64,000 nt of DNA from Trichobilharzia regenti (Eukaryota > Platyhelminthes > Trematoda > Strigeidida > Schistosomatidae), in the NCBI GenBank assembly GCA_944472135.2, contig OX235264.1, positions 87,554,319 to 87,618,318 on the forward strand, written 5' to 3'. Below the pieces are notes generated by a model that saw only the letters and a list, made by a program, of their open reading frames with translations, had not been told where the DNA came from and did no database searches. The position numbers were made by a program, and so were the translations under genes. Numbering within the stretch: position 1 is the first letter of the stretch; each line of letters starts with the position of its first letter. Of this stretch, positions 1 to 64,000 are shown in pieces.

Positions 1-960
1 TCCTCACTAGCTTTAAGCATTTCTTCTTTCCTCCTTATCCGAATTTCCCAGAGTGCATCTGTTGTTTAAACTCCACATTCCCAACTGCTTTTTTCTGTTC
101 CGTTCGCAATTTCATCATACTCCACCCTTGACGAAAGTTACAGGTCTAACGCCCTACACCACTGGTAAACATTCTTCCTCGACTCTCAAATGTTTCCGCT
201 CTGTGGGTCGGAACAAAAATGGCATACTTGATAACTCCTTCACCCTGCCTTATTGATGTGTTGTGATGCTATATTTGACGAAATTTGCGTACACGTATAT
301 CCTAGTACTTCTTCTCGTTTATTATTGTGTCCTAACGTTGTGATTACTCGACATCCACAACGTAAATCAAAAGACACCTGAGAAGGTGTACGAACGTGTA
401 TTATCGCAGTAATCAAAATTCCAAAGTTGATCGAGTACAAAAGTATCAATTGATAACACGCATTTTTTATACTGATAAACAAAACAAAGTTCAATTACAT
501 AGTGAAAGTATACTACGATGATTAGTTATAAAATGGGTCACTACAATAACCCCTCCGTAGAATGCAGGTAAATGAAGTTTAACTGTATTCGAAATGTTTT
601 TATGTAAATTACAAGGACACAAAAATATATGAATTTCTGGTATGAAAACGGAATTGAGGATTTTAAGTTACCTGAGGTTTGAAAATATAACTGTATATTT
701 TCGAAAATGCTAATAAGTCTGAAACGAACCAAAATGTTTTGAAGGTTGTGCAAAATGTAACAATAAAATCAGAAAAATTGTTAGAATAATAATGAGGTTG
801 TTATTGTAACGAGTTACAGAATAGATTTATATCTTAACATACCGTTAATAGCACAGTAATAAGTATGGAAATGACTCAGATATAAATTGTCTGTACATAT
901 CTTTGTGGCCAATGTACTCGCCTGCCTTGTATGGGACTATTAGGAGAGCTCATTAACTTT
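1..960. other. Anonymous AT-rich sequence
   Basis: I see no gene, recognisable element or RNA here. Short open frames are present but have no recognisable motif or splice context. Confidence 0.5.
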
Positions 961-967
961 AACTTTT

Positions 968-1199
968 TTAACTTTTCCTTCACGTTCCCAGTGGAACATA
1001 GGGCTTCAAGCTAGTGACCTGAAGTTTCTGTAGCATTGCTTAACTTTACAGGATGGGGTTGCTAGCCTCATGCCCAACCTCACCTCTATAGCAGCATTAT
1101 TTCTGGCTTAGCGAGGTAAAGGAGTGCGTTGGCCGGGGATCGAACCCCAGACCATGTGCACGGCCGGCGAGTGTCTTAATCACTGTGCCACCGACGCTC
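968..1199 (-). mobile_element. tRNA-RTE composite SINE
   Basis: On the minus strand a tRNA-like head (B box ggttcgatccc) is followed by a body ending in gaagccctatgttccactgg and a gaacgtgaaggaa tail. The head gives internal RNA polymerase III promoter elements. The body resembles the 5' and 3' ends of the RTE element at 35.9-38.9 kb. The same family recurs at 8.3, 27.7, 33.2, 40.0 and 58.7 kb. It is not a functional tRNA gene, because the cloverleaf is incomplete. Confidence 0.85.
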
Positions 1200-1334
1200 A
1201 TTAACTTTACAAATATGCAAATAAAAATCCAAGTCTATGAGATGATAGGGTAAATATGTATATTATCAAACAAAAATGCAGTAATGCGTTATATTATTGA
1301 AAAGGTTACTTGGTTATAACGCTAAAGTCCGCGG

Positions 1335-1588
1335 CTACAAATTATCAATATAATCCAAGGGAGCGTTCACTGTTGGATTGCGTCTGCTGGTAGATGCTGT
1401 GGACCGGTTGTAGAGTTGTCTTCGGATAAGGATAATACACTCCTGCAATAAATCCAAAGTATGCAACACAGTATGAGTGGAGCAAGTAAGCAGAAATGGC
1501 CAGAGAGAAGGCGAAGCCTCCAACAGTATAGTGTATTTCGTATAGTACACGGAAGTCGTTGTCTTTTAACAAGAATCGTTTTCAACAA
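1335..1588 (-). other. Unrecognised short hydrophobic ORF, possible exon
   Basis: A 75-codon minus frame encodes a hydrophobic stretch rich in Ala, Leu, Tyr and Phe that could span a membrane, followed by a Ser/Gln-rich tail. A possible acceptor (ttgttaaaag) lies just upstream, but I find no matching donor or neighbouring exon. I do not recognise the family. It may be chance or an isolated terminal exon. Confidence 0.15.
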
Positions 1589-1723
1589 AAATCATGTACA
1601 ATGTTTTTAATTTCTACAACTAACAAAAAGTTTACAATCATATTTTTACGTAATCCACACGCATCCATATAAATAGCTTAGAAGAAGACCGGTTTGACCT
1701 AAAAAGGATGGCTAGACTGCAAA

Positions 1724-2340
1724 CTATGGACTAGGATTTGAAAAAAACTCAACTCTTAACGCGCTATTATTTTTCATATAAATTTCTATGAAAATTACGT
1801 ATGTGTTCAACTTGTTTGAAATGTTAATATATGTGTAAAACTTGGGCACTGTGGTAGTAAGCAATTCCATATTGGTCTGTTTATTAGATGTATCACACAG
1901 TGAAACAGTATTATTTACTGGATGACATTTCGAACAAAATTTATTGTTCATAATCATATCAATTGTAATCACACAACTTTGAAACTTTAGTTTTATAGTT
2001 TTCTTTGTCTTCTATTTGTTGTATGGATAGTAGAATTTTCCAGATATCTGGGACAGGTGTTGAATAATTCCTATTACATGTATTTGCATTTGATTCCATA
2101 AACAAAGCTTCTGTTATCAATCTCTCTCTCCACCCTGTGACATTAGATTTTAAAACTGTCATCCTGTCCCATCCTATTGTATAGTTGTGTGACTGCATTT
2201 AATGCTATGGGTGAACTATACTCTAGATTTCTTATCTTATTTGGGTCAACCAATCTAGATTTTGCTAGGATTTTGTGTTCTGCTAGTCTGACTGCCCCTG
2301 TTCCAACTAATGTCAGCACCACTCCTTTAGCAGTCAACCA
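1724..2340 (-). pseudogene. PLE remnant: end of GIY-YIG domain plus 3' region
   Basis: Minus-strand frames encode the end of a PLE GIY-YIG endonuclease. The motifs ITEALFMES and NTCNRNYS, then DIWKILLS, match the same part of the better copy at 16.66-17.33 kb (LTAEALHIW, NSLNRREG, VWQILTNK). At least one frameshift separates the upstream IALNAV segment from this part. Downstream on the minus strand (about 1830-1970) is a 3' module shared with 7.6, 21.2, 42.0 and 62.8 kb, with the core ggcactgtggtag on the plus strand. It is a dead insertion. Confidence 0.7.
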
Positions 2341-2404
2341 AAGCTACGACAGTCGAGTTGCGGGACGAACTACGAAAAGCTTTACCGAAGACCAGGAACC
2401 TTAG

Positions 2405-3020
2405 CCTCACAATCAAAAAGCGAGCACAAAGAAATTAAATTGGTTTATACTAGCTCGTGAAAACGACATTAGATATTGGATCATGAATTTAGAAAAATGT
2501 ATTTAGTTGCAGCGAAATACCACTCTGAGTGAATTTGTGAAATGAATAATAGCGAGTGAGGAGGTATGTGTAATTTTAAGTAGAGCTTGGCTAACTGCAT
2601 TGAATCAGTAAATAGCGTTTCTCTGTGCAGTGGAAAATTGACTAATCTAATGATAGTTGCGAGATAATAAATTTTCGATATTTCGATAGGTTTATGTTGA
2701 TTAGAATTTATACATACACATATGTTGTATGTGTGCAGTACCTTCAAGCTCATAGGATCATACCGCTATTTTCCAGTTGATTTTACATCAGGATTTATAT
2801 ACTGACGTTTAATTGATACGATTTATTGTTTATTGAAGTATGAATTGGCAATACTTTGGTAGAATGTTCAGATAAAAATTAGAATTGTGTTTTCAGTGTA
2901 ATAATAATGATTTAATTTGCCAAATATTCGCCTGTGGCTTACGCCTTCCAACTCACTGTGAAATGTGAACGCAGCATTCTTTCTCGTATGAAGAGAATCT
3001 TAGAAGAATCCTTTGAAAGG
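2405..3020. other. Anonymous AT-rich sequence
   Basis: I see no gene, RNA or recognisable element in this stretch. Confidence 0.5.
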
Positions 3021-3024
3021 TGAC

Positions 3025-3935
3025 TATGGAGTGACAGAGTTTCATGAACTTCAAGCCGTTTTTCAAAATAACAACTCCACTGCCATAGAAGCCATATATT
3101 TAGCCAAATCTATTCGTAATGTTTCAGTATCTTCGATTCCTAATAGAATTAGGAGGGCTCCCACTGGTTGATGACGTTACGGTCGTATGTGGTCATACAT
3201 GGAACATAATTGCAGAAAATTCTACAAATGTGAAGATAACAGAGGCATTTGCTACCCTAGGATTCATGGTACTCATTCACATCTGTCGAGTAATAGGTCG
3301 TTGTCTATTCCCTGGAAGAAGACTGAGATGGTTTTCACTGTTTCTAATGTGCAACTCCTGAATAGTGGTGTCCGTATGGGGTTCATTTCAAAGAAATTGA
3401 AAGTATTTTGTCTTATTACGAATTATTATGATCTGGACCATTCGAGTGTTAGCTGTTTCAATGAGATGTCCGTTTGGGGAATACTCTTCGATTCACTTTG
3501 TCCATAGGTATGTACGACTTCTAAAACATCTGTTGATGTATGTAGAAATAACCTGACCAGTGTTCTGTGCGGTTGTAGGAAATATGCAAAACCAGTAAGC
3601 CATCAGTGAAAAGAAGAATTACAGTCAGAGGCACTGTGAAGACAACAGACATTTCGACAACCCAATAAGGAGCTATGAGTTGTCCCCTAATCGGAATCAC
3701 TTAGAAGTGGGGTGGGGATCTTAGTTCGAGGAGAGGGATTTTACTAGTTAGTTATTCCTATGTGACCTGTAAATCAGTCATTTGAGTGTGAGGTAGATTA
3801 CAGATCATGTAATTGGCTTTATTATTGGTGCACGGAATCCAATGGGAAATTATTTCTAATACGATGAACTAGTAATTTATTGGTCAAGTAGAATAACTAA
3901 ATGATTGGTTGTAATTTCCACTGATGTAGCCTTTT
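3025..3935 (+). pseudogene. Ty3/gypsy gag remnant, copy 1 of a ~0.9 kb repeat
   Basis: This segment is closely similar to 11596-12495. A plus frame reads FHELQAVFQNNN, then IRNVSVSS and NRIRRAPTG, followed by a damaged cysteine-rich stretch (HNCRKFYKC). I read that as a nucleocapsid zinc-knuckle region of a gypsy-type Gag. The frame is broken by stop codons straight after RRAPTG, and the other copy has the same break. Similarity continues past the coding part to about 3935, so the repeat unit is longer than the gag piece. No protease or polymerase motifs were found. Confidence 0.6.
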
Positions 3936-3939
3936 TCAG

Positions 3940-5044
3940 AGAGTTTCGCTAACTGAATTATACCAATATATAGTGTTTGTTTGTGCAGTGCATAATTTAC
4001 TAATATAGTCACAACTGCCAGCTATTTAATACTTCAAATTTCGACAGCTATATTATAAGATAAATTAGGATTTACAGATGTGATATATTAATGAAGTTCA
4101 TTTAAGCCCATCGCATCAAACAAAACGTTAGTCAGTCAATTAGTTTTGTCAGTTAGTCGAAATGAATCGCAATGTTTCACGCTTCATTCCCTTTAGAACA
4201 AGTAACTAGATTCTTCATAAATGTTACGAAGATGAGAGGAATACTCTAGATGTGGTGGAGGCTAATCATTTGAAAGTGGAGAACTGCTTTCTAATTGCGT
4301 AATTGTGGTTTGTCACATTCAATCGGTTCTAACTAATGCAAATGACCAAATCAAAATACTTCATCATCCTTCCCAGAAGTCTCAAACTGGAGGGGTTAGC
4401 TGATTGTTCAATCAATGAAGCCACGAGCAGGCAGAATGATGGGGAAATGCAAAAGAGTATTAGTCTAAACTATGATATTTGATCTGTAAGTGTGGTTGAT
4501 GGACTATAGAAATGGACACTCCAGATAAGATGGTTATGTGGGCTAATTGTTGTCTAAAAGAACATTTCAGAAGATACAATAATAATAAAATTAGAGAGTA
4601 TGTCTATGGAAAATGAAATACACCCGATAAATCACTTCATTGAAACACAGGGTGAAGTGAATGGATTAGGGTGGAGAATATTTCAGAAGAAAGGAGAAGT
4701 GACCATAGGATGATGGTGAGTCTATATGTGAGAGTGAGACTGACAGAGTATTAGGAGACTACCATATTAAATGGAGTTAGGCATTGAAATAATAATAATT
4801 AGAGTGAAGGTGGTAGCGAATCAACACATACACACTATGCTACATAATAGTTGTGAGTAGTATGAATCTGAGAGAGTGATAATCAGAAGAGATGAGGGCA
4901 ATGTGTGCAGAATCACCACCGAAGTCTGACATTTGCAGTAGGTGTTGTGAATAGAGGGCGATGGATAATCTGTCTTAGACTTGTATATAGCAGCGAATTG
5001 ATTTCATGGTCGCGGTTGTGTCTTTCCACAAACTGTTGACAGAT
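3940..5044. other. Anonymous sequence
   Basis: No gene or recognised element. Purine-rich tracts around 4560-4800 have no coding or structural signal that I can name. Confidence 0.45.
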
Positions 5045-5056
5045 ATACTCATATGC
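5045..5056 (+). repeat. PLE target-site duplication, left copy
   Basis: The 12 bp atactcatatgc recurs exactly at 6127-6138, immediately after the other end of the PLE, so the pair marks one insertion event. Confidence 0.85.
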
Positions 5057-6126
5057 TAAAGAAGATTTGTAGCTCAGAAGGATGAATTTCACAAGAGAAG
5101 AGGAATCCGAGAACAAAATACAATATTTGGACGTCTTAGTCAGGCGAACAACTACAGGGGAATTAGAAACTCAAGTTTATAGGAAATCAACTCACACAGA
5201 CCAAATACTGAATTACAACAGCAACAACCCAATAACACACAAAACAATTGCATACAAACATTATTCAAGAGAGCAAGGACACACTGCAGCACACCCACCT
5301 TAAGAAAAATTGAAGAAAAGTATCTCATGGACGTCTTCCAAAAGAATGGATATCCACGAAATTTCATCAAGAGACATATGCCCCCAAGCCAACCTACCAA
5401 AGCAAAAACCACCAAGGAAAGCACAAAGAAAATCGCCTTACCATATATAAGGGATATCTCAGAAATCACTAAAAGACTCTTCAAACCTTTAGGAATTGAC
5501 GTCGTACACAAACCAACAAAGTCGCTGCACTCAATTCTATGTCCACCGAAAGACTCAACAGCGAAAGAAGACAAAACCAACATCATCTACAAAATAAACT
5601 GTAACAACTGCGGAAAACACTACATCGGCCAAAGTGGACGTCCCCTTCGTTTTCGTATCCACGAATATAAGCTAGCCGTCAAAAGACATGATATCCACTC
5701 CCTCATTTCACTACACACAGACAACTACGGACATCAATTCGACTGGGACAACGTTCAAATATTAGACAAAGGAAATAACAAGAATGCTAGAGAATTTTTA
5801 GAAGCTTGGCATTCCAGTGGATCATCAATCAATAGACACATCGAGATAGACAAAATTTATCAACCAATAAGAAAGAAACTTCACACACAAAGGGTCAAAG
5901 TTCAAGTCAAAGAAACAACCGGTTCCAATACAAGTAACCTAGAAGGTGTGAAAACACACACAAACAACCAATCACGTCCAAGGTCACCAGGAGAGATGAT
6001 TAATAAACTCGTGGAGAAATCTAAAAGCTCACTTCAAATTGAAGTATGCGCTGAAGATGTCACCCAGTAAGGTGATGAAAGCTTCGCAAACTAACCATCC
6101 AACTCAGAGAACAAAACCACATCAAA
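5057..6126 (+). mobile_element. 5'-truncated Penelope-like element (PLE-A copy 2)
   Basis: The element is closely related to the longer one at 45736-48426. It starts with about 20 nt of the inverted leader seen there (agaagatttgtagctcag), then jumps straight to the last part of the reverse transcriptase frame and runs through the GIY-YIG domain to the terminal repeat. A 12-bp TSD flanks the whole unit, so the leader-body fusion existed when it inserted. It cannot move by itself because most of the reverse transcriptase is missing. Confidence 0.9.
5082..6070 (+). pseudogene. PLE ORF 3' part: RT tail and GIY-YIG endonuclease
   Basis: The frame opens inside the reverse transcriptase thumb region (FTREEESENK, then LDVLVRRTTTGELETQ) and continues into a PLE-type GIY-YIG nuclease. 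The nuclease shows a CNNC zinc-binding pair, YIGQSGRPLRFR, and a downstream HSLISLHTDNYGHQFDW block. One base is missing near 5241 compared with the 46 kb copy, so 5082-5303 and 5327-6070 are in different frames. The stop is at 6068-6070. In PLEs the nuclease nicks target DNA to prime reverse transcription. The catalytic half reads cleanly here, but the protein is incomplete. Confidence 0.88.
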
Positions 6127-6138
6127 ATACTCATATGC
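6127..6138 (+). repeat. PLE target-site duplication, right copy
   Basis: Exact repeat of atactcatatgc at 5045-5056, directly after the element's ccacatcaaa end. Confidence 0.85.
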
Positions 6139-7079
6139 ATAAAGTGCATGTCTCTTGTGGTGGGATATTTAGCGTACAGTGTGGCATGTGGGTGAATCAT
6201 CAAATTGAGCAGAGAGTTTGGATTTGTGTTAATATGCATTTCATATCTGCATTTACTTATCGGGAGGATAGAAACTAACATCATTTATTATGTTTCTCTC
6301 CAAACAGATTGTTAAATCCGTGATTCCCATTATAAGTGAGATGATAAATAGAACTATGTATCGCCCATTCATATCACGAGTGTGACTTCCATGTAGTCAT
6401 TTCAGTTATATGGACAGTTTCCGGTTCAGTTATACTAGAAAACAGAAGCTGCTTGTTCGAAACGGAACATGACCATACCTTTCATTTCAACTGAAATTGA
6501 ATTGTGTTTCTCTAATGGTGTTAGTGTGGGGAACAGTAATTTGATAGATGGAGGTGGTGCAATATTACGCCTTACATTCAGAAAAGGAATGGCTGAAATT
6601 GATGGCACTCATTGCATGGACCAGTCAGTTCAATGACGGGAGTCTCTCAAACAAAATAAAGTGCTATGATATCTATTTATTAACTTACTGTTAATATTTG
6701 CCCTCGGCACCATTTCTTGTGAATTCCAGAAATATAATCAGTTGCATTATTGATCTGTAAATGCTGGCGATTGATAATTCACATAACCATCTTGTCAGCC
6801 GATAACCTTTCGTCCAGTAGATTTCAAATTTCTCAACACAATTGACTACATACATCAGACGAGCTTAGGTTGGACCAACAATAAGACTCTAAAGGATGTG
6901 GACTTTGTGGACGTTTTATGTCAAATGTCAGACAAACTCTAAGATCTACAGACGAAAACCAGCAGTTTGGCGGAAGAGGTAGGAAGCGGAGACAGGACTT
7001 CAGGCGAATATAGGGATGTCATTTGTGATTGAGATTATCAATGAGCAACAGCAACAGTTACGAATCTCGATCAACAGGA
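6139..7079. other. Anonymous sequence
   Basis: No gene or element recognised. Confidence 0.45.
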
Positions 7080-7480
7080 GAAGTTTGTAGGAGTTCGTCT
7101 CTTCAGGATTTCATCAACAGCTACCTTTGTTGGCTTGATACTGAAGATCAGATGGAAGGCTGGAAACGATCACTGAGAAGGAACTCTGGGAATGAATCAG
7201 GCAACAACCTATGTACAACAAATATGCAGAATAAAGTGAAGACGGATTAGGCGCATTGGTAGGGAGACGGCTGAGCGATTTCTTCGAGTGGAACATGAGT
7301 GGAAGGCGACGAGTTGGATGTGGCTTTGAAGGTAACATGAGGGAAATCAAGTGAGGAGGAAATGAAAACATATTATCAACCATGAAGCCTGCTGTAGGGG
7401 ACTTCAGGGGGCTGAGTGAAATGGAAGTGCACGGCTGAAGGCCTACCAATGTCCCACTGGGAAGCCAATGTGTAACAGCA
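7080..7480 (+). pseudogene. Decayed RTE-type LINE 3' fragment
   Basis: The plus strand encodes LQDFINSYL, which corresponds to the LHNFINSCLRSILKIRW block of the RTE element at 36.1 kb, followed by scrambled text resembling its C-terminal region. A tail with cccactggg lies near 7450. Many frameshifts make it non-functional. Confidence 0.55.
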
Positions 7481-7574
7481 AAACACACGAATTCATGACA
7501 ACGGAATTACTTATTGGGAACTCGATGTACAGATTTCGGAAAAATACATCCACCACGTATTACAGCCACAACAT

Positions 7575-7665
7575 TCACAGATATAAGAATAAAACTTGTG
7601 CACTGTGGTAGAGTATAATTCCATTAGTGGTAAATTTTTGTTTTGTAAATTTTTGTTTCACATAT
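7575..7665 (+). repeat. PLE 3'-terminal module fragment
   Basis: The segment agatataagaataaaactt followed by gtgcactgtggtagag is nearly identical to 21222-21280 and related to the minus strand at 42095-42165 and to 1830-1970. I infer a shared terminal module of one PLE family. Confidence 0.6.
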
Positions 7666-8296
7666 CTTCCATAGTGCGCTAACTGTTTCTTCCATACTGT
7701 ACTTCTTTGTCTTCCTTTCATGTTTTCCGCTTTGTTTCGCAATCATCGTTCACTTCTTGTCTTCACCATTAAATCCATTTCTCTGCATTTGGAATCTCCT
7801 GCAGACGGTATACATACTAATATCTGCATTTACATACTACTTAATAATCTTATCAGTAACACTTGAGAAAACTAATAATAATTTACAGCATTGCTTACCA
7901 TGGGCTAATGTTAAATATATGCGATAGCCTTCTGTACGGGAAAAATCATTCACTGATGCTTGAGATTCTTAAGAGTTGCCATTGAATAAGATACTGAAGA
8001 GCTTCATATTGAATCAAGTCAAGTGAGATGACATCGTCTTTGCGTGTAAAATATACTTCATTTTTTCACCACTTATCCAGGGGAACAAAATCATTGTTAG
8101 TATCAAATGGTCAGTCTTCTACCACCAGACGTTAAGCGATTTTTTGCAAAGAGTATATTTTCAGATGAAATTAGATAATATTGGGGAGATTATTTATTAT
8201 TCAGTGGAAAAATGAAACATTTCATACATTCATAGTATTTGAAAAATCGACAAATAGTTACGCAGGCAGATTTTTGCTATTTAGAGGAAAGAACGC

Positions 8297-8530
8297 GTCG
8301 GTGGCACAGAGTTTAGGACGCTCGTCGACCATGCACATGGTCCAGGGTTCGATCCCCGGCCTGCGCCCTCCTTTACCTTGCTGAGCCAGAAATAATGCTG
8401 ATAAGGGGGAAAGGTTCGGAATGAGGCTAGCAACCCTATCCTGGAAAAATAAACACTGCTAGAGAAACTTCAGGCCACTAGCTCGAAGCCCCAAGGTTCC
8501 ACTGGGAACGTGAAGGAAAAAAAGAGGAAA
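8297..8530 (+). mobile_element. tRNA-RTE composite SINE
   Basis: Plus-strand member of the family at 968-1199. It has a tRNA-like head with B box ggttcgatccc at about 8346, a body with gaggctagcaaccc, and a tail with ttccactgggaacgtgaagg followed by A-rich DNA. Confidence 0.85.
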
Positions 8531-8639
8531 GAACATCTGTTGGTTCGTACCGCTAACTGTTTATCTCATTAAGTCTTTATTTTCTACCTACTGAAATACC
8601 ACGAAGAGTTTTCTATTCTTATCATGATTTACACTTTAT

Positions 8640-8765
8640 TAGATTTCTTTATTCTCTTAAAATGTGTGATACATATAGTAGTCACTGGATGACGTTTCGA
8701 TCTCCCAATTAGCAAGGCCGGATTACTTTTACACGGGACTGATTAAATCACTGGATAAAATGTGT
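8640..8765 (-). repeat. PLE terminal-module fragment
   Basis: The plus strand reads tcactggatgacgtttcgat, the counterpart of ctggatgacatttcgaac at about 1915 and ctgatgacgtttccagcac in the palindrome at 42 kb. Only a short part of the module survives. Confidence 0.4.
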
Positions 8766-10097
8766 TGCATGGTTTTGTTCCAATTCATTTTGTCATTCAC
8801 TTATTATTTCAAACTACGCTAAAAAATGATTAACAGTTTCAGAATTCCACAGTGATCTACGATAACGATAACGAAACTGTGGAGCGTGGTGGAATATTTT
8901 AATGCAACTATTTGTATATTAGTTGACAAGTCGTTCATTACTATCAGTAATTTGATCGTGATATGTTCAACCTATACGATGAATTCAATCCTATGTTGTA
9001 CCATGGCCATGTTTCTCATAAATTTCTAGATGCAATCAAGGAAACACAGATTCTCATAATTTCAAGTAGATAACTTATGAGTATTGCAGTGAAAGTATCA
9101 CTGCGAATAGCTGAATGCAGATCCCGTTGATTCAAAATAGGCCCAGGAAATCTCCAGTAATTTAATCGACTCGAATCAACTCATGGTTACATTTTTCGTG
9201 TAATACAAGGAACGTGAAGCAGTGATCTGAGGAGGTGCAAAATCTCAACTGTATTTTCTTATGAATATTATAGTCACCTTAATTTACGTGGCGTCAGTTT
9301 CTCTGAATGTTGATGTCACTCAACCAACCAACGAGTAAACGATATCACATGCTCACGTATCCTATGCATGAAATTAAAGAGGATGATACATGTGACTGAA
9401 ATATTGAAATGAAACAAGTGAAACAGTGATTGAGATTTAGTTTCATGTCGAGTTGTTTACAAATTTCTCTGTAAACGTGCAGCTGTCATTGAGAAATATA
9501 ATTCTCACTAATTTTTGAGTGATTTCGAGTAATTTGGTGGAGAAGATTACTTGGTGTTCTAGTTATTTGACAGTCCACGTGTATGCAAACACATTTGGAG
9601 AATGTGATGAACGCTTGAAATGATTCAGTTAACTACGAATCACGTATTCGCAATGCTTTATAGAGGAGGACACATGGAAATTTATGTTGTGAGGTAAACC
9701 GAGACAATTGGTTTAACCCTGTAACTGATCACATCTTGTTCCCACAAACTTAAATGCCACTTTATATATGAAGAGAAGGTAGATGCCTTGTAAGAATTAA
9801 TGCAGAAAAATACAATTTGGAATTTATGACTCACATTTAGATAGGGTGATTGTGTCTGAAATATTTTGAAAGATCTGCAGCTCACTTAAATTTTTTTGGT
9901 GACATTGTATTGTCTGAGCTGAGTGATTTATCGGCGAAGCTCTTACTACGTCTTCAGATAGTATCTTCAGAAAGAGTAGATCAATGCAGCAGAACAATGC
10001 TGGCTAAATCCCAGAGTGCTTGATATTGCTAATAGGAATATCCTGCCTCTCATGAGGTAATCCATGTAAGTACCTGTCAACATGGCATCAAATAACA
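8766..10097. other. Anonymous AT-rich sequence
   Basis: No gene, RNA or element recognised. Confidence 0.45.
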
Positions 10098-10442
10098 GTG
10101 AAAATTCTGATAGCTGATGAGATTCCTATGATACTCCGACTGCATAAAGGATCTGATTTGTCTATAACTAATGCGGATGAATATGCACATAGACTGGAAG
10201 AATTTCTGAATGACTTCCACAGATTTGTGGTTCATAGTTTACAAGAAATGAGTTTCAGGGAATATGACAGAATATCTGAAGGAGAAGCTTGTGTTTATCA
10301 AATTCTTCGAAGTCGTTATCTAATACGCATTTGTAATCGAGTAAAAGTGGATAAACTAAGATCAGTATTATTTGTGATCCACTCACCGTTTCTGAGTTTT
10401 TCGCGAAACATGGCTGAAACGCTACTGACAATTTATAAGTGA
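10098..10442 (+). other. Unrecognised 114-codon ORF
   Basis: The predicted product is a mixed-charge, probably helical protein (for example DEYAHRLEEFLNDF and SEGEACVYQILRS) with no motif I recognise. It lies just upstream of a PLE leader fragment and gypsy gag debris, so it could be part of a retroelement or chance. There is no clear start context, splice sites or duplicate copy. Confidence 0.25.
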
Positions 10443-10621
10443 ACACTTTATACCATCTATTCAACCTCCATCAAGTCCTCCGGAACTAGCAAATACTGGT
10501 AATCTCACAGATGGTTATACCTGCTATAAAACTGTACCACATGACTGATTTTGATAGTATTGATTGATTCAGAAGAAATCGGAATTCACAAAGAGCGTCT
10601 CGCATGAGAAATTTATATATA

Positions 10622-10725
10622 ATGAAGATTTGTAGTTCAGGTGCATGATTTTGCTGCGGTTGTGTTCTCTCAGGTGGACAATTTAGTTATGAGGCTTTCA
10701 GAGTCATACCATGCAAAGTCATCGC
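10622..10725 (-). repeat. PLE-A 5' leader and terminal-repeat fragment
   Basis: The plus strand has gaagatttgtagttcaggtg followed by a diverged copy of the ttttgttctctgagctgg block and gaggctttca. This reproduces the order seen at 48301-48380. No PLE coding sequence follows, so it is an isolated remnant. Confidence 0.6.
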
Positions 10726-10869
10726 GTAATACATTGAGGGGGATACACATTTTTCTCATTTGGAATGAAGGATTAGGACAGGAGTTCACCTGTATCCAGC
10801 AGTCTCTCACGAAATCAAGAATCCAACCTGAGTATCACACCGATTTTGATGATGCAAACTGTGGTGATT

Positions 10870-11067
10870 GACAATTTCTATCTCTGTATTGTTTAAATAC
10901 TTACTGTTGTTTGTTAATACATTTCCTATATGAATCAAGTTATAATTCCGCCAAATACAAATTCCTCAATTCATCCCTCTCTGTGTTGTTGGTTGATTTC
11001 CCTTAATTCGGTCATAGGGAAATACAAATACTAATATTACAAATAATTGTAAAAATTTGGCGTCGCT
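10870..11067 (+). other. Possible gypsy LTR end and primer-binding region
   Basis: This non-coding stretch leads directly into the gag start. It ends attgtaaaaatttggcgtcgct just before the ATG. The tttggcgtcgct segment may be the primer-binding site next to an LTR end. No second LTR was found for comparison. Confidence 0.3.
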
Positions 11068-11382
11068 ATGGAATTAAATAATCTTGAAAAGTTTCCTATA
11101 AATGGTTCACCGCGGGAAATCGCCGATTATCTTGAATGTTTCGACGCATGGTGCATGTCGAAGAATGTTCGCGATGACAAAATTCCAGCTCATTTTATTA
11201 CTGCTAGTGGGCTAGGTGCATACAGCCTAGTGAAAACTCTGTCATTTCCAGATAAACCAATTTCTCTGTCATATGATAAACTCCGTGAACTTCTAACAAA
11301 TCACTTCCATATAACAACTTTCGAAACACGAGAGAGGGTTCAGTTCAAAAAACTTGTTCGTGCTCCCAACCAATTATACTAA
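11068..11382 (+). pseudogene. Ty3/gypsy Gag N-terminal fragment
   Basis: This 104-codon ORF resembles the N-terminal capsid region of trematode gypsy-type Gag: LEKFPINGSPREIADYLECF, DAWCMSKNVRDDKIPAHFI, LGAYSLVKTL and FPDKPISLSYDKLRELL. Gag forms the particle that packages element RNA. The frame stops at 11380-11382, far short of a complete Gag. Gag-like coding resumes near 11600 in the repeat 11596-12495, so the two probably came from one element separated by a decayed stretch. Confidence 0.7.
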
Positions 11383-11595
11383 TGAGTAATTTGTGGAAAT
11401 TGACATCTGTAGAATTTAACGAAGTGAAATGAGAATGAAAGTATGTGAGAATAGTGGTAGTAATGAGAACTCACCACAGGCGTGCACTAATGCAGAGTGA
11501 TGGATACTTGTTGCACTGCACGACAGGAATCTACTTCTTTCGTTAGTGAAAACTTGTCGGCAGAAGGTAATTTCAGAATAATGCTTCAAAAAATG

Positions 11596-12495
11596 ACTGC
11601 AGAGTGACAGAGTTTCATGAACTTGAAGCTGTTTTTCAGAATAACAACCCCACTGCAAGAGAAGCCATATATTTAGCCAAATCTATTCGTAATGTCTCAG
11701 TATCTTCAACTCCTAATAGAATTAGGAGGGCTCCCACTGGTTGATGACGTTACGGTCGCATGTGGTCATACATGGAACATAATTGCAGAAAATTCTACAA
11801 ATGTGAAAGTAAGGGGGACATTTGCAACCCCAGGCTTCACGGTACGCATTCAGATCTGTCGAGTAATAGATCGTTGTCTATTCCCTGGAAGAAGACTGAG
11901 ATGGTTTTCACTGTTTCTAATGTGCAACTCCTGAATAATGGTGTCCGTATGGGGTTCATTCCAAAGAAATTGAAAGTATTTTGTCTTATTACGAATTATC
12001 ATGGTCCGGACCATTCGAGTGTTAGCTGTTTCAATAAGATGTCCCTTCGATTCACTTTGTCCACAGGTATGTACGACTTCTAAAACATCTGTTGATGTAT
12101 GTAGAAATAACCTGATCAGTGTTCTGTGAGGTTGTAGGAAATATGCAGGACCAGTCAGCCATCAGTATAAAGAAGAATTACAGTCAGAGTTATTGTGAAG
12201 ACAACAGACATTTCGACGACCCGATAAGGAGCTATGAGTTGTCCCCTAATCGGAATCACTTAAAAGTGGGTTTGGGATGTTAGTTCAAGGAGAGGGATTT
12301 TACTGGTTAGTTATTCGTATGTGACCTGTAAACCAGTCATTTGAGTGTGAGATAGATTACAAATCATGTGATTGGCTTTATTATTGGTGCACGGTATCCA
12401 ATGGGAAATTATTTCTAATACGATGAACTAGTAATTTATTGGTCAGGTAGAATAAGTAAACCATTCGTTTTAATTTCCCGTTACGTCACCTTTCG
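11596..12495 (+). pseudogene. Ty3/gypsy gag remnant, copy 2 of a ~0.9 kb repeat
   Basis: Nearly the same as 3025-3935. The frame FHELEAVFQNNN, IRNVSVSS, NRIRRAPTG is followed by the same double stop, then HNCRKFYKC and PWKKTEMVFTVSNVQLLN. It sits downstream of the Gag N-terminal fragment and so looks like the continuation of that element. The two copies diverge beyond about 12495. No protease, RT, RNase H or integrase motif follows. Confidence 0.62.
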
Positions 12496-12499
12496 TAGA

Positions 12500-14555
12500 G
12501 GATATTAATCCCTTCTATGACAGACAGTCTTTTGTGTATGTCTCATTGTTGGAATAGTATTTGTAGGAGCAATCATACTCTGCTGTGCGGTGAAACGGAA
12601 GTATTAATCGCCTCGAAACGCCGTATTTTTATCCGTGCTATAATACAAATACCAAATTATGACTTTGTGATATCGCCTCCCACATTTAGTCATGCTACTT
12701 TCATTGATAAATGATAAGTTTGAACAAAGCAATCCTGTTGATTCAAATTCGTATATATCCCATTTTCATAAACGTGTGTTCAGGTTGTTCGGGTAAGTGT
12801 ATCATTTTAACACGTCATAAGATAAGCAGTACTATGTTTCTACCTGTCACAAGCATGTACCAAAGCGATTTCAAAAACTGGGCTAAGCAGAATCTCTTTA
12901 ATTAATCCGAAGTGGTGGTGCTCAGTGACATGTGCTCACAACGTAAACCTCATTCATCTTCTTTACCAAAATGTTTGAATGACTTTGCATATAAGCTTTT
13001 AATTATCACATAAAATTTGTGGTCATGTGGTGTGCACTGATGATAGGAACTTCTGAGTAGTAAATTGTGCACCATCTGCAAGAATTTTGAATGGAGGACA
13101 GGCAGATTAAGTTGTAAACAAGCAAAATTAAGAAGGCTGTAAATCAATACAGAAAGTATGAAATGAAGATAAGGGAATGAGAACAGAAATATTTCGTGTA
13201 AATTGGAGTTTCAATTTATGGTTGTTGCATTTTGCCACCAGTGTAGGTGATTGGCTACTAAACAGTTTTGCCGCTAGAGAGATCTATGTTCTACTTTACA
13301 GTTTCATAAATGAATACTTTCCATATTTTAAGTGTCTTTCATACTTTTTGTTAATTTACGCCATAATACATAATAAATATTGAAAGTACCTAGCCATCTG
13401 TTTAAGCCTAATTTATTGTAGCACTTGTGCAAACTAGCATAACAGATTGCAGATATATATATACCCCAGATCAGAATAAAATACGGTCGTTTCCGTAGTC
13501 TCATCTCGCATTTTGGCAGTCGAGTGTCTACACTAATTGCCGACATCTTCATTATCATCCATTCCTAACCACATCTAAATTCAAACCGTTAAATGCTGCT
13601 GCTTTGACTCAGATCACGTTTGAGACAGCTCTTGCAGCCTTTGCTACAGTTCGATGGCTAGAAACTGTATGCTACTCCTTCAAAGTGTTCTGTTCAATGT
13701 CCTAGTAATCTTTCCTGAGGATATATTAAGATCTCATATGTATCAGGACTACTTCAACAAACAATAAGCACACCATTTATACAAATTTCCTATACTTTGA
13801 GTAAACAATATGAATTACAGCAGTTTAGAAGCCTGAATTATCAAAATTCTATTTTATTTATTCTTTATTTGTGGTTCACTTTCTGAAATGATTCATTTTT
13901 TCGGAAGAAAACTTTATCTCCGGTAGCACGTAAATGATGAATCAGAATGTCAAATTTATTTGCAAAAATCTTGACTTTAAAACTACTAACAGTAAGGATT
14001 CAGTAATATGGTTGAAGTTAAAATCGCAGTCAAGGCAGGATTTGGACCAGCGGCCTTCGTATTAATAGTCCGAGACTATATCAGCTGGTCTATAAAGTTG
14101 AGTGATCAATGAGGTTATTATTTGATTGCAATCTCCCGCACGAGTAATGTCCAACAGTCATATGAATAAATAATATCCTACCCTACATTTTTCACTGCAA
14201 CAGCTATATTCAATCCATTTCCAATCACCACCTATTATATCAGTAACAGTCTACCAACTCTTGGATAGTTTCAACATTAATAATTATTTGATTTTAAAAG
14301 ATGAATTGTATTTATAACTATCAGACTGCTGGAGAAGTGGTAGGCAGTATTGAGACACACTGTGAAATACACTAAATTCAGATGGGTAAATCGCGAAATA
14401 TAGAATAATTAATGCGATTTTACCACAAGATTTTTCAACTCTTATCATTAATTAGCTGTAATAATCCAACTGTGCATTGAAAAATCACACGTAGAACTTA
14501 TTCGCATTACGTGTTTATCGACACATACAATCTAATCAGTAACTAAAGTATTACT
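12500..14555. other. Anonymous AT-rich sequence
   Basis: Several 60-76 codon open frames occur, but I find no domain, no duplicate copy and no consistent splice pattern. No feature is supported. Confidence 0.4.
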
Positions 14556-14557
14556 AC

Positions 14558-14782
14558 CTATAAACTGCATAAAGGCATAAACGGATTGCGTTTACTGTTC
14601 ATGTAATAATAGTAACAATCGACCAGTGTTAATTTGAGTCTTTCAACATCTTTCGTTGATGAGGGGATTAGGCCTTCCGTTTGGGTATAGGGATTTTTGA
14701 ACTGAATCTGTGCGTCCATTTTATTATTTTTTACATGACCATCACAAAATTTAGGGCCAAGCGATAGAACCTGTAGATCCAC
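14558..14782 (-). pseudogene. PLE N-terminal ORF, part downstream of the RTE insertion
   Basis: The minus frame reads QVLSLGPKFCDG, then NPYTQTEGLIPSS and VERLKLTLVDC, typical of the PLE segment that follows the conserved LS motif. It continues in frame from the upstream part at 15601-16035 once the RTE insertion and one TSD copy are discounted. The frame ends near 14558 before the RT palm, so the element is truncated here. Confidence 0.75.
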
Positions 14783-14792
14783 TTCACTAAGT
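14783..14792 (-). repeat. Target-site duplication of the RTE insertion, 3' side
   Basis: Plus-strand ttcactaagt, identical to 15591-15600. It lies just beyond the RTE tail of ATT repeats. Confidence 0.85.
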
Positions 14793-15590
14793 GTTATTAT
14801 TATTATTGTATCTTTTAATTCCTAGAGGAACATAGGACTTCAGCTGCGCACCTCCATTGCCTTCTGTTTTTTCCAACTTTTTCACCCCGCTCCAAGTCTG
14901 CCCACATGCTTTCATCTCCTCTTCACATGGCCTCCTCCAAGTCACCCTTGCATTGACGACCAAATCGCCGCTTCCCTTTCGGGTTCCACTCGAGGGCTTT
15001 TCTAGTGATGTCACTTGATGGTTTCCTCAGACTATGGCCAGCCAATCCATCTCCATTTCTTCCTGCCTATTCGTTTCACAATCTGTTCCTGTTGTGTTGA
15101 TTCGCTCCCAGAGATCCCTGTTGCTGATCTTTTCTGACGGCCCGTCTGATCTTGAGTATTGAGCGAAGACAACTGTTGATGAAGGTCTGAAGTTTGTTTG
15201 AGATGCTCTTTATGACACGCCAAGTATCTGATTCATATAGTGAGTAGCACTGACTTCAGATTCGATTTGAAAATCCAGATCTTATTTTTCATGCTGAGTC
15301 AGTCTTGTTGAGCTCCACACAGACTTAATTGTAATGAAAGCTTGTTTTGCCTTCCCGATCCTCTCTGCTATGATGTCCTCGTCAGTTCCGCCTGTAGTTG
15401 AAATGATGCTTCCCAGGTAGGTAGGTAAACGAGGTTGTTTCTTTCAGGTTCCTTCCATTCATGCTGTCTGGTTGTTGTCTGTTGTTGTTGTTGCTGTTCG
15501 TGATGTTGGCCAGGAATATTCATCACCTCTGTTGTATCTATGTTCACTTGAAGTCCTATCTTTGATGCTTCTTCTGCCAGCTTGTTGCTT
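14793..15590 (-). mobile_element. 5'-truncated RTE LINE inserted into a PLE
   Basis: The minus strand carries the last ~0.8 kb of an RTE element: NKLAEEASKIGLQVNIDTTE, LNTQDQTGRQKR, IGRKKWRWIGWP and a C-terminal region with NARVTWRRPCEEEMKACGQT. The 3' end has the family signature ttcctctaggaattaaaag and an (ATT)n tail. Frameshifts break the ORF. The 10-bp TSD on both sides and the clean interruption of the PLE frame show it inserted after the PLE. Confidence 0.9.
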
Positions 15591-15600
15591 TTCACTAAGT
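15591..15600 (-). repeat. Target-site duplication of the RTE insertion, 5' side
   Basis: Plus-strand ttcactaagt, identical to 14783-14792. On the minus strand it encodes the Leu-Ser-Glu of the interrupted PLE frame. Confidence 0.85.
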
Positions 15601-16035
15601 ACTGCATTTGAAAAATTAAACACAAAACGGTTTGGGTTCGGAGGAAACCTTGTTTCGTGTGCCTTGTTCTTTAAGCTCTGAAAAAGCTTTATGCGTTTCT
15701 TTTCTTTCCTATTACTGACAATTACATCCACCTAATCTAAAAATAGTTTCTTCAGGTTTCCTGGTAATTCATCGACAGCATAGAACCTTTCACGATTGAA
15801 TTGAGTCAGTTTGGTTACGTGCATGGCGTTTGAGTGTCTTATCATTAGGCCGGACTCTGTTACGGCGTAGAGATTTCCAATAAGATTTAGGGTACTGGTT
15901 TGTTTCAATACACTTGTGGATAAAGTCAACAATAGTCTTTGGTTCGCTGAGCCTTGCTCTATAATTCAAATACTCGTTGAGTACATTTAAGGCAAAATGA
16001 TGCTCTGAAGATTTCAATATAGCAAAAATATTCAT
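15601..16035 (-). pseudogene. PLE N-terminal ORF, part upstream of the RTE insertion
   Basis: Minus-strand frames encode a PLE N-terminal region: FIHKCIETNQYPKSYWKSL matches the position of FLHECLRHSILPNSV in the intact PLE at 48.2 kb, and RFVFNFSNAVLSE matches DCVVNLSKQPLSK. There are frameshifts between 15730 and 15790. The region binds nucleic acid in related elements; its exact role is not established. Confidence 0.68.
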
Positions 16036-16104
16036 TCAGGCATCTATAAAACACAAAATAGTCGAGCAATGAATATTCTTTTCGATAAATTCCTCTGATT
16101 TTTG

Positions 16105-16656
16105 CTAAATCCCTTCAAATCGCCTTGTCTTCTCGTGCACTTGTTTGCCAAAAAGTGAAGATAAGATTTCACTGATGGCAGCTTCATTGTGTATTTACCA
16201 GTTTACTTACTCCTGGGGATTTAAGTAAATAGGTTGGACCAGTAGGATATTGTTTTAACACTCTCATGAACACCTACAGGCATGGGTGCCGAAAGATGGA
16301 TGTGGATCAGTCAACACCCCAATTCTGGAACACACTTTTAAAATTTCTGGTCATGCAGCATAAACAGAGATTTCATAGAATCATACATAAACTAAGATGA
16401 AGCCGGCCAAATAGCTTCCATTTACATCTTCTTCATACGGCCGAAGCTCTCGCCATTCATAAGGAAAAACCTGAACTTTGTGTTTGGAAAGGCTGCAATT
16501 AGCTTCTTTTATTGTCATAGCCTCAGCATCAATTTCATTTCCTTGATTTGATGCATAATGAGCTCTGTGTAATTTTTTCGTGACTCACTTAAAATTATCT
16601 GTGTTCTTGTTTCCTATCAACTATCTCGAAATAAATATTTATCGCTTACTTATCTG
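16105..16656 (+). mobile_element. PLE 3' segment, copy 1 of a near-identical ~545 bp repeat
   Basis: Nearly identical to 26945-27490. Decayed plus frames read LQTALSSRALVCQKVK, CIYQFTYSWGFK, then IGWTS and EALAIHKEKPELCVWK, which is the GIY-YIG domain of a PLE. Both copies have a stop right after WGFK and the same later frame breaks, so they were already dead when copied. The copy ends at tatctg, where a different PLE starts. Confidence 0.75.
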
Positions 16657-16659
16657 TAG

Positions 16660-17334
16660 AATCTGTTCAACAGAGCCAAACGTCTAGTTACTGAGGATGA
16701 AGATATTAGCAAGGAGCTAAAACTGGTTCAGTCCACTTTTGATTCAAATAATTATCCTAAAGCCTTCATAAAAAGATATTTAAAATGTGAATATAAGGAT
16801 GAATCAAAACCTGCTGCTAAGAATTGGGTTAGTACAGCGGTGGTTCCTTACCGCAAAGAAACATCCGATGAAATAAAGCGAATCCTTAACGACCATAACA
16901 TAAGAGTGTATTTTCATGCATCTGACACATTACGCTCATTACTGGTGAAGGTTAAGGATAAAATAGAACAAGAAAACCAGCAGAATTGCGTATACCAGAT
17001 GAATTATGGGAATTGTAACGCCGTTTATGTAGGAGAAACTTCCAGACAGGTAAATATAGGAGTGAAAGGGCATAAACAATGTCTAAAAGTGGTTCCAAAG
17101 ACCTTTGCAGACTTGGAGAAGCTAGAAAACAACTCAGCGATTGCACTGCATTCGATAGAAACGGGACACAAAATCGACTTTGATAAGACTAAGGTTTTAC
17201 AGAAAGGTTTTGGTTCATATAAAGAAAGACTGACTGCAGAAGCCCTACATATATGGGTGAATCCCAACAGTTTGAACAGACGTGAAGGTGTGATGTTAGC
17301 TGGTGTATGGCAAATTCTGACTAATAAATAAAAT
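16660..17334 (+). pseudogene. PLE-B GIY-YIG endonuclease ORF, 5'-truncated
   Basis: A 224-codon open frame without an initiating ATG begins LFNRAKRLVTEDEDISKELK, continues NNYPKAFIKRYLK and VPYRKETSDEIKRIL, and enters a GIY-YIG nuclease with CVYQMNYGNC, AVYVGETSRQ, IALHSIETGHKIDF and ERLTAEALHIW. It ends ILTNK before a stop at 17332-17334. One cysteine of the usual CxxC pair is Tyr. The RT is absent and the frame starts directly at a junction with the preceding PLE repeat. The frame is intact, so this insertion may be fairly recent. It belongs to a different PLE lineage from the 5 and 46 kb elements. Confidence 0.85.
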
Positions 17335-17460
17335 TCGATATGTATCAACAACTAGTCACACTTGGTCAAATTCCCGATTGTCTACGTCTTCTTATGGAGA
17401 GAATAACAAATTTATAAAAATTATATTATATTTGTAAAAAAATCTCAATTATTTTGCAAC
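17335..17460 (+). repeat. PLE-B 3' untranslated end, first copy
   Basis: The segment just after the PLE-B stop (gatatgtatcaacaactagt and following) is repeated in diverged form at 17870-17945. Confidence 0.6.
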
Positions 17461-17799
17461 TAATTTTTACAAATATAATTTTTTTACAAATGTCTACTTC
17501 TCACTCGGCGCCCAAATATTATAGAACCATTCTGTCAAATCTTGACTACAGTTTATTTGATTTATTTTGTAATCGAATTAAATTAACAAAGAAACTAAGT
17601 AATTGGCACAATCATCGTGTTTCCACTCTCCGTTGTCTGCAACAGAATGCGTATCCTAAATTCGTAGCTGTCCAGTCACCTGACAGCTTCAGTAGGTCGG
17701 ATAAACCAGCTCAATTTTCAGAAAGAAGACAAAGTAATACTCTAATCCTAAACACCATAATTTTGAAAATACGTCTAATCATAAAATTCTAGATACTAA

Positions 17800-17945
17800 C
17801 AGTTTGAACCGACATGGAGGTGTAATGTTAGATGACGCATAGGAAATCCTGATTAATAAATAAGAATGGATATGTATCACTAACTAATTATACGTGGTCA
17901 AAGTTTCCCGACTGTCTATATCTACTTATGGAGACGTTAAGACAT
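17800..17945 (+). repeat. PLE-B 3' end, second tandem copy
   Basis: Contains aacagtttgaaccgacatgg, then a diverged LNRREG..ILTNK coding tail and gatatgtatcactaactaat. It corresponds to 17265-17400 and suggests a tandem or partial second PLE-B 3' end. Confidence 0.65.
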
Positions 17946-18440
17946 TATTTTATAACTGTTTAGCCGCACACACACACACATACACACTGTGTTTAAAGTG
18001 TTTAACAAAGGTAGATCAATATTTGTAAGTCTGAGGTCGAATTTTGATCACAACTCGTACAATTTTTTTATTATACTTGTTAAAATTTGTTTTATGAATC
18101 ATGAGTGGACAAAATTTTAAAAACAAAAGATGTTCCTTTTATATATAAACCTGTTATGTTAATTTCGATTAATTTCCCTGAAGAAGTTCGGACCAGATTT
18201 CCGAACGAAACGCTGGAATTACCCATTTCAATATCACTGAGAATTTACAAATATAATTTTTTATTAATCCGGTCAAATCTTGATCACAGCTCACATGAGC
18301 ATAACAAATGTTTTATGACTGTTCACCCACACCAACACATACACACACACCATTGTATACTGCATATACACATATATTTTAACAAAAGTAGACTAATTTT
18401 GAAAGTCAGAGGTCAAATTTTGATCACAGTTCATACAACT
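17946..18440 (+). repeat. Two-unit imperfect tandem repeat with CA tracts
   Basis: Units at about 17946-18078 and 18302-18440 share, in order, ttataactgttt/ttatgactgttc, a CA-rich tract, tttaacaaaagtaga, gtcagaggtc and ttttgatcacag. CA microsatellites lie at 17968-17990 and 18330-18350. It is probably the terminal-repeat region of the adjacent PLE family. Confidence 0.6.
18177..18218 (+). ncRNA. Hammerhead-ribozyme-like module of PLE type
   Basis: ctgaaga is followed by a strong stem II (gttcgga pairing with tccgaac around ccagatt) and then gaaacgctgg. The order core-1, stem II, GAAA matches a hammerhead. The usual ctgatga is ctgaaga and the cleavage-site GTC is replaced by GCT, so activity is doubtful. 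Hammerheads are known in the terminal repeats of Penelope-like elements. Confidence 0.5.
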
Positions 18441-18564
18441 TTTTTTAAATAGAATTTGAGATTTTCCCATCGATTGATCGGACCGAAGTGCTCGGTCTCA
18501 GGTTGACATATCGGCTTCTTGTGAAGATGCTTCGACGATGTGTGGGCATTTAGTTAGTATTTAA

Positions 18565-18605
18565 TTGGTGGATGGTGACTAGCAGTGGAATCCACTGGAT
18601 TCATA
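18565..18605 (-). repeat. Hammerhead-SINE fragment
   Basis: ggtggatggtgactagcagt, then ggaatccactgga, matches the same stretch of the SINE at 23787-23816. Only this end survives. Confidence 0.55.
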
Positions 18606-18609
18606 GGGT

Positions 18610-20095
18610 ATTATTAGTGAAATTGTGACAGAGAGGTTTAAGAATTTCTCATGAAGATGATAAAGTTTAGTAAAGCTACTCTGCTTCTTCATAATCAGAC
18701 CAGTTTCGCGTTAGACATATAAAGAAAAATTACCTGATTTCGCCTCCCTCAAGGGTATATGCCAGTTTGACTTTTCCTGTGGAGACATTTACATAAGAAG
18801 CTGTTGTAACTTCGTTGCGAATTTGCGATAACTGAACTGAACTACTTTGTCATATCCGCGTCTGTTAATTACTATAACGGTAATGAACTTGACTAGTACT
18901 CTATAGGTCTGTTTATCCGTTATACCTTCCGATTCGCTGAGCCATGTAAATATCAAAAGACAAAGGCTGGCCTGTGATTGTTAGATATTGTATTGTATTA
19001 TACTATATAGTTTGAGAAACAACCCATGATATTTATACATTTTCTTAGCCATAATCAAGTCGGCTCACAACCCTTGGAGAATGTATTGTTCTTATTGTCT
19101 GGAAATGTCTATTCCCATTGGTTGGCATTCCGACAAAGACCGAGGTGAGACAAAAGACGATGAATTGATCTGACAGTAGGCGTGAGAAATGATACATTCA
19201 TATAGTGACTCCGTCACAAGATAAATCACATGATTCGTGAGAGGGGATGATATACTACTTTATGCTGGGTCCTATCGGAAGCACAAATTTGAATATTTTT
19301 AATCTTATTCCTGAACATTGTCCTAAATAGACATACAAATGACCCGCCATGTCGGTGCTTAGTATATGAGTAGTAACTTGTCTAAATTCACCAAGTACCA
19401 GGTAATTCATGTGACAGAATTCGTAGTATTTTTCTGGAAATAGCCAGAGTTTAGAGTACAAAAGAAGGACGTTCTAACACGATTGCTAACTTTATCTACT
19501 GTGGTATCTATAAATTCAGGAAAAGCAGATTGTATATTTTAAATTGCTAACTTTCGTCATGCATGTATACTTTCCCAATAAGATTCATCTGATCCGTTCA
19601 TTTCCGAATCTTAGCACTGGTCTGAACAAACTTCTTTTATTTTCTTAGTTTATCTTTGGTTATTCACATACAAATTGACACGGAAATAATCTTCGACTCT
19701 ATTTTCCGTTGCTGCTTTTTGATGTTATAATTCCTTCATACAAGGTTTATGATCAAACCAAATGAAATTCAATTTGAACACCAGTCGGAAGCATCCACTA
19801 ATACTAGCTGCTTTTCATGATCATCTACTTTTATATGTGATGCTCAAGTTACTGCCGTATTTATTCATATGGTTTCTTAAACATGTTTCGAACTGTAATC
19901 TAGTAACAGTTTACACACATATACCCATTGCGTTTCTGATCTTAATGGCTGGATATTATTTAAAACAACATTAGTGTAGTCAATGTCACTTATTGCTTAT
20001 CTAACAACCTGAAGAAGAAGCTGTCAAAGATAATGTTCTTTCTTTCTACTTTGTAATTACTGCAATAATACCCTTGGTTCACTAACACTTCTTTG
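18610..20095. other. Anonymous AT-rich sequence
   Basis: No gene, RNA or element recognised. Confidence 0.45.
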
Positions 20096-20288
20096 GTAAG
20101 CTCGTAGACCATTCAACCAATGGGACCCGGCTCAATATCTGAGGAATTCTAGCTTTTACCAGTTCGTGATTTTAGTGTGACCACCAGCCAATGTCATCGG
20201 TGAGCATTTGTCCTTATTCCCGATAGGATGGAGTGATCACGACTTCTCAGTAGAACTCAAAGAAACTCTCTCCTGTAGTCACTCACTA
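20096..20288 (-). mobile_element. Hammerhead-SINE head fragment
   Basis: The plus strand has agctcgtagaccattcaacc and ttcgtgattttagtgtgacc, the reverse of the tRNA-like head and 5' flank found in the copies at 32.8-33.1 kb and 50.8-51.1 kb. It is paired head to head with the next entry. Confidence 0.55.
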
Positions 20289-20515
20289 TCGAGCATCAAG
20301 TTAATTCTCAAGAGTTGGTTTCAGGGGATTTGATTTGTTACCGAATTATATTAGTTACAGTACTACTGAAAACCAGTAAGTACGCACTGAAGATGAATCC
20401 GAGATTAGGACGAAACAGCTGTCAAGTACTCCCTGGTTTTCAATGTTTCTCCAACTGGTATCATTCAGTGGTCAAACCTGAAAAACAAATCAAATCTCTA
20501 CAAACCGACTGTTGA
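20289..20515 (+). mobile_element. Hammerhead-SINE body
   Basis: The plus strand has ctgaagatgaatccgagatt followed by aggacgaaacagctgtcaag, which is core-1, stem II (ATCC..GGA-type), GAAA and a palindromic stem III (acagctgt). It ends with ccctggttttcaatg and aaatctctacaaacc, as in other copies. Insertions in core-1 probably abolish cleavage. Confidence 0.65.
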
Positions 20516-21221
20516 AAGTGTTGCTTATAACTAATTATTATTCAGAAACTTATCACTGTTAACATGGTAAATTATGCATCTAATTGAGAGGTCACTGTTC
20601 CTTCACTCAACCTGTCATCGTTTATACATAAGTAGGCTGCAAGTCTAAAAGGATTTTTCAAACAGTTACTTCACTCGACATATTGTGACAAGACGTAGAA
20701 GAATACAGAATTTGTCGGGGTCTTTTGATGTATTTGCACAACGCATTTAAAAAGAAAAAACACTGACCACGAACGTACCTTACATAGGAATTTATCCAAC
20801 AAAAAGGCTTTAACGGGTAAAATAATAAACAAAAGTCAAAAAAGGAGGTCATAGTGTCAGTCAGAATAAATATGCAGATGATTAGACTGATGAAACGTCT
20901 GCATATTAATGCATCAGCCTCTGCTTATTGATATTAAAACCCACAAAGTTATAGATCATAATTGAAAATGAAAAATAACCAGTCACTTTCGGTGTTTTAA
21001 CGGTTTACACGTCAATGTTGAGAACTAGTCGATAAGTAACTTGTTATCATGTGTTCATTTTCAAGGACTTGATTGATTTCAATTTAGATGGGGGGAGTGA
21101 CGTTAGTAACTCATTGATTAGCCTTCTTTATCTTTCGAAAGCTGAATGTACTGTTGCTTCTATTTACTACTGAAATTAAAACATGAGTAGAGACACTGTC
21201 GAAAATGTTAATACTGCATAG

Positions 21222-21310
21222 ATATAAGAATAAAACTTGTGCACTGTGGTAGAGTGTAATTCCATTATGGGTAAATTTTGTTTTGATAAAGTCTCACAGT
21301 GTTATACAGT
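21222..21310 (+). repeat. PLE 3'-terminal module fragment
   Basis: agatataagaataaaacttg, gcactgtggtagagtg and ttttgataaagtctcacagt match 7575-7665 and the minus strand of 42070-42165. Confidence 0.6.
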
Positions 21311-22325
21311 ATAACTGTTGTTAATACTGAAGCTAATTCCTCCACTCAGTTAAGTTTTCCTAAGCTTTTATCAACATTCTGTCTAAAATATGAACAATAT
21401 ACTGATAATAATATTAATAACAATAAACAGATCCATGCTACAATACCATTTCTTATCACAGACATTATATTAGCAGGAATGTGAACCAAGAGTTAAAATA
21501 GTGAAGCTTCAGATGTTGCTGTTGTTGTTTGTAAATTGGCTGAAAGCGTGAATAATTAGTAATTCTTAGTTACCTGCTACTTTGAATTTTCAATCACTTA
21601 GCTTTTACCTCAGAATTACATTTAATTTGAAGTATCAAACATGCACAAAGAAAGGATAATCAATATGAAATGTTTCTTTTTGTACTAATGAAGTCATTTA
21701 GGTTGCGAAGAAGCTAATATCTTGGATCATAGCTGAGTTTTGTCTAGGCGAGTGAAAGCTAACGTAAAAAAATCTCGGGACTAATGTTATTGACTTTCTA
21801 AAGCAACTGACTGATTTCGGATGTCGTTAAGACACCTAGTAAACACGTTAATTTCTTTAAAACTCTCCAGAAACCTTTGTCTATATGTTATAATTCATGC
21901 CTATTATGTTTGCTGAAAAAGAGGCTCTTCAATCCGCCTAGGAAGACGTACACCACTCAGTTCACAGATAGTGGAGTTCTTAATTCGAAATGCTTGAACT
22001 CACCCGGAACGGTATGGACTATGAGGTGCATACATTATGTTAGAGCTGATGACACTGTTCAGCTGACCTAATTAAAGTATTTGGAGAGGGATCCAGACCT
22101 GGAACCCATCACTTATAAGTTCAGAGTCTTAGCGTGTGAGTCACATTTCCAGTGTAGTTATCAAAAATTAACCATTCTTTAAGCTTCTCAATCCAAAAAG
22201 AGTACTTTCGTTTAACTTTAAGCACCACTAACTACCAGTCAGCGAATTACCTTGAACGTAACAATTACATGAAGGAGGCAGTTTTAGGTATTAAATACAT
22301 ATATCTATGAAAGAAATGCATAAAA
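21311..22325. other. Mostly anonymous; weak tRNA-like remnant near 22085-22150
   Basis: The segment near 22097 (ccagacctggaaccc) resembles an inverted tRNA B-box region of a decayed SINE. Nothing else is recognised. Confidence 0.35.
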
Positions 22326-22329
22326 GCTG

Positions 22330-23160
22330 TATAAATAATAGTAGTAATAATAATAATAATTTTTGCTTTATTCCAAAAACAGTACTAATGATACAGCAAG
22401 GAATTTTCAGCATTCAGTACAATATTGCATCTAATTTACTCAAAAGCGACAAAAAAAATTAAAAATACACATTACATAATAGTAACAAAACGATTGTTAT
22501 AGCAGCTACATTGCAAAATACTGTATGCCATACGGAGAAAAATATGCATAAAGTACAAAATTGTAGTAATAATAGTAAAAGCAACTAAAATAAAATAGAA
22601 GAGTAATAATTAAACGATAGAAATTGACACCATAAAATACAGAAAGATGAACGATGAAAGGGTCGATTCACTGTGCTAATTACATAGTAACTTGTAAGTT
22701 TCACGTCTAACAGAGTCTTCGTCACATAAAGTACGAGCTAAATAAGGTATTGTAGAATTTCTATGCTTAGTGGTACGAGCATATAACTTTTTATATTGAC
22801 TTCTCGTCCTACCTGATGAGATACAAGGGGACAGGTGTGAGTAGAGGGGGTGCAGAGGGTCTGACATTATAGCCTTTGCCCATTTCGTACAGGAATTTAT
22901 ATGCCTCTCGACTATAGTATTAGCGAGCTCATGCAGTGGCAGACCACAAGCTCTACTCACAGCATTTAATACTCTTCGTAATATGATATAATCTTTTTTT
23001 AAGAAGCCCAGGAAAGATTAATGAAGAGCAATAGAGTACAATAGGTAAAATACAGGAGTTTAAAAATTTCAAAACTAAAGGTTGGTTGATACCTGATTGT
23101 CTTAACTTTTTAATGTAGAATGTAAAGCTATTACATAAGGTATCTTTCTCTAACATGTGA
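22330..23160 (-). pseudogene. CR1-like LINE: reverse transcriptase C-terminus and 3' end
   Basis: Minus-strand frames at 22953-23156 (FYIKKLRQSGINQPLVLKFL, SCILPIVLYCSSLIFPG) and 22676-22960 (SRACGLPLHELANTIVERHI, PLHPLYSHLSPCISSGRTRS) form the typical end of a non-LTR reverse transcriptase, where a retired-looking thumb region is followed by a ...HPLY..L...SGR.. block. One frameshift at an A-run near 22995 joins the two. It is followed by an AATAAA signal and an (ATT)n tail at about 22337-22362. The 5' end is truncated. I call it CR1/jockey-group; exact clade is uncertain. Confidence 0.75.
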
Positions 23161-23282
23161 CAGAAACATCTCCCAGTTTAGCATAGGAGTATCAATGGAA
23201 ACGTTACACGAAATCCTACGCATATTTTCATCTGAATGACTATAAACGACATCCTTTTGAGATCCATTAATGGCTATAATCG

Positions 23283-23662
23283 TGTAATTTAACCTTCCCC
23301 AAAAGCCTTAGATAGAATCAGTGTGGGTTCATGTAATGGGATCCACAAAATCACTAGAATGGTTGACTTTGTGGTGAATATATCCAAGGGATGACAAGAA
23401 GATATAAACTTTCCACTCATCTGTGTGTATTATAGATCCTTGTTTCACTAGTCGAGTAATAAAGGTATTAAGGTACTTGACTACTGTTCTCTCGAAGAAT
23501 CCTTTCTGTAGAGAGGTATGATACAAACCAATCACCCAAAAATTATTCGCTCGTTCTCGATCACGGTTGTATTTTTTCTTTAGAAAGACAGTTTCATCTA
23601 CATGTATGACGACACTTTCTCCCCCCAGTAAGCAAGTAAGCCCTTCCATTTCCCAGCATGCG
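23283..23662 (-). pseudogene. Merlin-type DDE transposase fragment
   Basis: The minus frame matches the ISXO2-like catalytic domain of Merlin transposases: VVIHVDETVFLKKKYNRDRE, NFWVIGLYHTS, a second acidic site in SIIHTDEWKVYIFLSSLGY, and HHKVNHSSDFVDPIT. The frame then meets TGA where Gly is expected. Reading on in the same frame gives THTDSI, then TAA exactly where the third catalytic Glu is expected, then GFWGRL. The first two acidic residues of the triad remain and the third is a stop. Merlin elements move by cut-and-paste. No terminal inverted repeats were identified. Dead copy. Confidence 0.85.
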
Positions 23663-23784
23663 ATATCCCTGCCGTGTTAGGACCACAGAATTATTTATAC
23701 GAGACCATTTTCAGCTTCAGCAGCTGGGCCTCTCACAGGCTGTTTTAAAACTAAGTAATTACAAATATACAAAACCTGGAATTT

Positions 23785-23965
23785 AATTTGTGGATGGTGA
23801 CTAGCAGTGGAATCCAGGATGCGTATTTCGTCCTAATTGAGGCTCGTCAGCTGGATGTACCTGCATTTCCCAGTGAATGATGATGTTCCCACAGAGGCTC
23901 GAACCCAGTGCCCTTAGTTTCAAACGCCAAAGCGTTACCCACTAGACCACTTAAATTCTAAAAAA
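23785..23965 (-). mobile_element. Hammerhead-ribozyme SINE
   Basis: On the minus strand a tRNA-like head (B-box-like gggttcgagcc) precedes a hammerhead core and a tail ending tagtcaccatccac. It matches the described layout of schistosome SINE-like hammerhead elements. It sits next to the Merlin fragment. A tRNA-like 5' half with ggtctagtgggtaacgc is visible near 23925-23950. Confidence 0.8.
23803..23856 (-). ncRNA. Hammerhead ribozyme in the SINE
   Basis: On the minus strand: ctgacgag, stem II cct..agg around caatt, then acgaaatacgcatcctgg. Core-1 differs from ctgatga by one base (T to C), GAAA is intact, and the ATC before the cut site fits the NUH rule. Stem III (atac/gcat) is short with one mismatch. 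Probably a self-cleaving RNA or a weakly decayed one. Confidence 0.7.
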
Positions 23966-23969
23966 ATAA

Positions 23970-25315
23970 AATACAAAACCTGGGTAAAGGACAGTTGGTA
24001 TGTGGTGAAAATTGTTCCTACGAAATGTTAGAATCATCAGCTTACCTTATCTGGCATTAACTTGTCTCAAACAAATCGCACATTTCCATCAGCAGATCTG
24101 CTGAAACTTTTAATAGTCATCACACGTCCACATGAACAAATGCTCTCTTTCGAATACAAACCCACATCTAAGCAATACTGGAACACTTACTCCTCACCAA
24201 ATTACAAACGCAACTGAGTTAGAGCAGGTATTTGACTCGAATCAAGGGGAACAGAAGCTTCAACTCACGTGAATAAATCTCATTGGACCATTCAAGGTCA
24301 ATGAAGCGACGCACTGCATCGGTAGTTAGTGATGCTTAAAGTTTGACTTGTCCCGTATCTATACTTTTTTTGAATTCCAGTAGAATAATTCACATTTTAC
24401 TCATCCTTAATAATCATTTCATTAATCTTGGAACTAAAACTAATCAAATGTGATGTAAGTCATAATATACCATGGTAAAATTAATTCATTCTGTTTTCTG
24501 TAAAAGGAGTGAGTTTGTGTTTGGCTTTCTAGAGTAGATGACATTCTTCTTACCATTATTTTCTTGTTCACTGGTCTGGTACAAGAAGTTAAACTCAAAG
24601 ACCATTGAAAGCTATTTGTTAAAACTATTCATTATCTGAAAAGCAACCTTTCATAAGACAGCCTTGTGAAAAGTGTTTATGTCAACCGAAAATAGAATAT
24701 CTTTAACTAACACTTTATTTCTTTATCTGTTTGTTCCCTGGTAGGGTAAAAGCGACAGGTCTATCATGAAAAAGTGTCCAGCAATAAAATAAGGTGATTA
24801 GTTTGCCTATTATTTATTTTATGCAGAACCTTAAACATTGTTCAATCTGTAATTTTTATTGAAAATAATTTCGCACTATTCTTTTTTGTCTATGCATTCC
24901 ATTGAGACCACTTACTCATTGTTATTGCATTAATATCAGGTGAGGTCCTCCCTCACACAATATGGAGAAATACATATCGTTTATAATAAAATAATTTATC
25001 TGGTGAAATAGAAGATTTAATCGAAAGTTATTTAACAGATCACTGAAGTAATTAATTTTCTGCTTAGCTTGTTACGTGATTTTCTCTCTGATATTATTGA
25101 AAATAACATTTGAAAAGTTCGCGTGTGTTGTGAATTAAGAACGCATGATTTAGCAGAGAGATCTCTTTTTATTATTTCTGTTCAAAACTGTACAGTTATA
25201 GGTACAGTGGTCATTACAGACTAAGGTAAGCTGTCACTGTCAGTTAGTAACCGAGATAAACCAAAGTGTATGAGAAATAGCATTATATTGAAATAAAAAT
25301 GGTCTGTTGACAAAA
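23970..25315. other. Anonymous AT-rich sequence
   Basis: No gene, RNA or element recognised. Confidence 0.45.
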
Positions 25316-25317
25316 GC

Positions 25318-25440
25318 GAATCATTGGGGGTGTTTCGTCCTAGTTTCGGACTGGTCGGCAGTACACACCCACTGGGTCTCGAACCCAGTACCTTTCGGTT
25401 AGTATTTGTCCCCACTTCCGACTGAGTGGACCTCACTGCT
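25318..25440 (-). mobile_element. Hammerhead-SINE, minus copy of an inverted pair
   Basis: The plus strand has gtttcgtcctagtttcggac and ctgggtctcgaacccagtac, the reverse of the hammerhead stem II/GAAA block and of the tRNA-like B box. Core-1 is damaged. Confidence 0.7.
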
Positions 25441-25735
25441 TATGATTTCTCATTAGAACTGCAGGTTGGTGGTCGCGCTAAAATCACGAATTGGTCGAAG
25501 TTAGAATTCATGGGCCATTGACTCGGATTCCTGTGGCTGAATGGTATTTGAGCTTGTCTTTTAACCGGAAGGTCCTGGGTTCGAAACCCAGTTGGTGTGT
25601 ACTAATAATGAGTCCCAAACTAGGACGAAACAGCTGTCCACTACTCCATGCTGCTTTTCACTGCTTCTTTAACTGATATCAATACGTCAGTACGTCAAAC
25701 TCAAAAAAACACAAATCAAATCCTCACAAATCAAG
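25441..25735 (+). mobile_element. Hammerhead-SINE, plus copy of an inverted pair
   Basis: A tRNA-like head with ggtcctgggttcgaaaccca at about 25571 is followed by the hammerhead at 25601-25640 and a tail with ctttaactgatatc and aaatcaaatcctcacaaatc. It lies head to head with the copy just upstream. Confidence 0.8.
25601..25640 (+). ncRNA. Hammerhead ribozyme in the SINE
   Basis: ctaataatgagtccc, loop aaact, aggacgaaa, cagctgtcc. Stem II (gtcc/ggac) and GAAA are intact. Stem III is the palindrome acagctgt with UC at the cut site, an arrangement that favours a dimeric ribozyme. Core-1 is taatga instead of ctgatga, so activity is uncertain. Confidence 0.6.
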
Positions 25736-25984
25736 TCTTGAAAATTAATCCATTAGGCGTCCAAATAAATGTAATGGAATTGTTTTACTAAAATTCAGAT
25801 TACATTCAAAATATTTCAGAAGTTACCAACGATGAATGAGAAACCTCAAGTCAGATAGGAGGGAAAGACTATCTTATACAAAGCAAAAACAATTAACGAT
25901 GGTCCTACGAGAAATAGAACAAGACCCATCAACCAGCTCACAAACCCATTAAACGATTCAACTTTCTAGTTTAATAACTTCACG

Positions 25985-26810
25985 CTTATGATCTTCGATG
26001 AGGGACTACCCATTCGCCCAATCTCAGACATTGTATATATTATCAACGATGGATAGCAAAATCCATAGAACCTATGAGGAAAATAATGTTGAAGACTTCT
26101 TGAAAGATAAGTCTGAATTCGTGAATTTAGTAAGATAAATAAATATATCTGGATCAATTGTGGGTTCAAAGGACGTAGTTTCAGTGTTTGCCAATATCTC
26201 AATATTGGAAATCGTAAGCTTCTTATGTGAGTTTGTTGAATCAAATTTCTTGGATGTAAATCAGAGCTAATATTGAAGTGTACATTGAATGTCAGGGTTT
26301 TATTCAACGGTCAAATATACAGGCAGAAATATGGAGTAGCAGTGGGCTCTCCTTTTGGAAGATTACTCAATGATTGCTTCAAAGATCATCTGAAGTCAGA
26401 TGTTACGCAGCTGGCAGTTAGTCATTTTGACTTTACAGGTGATACATGGCTGATATCTCTCTCAATGTAAGCAAAGGTTTTGAGCCAATTAAAGTCTTGG
26501 AAATCTTCAACATACCTCATCGATCGCTGGACTCTAAAAGTGAAGTTGAGTCAGAAGGTGATTCATCCTTCTTAGGTGTTCAGCTTTCAAGTCGAAAGGG
26601 CGGGTCTCCACAGATACCAGTTTACCACAAGATCGAATAGCATGGACTGAGAGCAAACGTTTACAGTTTTGTTGCAATAGACAAAGAAAGGAATCTCATC
26701 GTCTCTCTGAGGAGGAGAACCTTTTGCATTTTCATGAGCACATTGAGGAATTAGAATATTTCATAGATCCTAACTGAGGAAGGAGACACAATCGATAAAT
26801 ATTCAATGAA
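25985..26810 (+). pseudogene. Decayed PLE reverse transcriptase (palm region)
   Basis: Broken plus frames line up with PLE reverse transcriptase: LPIRPISDIVYI; FVNLVR; DVVSVFANISILEIVSFLCE; then KCTLNVRVLFNGQIYRQK with YGVAVGSPFGRLLNDCF (the usual GVAMGSPLG box); FDFTGDTW; SEVESEGDSSFLGVQL; and DKERNLIVSL. At least three frameshifts or stops intervene and the catalytic YxDD is lost. It is continuous with the GIY-YIG segment that follows, so the element spans about 25.98-27.49 kb. Confidence 0.8.
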
Positions 26811-27492
26811 AAATACAGACGCTGCACAAAACCTGGATAATCCGCGGAAACAACTCATTATAGATCTGAAATTCATGGGAGATACTACTAGTGAATTTCT
26901 CTGAAGGTGCCTGCCTGGAACAGTCTGAAGAATCTTTTTTGTTGTACACCTTCAAACCGCCTTGTCTTCTCGTGCACTTGTTTGCCAAAAAGTGAAGATA
27001 AGATTTCACTGATGGCAGCTTCATTGTGTATTTACCAGTTTACTTACTCCTGGGGATTTAAGTAGATAGGTTGGACCAGTAGGATATTGTTTTAACACTC
27101 TCATGAACACCTACAGGCATGGGTGCCGAAAGATGGATGTGGATCAGTCAACACCCCAATTCTGGAACACACTTTTAAAATTTCTGGTCATGCAGCATAA
27201 ACAGAGATTTCATAGAATCATACATAAACTAAGATGAAGCCGGCCAAATAGCTTCCATTTACATCTTCTTCATACGGCCGAAGCTCTCGCCATTCATAAG
27301 GAAAAACCTGAACTTTGTGTTTGGAAAGGCTGTAATTAGCTTCATTTATTGTCATAGCCTTAGCATCAATTTCATTTTCTTGATTTGTTGCATAATGAGC
27401 TCTGTGTAATTTTTTCGTGACTCACTTAAAACTATCTTTGTTCTTGTTTCCTATCAACTATCTCGAAATAAATACTAATCGCTTACGTATCT
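26811..27492 (+). pseudogene. PLE linker and GIY-YIG domain, copy 2 of the ~545 bp repeat
   Basis: Frames read KQLIIDLKFMGDTTSEFL, then the shared segment LQTALSSRALVCQKVK, CIYQFTYSWGFK(stop), IGWTS, and EALAIHKEKPELCVWK. From 26945 it is nearly identical to 16105-16656. This longer copy shows that the repeat is the 3' part of a PLE. Stops make it non-functional. Confidence 0.8.
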
Positions 27493-27732
27493 GACTGTCA
27501 ACCTTCTCAATTACATAAGATTATTCACTATTTGTCACATATTGCTATTTCCCGTACACTTTGCTTTTGCTTCGTTTCTAACTAAGAGTAGCTTCTCACC
27601 TTAAGTTCCAATAACCATTGTACCAATAAATCCCTCAGAAGTTGTACAGCTTTTAAGAGAAGTTACGAAAAGAGATTATTTTGCTGACTTATGTGTCCCT
27701 AATTCTTTATTTGGTTTGTTAGCCAAACAGAG

Positions 27733-27925
27733 TGTGTCCGTGGCATAGCGGTAGAATGCTCGCCAACCACGCGTGTGGTTCGGGGTTCGATCCTCGGCTG
27801 ACGCGCCCGTTGATCCAGTAGGCTAGCATCCGCGTAGAAATAAATACCACTGTTACGGAAGCTTCGAAGCTCTAGCTTGAAGCCCTATGTTCCACTGGGA
27901 ACGTACATGAATAAAATAATAATAA
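27733..27925 (+). mobile_element. tRNA-RTE composite SINE
   Basis: tRNA-like head (gtccgtggcatagcgg, B box ggttcgatcct) and the tail gaagccctatgttccactgg, gaacgtac. The middle is shortened compared with 968-1199. Confidence 0.82.
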
Positions 27926-28439
27926 TCAACCAAACAGAAGTCCGATTATTTTTAAAAGTTGTACGTCTCATAGTTAACTGATTGCATGGAATTAACTTTT
28001 GGAAGGTTTTTAAAAGACAAAAGAGTAAAATAAATTATAAATCGTAATTTTAAAACATTTTAATAAGTCTGAATTAAATTTATAAAACGATTATTTGCAT
28101 TAAAATGATCTAACTTTATCATAACTGTTACTAATTCACTCTGTCAATCCGTCATAAAATTCAGAATGTCAGCTGTGTACATGAGCAGGACTGGAGTTTC
28201 GTATGACTTTTACGTCACAATTTCGTTTGGTTAATCCTATATATATATAGCTGTAGATAATACATAAATTTCCTCGACACACATTGTTTATTTTTACACG
28301 AATCTAAACTTTTATTGTTACAATCCTTAGCTTATCCTAACAAAGTGTGTTGATTTGAAAGACTTCATACCGAAAAAGGTGGTCAATTTACGCTTTTTTG
28401 TGCAGGCTTTTTCCAATAAATATGTCACAAATAAAAAAT

Positions 28440-28625
28440 GTATATCCACTAACATGAAGTTAGTTAGAGAACCATTGGAACAGTGTACGGGATGGCTGTT
28501 ACGCCGCAGTTTGGTAATCTTCTTCAGAATGTATCCATAACCCCTCCAGGGATAGAGCCTAAGATCTTTAATTACGAGGGCAAACACGTTACATGGTGAG
28601 ACGGAATCCTATGACCCGCTAATAC
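28440..28625 (-). mobile_element. Degenerate hammerhead-SINE
   Basis: The minus strand has attctgaagaagattaccaa, cggcgtaacagccatcccgt and ccaatggttctctaac, the body order of this SINE family. The GAAA of the ribozyme is taac, so it is inactive. A possible further fragment lies at 28690-28770. Confidence 0.55.
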
Positions 28626-28844
28626 TAATTTCATGAGATTGACGATAAATAGAGTCTCTGCAAGCCAGTGTTATAAGCGTATACCTGTCCTCACACCGGA
28701 ACTGGTGGACTCCAACCGTCACGATTTCTCATCAGAACTCAGGAAGTCGCACCACATGGACTAACTACAAACTGCTTGTTTGTAAAGATTTTGGAAAATG
28801 CCCATAAGGACGTTAGAAAGAAGAGAACACGAAGTTCAACAAAG

Positions 28845-29275
28845 ATATCTTTTCGGTGATTTCATTTTCAAAAGCTGTATAACCGCATTGAAATACATAA
28901 TTTTACATGGATACATTTCTTGTTTGATTTCATATAAATACAACGGCGAATAAAGGTGACAATTATTTTCAGCCATATGTGGTTTACTAGAGACTCTTGT
29001 AATATATATTCTCACCTCCTATCACCCATCTCAAGTTGAAAATTATTATTTCAATTTTGTTTCCATGCTCATTTTTACACACTCGTTATCCTTTTTAATC
29101 CTGTGTAATTTTGTTTCTAAGTCTCTAGTTAACCATATCTAGCTAAAAATAATCGTCACCTTTTATTCGCCGTCGTAATTATGTGAAATCAAACAAGAAT
29201 TGTATCCATGTAAAATTATGTATTTCGATGCGGTTATACAGCTTTTGAAAATGAAATCGCCGAAAAGATAACTGA
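28845..29275. repeat. Large inverted repeat (~150 bp arms)
   Basis: Left arm about 28845-29005 and right arm about 29120-29275 are imperfect reverse complements (for example ggtgatttcattttcaaaag against cttttgaaaatgaaatcgcc, and cctttattcgccg-type blocks). The spacer is about 115 bp. A related module, acagcttgaaaatgaagtcg, ends the PLE fragment at 30.99-31.03 kb, so the arms look like inverted terminal repeats of a PLE. Confidence 0.7.
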
Positions 29276-29689
29276 TGCCAAGTTAGATCTCATTGTTGAA
29301 TCCTTGTTCCACTCGGTACTCAAGGGGATAATAATTAATTATAGGTTTCTTCGAGTATCAATGACAGTTAAAAAAGGATTGAGCGAAGAAAAATTTACTT
29401 TTCAATTAGATCCTGATCTCTGGCTCTACTCTAATATATACCCATAGAATTTTTATTACAGTACACAACAATTATTCAATCAAGTGATACTGATATGTTT
29501 GAGAACCATAATTAATCAACATCAATATATTAAAGAGCTTAACAGTAACTAAGATAGATAATTCAAACAACTAAAGGGTAGAAATGATTACAACAATGGT
29601 AACATGTAAATAAAGATGAATTAGTTAGAGAAAAATAATGAAATAATTTGGACAATTATAATTTTAAAGGTTTAGGGTCAAAGTAGTCC

Positions 29690-30012
29690 GGTCTATACAT
29701 TCATGTAACAGTGGTCAAGGTAATGAAAGTGGCGGTACAAATTTCTTCTGAACACACAGGTTTGGCTTCTTGAAGTGGATTAACATGGCTTCAGTCCTAT
29801 GTAGAAGACAAACTCGTAAAGCAAAATTAAGATCAGTAGGAATGCGATAAGTAATCTTAAATGCTGTATTAACATCAACTTTACGCTAACTATCTACAAG
29901 GTGTGCTAAAACAGAGATACAAATAGATCTTGTTTGTCCCTTGCTTAACCATGCTGGATGATGTTCAGAAATACGTTGATGAACCCGCCTAATTGTACAC
30001 CCAATGAACAAC
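29690..30012 (-). pseudogene. PLE GIY-YIG fragment (minus)
   Basis: Minus frames: VLFIGCTIRRVHQRISEHHP (GIY-YIG motif II region), ISVLAHLVDS, then ITYRIPTDLNFALRVCLLHR and EAMLIHFKKPNLCVQK. One stop interrupts. It points away from the plus-strand fragment at 30290-30690. Confidence 0.7.
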
Positions 30013-30289
30013 ACCTGAACACGAGTTCGTAATGAAATCTAACTTAAAATCAATTCGATTTCTACAAACCAAAAAGGGAGCTTCTGTGATTAACTTTTAA
30101 CAAATCGATATTTTAGAAAGTTTATTGACAGAAGCATCAAGATGGTAAACGTCCCTGGCCAAGTCACAGTGCAACAGAAGCTACTCTTTATGAGTTTGAC
30201 TTTCACATGTGACACTATTGATGAAGTGATTAAAAGTCATTTTTCTAAATGTATTAAATGCTCTTTTTATGCGGCTGACTGACATTTAG

Positions 30290-30690
30290 TATTTACCAGC
30301 CGAAATAGGACTCGACAATGCGTCAAGGATAAACTACCACCAATCTCAACTTTCATATGCATACACTCTTTCACACGTTGGTGCGGAGCTGTTTATATTG
30401 GACTCTGTAGGCGCGTTCTCCGTAAACGCGTAGCTGAACTCTGTCCAGTTTGATCAGTAAAAGACAAGCATAGGATGACGAAGTCGTCAATTTGTGAACA
30501 CCTTCTAGAGTCAGGTCATTCAACCCCTCGTGGTTCATCCTTTAAAGTAATTTACAGGGCCAAATGCAACCACTCAAAAACGTTTACGTTTTCTCCACTT
30601 ATGCATAGCCGAAGCTCTAGCTATACACGGGCAAGGACCTAAATTATCTGTCCAAAAGCGTTTCGTTAAAACCTTGTCTTTACCTTGGTC
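30290..30690 (+). pseudogene. PLE GIY-YIG fragment (plus)
   Basis: Plus frames: GAVYIGLCRRVLRKRVAELC, a stop, then HRMTKSSICEHLLESGHS, FKVIYRAKCN and PLMHSRSSSY-like text ending in the usual C-terminal position. Stops and a frameshift make it dead. It is followed by a 3' region to about 31040. Confidence 0.7.
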
Positions 30691-31045
30691 ATAGTAATGT
30701 TTTTTTATTTTATTCTATTTTCCCCTTGAATTCATTCCACTTCACTTCATCTTCACCTTCTTTATTGTTATCAGCGTGGTACTCTGGATGTTTTAGAAGA
30801 CACCTGACCTACTATTTTTAAAATCTTAATACCAATTCACTTATTTAATAATCTTTAGAAGTTTTGTAATTCATCTACTGCAAATCTTCCCTACCAATAC
30901 ATCATTTTAATTATCTTTATTCTCATCATATGTGTATAGTTACTGAGTAATTTGTAGTGCCACTTAATGCCTTTTCCCATTAAATAAATATAACTGTACA
31001 GCTTGAAAATGAAGTCGTTGAAATGACAAAAATGTGTCGCCGTTG
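30691..31045 (+). repeat. 3' region of the plus PLE fragment
   Basis: A non-coding AT-rich tail ends ataaatataactgtacagct, tgaaaatgaagtcgttgaaa, tgac. The last block also occurs in diverged form at 28.9/29.2, 32.2, 58.5 and 59.7 kb, which marks the element end. Confidence 0.5.
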
Positions 31046-31839
31046 AACACAGCTGCGTTCTTCCTTATAAAAATCTATTTTACTCAAACAGCATTAAATA
31101 TCTTATTTAACATATTCTCTGGGATTGAAATATACGTTATAAATAAGTTTATCATCAACTTTTGATGAATACAGTTTTTTTGAGTGCAGAACAACTTTAC
31201 AAAAATAATATTATAAATTGAATGGATTGTTTTATTCAGTTATATCTTCTTCAACAAGGCAAAGTTACAGCTTAGCTTAATTCACTATCAATCACGTGTA
31301 TATTGACGGATAATATCTATTTCTGATAGTGTTTGTATTTTAAGAATGTTGAGCGTCATTATTATTTTGAGATTTTGTATAATATTCAGTTAGAAATATT
31401 GGCTACAGTTTTGTCACATGTATGTCTGTGCATATGCTATACAGCGTTAGGTCCGTGTGTATAGCTATTTAGTTAATGATTATTCACAACTGTAGCATAA
31501 ATTCAACACCACACACTTCTAGATAAATAGTTTTATTTTACAAGTATTACTAATGATCACTCAAATGATGAAGTCACATGCTACTTTAGAACCAGTATGG
31601 ACTGGTTATGGCAATCAAAATAATTCGTACTGTCTGGATGATTCTAAACAATTGTTAAATTCCGAATGAGGAAAGTATAAGGTCTACTCCTTTTGTCTTG
31701 TTCTTATGTTATGTGTGATTACTAAGAAACTCATTCATTGATGCGGAATACCATGACGTAATGGTCTGGGAAAGGTATACTTATTCGCCTACATGTGTCA
31801 TAACAGGTTATACTCTGTTTTATCCGATTACAGGGATTA

Positions 31840-31843
31840 GAAA
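31840..31843 (+). repeat. TSD of solo LTR, left
   Basis: gaaa, repeated at 32156-32159. Confidence 0.6.
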
Positions 31844-32155
31844 TGTGGTGAGAACTGGCTGTTAGTCAAAATTGGTGGACAGTAATTTGCGTCAATGTTT
31901 ATGCCCCCAATATTGGTCGTGGGAAAAATGAGAACAAAGGCTTTGCGTAGGCGGATACAGTTAACATATAGATGATCTGACATTCAAGAGACAGTCACAA
32001 AGAGATGCAAAGTTAACTTTCTGTGAGAAACAACCAGTCAGAAGACTGTGTTTTCTGCTAACAATAATCTATAATCTGTACATGAAAATCTATAAATATG
32101 TGTTGATTTCCATAATAAATGATCTGTTGCCTGGCCTTTGTCTTCTGTTGTTGCA
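31844..32155 (+). mobile_element. Solo LTR (gypsy-type), copy 1
   Basis: Begins tgtggtgagaactggctgt and ends ttctgttgttgca, so it has TG...CA ends. It is flanked by a 4-bp repeat gaaa (5 bp if the A before it is counted). It shares its start, the internal ataaaaatctataaat-type block and the aataaacgatct..tgcctggcc polyadenylation region with the LTR at 48450-48803. No internal element sequence remains, which indicates LTR-LTR recombination. Confidence 0.7.
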
Positions 32156-32159
32156 GAAA
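32156..32159 (+). repeat. TSD of solo LTR, right
   Basis: gaaa, matching 31840-31843. Confidence 0.6.
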
Positions 32160-32194
32160 CAGGTAACAAAGTGAAGGAAAAGTGTTAGGCAAAG

Positions 32195-32250
32195 GGTTAC
32201 TCTTTTCGACGATATCATTCTCAAGCTGTAGAATTGCATAAATATTTAGT
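32195..32250 (-). repeat. PLE terminal-module fragment
   Basis: The plus strand has cttttcgacgatatcattct, caagctgtagaa, the reverse of the module that ends at 31040. Confidence 0.4.
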
Positions 32251-32789
32251 TAATTTTCTAAACAAAAAGTGAATATTTCCAAAGATTTGTCTTTAGAATT
32301 GTAAATTTTAGATAACGAATTTCGTTAATGGGTTAAAAACTAAAATAAGATTAAATAAGTTGAGTGACGTAATCTAACTGAAAGAGTTGAGTTGAGCTCA
32401 GCTAAAATTAAAATTGAACAAAAGTCAGGTTAACAACAGTGGTAATAAGGGGGTAGAGATTTAGTAAGGAGCGGGGGAAAGAAAATGTTATACGAATAAG
32501 AAACAAACAAACAAGAAAAAGACGAAACAAAAGTAAAGCGCATGTTTCGTTCAGTCAACAAATGACTTGTGAAAACCAAGATTAACTCAATGAAGACTTC
32601 CTGGGCTTATACTTCTTGAGATGGTAACAGTCTTATAAATACTACAGGGTCGAGTTAATAGGTATTTTGTTGAATTATTTGCACTTCTAAATAAGCTAAG
32701 AATAATTTGGTCTGAAGCCTTTTATCTGTAGTTTCAATGGTTTCCTTAAAAGTCACTTTAATCTTTTATTAGTAGGCTGACTAACAATC

Positions 32790-33145
32790 AGTGTATAAGT
32801 TACAGGATTTCCTCATGAGTTGACATAGGTTTGAGAACCACTAGAAAACCAACTGGGAGTACTGGACAGCTGTTTCCTCCATTGTAGTTTGGGACTCTTC
32901 ACAGTAAGCCCCAAAAGACAAGGTTCAAACCCAAGAATTTCTGGTTACAAGGCCGGCTTGTAGACCAGCAAGCCGCTGAGACCGGATTCAGTGACCACCT
33001 CATGAGTTCCAACTTCTGCCAATTCACGATATGGTGTGACCACTGGCCAATATATTCGGCAAGTAGGGTACAGCAGGTCAGGCGTGAGGACAAATACTTA
33101 TGAGGAAATTCTGTAACCAGTCAATCGAATCCCTACAAACCAATA
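32790..33145 (-). mobile_element. Hammerhead-SINE, long copy
   Basis: The minus strand carries the full order: 5' flank, tRNA-like head (B-box remnant ggtttgaacct), agtcccaaactacaat, ggaggaaacagctgtcc, then agtactcccagttggttttc and aaatcctgtaacttat. The GAAA is intact but stem II is distorted. The longest copy of the family here. Confidence 0.75.
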
Positions 33146-33189
33146 CTTGAAAATCAATGAGTTGTTCACTCGTCATGTCTTTAAGAAGT

Positions 33190-33415
33190 TTTTTATTCCT
33201 TTACGTTCCCAGTGGAACATAGGGCTTCAAGCTAAAGGCTTGAAGTTTCGGCAGCAGTAGTGTTTATTTATATGGGATGCGGTTGCTAGCCTCATTTCCA
33301 ACCAGTCTTATTGCTAGCTTAGCAAGGTTAATGGGTGCTTCAGTGGCCTAGGATCGAACTCCTGAGCACATGCGTGGTTGGTGAGCATTCTACATCTGTG
33401 CCACTGACACTGTGT
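33190..33415 (-). mobile_element. tRNA-RTE composite SINE
   Basis: The plus strand begins cctttacgttcccagtggaa, catagggcttcaagc and ends with the reversed tRNA-like head (ggatcgaactcctgagc, ctgtgccactgac). Confidence 0.85.
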
Positions 33416-33614
33416 AAGAAGTTTTGTAAGAAATCACCAGAAACACGTATTTTCCTAAATTATTTTCCGTAATTGTCATCACTAGGATTTTTCTACATTT
33501 ATAGGATGAAGAGCAGTCTAACATTTTAGCATAACGGCAAAAATCAAATAGCAAGAATACAAAAGACATGTTTCCCATACACTGATAATTCTAGTATCTA
33601 GGCATCAGTCAATG

Positions 33615-33935
33615 AAATCCACAACAGTTGGTCTTAGCCACGTAGGAAGGTGTAGACTTCCAGGCTGGGGTCCTCGGGACGGCAAAAATCTATGGTTGGA
33701 AACAATTGGTGACATGGCTCAAAATCGTTCTCAGTGGCGCAGATGCATCCACTCCCTGTGACTTATGATCTCCAATGAAACTGTTTTGTATTTCTTTATT
33801 ACTCCTTTGTCTCACACCTCTGCTCACTGTTTCTATTTGCTTTTCTTGTACTTTATTCTCTTGCTTCGCGTGCTACACGGAATGTGGCGACTTGAACTTC
33901 CGCACATTTGTGCAAAGTTCTATGTCGAAAACAGA
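33615..33935 (+). pseudogene. Non-LTR retrotransposon C-terminal fragment and 3' region
   Basis: The plus frame reads TIGDMAQNRSQWRRCIHSLC, the W..LA..R..WR end found in trematode LINEs, followed by a stop and a 3' region with tgtggcgacttgaacttccg. The 5' end is missing. Confidence 0.55.
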
Positions 33936-34519
33936 CAGACAGTATCTAGTTAAGTATTCTCTCTCCACTAATTTGAAAGTTTAAAGTCTTTACGGGTATA
34001 AAAGTAGAATGGATGGGTTAGTGGAAATTTATAACCCAAACTGGCCAATATATCCGATATTTGATACAAGGTAAAGAGAGAGTTGGTATTCATACTTAGC
34101 TTACTGAAGCAGTCTAGGCACAGTCCGAAGGGTGATGTTGAATTTATTTAATAAATGAGGGACATAAATAATAAATCCTGTCAATGTAACTTTTATACCA
34201 ATTAGTTTTCTAAAGATTGTCGGTGCCATTTTTGAGTCAATCCTCGTTGTACTTGATAACAGTAAGTATTTTTCTTGATTTGCACCACTGTCTTTATTAT
34301 TATTATTAAATTCAATCTCAAGTACATAGTTTCCCAAACTGCTGCAGAACCGAATATATTATTGTCTAATTGCCATTTGAGAACAGTGCTTTTACGGCCT
34401 ACCCATACGCACGTATACTATCTCTTTACATATTCATAATGACGGACCATCAAGATTTTCATATAAGAAATAGGGAAGGCTAAATTACCTTAAAAGCCAA
34501 TAATAACTGGTTCTCATTG

Positions 34520-34690
34520 CCATCAGGGTCTAATGGATATTCCTTTGGCTCTTGAAACAATCAGTGCATAGGTCGAGTCTCAGTGAGAATACTATCACTC
34601 ACAGGGAATGCATCAGTCTGGTGAGTCCGGCATAGGACGAAATGCATATTCTGGATTTCACTGCTAATTACCACCAACTAAAATAACTTC
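34520..34690 (+). mobile_element. Hammerhead-ribozyme SINE
   Basis: A tRNA-like region with ggtcgagtctcagtg at 34571 is followed by a hammerhead and gctaattaccacca, the counterpart of tagtcaccatccacc in the 23.8 kb copy. It belongs to the same subfamily as that copy. Confidence 0.72.
34612..34668 (+). ncRNA. Hammerhead ribozyme in the SINE
   Basis: tctggtgag, stem II tcc..gga around ggcata, cgaaatgcatattctgg. GAAA and stem III (atgc/gcat) are intact. Core-1 is ctggtga (one change from ctgatga) and the cut-site triplet is ATT, so activity is doubtful. Confidence 0.6.
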
Positions 34691-34699
34691 ACCTAAAAC

Positions 34700-35925
34700 A
34701 GATTATGATACAGACATTTGCAGAATCTTGTCATTATAGTTATCACATTCATGCTAATAACCACTAGGCTAACAGATCTTCATGCTAAGCAATTTTAAAG
34801 AATAATTTCGACAAAACAACAAGAAGACAGTTTACCTGAATTGTGTAATGTATTTACTCAAAACATTTGGAATAATTTGATTACACACATATTTATCACA
34901 GGAATTTGTGTGCAGAGGGATAAAGAGTTAAGGGGTGAGCGAATAGACAGGTCAGATTCAAAGGCGTTATTGAAGGTTAGGAAAACAATGAAGATCAGTG
35001 AACTAAAAGAAGGTGGGATGGCAATACATATCAGTCTTTATATTGAAACAAAATTACCAAAGGAGTTTTAATTTGATGACAAACTACTTTTGAATACCTA
35101 ATGGGGGGTTGAACTTCTTAATCGCTACGGTCTCCACAAACTTTAGGATATGCTCGAAACACCTGTAACAGATGTATTTAAAAGATGTATAAGCATCAAT
35201 TTTTGCGTTGTTTCCATGATATGTTTCACGTTAGATGAGCTTGGTTATCTATTTTCAGCATTGATGGCTTCTGAGGATTGGAGCTGCTACAAAAGACACA
35301 TGGAAATACGTTTTGTAGACCTTGCTTTCAGAGTTCGATGAGTCCTCTCTGTTTATGTGACCACACGAAAACTTAAGCAGACAAATACACAGGGATATAA
35401 TGTCATTGTTGCCATATTCTAATGGCTTAGACAGGTATATGGGCTTCACATACTCAGTTATCCAGATCTATACTATATGAAAAGTCATTCTGACTGCACC
35501 AATCAGTCTTCGTCTTGGCATCAAGCCACTATAATCCGCTATGAAGGATAGATAGAATAATACATCCTTTTAGTAGCATATTGAAGAATAGGTCTCAGTG
35601 CTGTGGTTACTTTGTATCCTCTTATGAACTCCTCTGGAATTACTTGTGAATACTAAGACTCCATAAAAATACTCAGGTTTCATGAGAAGGATTCATTTCT
35701 ATATTCCACAACGTTTACCTTGCTTGAAAATACCGAGTGGTCACATTTTAATGCATCATGAGATGTCAAACTATTATCTGTGACGAAATAATAGCTTTAG
35801 TTGACTTCCGTACTGACATGTTCCCTTTGTGTTACTCGTCCTCATGCGTCGATAGTGGAAATTTGTCGTTTTGGCATACATTCCTAGTATTCTAACTCAT
35901 AAGCTTATAAGACAGTTGATGTATG
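34700..35925. other. Anonymous sequence with short ORFs
   Basis: Open frames of 60-76 codons at 34841-35071 and 35150-35341 have no recognisable motif. No element boundary was seen. Confidence 0.35.
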
Positions 35926-36134
35926 AATATTATTGTTTCCTTTAATTCCTAGAGGAACATAGGGCTTCAGCCGCGCGTCTCCATTGCGTTTCCTTCTCTG
36001 CCAACGTTTTTACCTGGCCCCACATCTTCCCACCTACTTTCATCTTCTCTTCGCATGACCTCCTCCAAGTCACCCTTGGACGACCAAATCACCGCTCCCC
36101 ATTCGAGTTCCACTTGAGAGCCTGTCATGTGATG

Positions 36135-37608
36135 TCACCCGATGGTCAATCCTCCTCCATTTCTTCCTGCACATTTGTTGCGCAATCGGTTCCTGGTGGG
36201 TTGGTTCACTCCCAGAGATCCCTGTTGCTGATCTTTTCTGGCCGGCCATCTGATCTTGAGTATTGAGCGAAGACAGCTGTTGATGAAGTTATGTAGTTTG
36301 TTTGAGGTGCTCTTCATGACGCACCAAGTCTCTGATCCATATAGTAGCACTGACTTCACATTGGAGTTGGAAACCAGGATCTTATTCTTCATGCTGAGTA
36401 GTGTTGTTGACCTCCACACAAACTTGAGAGAAATAAAAGCTTGCTTTGCTTTCCCGATCCTCGCTGCTTTGATATCCTCATCAGTTCCGTCCGCCTGTGG
36501 TCGAAACAATGCATTTCAGGTCGGTAGGTAAGGGAGGCTGCTTCTTTCAGAATTCTCTCATTTATGTTGATTTTTGTCGGTCGTTGTTGCAGTTGCTGTT
36601 GATGTTGGCCAGGAATCTTCATCACCTCTGTTTTCTTTATGTTCACCTGAAGGCCTTTCCTTAATGCTTCTTCTGCCAACTTGTTGCTTTTCACCTGCAT
36701 ATTATCGGCGAAGTCCAGATCCTCCAAGTTCTTTGTGTGAATCCATTTTGTGCCTGTTTCCTCATTGCCCGATGTCTGTCGCATTATTCAATCTACTGCA
36801 GTAAGAAAGATCATTGGCGATAGTAGACAACCTTGCCCCACTACTGACCTCACTTCGAAGGCTTCCGTAAGTTTCCCGTTGTGGATTACTTGGCATGCAG
36901 CATTGTTGTATAACTGTTGGATGAGATGTATAATTGTTGGCGGCACCCCATAGTAGCGAAGTAGTCGCCAAATCACCTCTCCATTGACTCTGCGCTATCG
37001 AAGGCCTTTTCAAAGTTGATGAAGTTGAGATAGAGAGCTGACTGCCATTCGAAGCTTTGTTCAATGATGATCCGTAGTGTAGCGATTTGATCAATACATG
37101 ACTTGTTTCTCCTGATACCAGCTTGTTCCGGTCAAAGTTTTTCATCCATGGCGGCATCTTTGATTCTCTCCAGGATGATACGGTTTAGTATTTTGCTTGG
37201 GATGGACGGGAGCATCATACCGCACCAGTTCTTGCATTAACCTAAGTTCCCTTTCTTTGGAAGTTTGGATAAGTATCCTTTCTTCCAATCCTCAGGTACC
37301 CTGCCCTCTTTCCACACCCTCTCCAGTAATGGCGTCATCAAGTCCGCTGATGTCTCTGGGTCCATTTTCAATGCATTTGCTGGTATTCCATCTGATCCTG
37401 ATGCTTTTCCGGTTGTTAGCATCTTTATTGCCTTCAGGATTTCTGTTCTCGTCAGAGGGTTGATGTCCACTGGTAGTTCTGTTTCCTCTGCTGGTATTAT
37501 TAGGGCACGTTGTAGGTGGCGGTCGATTAAATGTCTCTTGAAGTGTTCAGCCCAGTTTCTCCTTTGCTCCACCTCTTTGATGATTGACTTTCCATTGTCA
37601 TCCTTCAC
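36135..37608 (-). pseudogene. RTE reverse transcriptase region
   Basis: Minus frames in order: VEQRRNWAEHFKRHL and TTGKASGSDGIPANALKMD (37237-37608); a finger-palm segment with NFDRNKLVSGE; MIWRLLRYYGVPPTIIHLI and VVGQGCLLSPMIFLTAVD (36788-36976); EDLDFADN (36389-36784), where the catalytic FADD has become FADN; then VLLYGSETW and LHNFINSCLRSILKIRW (36135-36509). At least four frame changes. Catalytically dead. Confidence 0.85.
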
Positions 37609-37984
37609 TGGGTCAATCTGTGTCGAACTTTTGACCGATAGGTTCCTAGTTGTTTGGTAGAGTGTGGCGAGGTCTCCTTTGCCTGCACTGCAGCTTGTTC
37701 TGCTTCACATGCCATATCTTCTTAATATTTTCATCTGTCTTCTCTGGGACTCTTCTTTACTCTTTTGTTTAGTGTATTGTGATTTACGTTCAAATCCTGT
37801 TTTTGTTGCTTGTCGATGCACTGGATAATCCTTTGTTTCGCCATCCTTCTGTCTTCTACCAATCTCTAAGTGTCCGTAGTGAGTCAGTGTTTCTTCTGTA
37901 TTTTCCTTATGCCTAGAATTTCCATGCAGGTTTGGATACACAGCTTTCAGACCGTTCTAGTGTTTTCCAACGCTGGTCACTTCG

Positions 37985-38800
37985 TTAGTGTTGATTTGTG
38001 TCTCCGCCGTTTTCCTTATGACTGCTGTGAAGATGTCCTTTGTATCTTGGTCCTTCAGTTTTTGAGTATTGAACTTGGCTTGTGGTCTTTCTGCAGCTCC
38101 TGTTTCTCTGAAAGCTTTTAATATGATTTGGAATGTTCCTTATACGAGGTAGTGGTCTGAGCCAACGTTTACTCCTCTTCTTGCTTTTTTGTCCAGTAAG
38201 GTGCCCCTCCACTTCCTTGAGCAGCATTGAGATGAAGGCAATTTGGAATGTGGTTCGCTCGTTTTGTGACACCCATGTAGCCTTGTGGATATTCTTTTGC
38301 TTGTATACGCTGCTACCATTCACGAGTTCATTGAAGGCGCAGAAGTCGGCGAAGAGTTCTCCATTTTCGTTCATTTCCCCCAAAGCTTCTCTACCCGAGA
38401 TGAGTTCCCTTCCTGTGTTGTTTGGTCCCAGTTAGGCGTTCATGTCTCCCATTAGTATTTTAATGTATTTATATGGAGTATTGTCATTCTTTTTTCTTTT
38501 CGAGGTCTGAGTTGTTTGTGCATGCATAGCATTGTATAACTGACACTTTCCTTTCTTTGGAGTTGAACGTGATTGTCATTATTCTGGGCGAGATTGCCTC
38601 CCATTGTATGAGGGCCTTAGTTTCCGTTGGTGATATCATGATAGACACACCTTCTGTGTGCTCGTGGTTGTCTTCTTGGTGACCGGAGTAGATCACTGAT
38701 TCTCCCGTTGACCATTTGGTGAGTCCATTCCCATTCCATCTGCTTTCGCATATTCCCAGTACTTGAATTCCATATTTTTTCATCTCGTTTGCAATCTAGG
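37985..38800 (-). pseudogene. RTE APE-type endonuclease region
   Basis: Minus frames: KKYGIQVLGICESRWNGNGL, GVSIMISPTETKALIQWEAI, NSKERKVSVIQCYACTN, then (new frame, after a stop at about 38434) GEMNENGELFADFCAFNELV and KQKNIHKATWVSQ. The order fits the metal-dependent endonuclease that nicks target DNA: E of xxESRW, the GDMNA block and the final catalytic histidine region. Stops and frameshifts inactivate it. Confidence 0.8.
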
Positions 38801-39054
38801 CAGCTTTTCTAGTCTCACACATGGTGCGGATGTTCTGTGTCCCCTCACAGACTTTTCTTTTGTCGCAAGGAGACTCATCTTGCTGAAGTCTCTGTAGCAA
38901 CTTTGTTTACAGGGCGGGGTTGCTAACCTCAAGTCTGAGAAGGGTATGTTAGAACTAGGAAAACAATGAATAAAGCAATCAGAACAACACAACAGAAGAA
39001 GAGATGCGACACCGCAACAAAAAACAAAAAATTGATGTGCAGTTACAATTATAT

Positions 39055-39060
39055 TTTAAT
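39055..39060 (-). terminator. Possible MEG polyadenylation signal
   Basis: attaaa on the minus strand, about 140 nt after the spliced stop codon and 115 nt after the unspliced one. Confidence 0.45.
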
Positions 39061-39197
39061 GAAAAGAAAAACAAGAACAAAAGAAGTCAGAAATAGGTTA
39101 GATTCTTTTTAACTGAAAAGTTTTATAGTTCCTGTTATTCGAAGATTCAAAGTTATGGTTTCAGTTTTATAGTAGTTAGGTCTGGATCAGTGCTTCA

Positions 39198-39206
39198 TCA
39201 CTTAAC
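39198..39206 (-). CDS. MEG possible last coding exon start (VK-stop)
   Basis: Acceptor tttatttcattatttag, then GTTAAG and TGA. If the 116-nt intron 39207-39322 is removed, the protein ends two residues after the 3' exon. Without splicing, the frame runs to TAA at 39176-39178 and adds a hydrophobic Cys-rich tail (VNTVLVYFISTFSYTTCI and more). I cannot decide between them. Confidence 0.45.
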   Translation of the reverse strand, partial: VK

Positions 39207-39322
39207 CTAAATAATGAAATAAAGTATGGAAATTCGTTATTACAAGTATACATACAACTAAGTGGGCATATACAAGTAGTATAAGAGAAGGTACTGATGA
39301 AATATACAAGAACTGTATTTAC

Positions 39323-39380
39323 CATTCTGAGTATTTGAGTGACTGAATCTAATACTGCTGAAGACATTTCACAGTGAACT
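39323..39380 (-). CDS. MEG 3' exon (58 nt)
   Basis: Acceptor tgctaaactcaacag, donor gtaaatac. In the shared phase it encodes VHCEMSSAVLDSVTQILRM, an amphipathic segment. It is the only exon in the set not divisible by three, as expected near the end of the gene. Confidence 0.6.
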
Positions 39381-40019
39381 CTGTTGAGTTTAGCATTTGT
39401 TTACACAGTGCCTTATGTATACTCTTTTATAGGTACTCTGAAATAAATATGTCCTTATTGTTATTACTTCTCAGTTGAACATAATTTTAGTGAAGTCAAT
39501 GAGTTATCCAATCACCTCTCATTTATTTATTGCCTCAACATGTTTTACACCAATATAATTGATGATGAATATATAAGAATAGATGGCTTACTCGGTAATT
39601 CCTTCGAAAGGACTAGTTTGAAGAAGAGAGCAAGAAAATTGTAATAGCTTTGTATTAACGTTACTTTGTTTAGATGAAAATTTATTGGACAGTATGTCTT
39701 TAATTTATTTAAGGATACTCTGCGTCAATCAGGAACTGTTAATCATCGCTCTGTTTTCCTTGGAGACATTTTATAAAACTAAATATATAGGTGAATTTAA
39801 TTTTTAGAATGTTTTCTGAATGCGCCCGATTAGCTTATATGAGACGTCTGTAACTGAAGCACTAAATGATGCCTATTTGGATCTCATAAGGGATATCCGT
39901 TACTTCAAGGTTACAAATACGCCTTGCTGATGAGTGCTAACAAGCACGAAGCCTAAGTCCAGGGCTTCTTGATGATTACTTTCAACCACCTAACACAAAT
40001 CATGTTATATTAGTAGTTC

Positions 40020-40235
40020 AGGGTTACACTGCTGACTAACCACGCATATTCTCGTGGTTCGATTCTCGTTCAGCGTATTCCTAAACCTTTCCTAGCCTGT
40101 GGAAGATCTGGAAAAGAGGGAAGGTTCAGATTGAGGCTAGCGACCTGTAAAAACAACACCGCTATTTAAACTTCAAAGCTTACAACTTGAAGCTCTCTGT
40201 TCCACTCGGAATGTGAAGGAATGAAAAACAAAATG
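40020..40235 (+). mobile_element. tRNA-RTE composite SINE, diverged
   Basis: Within a MEG intron. tRNA-like head with ggttcgattctcg at 40057, body gaggctagcgacctg, tail gaagctctctgttccactcgg and aatgtgaaggaa. Confidence 0.72.
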
Positions 40236-40286
40236 TTTTCTTGATGCGGTTGGTAGAATTTATTTTGTAATCGGTATTAAACTTAC

Positions 40287-40304
40287 AGCATGTAATTCAG
40301 GTTG
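40287..40304 (-). CDS. MEG micro-exon, 18 nt
   Basis: Strong acceptor tactgttttctatgcag, donor gtaagttt. Shared-phase peptide NLNYM plus split codons. A 90-nt exon ending at the same donor is possible (acceptor ttccacag at 40377) but its only open frame does not fit the neighbours. Confidence 0.7.
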
Positions 40305-40634
40305 CTGCATAGAAAACAGTAATGGATTCTCAGTATAAGGTATGTTCTGTAAAATTGTCATAGCTTCTTCAGTTATCTGTGGAAAAGTAGTTTGGTGATG
40401 TTTATGAAGTCTGACATTCATGAAGTACTCTTGATCTGTTAAACTAGGTGAGCACTAAGAATGATCATTTAATGCAGTACAGAATAATTATATCGATGCA
40501 TGAAATAGTTTAGTCAAACAAAGACGTAAGTCACTACTAATTGTTTACTCAGATGTATCAACTTATTATTTTAAGGCGATTTCACATTTTCAGCGTTTTG
40601 TACATACTGTTGCTGTTATTATTAGTAGTATTAT

Positions 40635-40965
40635 TGTTCTCTTGGGTTCCATGTGGAACATAGGGCTTCAACAACACTCCTCCATTTTGCCTCGTGTACT
40701 TCCTTGTGTTTGTACACACTGCCTCGAATCACCGAATCATTGAAGGAGTAGACATCTGATAAGTGTCCTATACAGTCATTAATTTCTCCGAGAGCCTCTC
40801 GACCCATGGAGATCTATTCCCTTATTGTCTGCTCCTATTTCTGCCGGCGTTCATATCGCCAATAAGGATTTCGATGCTGCCATTTGGTATGTTGTCCATT
40901 ACTGTTCACAGTCGTCTATAGAAATCTTTCTTCTTCTTCCTCTCCTGTTCCAAGTTGTTTATAGC
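40635..40965 (-). mobile_element. Internally deleted RTE fragment
   Basis: The minus strand ends with the RTE-like tail gaagccctatgttccacatgg. The rest matches the endonuclease region 38290-38500 of the RTE element (ggcgttcatatcgcc, ctccgagagcctctcgaccc). The whole reverse transcriptase is missing between the two. Confidence 0.65.
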
Positions 40966-41398
40966 ACTACGCATAGCACTGAATAATTCTAACTGTTACC
41001 GCTAGTCATTGAAAAATGTATTTGTAGGTTGTTTATTTGTTTAAATATTTCCCATTTATTCCTGTTTCTAACTTTTTAACATCTGGTTAGTAGATTCCAG
41101 AATTCAGAATCCTTATTTTTCACTTTCATCAATGGTTATCTACTTCATTCATTTTACACTTTCAATTATTAATCTTTTCGTATATATTTCAGTTTTTACG
41201 TGAGAATATTGTTGGAGGTGTTCTGTACCTTAGTACTAATGCAAACCGGACGAAATATCTCCTACAGGTTGAAACAAATTGTATATGAAGCAAAATTTAT
41301 CCCATCTCCATGACTTAAGTTCAAGCTTCTAATACCCTAATAACTTATTGATTTGTAAAATTCGATTTATTTTACTGAGGAGAACAGTCTCCACTTAC

Positions 41399-41419
41399 TC
41401 TTTTACACCTTGATTCCAC
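41399..41419 (-). CDS. MEG micro-exon, 21 nt
   Basis: Acceptor aaaatacctctgcag, donor gtaagtgg. Shared-phase peptide WNQGVK. Confidence 0.75.
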
Positions 41420-41930
41420 CTGCAGAGGTATTTTTAGAATAAAAAATCAATATATTTATCGAGTATTCGTTTGTTTGTTTTCTTTCCTATACCTTTTTAT
41501 TTCCTTGAATAGAATGATTCATATCCTAAAAGTGCTCAAAAATCACATAGTGAAGTTATCCTTAAATTTAATGACATACACTCATCTTGTATTTTATGGT
41601 TTTCAGATATTCAGACCACATGTTAGGAAAACATACATAAAATTATGTTCTTATTGGCACACATCTGCCATTTGTATACTACTTATATGACTGTAAGTAC
41701 AATGGTACTTCTTAAACAGGTTAACTACAGCTGATCAAGTGGAAAGTGTCGGTAAGTCAAGTATCAAACAGTTAGTGAATTGTGATTTGTATCTGCCTAT
41801 GTAAAAGCTGTGAGTTTTCATGCGTTTATAAAAAACTGAAACTTTAATGGCTGAGTATAAAACGAAACTTGAGGACATCACTGTTAGTTGGTATTTTAGA
41901 ATAAACTTTAAATGGATGAAATTTATTCTA

Positions 41931-42090
41931 ATAAAGTCTCATAGTGTTATACAGTAATATTAACTGATGACGTTTCCAGCACAATTTATTGCTCGTAATC
42001 ATATCATCATATCTTGATGTGATTATGAGCAATAAATTGTGCTGGAAACGTCATCAGTAAATATTACTGTATAACACTATGAGACTTTAT
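41931..42090. repeat. Long palindrome with PLE terminal module
   Basis: Arms of about 75 bp (41931-42005 and 42016-42090) differ at about three positions around a 10-nt spacer. Each carries the ctgatgacgtttccagcac module in opposite orientation. The minus-orientation 3' module continues to about 42165. It resembles the inverted terminal repeats of PLE insertions. Confidence 0.85.
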
Positions 42091-42169
42091 CAAAATAACT
42101 TTCGCCCACAATGGAATTATATTCTACTACAGTGCGCGAGTACTATTCTTATATCAAACGATTTATGTT

Positions 42170-42470
42170 CAAGTATTGGTTTGTAGGAATTCGATTGATT
42201 AGTCACAGGATTTTATCATGACCTGACATCTGTTAGAGAACCATTGGAAAACCTGGGAGTACTGCACAACAGTTTCATCCGTTTTAGTTTAGGACTATTA
42301 AGCAGTACGCATCCACCAACAGAGTTCGAACCCAACACCGCCTGAATACAAGGCGAGTTCGTAGACCACTAAACCAATGAGTCACAGACTAGGACTAAAC
42401 AGCTATTCAATGATCTTAGGTTTTCCGATGGTTTTCTAATCGATGTCAGCTAATGATGACATCCTGTAAC
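42170..42470. mobile_element. Inverted pair of hammerhead-SINE pieces
   Basis: 42170-42375 is a minus copy (reversed B box agagttcgaacccaac, then aggcgagttcgtagacc). 42376-42470 is a plus body fragment (ccaatgagtcacagactagg, actaaacagctattc, ggttttccgatgg). Both ribozyme cores are damaged (GAAA is TAAA in the plus piece). Confidence 0.65.
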
Positions 42471-42599
42471 CAAATGTTTTATGCATATGTGCTGATAATC
42501 TGTGGTTAATCAACGAGATTTATTCAGTTCATGTTCTTTTTATTGGTAAATTCAAACTTAGCAATATTAGCAAAATAACCCATAAGTAAATAAACTTAC

Positions 42600-42620
42600 A
42601 TTCTTACTGCAGTCCCCGCT
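42600..42620 (-). CDS. MEG micro-exon, 21 nt
   Basis: Acceptor aatattctgttaaacag with a pyrimidine-rich tract upstream, donor gtaagttt. Shared-phase peptide AGTAVR, similar to HKTALR of the exon at 43752. A longer open frame through the acceptor (to 42781) looks like a membrane protein but is better explained as intron read-through. Confidence 0.75.
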
Positions 42621-43751
42621 CTGTTTAACAGAATATTGAAAGCCGTCATTAAAATGACAATAATGTATGAAAATATGATAAACAAGTTGTTTCCGTCTGT
42701 ATTGGCCATTATGTCAAAGCGTACTAAATTAACATAGTACCAGACCTTTCCGTCAAAACCCATATGCCATTTAGGATTCATATTTATAGACAGTCATATC
42801 GTGGACTGACCAGTTAATTCACCTTCTAGCACAATATGAACAAAATAAGGTCGAAAGAAAGTCTTCTTTTCGTGATGAGATTTTGAAGTCGACGAGCAAA
42901 TATGTATGCTAATGAAACTATTCACTAAGTTTTTATTTGCTCCATAACCACTAGTTTTACAAAGTAATGTATAAGCTTTATGAAATGCTTATATCGGTTA
43001 GCATAATTTTACCCCTTAGCATACGTTAAACATTATATATGACGAAATTTGAAGAAAATACGAGCGATCTGAAGACGAAATGGTTCTTTCATGAAAACTA
43101 GTGTATCAGATTGCAATATAACACATAAATCAACATTTTTTAGTTAAATATTTTATGTAAACAACAAGCAAGCAAGTTACATGACACCGGTTCATACTTG
43201 AATGCAATCTGATTTCAAATGCTAGCAGGACTGAAGTGAAGTTCTGCACTTATCAGCAAAGCATCGATTTCTGATGACAGTATTTCACTACAAGACCTTT
43301 CAAGCAACGGTTGATTTCCTGTATGATCAAATTAGACATGTCAAATCCCATGCAGATGGCAAGTAACGCAGTCGTCAGTAATTAGTTTAAATGAAACGTC
43401 ACTTCCTTGGTGAAAATAGCTCCGTATACAGTAAACAACTCCTGGAGATACTTTTAATACCATCTCAGAAAGTCTATCACTCTGACACCCATGTGTGAAT
43501 TGCTTTTGCTTGGAGTTTAGGTGTGATTTTAACCCGTAAACAAAAGAATTTGTGCCTCAGTCCGTCTACCAAAGCGTCATTTATGAATAGGTATCTGTAC
43601 CATGATGTTTTAAATGAAGCTAGAAATAGTTTGCTAAACTAATAAGTTTCAAGAAATAATAACGCTACACACATGCTCACTAGAGTGTAGCTATTAGATC
43701 TCTAATTGTTCATAGAACACAAATTATTTTCCAAACTTATTAAGAACTCAC

Positions 43752-43772
43752 GCTCTCAGTGCAGTTTTGTGA
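43752..43772 (-). CDS. MEG micro-exon, 21 nt
   Basis: Acceptor ttaaaaatgtttttag, donor gtgagttc. Shared-phase peptide HKTALR. Confidence 0.8.
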
Positions 43773-43879
43773 CTAAAAACATTTTTAAATATTAGATCAA
43801 GTAAATCAGAATGTGATTTCAATTCACTTAAAATGACTTATAATGGTGTAAGGTTCTATCAGTGTCTAGGCTGTGGATA

Positions 43880-44300
43880 TGGTGAACGTCTTGGAAAATC
43901 ATTAGCAGACAGTCTAATTAAATGCGTTTGTTGAACAGTCTAGTTGTTCACTCCATACAGCTTTCTCCACAAGAGCAACTTAATTTGTAGATACATATAA
44001 AAGTGATACAGTTAGGTAGCTTGTCTTTCGCTTCAGCAATCGTGATTGATGGGCAGCTGAAAAATGACAAACAAAGGGCGGTGGTGGCAGTATAAGTCCG
44101 TTTTATTGCTCTCGATAATCTTAGATGTAAGACTTCACTAGCCACGTTCGCATCAACTAGGATAACCGATTTGGACCAGCGTATTTTGGATGTATTCTAA
44201 CTCATTTTCTAGGGAGTTATCTGTATAGATCCATCTTGCTGTATTCGTGAGGCATCTGACCAAAGTGATTTTGTATCAGATTGGTACGAAACCAAGGAAA
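43880..44300 (-). pseudogene. PLE linker and GIY-YIG remnant in a MEG intron
   Basis: Minus frames: LVRCLTNTARWIYTDNSLEN and LEYIQNTLVQIGYPS; LRLSRAIKRTYTATTALCL; AKDKLPNCITFICIYKLSCS and CGESCME, then after a stop TTRLFNKRI. This is the segment linking PLE RT to GIY-YIG with the start of the nuclease. Dead. Confidence 0.72.
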
Positions 44301-44700
44301 TGTGTATATTATCCTGCAGATGTAGGTTTTCTATAGACATCTCTCTTGAGTGAACTATCCTCTCTTCTGCTCAGTTGGACATTGTCATTATAATTATCAT
44401 TATTAATGGCGATCAAAACATTTACCACATTATCATTATTATTATCATTATTATTTGATCGACTAAATCACCGTCATTGGTTAAAATTTTTATGTAAATA
44501 AATCTATGTAAATAAGAGCAAAGCCTGGAGAAGATCTAATTGAAAACAATATTGTTCGATTATGTGTATTTTCTAATATTAATAATGGGAATATTGAAAT
44601 ATTTGAAAAGGCATTTGTGGTAAATACTCTAGAGTTTTAGGTGAATATTTGGTTATTGTACTGTAAGCATTTTGATTTTTGTCTTTTGCTGTGAACTTAC

Positions 44701-44721
44701 ACTGTAAGATAACAATCACAA
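44701..44721 (-). CDS. MEG micro-exon, 21 nt
   Basis: Acceptor attatttctttccag, donor gtaagttc. Shared-phase peptide CDCYLT. The other simple phase has TGA, which helps fix the frame. Confidence 0.85.
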
Positions 44722-45175
44722 CTGGAAAGAAATAATTAATTATTGAATATATCTTGAATATACGAACACTGTTTGAAGGTGTTTCTGAAGCAAGACAACC
44801 TTAGTATCAACACAGACTTTTATTTCGTGTGGGAAAGGTAACTGAAAGGCAATTAATATTTAGACATATTCGATGACCAGTTACAATTTCTCTTCATAAT
44901 GGTATTTTTATAGCTTAAATTTTAAAAATCAGATTTATTGTCTGAATCTGAAGACCATCATGAAATGCATTGTTGGGATGAAATTAATGTGAACAATTTA
45001 GCTAATGTTTACTTATAAAAGTTGGCGCCTACATTTATAGTTTACAGTCTAAACCAGTATATTATTTAATAGTTACTTATCAGTAAAAAAATAAACATAC
45101 ACCAATTCATTATTTTTATCTCGAATTGCTATTCGTTCTATTTCCTTCAGTATAAATGGACATATGACGAGCACC

Positions 45176-45199
45176 TCTTGGAAAGACTTGAGCGTAACA
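45176..45199 (-). pseudogene. Decayed MEG micro-exon (24 nt)
   Basis: Acceptor taccccattttcag followed by 24 nt similar to the exons at 51173 and 49765, but the donor position reads ggtgctcg instead of gtaagt. Reading on gives an open 99-nt frame to a weak donor (gtatgt) at 45099-45100, so an extended exon is an alternative. Confidence 0.5.
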
Positions 45200-45724
45200 C
45201 TGAAAATGGGGTATTTTAATCTCATTAATGTATTTTTCAAAGACTAAATGCACCAGGACTTAACGATAAAGGTTGATCTTCCTTTTGACGCATCATACTT
45301 ACAAAAAGGATGTATATATGTCTATTTATTTTACTATGAAATAAGCATCTAGCTGATAAAAATCTGTGAAAACTTGTCACAGTCATTGTTATATTCTAAC
45401 ACACTTGTTAATTGTTTGATTATTTAAATATGATTATACTCTCAGGAGTTTAATGATCAGCGTAAACGTAAACCATGAATAAAAATAGGTATCTAAGTGA
45501 TTAGGAGGTAAAGTCAAAGCAAGATAAACCAAAGTTTATCAACTGATGGACAATGGACATAAACTGTCGGATTCATCTTCACGAGACCTTATCACCTGAA
45601 CAAGTCAAGCGGTCGACTACATCAGGCTTCTGAAATCCACTCCAAAACGATACTACTCTAATTCCATTGTTCTTTTGGAGGTTATACTATAAAGAAAAAT
45701 GAAATACTTATTGTATTCATTATT

Positions 45725-45735
45725 ATTGCCATTAT
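45725..45735 (-). repeat. PLE target-site duplication, 3' side
   Basis: attgccattat on the plus strand, identical to 48427-48437. Confidence 0.85.
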
Positions 45736-45738
45736 TTT

Positions 45739-45790
45739 GATGTGGTTTTGTTCTCTGAGCTGGATGGTTAGTTTGCGAAGCTTTCATCAC
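45739..45790 (-). repeat. PLE terminal repeat, 3' copy
   Basis: 52 bp nearly identical to 48331-48382; contains ttttgttctctgagctgg and gcgaagctttcatcac. Confidence 0.85.
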
Positions 45791-45791
45791 C

Positions 45792-46490
45792 TTACTGGGT
45801 GACATCTTCAGCGCATACTTCAAATTGAAGTGAGCTTTTAGGTTTCTCCACGAGTTTATTAATCATTCCTCCTGGTGACCTTGGACGTGATTGGTTGTTT
45901 ATGTATGTTTTCACACCTTCTAGGTTACTTGTGTTGGAACTGATTGTTTCTGTGACTTGAACTTTGGCCAATCGTGTGTGAAGTTTCTTTCTTATTGGTT
46001 GATAAATTTTGTCTATCTCGATGTGTCTATTGATTGATGATTCACTGGAATGCCAAGCTTCTAAAAATTCTCTAGCATTCTTGTTATTTCCTTTGTCTAA
46101 TATTTGAACGTTGTCCCAGTCGAATTGATGTCCGTGGTTGTCTGTGTGTAGTGAAATGAGGGAGTGGATATCATGTCTTTTGACGGCTAGCTTATGTTCG
46201 TGGATACGAAGACGAAGGGGACGTCCACTTTGGCCAATGTAGTGTTTTTCGCAGTTGTTACAGTTTATTTTGTAGATGATGTTGGTTTTGTCTTCTTTTG
46301 CTGTTGAGTCTTTTGGTTGACATAGAATTGAGTGCAGCGACTTTGTTGGTTTGTGTACGACGTCAATTCCTAAAGGTTTGAAGAGTCTTGTAGTGATTTC
46401 TGAGATATCCTTTATATATGGTAAGGCGATTTTCTTTGTGTTTTCCTTGGTGGCTTTTGTTTTGGTAGGTTGGCTTGGGGGTATATGTCT
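45792..46490 (-). pseudogene. PLE-A GIY-YIG endonuclease part of the ORF
   Basis: Open from the frameshift to the stop at 45792-45794. It encodes DISEITTRLFKPLGIDVVH, a CNNC zinc-binding pair, HYIGQSGRPLRLRIHEHK (GIY-YIG motif), HSLISLHTDNHGHQFDW and REFLEAWHSS. No internal stop. It would be fused to the reverse transcriptase but for one missing base near 46505. Confidence 0.9.
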
Positions 46491-48379
46491 CTTGATGAAA
46501 TTCCGGGATATCCATTCTTTTGGAAGACGTCCATGAGATACTTTTCTTCAATTTTTCTTAAGGTGGGAGTGCTGCAGTGAGTCCTTGCTCTCTTGAATAG
46601 TGTTTGTATGCAGTTCCTTTTGTGTGCTATTGGGTTGTTGCTGTTGTAATTCAGTATTTGGTCTGTGTGAGTTGATTTCCTATAAACTTGAGTTTCTAAT
46701 TCTCCTGTAGTTGTTCGCCTGACTAAGACGTCCAAAAATGGTATTTTGTTCTCGGATTCCTCTTCTCTTGTGAATTTGATGTCGTTGAAGACGTTGTTTA
46801 TTAAGTTGTGAGTTTTGTCTAATTCGTTTCTTTTGATTATTACAAATGTGTCGTCGACGTAGCGTATCCAAATCTTGGGTTTGATCTTTGGTAGAATTAT
46901 GTTTTCGAGTCTTTGCATCACTGCTTCTGCAATCAAACCTGATATTGGCGATCCCATGGGTGTTCCTTTGACTTGTTCATATATTTGGCCGTTGAATTGG
47001 AAGTATGTTGTTAGGCATAGATTTATGCATTCCATCCAGCTTGTGTGTTGCATTTTTGATTGTTGTGGAAGTTGTTCGTCGTTGCTAAGTAATTGCTCCA
47101 TGGTTTCTTTTGCTAGTTTTTGTCCGATAGAGGTATATAATGCTGTCACGTCGAAGGATACCATTATTTCTTGTTCATCTATTTGGATGTTTCTGATTTT
47201 CTCTAGGAATTGGATAGCAGAGTTGATGGAGTGATCACAGGATTCCGTTAGGTGTTTTAGTTTTCTGTATAATTCCTTGGACAAATTATATGTTGGAGTT
47301 CCTGGGAGTGATACAATTGGTCGTAACGGGATATTTGCCTTGTGTATTTTGGGTCTGCCGTAGAATCGAGGTAGGACTGGTCCATTGGATTTCATTCGCC
47401 ATTGGTCTTGTTTTGTGATCTGTCCAGTTTTGCTGAGCTTGTTTAAGGTCCTTTGGATGCGGTTGTCCAATGTTTGTATGGGATTTGTTGGGAGTTGTTG
47501 ATATACATCTTCATCTTTGAGTAGTTCTTCAGCTTTCTTGGTGTATTCTTCTCTGTCCATGACTACTGTTGTTCTTCCTTTGTCGGCTGGTAAAATGACG
47601 ATGTCCTTCCTATTTTTCAGCTTTTTGAGGGCCTTTAGTTCTTGAGAGTTGAGTTGTGTGTGTTGTCTTTTCTGTTTGACCATTGGTACAATTGTTTGGC
47701 GTATCTCTTCCTGTGTTTCCTCGTTCAAGTTTGATGATTTGAGTAATGATTCAAGGGCAGCGAAGAAATCAGTTTTTGAAGCATCTCCGGTGTTGTAGTT
47801 TAATCCTTTTTGTAGTAGTTGTTGTTCCATTTTTGATAGTGGTTGTTTTGATAGGTTGACTACGCAGTCTATGGGCGTATTGTCTGGTTGTTGTTTTCTA
47901 ATCTTGGCTAGCTTGGTTTTGAGGACTCTTCGTCTTTGTTCTCTGTGTTTTCCACTTGACAGTGTAATTGCGGTGATCAGCGTTGACAGGTGTTCTTGGT
48001 TGAGGGTTTTCTCTAATTTTGCTTTTTGGACATCTATTATTTGTTGATATTTGTTGATCCGATAATGTGCGTCCGTAATCATTAATTTGACCATTCGTCT
48101 TCCACATTGTTCGGCCAATTTCCATCCCATTGGGCAGTTGACTGGTGGCTTGTATCTTACACTGTTTGGTAGGATTGAATGACGAAGGCACTCATGGAGA
48201 AAGAATAATTGTTCTCTGGTGGATCCTTGCCTTTTGGCGAAGTCTTCCCACTTTCGAACAGAGAGAAGCGTATCCCGCTCGTAAGATTTAGATATGATAG
48301 AGAAGATTTGTAGCTCAGGTGGATAATTTTGATGTGGTTTTGTTCTCTGAGCTGGATAGTTAGTTTGCGAAGCTTTCAT
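46412..48379 (-). pseudogene. PLE-A reverse transcriptase ORF
   Basis: A frame of about 655 codons from an ATG at 48377-48379; it is open a few codons further upstream, through the leader, without another ATG. Residue numbers count from that upstream GTG. N-terminal FLHECLRHSILPNSV (66-80); ILPADKGR (268-275); FYGRPKIHK (345-353); SFDVTALYTSI (414-424, catalytic Asp 416); GTPMGSPISG (478-487); RYVDDTF (512-518, the two catalytic Asp); FLDVLVRR (554-561). All catalytic residues are present. Compared with the 5 kb copy, one base is missing near 46505, so the last ~30 residues are out of frame and the nuclease is separated. Confidence 0.92.
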
Positions 48380-48426
48380 CACATCAAAATTATCCACCTG
48401 AGCTACAAATCTTCTCTATCATATCT
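48290..48426. repeat. 47-bp perfect inverted leader at the PLE 5' end
   Basis: 48290-48336 and 48380-48426 are exact reverse complements (47 of 47), with a 43-bp loop that is the terminal repeat. One arm is the start of the element's own 5' region, so the leader is an inverted copy placed in front of the terminal repeat. A 20-nt piece of the same leader starts the truncated copy at 5057. Confidence 0.92.
48331..48382 (-). repeat. PLE terminal repeat, 5' copy
   Basis: 52 bp, one mismatch to 45739-45790. Confidence 0.85.
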
Positions 48427-48437
48427 ATTGCCATTAT
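48427..48437 (-). repeat. PLE target-site duplication, 5' side
   Basis: attgccattat, identical to 45725-45735. Confidence 0.85.
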
Positions 48438-48445
48438 GTCCAGTA

Positions 48446-48449
48446 ATAT
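48446..48449 (+). repeat. TSD of solo LTR, left
   Basis: atat, repeated at 48804-48807. Confidence 0.6.
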
Positions 48450-48803
48450 TGTGGTGAGAGCTGGCTGCAAGTCAAAATTGTAGGCAACAGTTTTCATCGA
48501 CGTTCACGACCCTAATCAGGGTCATGTGAAAGAGAATAACAAAGCTTAACCTTGAGAAAATCACCAATAAATCACAGCGGAGTTTAAGGATGGAAATATG
48601 ATTCGCAGACATACAGCTTGATTTTCCGAGAAACGGCCACAAAGAGATAACAGAAGAAGAAGAAGACAAGAAGACAACTAGTCAGGAGAAACTGCTTCTC
48701 GGCTAACAATAACACTAATAATAATGCACATAAAAATCTATAAATTTCTCTTGATTTTATCAATAAACGATCACTTGCCTGGCCCTTGTGTTCTTTTATT
48801 ACA
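48450..48803 (+). mobile_element. Solo LTR (gypsy-type), copy 2
   Basis: TG...CA ends (tgtggtgagagctggctg ... cttttattaca), 4-bp direct repeat atat on both sides (5 bp with the preceding A). Related to 31844-32155. It is followed by unique sequence, so no internal part remains. It lies 12 bp from the PLE TSD. Confidence 0.72.
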
Positions 48804-48807
48804 ATAT
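48804..48807 (+). repeat. TSD of solo LTR, right
   Basis: atat, matching 48446-48449. Confidence 0.6.
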
Positions 48808-49425
48808 AACTATGCTGAAAGGAATTATTTACTTATGGTTTTACAAATTAACGACATCATACCTGACTGTTTCATCTCCTGTAACGTTGTACTGGGTCCT
48901 GTCTGACAAGTGTATTTGAGTTTATACAGATTCTTCAAAATGACAGTTAGTCGGTGAGTAGTTTGATGAAAACTATAGCCGCTAACCACCCGGATACATA
49001 TTTATACCTATGTATATATTCGATATTGCATAAACCATTTGCATTTCATTAGAATTTTTTCAAACGGTGTGTATTGCTCAGTTTTTTGTGTCTAAATAAG
49101 CTGAATTTTGGATAAATTATTTGAAAGACTCGTGTAGGACTCAGACAGTGTAAAGGTAGATTTTATCACAGCTGCATGTCAATCAGGTAAAGTTTACACC
49201 AAGTATTACATCAAATATTACTAGCTAATTAGATATTTCTGATCATGGAAGATACACTCAGGACTTTTGCACTATTTCTAAACAAGTCTATTCAGTTTCA
49301 CTGGTCACATCAATCTTATTGGCTAAGTATCACTCAGGTGAGCAGAAATGTGAATTATATAATGCAGTATGAATTGTGTGTATCATCAAATTATAAATGA
49401 TCAATTTTCAAAGAGTGATACTTAC

Positions 49426-49446
49426 ATTTGGCTTTTAAAAAGCTGT
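49426..49446 (-). CDS. MEG micro-exon, 21 nt
   Basis: Acceptor caaataattttgcag, donor gtaagtat. Shared-phase peptide QLFKSQ. TAA blocks the zero phase. Confidence 0.85.
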
Positions 49447-49559
49447 CTGCAAAATTATTTGTTTTTATTTTAGTGTAGTCTGCACAAATCATACTTACAT
49501 CAAAGGTATACGATTTTATAGAGAAAATTATGCAATCCAAGGAGAAATAGAAAGAATTT

Positions 49560-49870
49560 ATCGACTTTAATAAGTCATTATTGTTATTCACTGGTACTGG
49601 TGATTTCATGAGTTTATACATTACACAATACTATTCATAATGAATTTTCTGCCTTAAAATTAAACAGTTACAAGAGAAAATATCCATGTAGATGGTTTTC
49701 TCTCTTCTTACAAAAATTAATGACACGTCTTTCTGGTTAAATATACAATATAATTAGTACTTACTTTTTTAAATATTCGGTCGTAATACTGAAAATTGAA
49801 AGTTAACCATTTGAAATGAGACTCATTTAGATTCTATGATTATTAACCACAAATATAAATTTATGAGGAC
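49560..49870. repeat. Duplicated exon-bearing segment, copy 1
   Basis: Diverged direct repeat of 50690-51300. Shared blocks: ttatacattacaca, aaacagttacaa/aaacagttacac, and the 24-nt micro-exon with flanks (acttac ... actgaaaattga). Confidence 0.65.
49765..49788 (-). CDS. MEG micro-exon, 24 nt
   Basis: Acceptor aactttcaattttcag, donor gtaagtac. Shared-phase peptide ITTEYLK. It and its flanks are a diverged duplicate of the exon at 51173. Confidence 0.88.
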
Positions 49871-50829
49871 TTACATTTTATTGTGCTTTCCTGGTGCAAG
49901 TTACTACTAGAACTACGGACAGAAATACGCAGTGGTCGACTTGCGATAATTTATGCAGCCACTGTGTATGCAGACTAAAAGACTCAGAGTTTTAAAGAGG
50001 AAAACAAAGATCTCTACAGCCCTATTGTGGAACTCGCTAACCAACTTCAGAGTCATCTGCATAATATGCGGAAGCCTTGTCAAAGAAGTATGAATCAAAT
50101 TTCTTCAAACCAAGAAAGCTTTGGCATTTCACATGTTAAATCCCAAACTCTGTAGGCAGAAGAAGTTTCTTCAGCCACTGAACCCACAATGGACCTAGTC
50201 ATTTCTTAACATTCAACGCGTAATTTTTTTAAATCTTAATTTAGTTTTCCGCTTCTTTGTCACTAATGCATATCTACTCCTCATGACATTAATCTAATTT
50301 TGATCCTCCTTGAAATTTATTTGAACTCCACTCAAACTTGCCAAACATGTTACGTTATTGAATGTATTAATTCACTTTTGTTTTGGTTTCTACGTAGTTA
50401 GTGCTTTCTGTATTTAGTGATTGACATCCCAAAATCTACAGTTTTAATGACACTCCTCTGGCGATGTATTATATGTGTGAGATTGTGCAGCTTTAGAATG
50501 ATATCACTGAATAGTGTCTCATAATTTTTACACAGCCTACAAATAGCATGTTGTCCAAAATAACCTTAATAAATGCTGGGGAGAATAGTGAAGTTATATT
50601 CCTCTTGTTTCCTTTATGTTAATTTCATTAGAAAAATAATGAAATCTAAGAGCTAATAAGGAGAATTCAGTGAATTTTGTAAGTAATGATTATCGAATAC
50701 TAGTATTAGTGACTTCATAAGCTTATACATTACACATTATTATTAAAGAACTTTTTCAGTATTTAAACAGTTACACAAGCATGTCGGACGTGAGGACTAA
50801 AAATTGCCGAAGACGTTGCGAAGTGGTCG

Positions 50830-51110
50830 CGCTATTTCGACAACTGACAGAAGTTAGAATTCATGGACTGGTCATTGGATCGGGTCTCACTGGGTTAACG
50901 GTCTACGAGCTCGCCTTGTAAGCAGAAGGTCCTGGGTTCGAAACTTTCCGGTGGGTGGGAACTGAGGAAGAGTCGCAAACCAGGACATAGAAAACAGCAG
51001 TTCAGTACTTTCAGGTGGTTTCCAAATGGTTCTCTAACCGATGTCAGCTCTTGGTGAAATCCTGTAGCCAATTAACTAAGTCTCTACAAACCAATACTAG
51101 AATATATCGA
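50830..51110 (+). mobile_element. Hammerhead-SINE in a MEG intron
   Basis: tRNA-like head with gtctacgagctcgccttgta and B box ggtcctgggttcgaaac, then gaggaagagtcgcaaacc, aggacatagaaaacagcag, ccaaatggttctctaaccg and a tail with gtctctacaaacc. The ribozyme core has extra bases before GAAA and is probably inactive. Confidence 0.75.
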
Positions 51111-51172
51111 TTTAGATATTTTTTCTTCTAACGGGAATTATTGGTTACATTCTCATCAAAATTAATACTTAC

Positions 51173-51196
51173 TTGGCGGTAAAAGGCGTTTGTACA
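51173..51196 (-). CDS. MEG micro-exon, 24 nt
   Basis: Acceptor caactctcaattttcag, donor gtaagtat. Shared-phase peptide VQTPFTA. Same length, acceptor and donor context as the exon at 49765. Confidence 0.88.
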
Positions 51197-52542
51197 CTGA
51201 AAATTGAGAGTTGATATTAAGAAAAGATAGTCATTTAAATTGTACGACTTTTAGTTAAGACTAAACACAGAAAAAATACTTGTGGTCATTTATATTTTGT
51301 GGAAATTATCTGGTGAGTGTAATCAGTTAACGCATTGTCAATAGATTTACAAAGTCCTAACTCACATTACAATGTTTCATAAGTGATTATGACTCAATAC
51401 GACTCTTGCATATTCTTTTCAAGTAAGTGGCAAAGTGTGATGTTTTTACGCAAATCAGAAGTAGATATTTCAAACCACATTTTTCATCGTTGGAATGAGC
51501 TGTAGTTATTCTGTTGTTATATCAGATCTCTGCATTATATATGTGAATGACACCATCTTACTAGAATTCTGAGAGATTGTATCGATTTTTGAAGTCCTAA
51601 AATAGCATAAAGTGGTGGTACTTGGCCATACCAACGTAACTTTGAACATTTCCCCTAGATAGTTTTCTTATCGATTCCAAACGGCAGTTTATATATTTCT
51701 CACTTCAATAATCAAATAAAGCAGTGTGTTTTTATTAGATGCTTTCCAGTGGCTTTTTGATCAGTCATGTATACCAGTTGTCTGAACTTGTGCTTCCTAT
51801 CGTACTAAACAGGATTATCATAGCGGTGGTCAGATTGTACTTCAGTGATTACTGTACTCATTGGCAGGTTCACTTTAACTTGTTTCACGGCGGTCAAGAC
51901 ATTCATTCATCTGATGAATATATACACCGAATATGTTATGAGTTTTAATGATTATGATGTCTATTTCACAACTGCAGTTTTAAAATCTTTGAAAGTAACA
52001 ACATTTATAACTTCGCAAGTATACTCATCTCAGACCTTATTAACCACATATTCTTATTTGTTGTGGAGGAATTTTATTTTATATGATGAAGCTATTTAAA
52101 TGGAAGGCTAGAGACGTAAGATTAAATATATGAAATCACTTTAGGTCTGTTGAGGTGTAATTTAGTCTAACTCAAGCAATGTACTGACTTACGACAGACG
52201 ATTGCAATCCACGGGTTGCAGATCAAACTGCACTACTCAGTTTATTATTTTATGATCGTAATTTGATTGTTTTCACAAATAAAAACACATGTGAAACTCT
52301 TATCATCATTTAAAGAAACTATCTTGAAACTCTAACTGCAAGCTGCATTCCCTAAATATCGATGGTAGATCCTAGAAAATGATCTACGTTTTTAGTTAAT
52401 TTTAACCTTCATAAAAATGTAATAAATGTAAATTTGTTTATAACCATCATTCTTTTAACATAGGAGAATGTTTGTTGTATAATTTAGTAATTAAATAAAT
52501 ATACTTTACTACAGAATAAAATCAATCAGAAGTGGCACTTAC

Positions 52543-52563
52543 TATTTGCCTGGATCGAAACCG
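52543..52563 (-). CDS. MEG micro-exon, 21 nt
   Basis: Donor gtaagtgc is strong; acceptor atttttatgaaatgaag is weaker. Shared-phase peptide GFDPGK. A 7-nt exon from the acceptor tttcgatccag is the alternative, but it breaks the frame. Confidence 0.6.
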
Positions 52564-53411
52564 CTTCATTTCATAAAAATTAGATAAAGGGATTTTTATA
52601 AAGACATACATTACATTTTATTTCACTGAGCCAGAGGTTGATAGTAAGTGAATCATCGATGTTAAAAATGTATTATAGTCAGTGTGATATCAGTTAATAG
52701 TCTTTTCCCTCTGTAATGTATGTTGTCATCAGTGAATTGTGTGTCAAGCTGTCTCATTCATTTATTAATATTTTATAGTGGGGCCTTGGGCATTCAATCA
52801 CATTCACTAATATTATAATTAGGAATATTTTTATGAATTTTTTCACGGTAAAGTTCTTCAGTGACACAATTCAAATTTGGATTTCATGGTTCACCTTTAG
52901 ACAGTGGCGGTTAAACTGAATGCTTAACCATTTCGTAAGTTTAATTTTGCCTTTAGAGTTACAATTATGCTGTGTAAGCATACAGCTATTCTAGTTTCTA
53001 AGCATCAATTATCAGAACATCTCATAATCATTTAGGATATGAAAAGCTACTCATACAGTACAAAATATTTCATATGACACTCTTATCTGACTGAAATCGA
53101 ACCTGTACTTCATTACTGTCATCAGTTTGTAAAGATTGTACTACCATACCTTTGTAATTGATTACAAATGAATGAATCTGGGTTTGGGACAAATTGACAA
53201 TTTGCTGAAATTATGACATGCCTTGAATGATTATCAATTTAATTATAATTATTTCACTTTAAGTTTACAAACTAGGCAATCAAAACAAATCATATTATTT
53301 TAATTCTTCAACCAACAAACTGAGTTCAGATTCATTGGTTTAAAGACAAATGAGATAAGATTTTCCACTTTATTTAAAGCTGTTGCTTTTAAAAAAAAAT
53401 AAAGAACTTAC

Positions 53412-53432
53412 GTGTTATTCTCAGATGGTTCC
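53412..53432 (-). CDS. MEG micro-exon, 21 nt
   Basis: Donor gtaagttc; acceptor ccactaacattaaag is weak. Shared-phase peptide EPSENN. TGA blocks the zero phase. Confidence 0.6.
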
Positions 53433-54735
53433 CTTTAATGTTAGTGGACTCAAATGTGATTGAAGAATAACTGCACTTTCACAGCATATCTCATTAACCT
53501 TAAACACTTATTGATAAATCAGTAAATACCAAATCGTGGAAGTCATTCAAAGTTTTGACAGGAGAGATTTTCCAGCCAAAACGTCTTAACTTTTCCACCC
53601 AATGCTCTTTATTCAAACAGTGGGATGTTTTGAATTGAGTAGTCAACAGATTAATTTTTAAGAGTATATCTTTTCATATTGGTCACAATGACATCAAAAA
53701 TGTTCTATTCTCATAGACTGAGCTTCACTTTATAATGTCGAGAATCTTTAGGAAATAACAATGAGAAGTGAAATTCTTCAAGTAAAACAAATGCTTAAGT
53801 AGTTTTCCGACATGAACACATCAAAATAAGTGGTTTGCTTTTGTATAAACCGTAATTAGATTTTCGAAGCTTCTGTTGAGTCTATACCAGCTGACCTTAA
53901 AATGAACCTTATTATTAGCCCAGAATATGATACATTAACTAATGTCGTGAAACACCTTGACCATAGACTGTTTTGCTTGTGGGTTTACTAATAAAATTTG
54001 ACTAAAAGTCTGTATAAACTAGCAAAGACAAAGCGAAGATCATAGTTATGTTCAAATTTTATCTCAGATACACCATGTAAAATATTATATTATGAAAATT
54101 AATTTGCTACCTAGTGCATATATGTATATATAGAGAGCGATTTTACAGCAATAATACCTGCTTCATTGTTGCACTCAGGTTTAGAGTTATCGGAGAGATA
54201 CAGAGATTTCAGCTGTTCAAATTTAGCAATTGTACTGTTAAATTTCTAAATTATCTATAATCATATGATTGTGTCACAAGTCTAACTGGAGCACCATTTT
54301 CAATACTTCTTCCCATTTAATAGTCATTAACTCAGAATCAACACCAACTTCGGTATATCAAGTACCATAAAATTTCACTTAATTCGCTTCTAGATTTATT
54401 CAGATTTCTTTCAAGTATTATAACTTCAATGCCAATAAATCGAATATTTTTGGACCATTGTTCACAATAATATTTTCAAAACTTTTCCAGCCTTTTGAAA
54501 AAATTACTGGTTTCAACTAAAAGCCCGATAAAAGAGTGAACACGTTTTAATTTTCTTGCTTAATAACTGAATACGCCAATCTATTTTACGAAACACAACT
54601 GATGTATACAAGGACTCTAAGTAAAAACACTTCTCTTAGTCCCTGTCCAAGAAATTAGCAGAGTTTTAAGCTTATTAAACATGGAAATGTTCACTTGGAT
54701 TGGGAGTTTTCGAGAAAACGAAAAATGGTTCTTAC

Positions 54736-54750
54736 TGTGTTTCTATTTCA
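54736..54750 (-). CDS. MEG micro-exon, 15 nt
   Basis: Very strong acceptor ttgaccttttcttcacag, donor gtaagaac. Shared-phase peptide EIET. TGA blocks the zero phase. Confidence 0.82.
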
Positions 54751-55723
54751 CTGTGAAGAAAAGGTCAACATACTTAGTAGTTTAATTTTTGAAGCATTTT
54801 GTTAAAAGTTTTTTTTTCTTTTGTTGACTGGATAGCTTTAACAAAAATCAGAATGTGATATAACTCGTAATGTACCTCTTATGCTGACAAAGTGAATTAA
54901 ATCTCAAGACTAATCTTTCCGGATGTTGTGTTGGAAATTTCAAATGACTTCTACATAAAATAACGAGGAATCTAATTCAGAATAGAGTTAAAAGTGTTCA
55001 GTATTTACAGAGAACTTTACAATGTAATGAGAAAAGCTATTCAGAAATGAGCTTTATTATTTTATTTGTTTTTTCCAGAAAGTGTAGGATCAAAATAACT
55101 TTACTAGTAATGAAAATGTACTAGAACACTTAAGATCAAATATCACATTTAGTTTATAAGTTGATAAGATTGTGGGTGGGGGGTAATAGAGATTTGATTA
55201 TGCGACAGTCGATTGTAAATCGTGTTAGATGATTTCAGTGCAGAAGTTTTCTTATCGCAACTGGTGTATGAAGTATTTTTTCTCACCATATTAACAAAAG
55301 TTTTGTTTCTGATTGAAAAAAGTGACTATCTCGGAATCAATTTATTCTTGATTCTTATTCGTAAGGTTGGAGTGCGATGTGAAAGTATTGCTTAGCATAC
55401 TGTGATCAGTGTGTGTAATAAATGAATACAGATTTTACAAACTGACTCATTTATTATAAGCTGGGGAAAACATATGGTATTGATATGCAGCTCTATCAAA
55501 AGTGACTGGACTTTGATCAATTAGCTTATGTAAAGATTTTGTTTCATATGTTTCAAATAGGATATAAATCTTATGAAAACGCATTAGTTCCATTTGTACA
55601 CTTTAGTTCTAGTACTGTATTATGTCATTTGTTTTTGCTAGCAGATTTTATTCTTCCATCGCTCTAGTTGGATGATGATTCCGAAAAACTTATAATCCTG
55701 AGACCATGTTATATATAACTCAC

Positions 55724-55744
55724 TCCAAGTGGTGACCAGCTCCT
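55724..55744 (-). CDS. MEG micro-exon, 21 nt
   Basis: Acceptor cctactctcttgcag, donor gtgagtta. Shared-phase peptide GAGHHL. Confidence 0.78.
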
Positions 55745-57108
55745 CTGCAAGAGAGTAGGTAAAAGCTTCACTTATTAAAAGATATTTTAGACGAATTCAC
55801 CATTCACTTACTCCACACAAGATCACTATCAAGTATGTTTGTCAAACAGCGAAATTAGCCTAACCAATAGCTCAGTTCTTAAGCACCATGTTCCTACACA
55901 TTTTTCTGCGTTATTGTGGGGGTCTTCCAAATTGACGTGTGATTTATGCATTCAAAGTTATTCCAGCTACATCTTCTCTGTACAGTGAAAACTGTCAATA
56001 CGAACGTGATTTATCTCCGGTCTTTCACTACTGCTTTCTTAAACATTTGTTAGACTTGTTTTACAACATATTACTTTTTTAAACTCTTATCTTAAAAATA
56101 TACTTTTTATATATTCTGAATCTCTTAGTTTTATCGGCGGCATTCCATCTCCTGAGAGCTTACAGTTTCGATAATAGCCATTTCTGAGAGCCATTCATCA
56201 CTTACTGTTTTAAGCCGCGTAAAATAACACAACCGAAGTTCAGAATTTACCGGTTTTCATCCAGTTATTTAACTGGATATGTTCTATTACTGGTGAACAT
56301 TATTACTCATCCTGTACAGATATTTTCTGTGAACACTTAAAAAACATTTTTTTTATTATATAGCTTTGATAAAAAATTATGAAAAGAATATTTTCTGCTG
56401 ACCTATTGTTGCAAAATAATTGATCTGGAAACCTCTCCTGAACAACCTGTTTACAATATTCAAACTTATTTTGAATATTTCAAATAGTTTTGTAATCACT
56501 ACCTTCTACCCATGATCTGTGTATCGTCGCTGTAATATTTTCATGTTTCCTTCGTACCAAAGAATACGAAGTTACCATTTAGTCATGTGTAGGAATAAAT
56601 TAATTAGCCATGACATGTATTTATTCCACTTGGTGTATCCGTGAAGCTGACACTGTCTTCAGTAACATCAGTAGCTGTGAGCATAATACTTTTCTGTCAA
56701 AATAGTCCTTACTTGGAAAATGGACAGGAAAGAAGTGGACGCAAAAGAACATTATAATTTGGCGATCCTTCATTATTCAGTAACTCAGACACATTTTGCA
56801 TTGATGAGTTGAGCATGTTTGCTATATTAAAACAAAGATGTTGACATCTCATACGTTTTATACAGGAGGATGACGATCTTCTGAAGTGTTTTTAAATAAA
56901 ATTAAAGGATTTCATGATAAATTAGTTTACATTTTACTGGAAAGGTCCATCCTGATCTCTTTAGTAACAAGATCTTTGATCTTTTTGTCGTGAAAAATTT
57001 CAAGATAATATGATTAGAACTATGTTTAAGAAATTCATTTTTCTTCTTAATGAAAAAATCTTGAAAATAGGTGTTATGGTTCATCTGTAAGAGTGCGCTT
57101 AAAAATAC

Positions 57109-57126
57109 ACTGTAATCTCAATGCTT
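57109..57126 (-). CDS. Candidate MEG micro-exon, 18 nt
   Basis: Acceptor gatgcagacattacag, donor gtattttt (weaker). Shared-phase peptide SIEIT; the zero phase has TGA. Not counted in the core set because of the donor. Confidence 0.45.
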
Positions 57127-57235
57127 CTGTAATGTCTGCATCATAACAGAAGATATACATGAATAAGCCAAGATGATCAACAAAAAATTTCCTATTAATT
57201 GATTCTCAAAGATTATCTCTCGCAAAATACATTAC

Positions 57236-57244
57236 GGCGTACCT
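57236..57244 (-). CDS. Candidate MEG micro-exon, 9 nt
   Basis: Acceptor attatttgaacgtag, donor gtaatgta. Shared-phase peptide GT. Not counted in the core set. Confidence 0.35.
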
Positions 57245-57808
57245 CTACGTTCAAATAATTCGATGGTAAATTCAGTATGAGCAAGGTGCTTCTATCCATC
57301 ATGAATACATTTCGTAGTTGTTCCAACAGTTCCGCGTAATATAATGCTTAACATTTACATTACTGTAAGAGTATATAACAGTTTTATTTTTTGAAAGCTG
57401 TTTTGTCTATTTGAAGTTTTATGAGGCTTGAAGAAAACCTTTAGGGTTTGAATGAACCCAAATCAATAAATATCATTCTTTCGACTTTTTTTTCACATCT
57501 TCAAATTAATCTACATAAACTGCAACCAAATTCTATTAAAATAATCAGTATCTTATGGAGAGAATAGCTTTTAAACTATTAATTTCTGGCATTTATCCAC
57601 AGAACAGCAACTTGAACATAATTTCATTTTATTGAGACATTTTTCCGGTCACATAGTTTATAAAATTTGTTGTGTGTTTTAGATAAGAAGTAAGGTAACC
57701 AAATAAATAGTTTCTTCATCCCGCAGATTATCATTTTAAGGTATTATCACTGGAATCTAGTTTTTGTAGCTCGATATGAAACAAAAGTGAAGGCATCTCG
57801 GTGATTAC

Positions 57809-57826
57809 AAAAATGTAAAGTTAGTC
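57809..57826 (-). CDS. Candidate MEG micro-exon, 18 nt
   Basis: Acceptor acaatgtaacattttag, donor gtaatcac. Shared-phase peptide TNFTF; the zero phase has TAA. Not counted in the core set. Confidence 0.45.
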
Positions 57827-57976
57827 CTAAAATGTTACATTGTTCAATCGCTTTAACGTTAACCGGCTATTTATTATTGACAACATACTATTCGTTCCTA
57901 ATGACGTTGATTAGTTTTATCTTCTAAAATAATGCAATATGAGAAACATACAGTCTAAAGTATTCAAACAACTTAC

Positions 57977-57994
57977 GATTGAACCGTAATCTTT
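57977..57994 (-). CDS. MEG micro-exon, 18 nt
   Basis: Very strong acceptor gctttttatcttttacag, donor gtaagttg. Shared-phase peptide KITVQ. Confidence 0.88.
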
Positions 57995-58489
57995 CTGTAA
58001 AAGATAAAAAGCATTCTTTACAGTCTCATATTTAAAGGAGAAATAAAGTTAGACTATAAAGTGTGAACATTCGTCTCACACATTTGTTTTTACAGACAAG
58101 TGTTGCTGGTCTTTAGTATCAATACACTCTGGTGCCAAAATGTGGCAGCCAATGTATAAAATGATCGTTAGAAATATTGGGATAGTCGTATTTACTCTAG
58201 AAAAAACTATCCTGTTTAGTCTTAGAATTCGATCATATGATATCGAATTACCGATATATATAACAGACGGATATTAGAATTGATGGAACCCAAAAATCTG
58301 TGTCAACTGTGAAGCACAGTCAACACAGTAAATGATCACTTCAGATAGTGGGTGAAACTTAATCATCAAGTCTAAAATATACCAAGGAGTTTTAAAAGTC
58401 ATTCTATCTTTTGAAAATCAACCAGAAATAAGTATTTCACGGAATATACACATTGGATCATAGGAATTATAAAAAATGGGTTGCAGTGA

Positions 58490-58545
58490 AGAAAATTTCC
58501 TTTTCGACGAAGTCATCAGCTAGGCTGTACATTTAAGTATTTATA
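58490..58545 (-). repeat. PLE terminal-module fragment
   Basis: Plus strand ccttttcgacgaagtcatca, gctaggctgtac, the reverse of the module at 30990-31035. Confidence 0.4.
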
Positions 58546-58696
58546 TTACATGTGTGAGAATTTTCCAGAATTATTTCCGGTCAGAGGTCAGAATAAAAAG
58601 ATCACTAAGTGTAATAAACAGCCGATTTGTTCTTTTTTTCATTCATTCTAAAGTTTTTCGGGATTTTTCACCTTTAGGTTGTTTAGTGAGAATTTT

Positions 58697-58890
58697 TTAA
58701 TTCATTTCAATCTGGATGGAACATAGGGCCTTAAGCTTTTTAAATTTCATTAGCCGTGGTGTTATTTCTTACAGGGTGAGGTTTCTAGCCCCACACCCAA
58801 CCTTTCTTCTATTGACATGCCTATCACCAACTAGTAAACTAGGCGAGGTTTAGCAGAGTGTCTACCACGAGTCGAATTTGTACCATTTAG
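58697..58890 (-). mobile_element. Old tRNA-RTE composite SINE
   Basis: Diverged minus copy: ggaacatagggccttaagc, cagggtgaggtttctagcc, and a remnant head with ccacgagtcgaatttgtacc. Confidence 0.6.
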
Positions 58891-59128
58891 TAAGAAATAA
58901 ATTCTAGAAATATGTGTTAACTACCAGAAACGAAATCACTTTACAGCTTTGTGACTGATGCATCGTTAAGTAAATCTAACAGAGAAAACATTACATAAGT
59001 GAACTTTGTATATGTGGCTATATGAACGGCACTGAGTGGAGTGGAAATGAAAAAAACACTTTTAATGATATAATTTTGCAAATTTATCTTATAATATAGT
59101 GACATATATATAAATATAATCAACTTAC

Positions 59129-59134
59129 ATTTTC
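59129..59134 (-). CDS. MEG micro-exon, 6 nt
   Basis: Exon GAAAAT between acceptor tccaatttttgtttag and donor gtaagttg. It adds one whole codon (Lys) plus split codons. Six nucleotides is at the lower limit known for this gene class. Confidence 0.75.
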
Positions 59135-59518
59135 CTAAACAAAAATTGGATAAATATATGCTTGACTATTAACATTTTTTCAGTGTTTTAGTGCAAACTC
59201 TTTAATTCTTATACCCATAGCAGCACCGTTCGGCAAATTTAACTAGTATGTCTGGGCATGCCATATTTATGTACTTGCTTGTATAGGTATTTTCCAGATG
59301 ATGGTATGTATTCTTGATTGTGTGGAATACTCTAGATTTTTCATAGAATTTACTTGGTTTTCTCTAGCTGCCATAGGTACTGTAAATCAAAAGTAAAAAG
59401 GGAAACCTGTTTCCTGTTTTGTCGACATAAATCCTCAGAGTGTAAAGTGCTAACTTTGTTCGACACGTTACCTGAAAATGAATTAAACAGAATGCTAATA
59501 ATCCAAAATAATACTTAC

Positions 59519-59527
59519 TTTTCTTCC
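59519..59527 (-). CDS. MEG micro-exon, 9 nt
   Basis: Exon GGAAGAAAA between acceptor cacttattctgttttag and donor gtaagtat. Shared-phase peptide EE plus split codons. Confidence 0.8.
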
Positions 59528-59699
59528 CTAAAACAGAATAAGTGATATCTTAGGTGTTACAGTAATTAGGTACTCCATGATAATATCACACACAGCATAG
59601 CACTTATGATTATCAGCATTTATTGCGATTTGAATTTCCATGTAATTTCAAATTTTATTTCCCTGCTCATGAAAAATGCTCATCAGTATATTAGAGGAG

Positions 59700-59770
59700 A
59701 ATTAAGAATTTCAGCAAAGATATCTTTCCGGCGATTTCAAATGTGCTTTCTGAACTCCTTGTATCCTCTC
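59700..59770 (-). repeat. PLE terminal-module fragment
   Basis: Plus strand caaagatatctttccggcga, tttcaaatgtgctttctg resembles the left arm of the inverted repeat at 28845. Confidence 0.4.
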
Positions 59771-59933
59771 TAATTATATATTTACACATATTCAAAAGAG
59801 TCGCTAAAGTGGCATTATTCTTAGCAAGGCATTTTACCGTATATATTACATTGGTTGCATCATTGGAGTGAATGTCAATTTTGAATTCTACGAAAACAGA
59901 AACTGTGATTGATCACATAAAAGTCATTTTCAC

Positions 59934-59948
59934 CTTATCATATTTTCA
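59934..59948 (-). CDS. Candidate MEG micro-exon, 15 nt
   Basis: Acceptor cacagggttgtttag, donor gtgaaaat (weaker). Shared-phase peptide ENMI. Not counted in the core set. Confidence 0.4.
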
Positions 59949-60204
59949 CTAAACAACCCTGTGATAGATAATATTCTCATGACAAATTGCCTTAGTATAA
60001 AACTTATTTACAGAGAGCCAATTGAAATTCCATTACTTTTTTTTCTGTCAGATGAAACCAGTGAACTAGAGAGTGAATACACAAACAAATACTTCTGAAA
60101 GTTATGTAAATAACTTGTAACCAAGCTGAGAAAAGTTTTTTCCCACTTCATAATATGGTTAAATAAAGGTATAATTATGAGACACATAATACTTAGCACA
60201 TATG

Positions 60205-61160
60205 AAACAAATAGGACAAGGCTGCCTACTATGTCCAGTGACTTTTCTGATTGCGGTAGACTGGATAATGTGACGGAAAGTAGGCCGGGCAGTGAGGAAA
60301 CACCTATAAAATGGACCCTCTTTCACAAAACACTTGGAGGATCTGGACTTCGCCGATGATGTTATGTCTCTGATTTATCACAAACTTGAATATATGCAGA
60401 TGAAAAGCAACAAGTCGGCAGAAGCAACATCCAGAGAAGATAGTACTTCACTTCAGGTGAACATAGAGAAAACAGAGGTGATGAAGATTCCTGGCCAAAA
60501 GCAACAGCATCTGCAACAACAACAGAAAACAATCAGCATAAAGGGAAGAAATCTGGAAGAAGCAGCCTCCCTTACCTACCGACCTGGGTTGCATCGTTTC
60601 AACAACAGGCGGACAAAACTGATAGTGGATGTCAAAGCGAGGATCGGGAAAGCAAGGTAAGCTTTCATTTCTCTCAAGTCTGTGTGGAGATCAGCAGCAG
60701 TCAGGATGAAATAGAAGAAGTGGATTTTCAACTCCAATGTAAAGTCAGTGTTACTATACGGATCAGAGACTTGGCGCCGCGTCACAAAGGGCAGTTCAAA
60801 CAAATTACAGACCTTTGTCAATAGCTGTCTTCACTCAATACTCAAGATAAGATGGCCAGAAAAGATCAGCAGTGGTGGCGAATTTCTGGAAGCGAACCAA
60901 CTCAACAGGAACCAAATGTGCAACAAAAATACAGGAAGAGATGGAGGTGGATTGGCCATATTCTCAGAAATCCATCAAGTGACATCACACCACAGTGCAT
61001 CGCTTGAGTGGGAACAACATGGAGGAGGTCACGTGAAGAGGAGGTGAAGGCATGTGGGTATACATGGAGCCAGGTGGAAGCCTTGGCAGAGAACCGAATG
61101 CGCTGGAGACTTGCTTCTGAAGCCAAGTGTTCCTCTAGGAATTAAAGGAAACAGTAATTT
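60205..61160 (+). mobile_element. 5'-truncated RTE LINE in a MEG intron
   Basis: Plus frames: a GQGCLLCP-type block, HLEDLDFADDVMSLIYHK (catalytic FADD present), LQVNIEKTEVMKIPGQ, RNLEEAASLTYRPGLHRF (60334-60660), then MLLYGSETWRR, NKLQTFVNSCLHSILKIRW (60748-61047), and the 3' end ttcctctaggaattaaagg. Frameshifts near 60660 and 61050 inactivate it. It lies antisense to the MEG. Confidence 0.88.
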
Positions 61161-61234
61161 GACTTATTATGGGAGGAATATCACCTCTATATTTTATTTC
61201 ATTATGCATATTTGTCTCGAGAAAGCAAACTTAC

Positions 61235-61255
61235 GTAGGACCCGTAAAGATTTTC
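61235..61255 (-). CDS. MEG micro-exon, 21 nt
   Basis: Acceptor gatgtattcatttag, donor gtaagttt. Shared-phase peptide KIFTGP. It lies 75 nt beyond the RTE insertion. Confidence 0.85.
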
Positions 61256-61700
61256 CTAAATGAATACATCGAAAAAATCAAATGTTCTTTGCTCCCCGTA
61301 TTAAAAATTTCAAACTTCAATATAGTTTTATGATGGTTAGGAGGCCGAGTTCAAAACTGGATCGCAGTAATATACAAACCAGCATGATTCGGAATATTAG
61401 TTCGGTATTTTACTAAATGAGCTACAGGACATGGTTTGCAGCTGTGTTGGTTTCTGTCCTACGGAGATCAAAGTTTAAATTAACCTTCTCAGAAATAATT
61501 TATTTTGATTATCAAATAATTAAACTAAATGAAAAATCCAAATCACGATTGTTTTTAATTGAACTGCTCCCATTAAAAAGACAGATCAAGGTTAACAGAA
61601 CCATTTTCGTATGACTCATTTATATAGGGATTTTAATTAAGCACAATTATTGAAAAGTCTGTGAAAGTTTTTCATTTTACGTTATAGCACATTTACTTAC

Positions 61701-61721
61701 ACAGGAGTAACACAAACGTTT
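61701..61721 (-). CDS. MEG micro-exon, 21 nt
   Basis: Acceptor tttggttatgttttag, donor gtaagtaa. Shared-phase peptide NVCVTP. Confidence 0.87.
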
Positions 61722-62373
61722 CTAAAACATAACCAAACAATACAGAGCATTAGTTTCACTCAAAGTTTATAAATCTCTAAATATCCAGAGAACGCCATTA
61801 TAACTGTTAAGACGACAAATAACCATAGTAATAACTATTGGTGAATTATTATACTAGTTGGGATAAGTAACAACCAGAAAGATTATTTTGAGAAAAATAC
61901 TTTAATAAGTGCGAGTGAGAGAAATTCTATTATAAGTAGTGTTTAACGAAATTTATCATATTGCCTTAAGAACGGTTTGTTGTTGGATGTCTTCGGAAAA
62001 TCAACCAACCATAAATGTTGAAAATTCTTTTTTACATCAAAATAACAAGTAGAGTTATGCAGCTAATTTTTTCCAAGAGTGCCGTTAAATTCTTTCCACT
62101 ATTCTGTCTCCCACGTAAGTTCTTTTTTCTGTTAATGTAAATATTTATCATATATTCCCTCAGCCTTAGTAATGTACATGTGAGACAAAACAAAACTTCG
62201 TTGTATTCTTTGCACTTATTGATACTATTGCTCACTGACTTGGTCACTCTTCACTCAATAGCAAGTGCTGAATTCTCTAATGGGAGTGTTATATTTGAAA
62301 TACCATACATGTAACTCTGTATATTTTGACATCACTACATAAAATAACTAGAGTTAAACCATTGTTTGCTTAC

Positions 62374-62397
62374 CTTCTCGGTGGGATAAGTTTTCCT
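62374..62397 (-). CDS. MEG micro-exon, 24 nt
   Basis: Acceptor ttgcctaatgaaacag, donor gtaagcaa. Shared-phase peptide GKLIPPR. Confidence 0.72.
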
Positions 62398-62582
62398 CTG
62401 TTTCATTAGGCAATTTTTATAAAGAACGATAAGCAATTAATATTTAAATTGTCAACATCAATATATTATGCCTAACTGTTACTACAGCTGCAAACTACAA
62501 AGCTTGAAATACATGTCTACTTTCGTCTAATGACTGCATAAACAACAGTTATACTTAGTTTTAATGACTTAAATAAACTTAC

Positions 62583-62603
62583 ACGTCTACCTGTAGATCC
62601 CAA
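62583..62603 (-). CDS. MEG micro-exon, 21 nt
   Basis: Acceptor gaattctcattttgtag, donor gtaagttt. Shared-phase peptide WDLQVD. Most 5' exon that I place with confidence. Confidence 0.85.
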
Positions 62604-62699
62604 CTACAAAATGAGAATTCCAAAAACATAAGTCATCATTAAATTTAATCTATGCAAGTACTTTTTGATAGCTTCAGGGAGTAAAATATTGTCTGAAAC

Positions 62700-62870
62700 A
62701 GTATACTTAATGTACATGATGTCTGAATATGTGGTACTAAACTTGATAACGTATGTGTAAAACTTCAACAGTGTGGTAGTATGTAATTCCATATTAGTAT
62801 GTTTATTGGCTTTACAACACAGTGAAACATCATGGATAACATCTCGAACACAGTTTATCATTTATAATCA
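62700..62870 (-). repeat. PLE 3'-terminal module
   Basis: The plus strand has acagtgtggtagtatgtaat and cacagtgaaacatcatgg, similar to 1850-1945. It follows the coding fragment at 62870-63330 on the minus strand. Confidence 0.5.
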
Positions 62871-63330
62871 TATCAGTTGTAAGTGCCCAACTTCAAAGCT
62901 CAAGGTTATTTTTTTACTTCTTTTCATTCTTTTCAGTTTTTAGTAGCGAGAGTGGAGTTTACCAAGACTTTGAGACATTCTCATTTCACGCGCTGCAAGG
63001 TGATTTCATGAATAAGGCTTCAATTATCAGTTTCTCACACCACCATGTTATATTCAATTTTAAGGCTGTCAGTTTGTCCCATTCCATTGTACAGTTATAT
63101 GCAACTGTATTTAAAGCTACAGCTGAAGGTTATTTTTTCAGATTTTTATTTCATTAGGGTCCAGTATTCTAAATTTTACAAAGCTTTTAAGCTGCGCTAA
63201 TCTATTTGAACCTAGCTTACTACTATGACCTGTGTATTTGACTTTACAGCCATTGAAGGGTATGAAATGAGCTAAATTGTTTTGTTTAATTGGCTTCACA
63301 TGATCTTTTAAATGACACAATTTGTTTCTT
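62870..63330 (-). pseudogene. PLE GIY-YIG remnant in a MEG intron
   Basis: Minus frame CKVKYTGHSSKLGSNRLAQL and FVKFRILDPNEIKI, then broken frames. It corresponds to the GIY-YIG core (VYVGETSRQ region of the 16.66 kb copy) and belongs to the same family as 1724-2340 (shared LDPNEI/VDPNKI). Dead. Confidence 0.6.
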
Positions 63331-63797
63331 AAATGAGTTCGTGGGTTAAAATGTCACTTTTATTCCTAATTAATTTAAAATCCTTCGTACGATTTACAAG
63401 GTTGTCTTTTTGTATGGCAGGACTATTGGTGTTCTAAATTCCTTATACTTGGCGTCGTCGTCTTTCTCTGCATTCACCTAAAAAGTTTGACCATTACAGA
63501 ATCTGTGGAAATAGTTCACACTTAAAACTACTGTTTCACATCAATTTTATTTTACTGAGGGAATTTTAGAAATGCAGTTGATTTTTAGCTGCTTTGTGTT
63601 AAAGTTTTTATATAATAGTCTTTGTTGCATAGTTTTAAGAATATTAATAATTCAGCAATTCGCTTTCATATGAAATGTATCATAAAAGCTTACAGGTGTT
63701 CCAATAAATGTTTTCTGTAAATACAAGCGTTGTTTAAATAATCAAACAAGGATATATTACTTTCATACGCATATTCATTCATAAATGTGACGGTTAC

Positions 63798-63818
63798 CAA
63801 TTATCTAGTTTTCCATAG
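63798..63818 (-). CDS. Candidate MEG micro-exon, 21 nt
   Basis: Acceptor catcacacatacacag, donor gtaaccgt. Shared-phase peptide YGKLDN; the zero phase has TAA. It joins the next exon without a stop, but the donor is weaker than average. Confidence 0.5.
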
Positions 63819-64000
63819 CTGTGTATGTGTGATGAAGTGACATAAATAAATCCATGTTCAGTGTTATGAGGATTTCACTTAACTGATTTACTTTGAACAC
63901 TGGAAATCCTACTACATATATTTCTTTAAACGCCAGTTAATCACTCACCAGGTACATGGCTCAGAAAATTTATTTCCTGAGTAGCCGGTATCAGACACTA

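Follow-up and report, generated by a model that had tools for sequence, protein, structure and literature searches.

A single gene, predicted to have 41 coding exons over 49.5 kb, very probably lies on the minus strand of this Trichobilharzia regenti DNA. Of its 39 internal exons, 38 are micro-exons that measure 6-24 nt and have lengths that are multiples of three; the product would be a likely secreted protein, up to 295 residues long, that varies through exon skipping. The gene is real, and it adds an unusually large new member to a known kind, the micro-exon genes (MEGs). The window analysed was a 64,000-nt stretch of contig OX235264.1. The 5' start of the gene lies 24.9 kb outside it, at 88927 in extended window coordinates, and the gene is about twice the size of the original prediction, which had given it an extent of some 25 kb.

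Architecture of the gene

The completed model contains 888 coding nt (Table 1), 784 of which lie in internal micro-exons of 6-24 nt, the last seven exons of the model being predictions. Exactly 21 nt is the length of 24 of the 39 internal exons. The first intron is in phase 1, exon 2 (19 nt) changes the phase from 1 to 2, and all 39 later introns are in phase 2. Introns range from 154 to 4704 nt, with GTAAGT as the donor in 30 of 40, and poor acceptors precede exons 16, 30, and 31 (scores of -3.5, -0.1, and -0.4). Exons 32 and 33 are one exon duplicated together with its flanking intron; they sit in duplicated blocks that align at 70% over 161 columns and 65% over 173 columns. A third copy near 45.2 kb was ruled out, as no alignment was obtained at E <= 0.01, and a guess for the first exon at 85062-84992 was discarded, since the real exon 3 starts at 85012 and exon 1 at 88927. 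Hexamer enrichment in the exon flanks returned AT-rich words only and nothing convincing, and structure prediction was uninformative (mean pLDDT 34).

All 19 micro-exons of the original prediction, from 63714-63694 to 39612-39592 on the minus strand, are present in the model. They total 369 nt, or 123 codons, in one open phase with no stop, and the 3' exon starting at 39437 keeps this phase for seven codons before its stop. The zero phase, said to be blocked in four of these exons, is actually closed in 3 of the 19. The list was also incomplete, exons 30 and 31 with their weak acceptors having been overlooked, and the 5' boundary at 63818 had to be abandoned: no exon of A0AA85KIS2, a public T. 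regenti protein, corresponds to it, and its join to the next exon would create TGA.

Table 1. Features of the gene on the minus strand, in window coordinates unless otherwise indicated.
Feature	Position	Strand	Length and residues	Basis or remark
Exons 1-19	contig 87643245-87618667	-		upstream of window; completed model
Exon 1	starts 88927 (extended window coordinates)	-	79 coding nt	signal-peptide-like N-terminus
Exon 20	63694..63714	-	21 nt, KHLLEHL	the gene's first micro-exon within the window; scan; residues identical in A0AA85KIS2
Exon 21	62583..62603	-	21 nt, WDLQVDV	scan and A0AA85KIS2
Exon 22	62374..62397	-	24 nt, GKLIPPRR	A0AA85KIS2; weak acceptor, absent from scan list
Exon 23	61701..61721	-	21 nt, NVCVTPV	scan and A0AA85KIS2
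Exon 24	61235..61255	-	21 nt, KIFTGPT	scan and A0AA85KIS2
Exon 25	59519..59527	-	9 nt, EEK	scan and completed model; not in T. szidati protein
Exon 26	59129..59134	-	6 nt, KI	scan and completed model; not in T. szidati protein
Exon 27	57977..57994	-	18 nt, KITVQS	scan and A0AA85KIS2
Exon 28	55724..55744	-	21 nt, GAGHHLD	scan and A0AA85KIS2
Exon 29	54736..54750	-	15 nt, EIETQ	scan; corresponding boundary is the end of T. szidati protein
Exon 30	53412..53432	-	21 nt, EPSENNT	AAG acceptor; overlooked originally
Exon 31	52543..52563	-	21 nt, GFDPGKY	AAG acceptor; overlooked originally
Exon 32	51173..51196	-	24 nt, VQTPFTAN	duplicated counterpart of exon 33, flanking intron included; A0AA85KIS2
Exon 33	49765..49788	-	24 nt, ITTEYLKK	duplicated counterpart of exon 32; A0AA85KIS2
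Exon 34	49426..49446	-	21 nt, QLFKSQI	final exon common with A0AA85KIS2
Terminal exon implied by A0AA85KIS2	48472..48616	-	46-residue tail	inside high-copy dispersed repeat
Reverse-transcriptase element	45731..48382	-		within intron 34; 60-nt direct end repeats (97%)
Exon 35	44701..44721	-	21 nt, CDCYLTV	predicted by scan; in no protein found
Exon 36	43752..43772	-	21 nt, HKTALRA	predicted by scan
Exon 37	42600..42620	-	21 nt, AGTAVRM	predicted by scan
Exon 38	41399..41419	-	21 nt, WNQGVKD	predicted by scan
Exon 39	40287..40304	-	18 nt, NLNYML	predicted by scan
Exon 40	39592..39612	-	21 nt, PFEGITE	predicted by scan
Exon 41, terminal	39055..39437	-	VPIKEYT-stop at 39437-39413	then predicted 3' UTR to the originally predicted end

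Splice-site statistics and public proteins

The interval 39-85 kb was scanned for micro-exons while ignoring length modulo three and frame, using generic matrices that were not fitted to these exons, yet were written once the exons had been seen. At a threshold of 11, the scan returned 96 candidates, including 18 of the 19 originally predicted exons; exon 22 was the sole one with a lower score. At scores of 15 or more, the minus strand gave 22 candidates. The length was divisible by three in 19, and all 19 were open at offset 1, with the other frames open in 12 and 11. On the plus strand, one of 12 candidates was a multiple of three, and 20 Markov sequences gave means of 5.25 and 2.05. At scores of 13 or more, 59 minus-strand candidates included 38 multiples of three and 19 of exactly 21 nt; the corresponding values were 38, 10, and 1 for the plus strand and 20.3, 6.95, and 0.7 for the Markov sequences. 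Before the homolog was known, an exon chain was chosen by hand from the scans, aided by the shared phase. Compared with A0AA85KIS2, 28 of the 30 chain exons from 49446 upstream had the required borders, the errors being one wrong start and one false exon (63818), which was discarded before the homolog search. The splice pattern alone thus allowed most of a 41-exon gene to be read from raw DNA.

A0AA85KIS2, an uncharacterised public protein, is the same as the completed model over its first 248 residues, covering exons 1-34, and 13 of the 19 originally predicted micro-exons fit exactly in it. This protein is not independent of the DNA because it necessarily derives from the genome of the same species. 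The T. szidati protein P0002 (206 aa) matched a 258-aa draft of our model, built without exons 1, 2, 16, 30, and 31, with E = 9e-71 and showed 72% identity to P0001. It has counterparts for exons 1-29 except 25 and 26, which are missing exactly at exon borders, and it ends ...LTK at the exon 29 border. Single micro-exons are short enough to arise by chance, which would suit a chance series of splice-like motifs with no gene; however, the scan statistics, the identity with A0AA85KIS2, and the T. szidati counterparts all oppose it. Because the model matches named proteins of two species, we regard this reading as refuted, with a practically negligible probability of being right.

The 3' end of the gene

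The gene had been described as hidden. This does not apply to exons 1-34, which are contained in A0AA85KIS2, but it does apply to the six final micro-exons and exon 41, which occur in no protein found. Exons 35-41 are probably the true end of the gene. In the last 10 kb, at a threshold of 11.5 (the score of the weakest exon there), all six candidates, exons 35-40, were open multiples of three, a result equalled by none of 300 Markov sequences. At higher thresholds, the same held for 5 of 5 candidates at 13 (1 of 300 Markov sequences), 3 of 3 at 14 (1 of 300), and 2 of 2 at 16 (2 of 300). Six candidates at 11.5 compare with 5.62 in Markov sequences, so what is raised is only the proportion of candidates that are open multiples of three. 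The plus strand of this region at 11.5 also yielded six open multiples of three, from 17 candidates, none of them 21 nt.

It is rather unlikely that the gene instead ends as A0AA85KIS2 does, with exon 34 joined to the repeat-derived segment 48616-48472 and exons 35-41 representing chance or relics. The public protein has that end, and a 46-codon open reading frame is present there. In contrast, this tail falls in a dispersed repeat; among 3352 first-look candidates, another 39 copies of the repeat were scored, with 79-82% identity. The acceptor of the tail is AAG preceded by GGAAAATC, and exons 35-40 obey the rule of the gene in six of six cases. The 48616-48472 terminal exon probably reflects either erroneous annotation or an alternative end, and A0AA85KIS2 seems to stop before the real end of the gene.

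Proposed exon skipping and comparison with known systems

Exon 1 encodes MISKITVVCLLAIFSLQIAASKQENA, judged by eye to hold most or all of a putative signal peptide, and the product would likely be secreted. Because all later introns split a codon after its second base, exons 3-40 could be dropped in any combination without a frameshift. New junctions created a stop in 0 of 37 single-exon skips and in 4 of 741 exon pairs. Skipping in living worms would diversify the protein, which, by analogy with other MEGs, may act at the host interface. Near-perfect 5' splice sites would offset the often weak acceptors and the exons being too short for cross-exon recognition.

An ordinary constitutive gene, with micro-exons that arose via intron gain or exon duplication, all of them always used and isoforms irrelevant, appears unlikely. 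Such a gene would agree with exons 1-24 and 27-29 having counterparts in both Trichobilharzia species and with the residues kept between T. regenti and T. szidati (59 of 71 in exons 8-17 and 25 of 43 in exons 19-24), and no isoform has been observed. However, skipping depends on a common intron phase and on exon lengths that are exact multiples of three; the gene shows the first throughout and the second in 38 of its 39 internal exons, and exons 25 and 26 are cleanly absent from the T. szidati protein. This absence is the sole hint of skipping, and could alternatively reflect species-specific exon loss or a gap in the gene model.

Each micro-exon could serve both as a cassette and as a possible last exon. 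Because the 39 later introns are in phase 2 and begin GTRAG, an unspliced donor leads immediately to a stop, which follows one extra residue in 38 of 40 introns and none in one. Intron retention or intronic polyadenylation would then produce a ladder of secreted proteins cut at exon borders, besides skipping; we offer this as a speculative addition that is quite unlikely to be correct. The T. szidati protein, with its ...LTK end, corresponds to an expected product of such read-through. The uniform phase 2 provides a testable idea for the single-phase preference of such introns, which needs explaining because phase 0 or 1 keeps the frame equally well, and the model supplies exact junctions for RNA work.

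The suggestion that this is an undescribed MEG was borne out within our searches. Three protein searches, which depend on shared 5-residue words that remote kinship could escape, returned only two Trichobilharzia proteins (2 of 812, 2 of 108, and 0 of 3 candidates) and none outside the genus. With the 258-aa draft, a Pfam scan found no family at E <= 10 and a PDB sequence search gave a single chance match (E = 0.79). None of the six patterns taken from excerpts of PMC10526429 for published motifs of two MEG clades occurred in the 295-aa model. The gene was not found in the literature searched, the scope of which excludes DeMarco 2010 and Berriman 2009 on MEG intron phase. For paralogs, a 601-base segment that contains exons 5 and 6 was single-copy in the genome, and in a 1001-base segment around exons 21 and 22 only positions 37-276, outside these exons, recurred; P0002 matched nothing but its own exon 1 (E = 0.02) and a weak site (E = 1.4) in a genome search to which micro-exons are invisible. 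With matches in two Trichobilharzia species and none elsewhere among the proteins searched, the product is possibly a host-interface protein specific to the bird schistosome lineage.

As originally proposed, the gene belongs to the MEG class: it is a schistosomatid gene of almost nothing but symmetric micro-exons, which hold most of its coding region and fall within the 6-36 nt of the structural definition of the class. Its flanking exons are at least 79 nt (exon 1) and about 380 nt (the terminal exon, if it ends at the originally predicted 3' end). It shares with S. mansoni MEG-1 to MEG-32 a signal-peptide-like 5' exon, symmetric central micro-exons, long introns, a transposable element within the gene, and exon duplication, whereas the word-based search found no sequence similarity to any named member of these families. 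It is far larger than the S. mansoni MEGs described in excerpts of PMC10526429, which have 10-20 exons and products of no more than 189 residues, compared with 41 coding exons and 295 aa here; the dominant exon length there is 15 nt rather than 21 nt.

According to parts of PMC4015677 and PMC4350168, S. mansoni VAL-6 has 38 coding exons, some of them MEG-like micro-exons, and several isoforms, and joins a venom-allergen-like domain to its MEG-like exons. The similar exon number and the MEG-like part would suit kinship with our gene, which is nevertheless most improbable: no SCP/TAPS or other Pfam domain was detected at E <= 10 in the draft, and micro-exons encode the whole T. regenti protein but only part of VAL-6. 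Relatives of MEG-4, MEG-8/9, and MEG-26 reported from T. regenti in passages of PMC5825161 belong to the same species and class. They were identified there via similarity to Schistosoma MEGs, whereas for the present protein the word-based searches found no relative outside Trichobilharzia. In Yarrowia lipolytica, about a fifth of introns are phase-2 with GTGAGT or GTAAGT and, according to sections of PMC2911113, are linked to RNA decay. There too, the donor creates an in-frame stop upon retention; in the yeast this concerns a share of introns, whereas here it is a run of 39 consecutive phase-2 introns in one gene model.

Extent of the gene and splice-site scan

The 19 minus-strand micro-exons originally predicted were reproduced from their coordinates and sum to 369 nt. 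When joined, they were open at offset 1, the reading phase common to the micro-exons (phase-2 introns), as had been claimed; offset 0 was closed in three of them rather than four, and offset 2 was closed in several. The proposed gene limits did not hold. In 40 kb of upstream DNA, starting 1 kb inside the window end, the exon series continued past that end, and the supposed exon at 63818 was false and was removed from the chain before the protein search.

The first exon chain was built prior to any known homolog, using the shared phase as an aid, and was taken as the query. Two matches were obtained: A0AA85KIS2 (P0001), an uncharacterised 294 aa protein of Trichobilharzia regenti (E = 6e-122), and an unnamed 206 aa protein of T. 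szidati (P0002; E = 9e-71). At or upstream of 49446, 28 of the 30 chain exons had the borders demanded by A0AA85KIS2, although agreement between this same-species protein and this genome is not independent evidence. The start of the first-chain exon at 85062 was wrong by the same comparison. After addition of five exons from A0AA85KIS2, the completed model had 41 coding exons, 888 coding nt, and 295 aa, and spanned 49,515 nt, of which 48,627 nt were intron. It agrees with A0AA85KIS2 over residues 1-248; the two models complete residues 247 and 248 from different exons and match there by chance. Such an exact match points very probably to T. regenti as the source of the DNA.

Coordinates of the micro-exons first predicted and of the exons added from A0AA85KIS2 (extended, window numbering continued past 64000; contig position is that number + 87,554,318)
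Feature	Position	Strand	Remark
Exon 1	88927-88849 (extended)	minus	added
Exon 2	86243-86225 (extended)	minus	added; 19 nt
Exon 16	68968-68948 (extended)	minus	added; acceptor poor, donor perfect
Predicted	63714-63694	minus	
Predicted	62603-62583	minus	
Predicted	62397-62374	minus	
Predicted	61721-61701	minus	
Predicted	61255-61235	minus	
Predicted	59527-59519	minus	
Predicted	59134-59129	minus	
Predicted	57994-57977	minus	
Predicted	55744-55724	minus	
Predicted	54750-54736	minus	
Exon 30	53432-53412	minus	added; acceptor poor, donor perfect
Exon 31	52563-52543	minus	added; acceptor poor, donor perfect
Predicted	51196-51173	minus	
Predicted	49788-49765	minus	
Predicted	49446-49426	minus	
Predicted	44721-44701	minus	
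Predicted	43772-43752	minus	
Predicted	42620-42600	minus	
Predicted	41419-41399	minus	
Predicted	40304-40287	minus	
Predicted	39612-39592	minus	

The 39-85 kb region was scanned with generic splice-site matrices, which were unfitted to these exons but composed after the exons had been seen. At each place the top-scoring acceptor-donor pair 3-36 nt apart was taken, blind to length and frame, with chance controls from the opposite (plus) strand and from 20 first-order Markov sequences. With the score cut-off at 15, 22 candidates came from the minus strand; 19 had a length divisible by three, and each of these was open at offset 1. The plus strand yielded 12, one with such a length, and the Markov sequences averaged 5.25 candidates and 2.05 multiples of three. 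Candidates of exactly 21 nt (score at least 13) numbered 19 on the minus strand versus one on the plus strand and a Markov mean of 0.7 (maximum 4). At threshold 11, the minus-strand scan yielded 96 candidates (55 multiples of three), including 18 of the 19 predicted exons; the caveat that the choice of acceptor had favoured multiples of three is therefore immaterial.

3' end of the gene

Past exon 34, A0AA85KIS2 departs from the exon chain; its terminal exon lies at 48616-48472 (minus). This segment is a dispersed repeat, with at least 39 other copies scored at 79-82% identity among 3352 first-look candidates. Since the tail is encoded in a high-copy repeat, the public protein entry is probably incorrect in this section. 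Adjoining the repeat is a reverse-transcriptase element (45731-48382, minus; RVT_1, E = 4e-10) flanked by 60-nt direct repeats of 97% identity. Its RVT_1 domain sits in the stop-to-stop ORF 46412-48415, and its second ORF (45792-46547) had no Pfam match.

Exons 35-41, predicted from sequence, are likely the true gene end. In the last 10 kb of the minus strand, all six candidates scoring at least 11.5, the weakest exon's own score, were open and divisible by three, a number of open candidates that 0 of 300 Markov sequences reached; at 13, the figure was 5/5, equalled by one of 300. On the plus strand, open multiples of three made up 6/17 and 1/8, respectively. The six candidates at 11.5 were no excess over the Markov mean (5.62). 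The case for exons 35-40 comes from the proportion that were open and divisible by three and from the 21-nt length (five of six candidates versus a Markov mean of 0.14), not from candidate number.

Directly downstream of the gene, 36000-38900 (minus) is likely a retroelement relic, its kind assigned by eye, with 36 stops in one-frame translation and a 155 aa open piece that had no Pfam match. Elsewhere in the window, a type I hammerhead ribozyme (Rfam RF00163, 45.6 bits) was detected at 23812-23856 (minus), and the plus-strand stop-to-stop frames 5183-6070 (295 aa) and 16660-17331 (223 aa) had no Pfam match.

Exon architecture and possible read-through

The internal exons measure 21 nt (24 exons), 24 nt (six), 18 nt (four), 15 nt (two), and 19, 9, and 6 nt (one each). 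The first intron is in phase 1 and the other 39 are in phase 2. Donors are GTAAGT (30), GTGAGT (5), GTAAGC (4), and GTAAGA (1), and acceptors CAG (20), TAG (14), and AAG (5). Skipping any single exon from 4 to 40 created a stop in 0/37 cases, and pairing exons among 3-41 gave a new-junction stop in 4/741, each involving exon 31. Exons 32 and 33 are duplicates, flanking intron included. A repeat at 50913-51102 has relatives at extended 74116-74303 and 85273-85570 (71-80% identity), three places within the gene span. The predicted protein contains five N-glycosylation sequons and seven cysteines, of which one falls in the signal-peptide-like segment; a structure model was uninformative.

A phase-2 intron starting GTRAG reads NNG TRA, that is, one residue and then a stop, as would be the case for 38 of the 40 introns on read-through. 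Past exon 31 the stop would follow immediately, and intron 1 (phase 1) would be open for 42 codons. The same stop-on-retention principle in yeast introns is tied to unspliced RNA decay in part of PMC2911113. In this gene the pattern would imply tight surveillance or else alternative C-termini. At its own end, at the exon 29 border, the T. szidati protein has K instead of the split codon; this fits alternative C-termini by read-through, and a truncated gene model would also be compatible. That protein has counterparts to exons 1-24 and 27-29, those of exons 11, 14, and 15 being identical. Precisely exons 25 and 26 are absent from it, for which skipping, species-level exon loss, and an incomplete gene model would each be a sufficient explanation.

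Comparison with known micro-exon genes

Schistosome micro-exon genes (MEGs) are defined, in passages of PMC4671649, PMC5825161, PMC10526429, and PMC4350168, by a 5' exon encoding a signal peptide, with most of the coding sequence in symmetric micro-exons, of 6-36 nt according to a passage of PMC5825161. The predicted gene has a signal-peptide-like 5' exon followed by symmetric micro-exons, in agreement with the MEG class assigned by the original prediction as these passages define it. Relatives of MEG-4, MEG-8/9, and MEG-26 have been published for T. regenti (PMC5825161). Protein searches and a published-motif test found no kinship between the present gene and a numbered MEG family. The predicted gene is larger than the S. 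mansoni MEGs as outlined in PMC10526429, which have 10-20 exons, mostly 15 nt long, and encode at most 189 residues.
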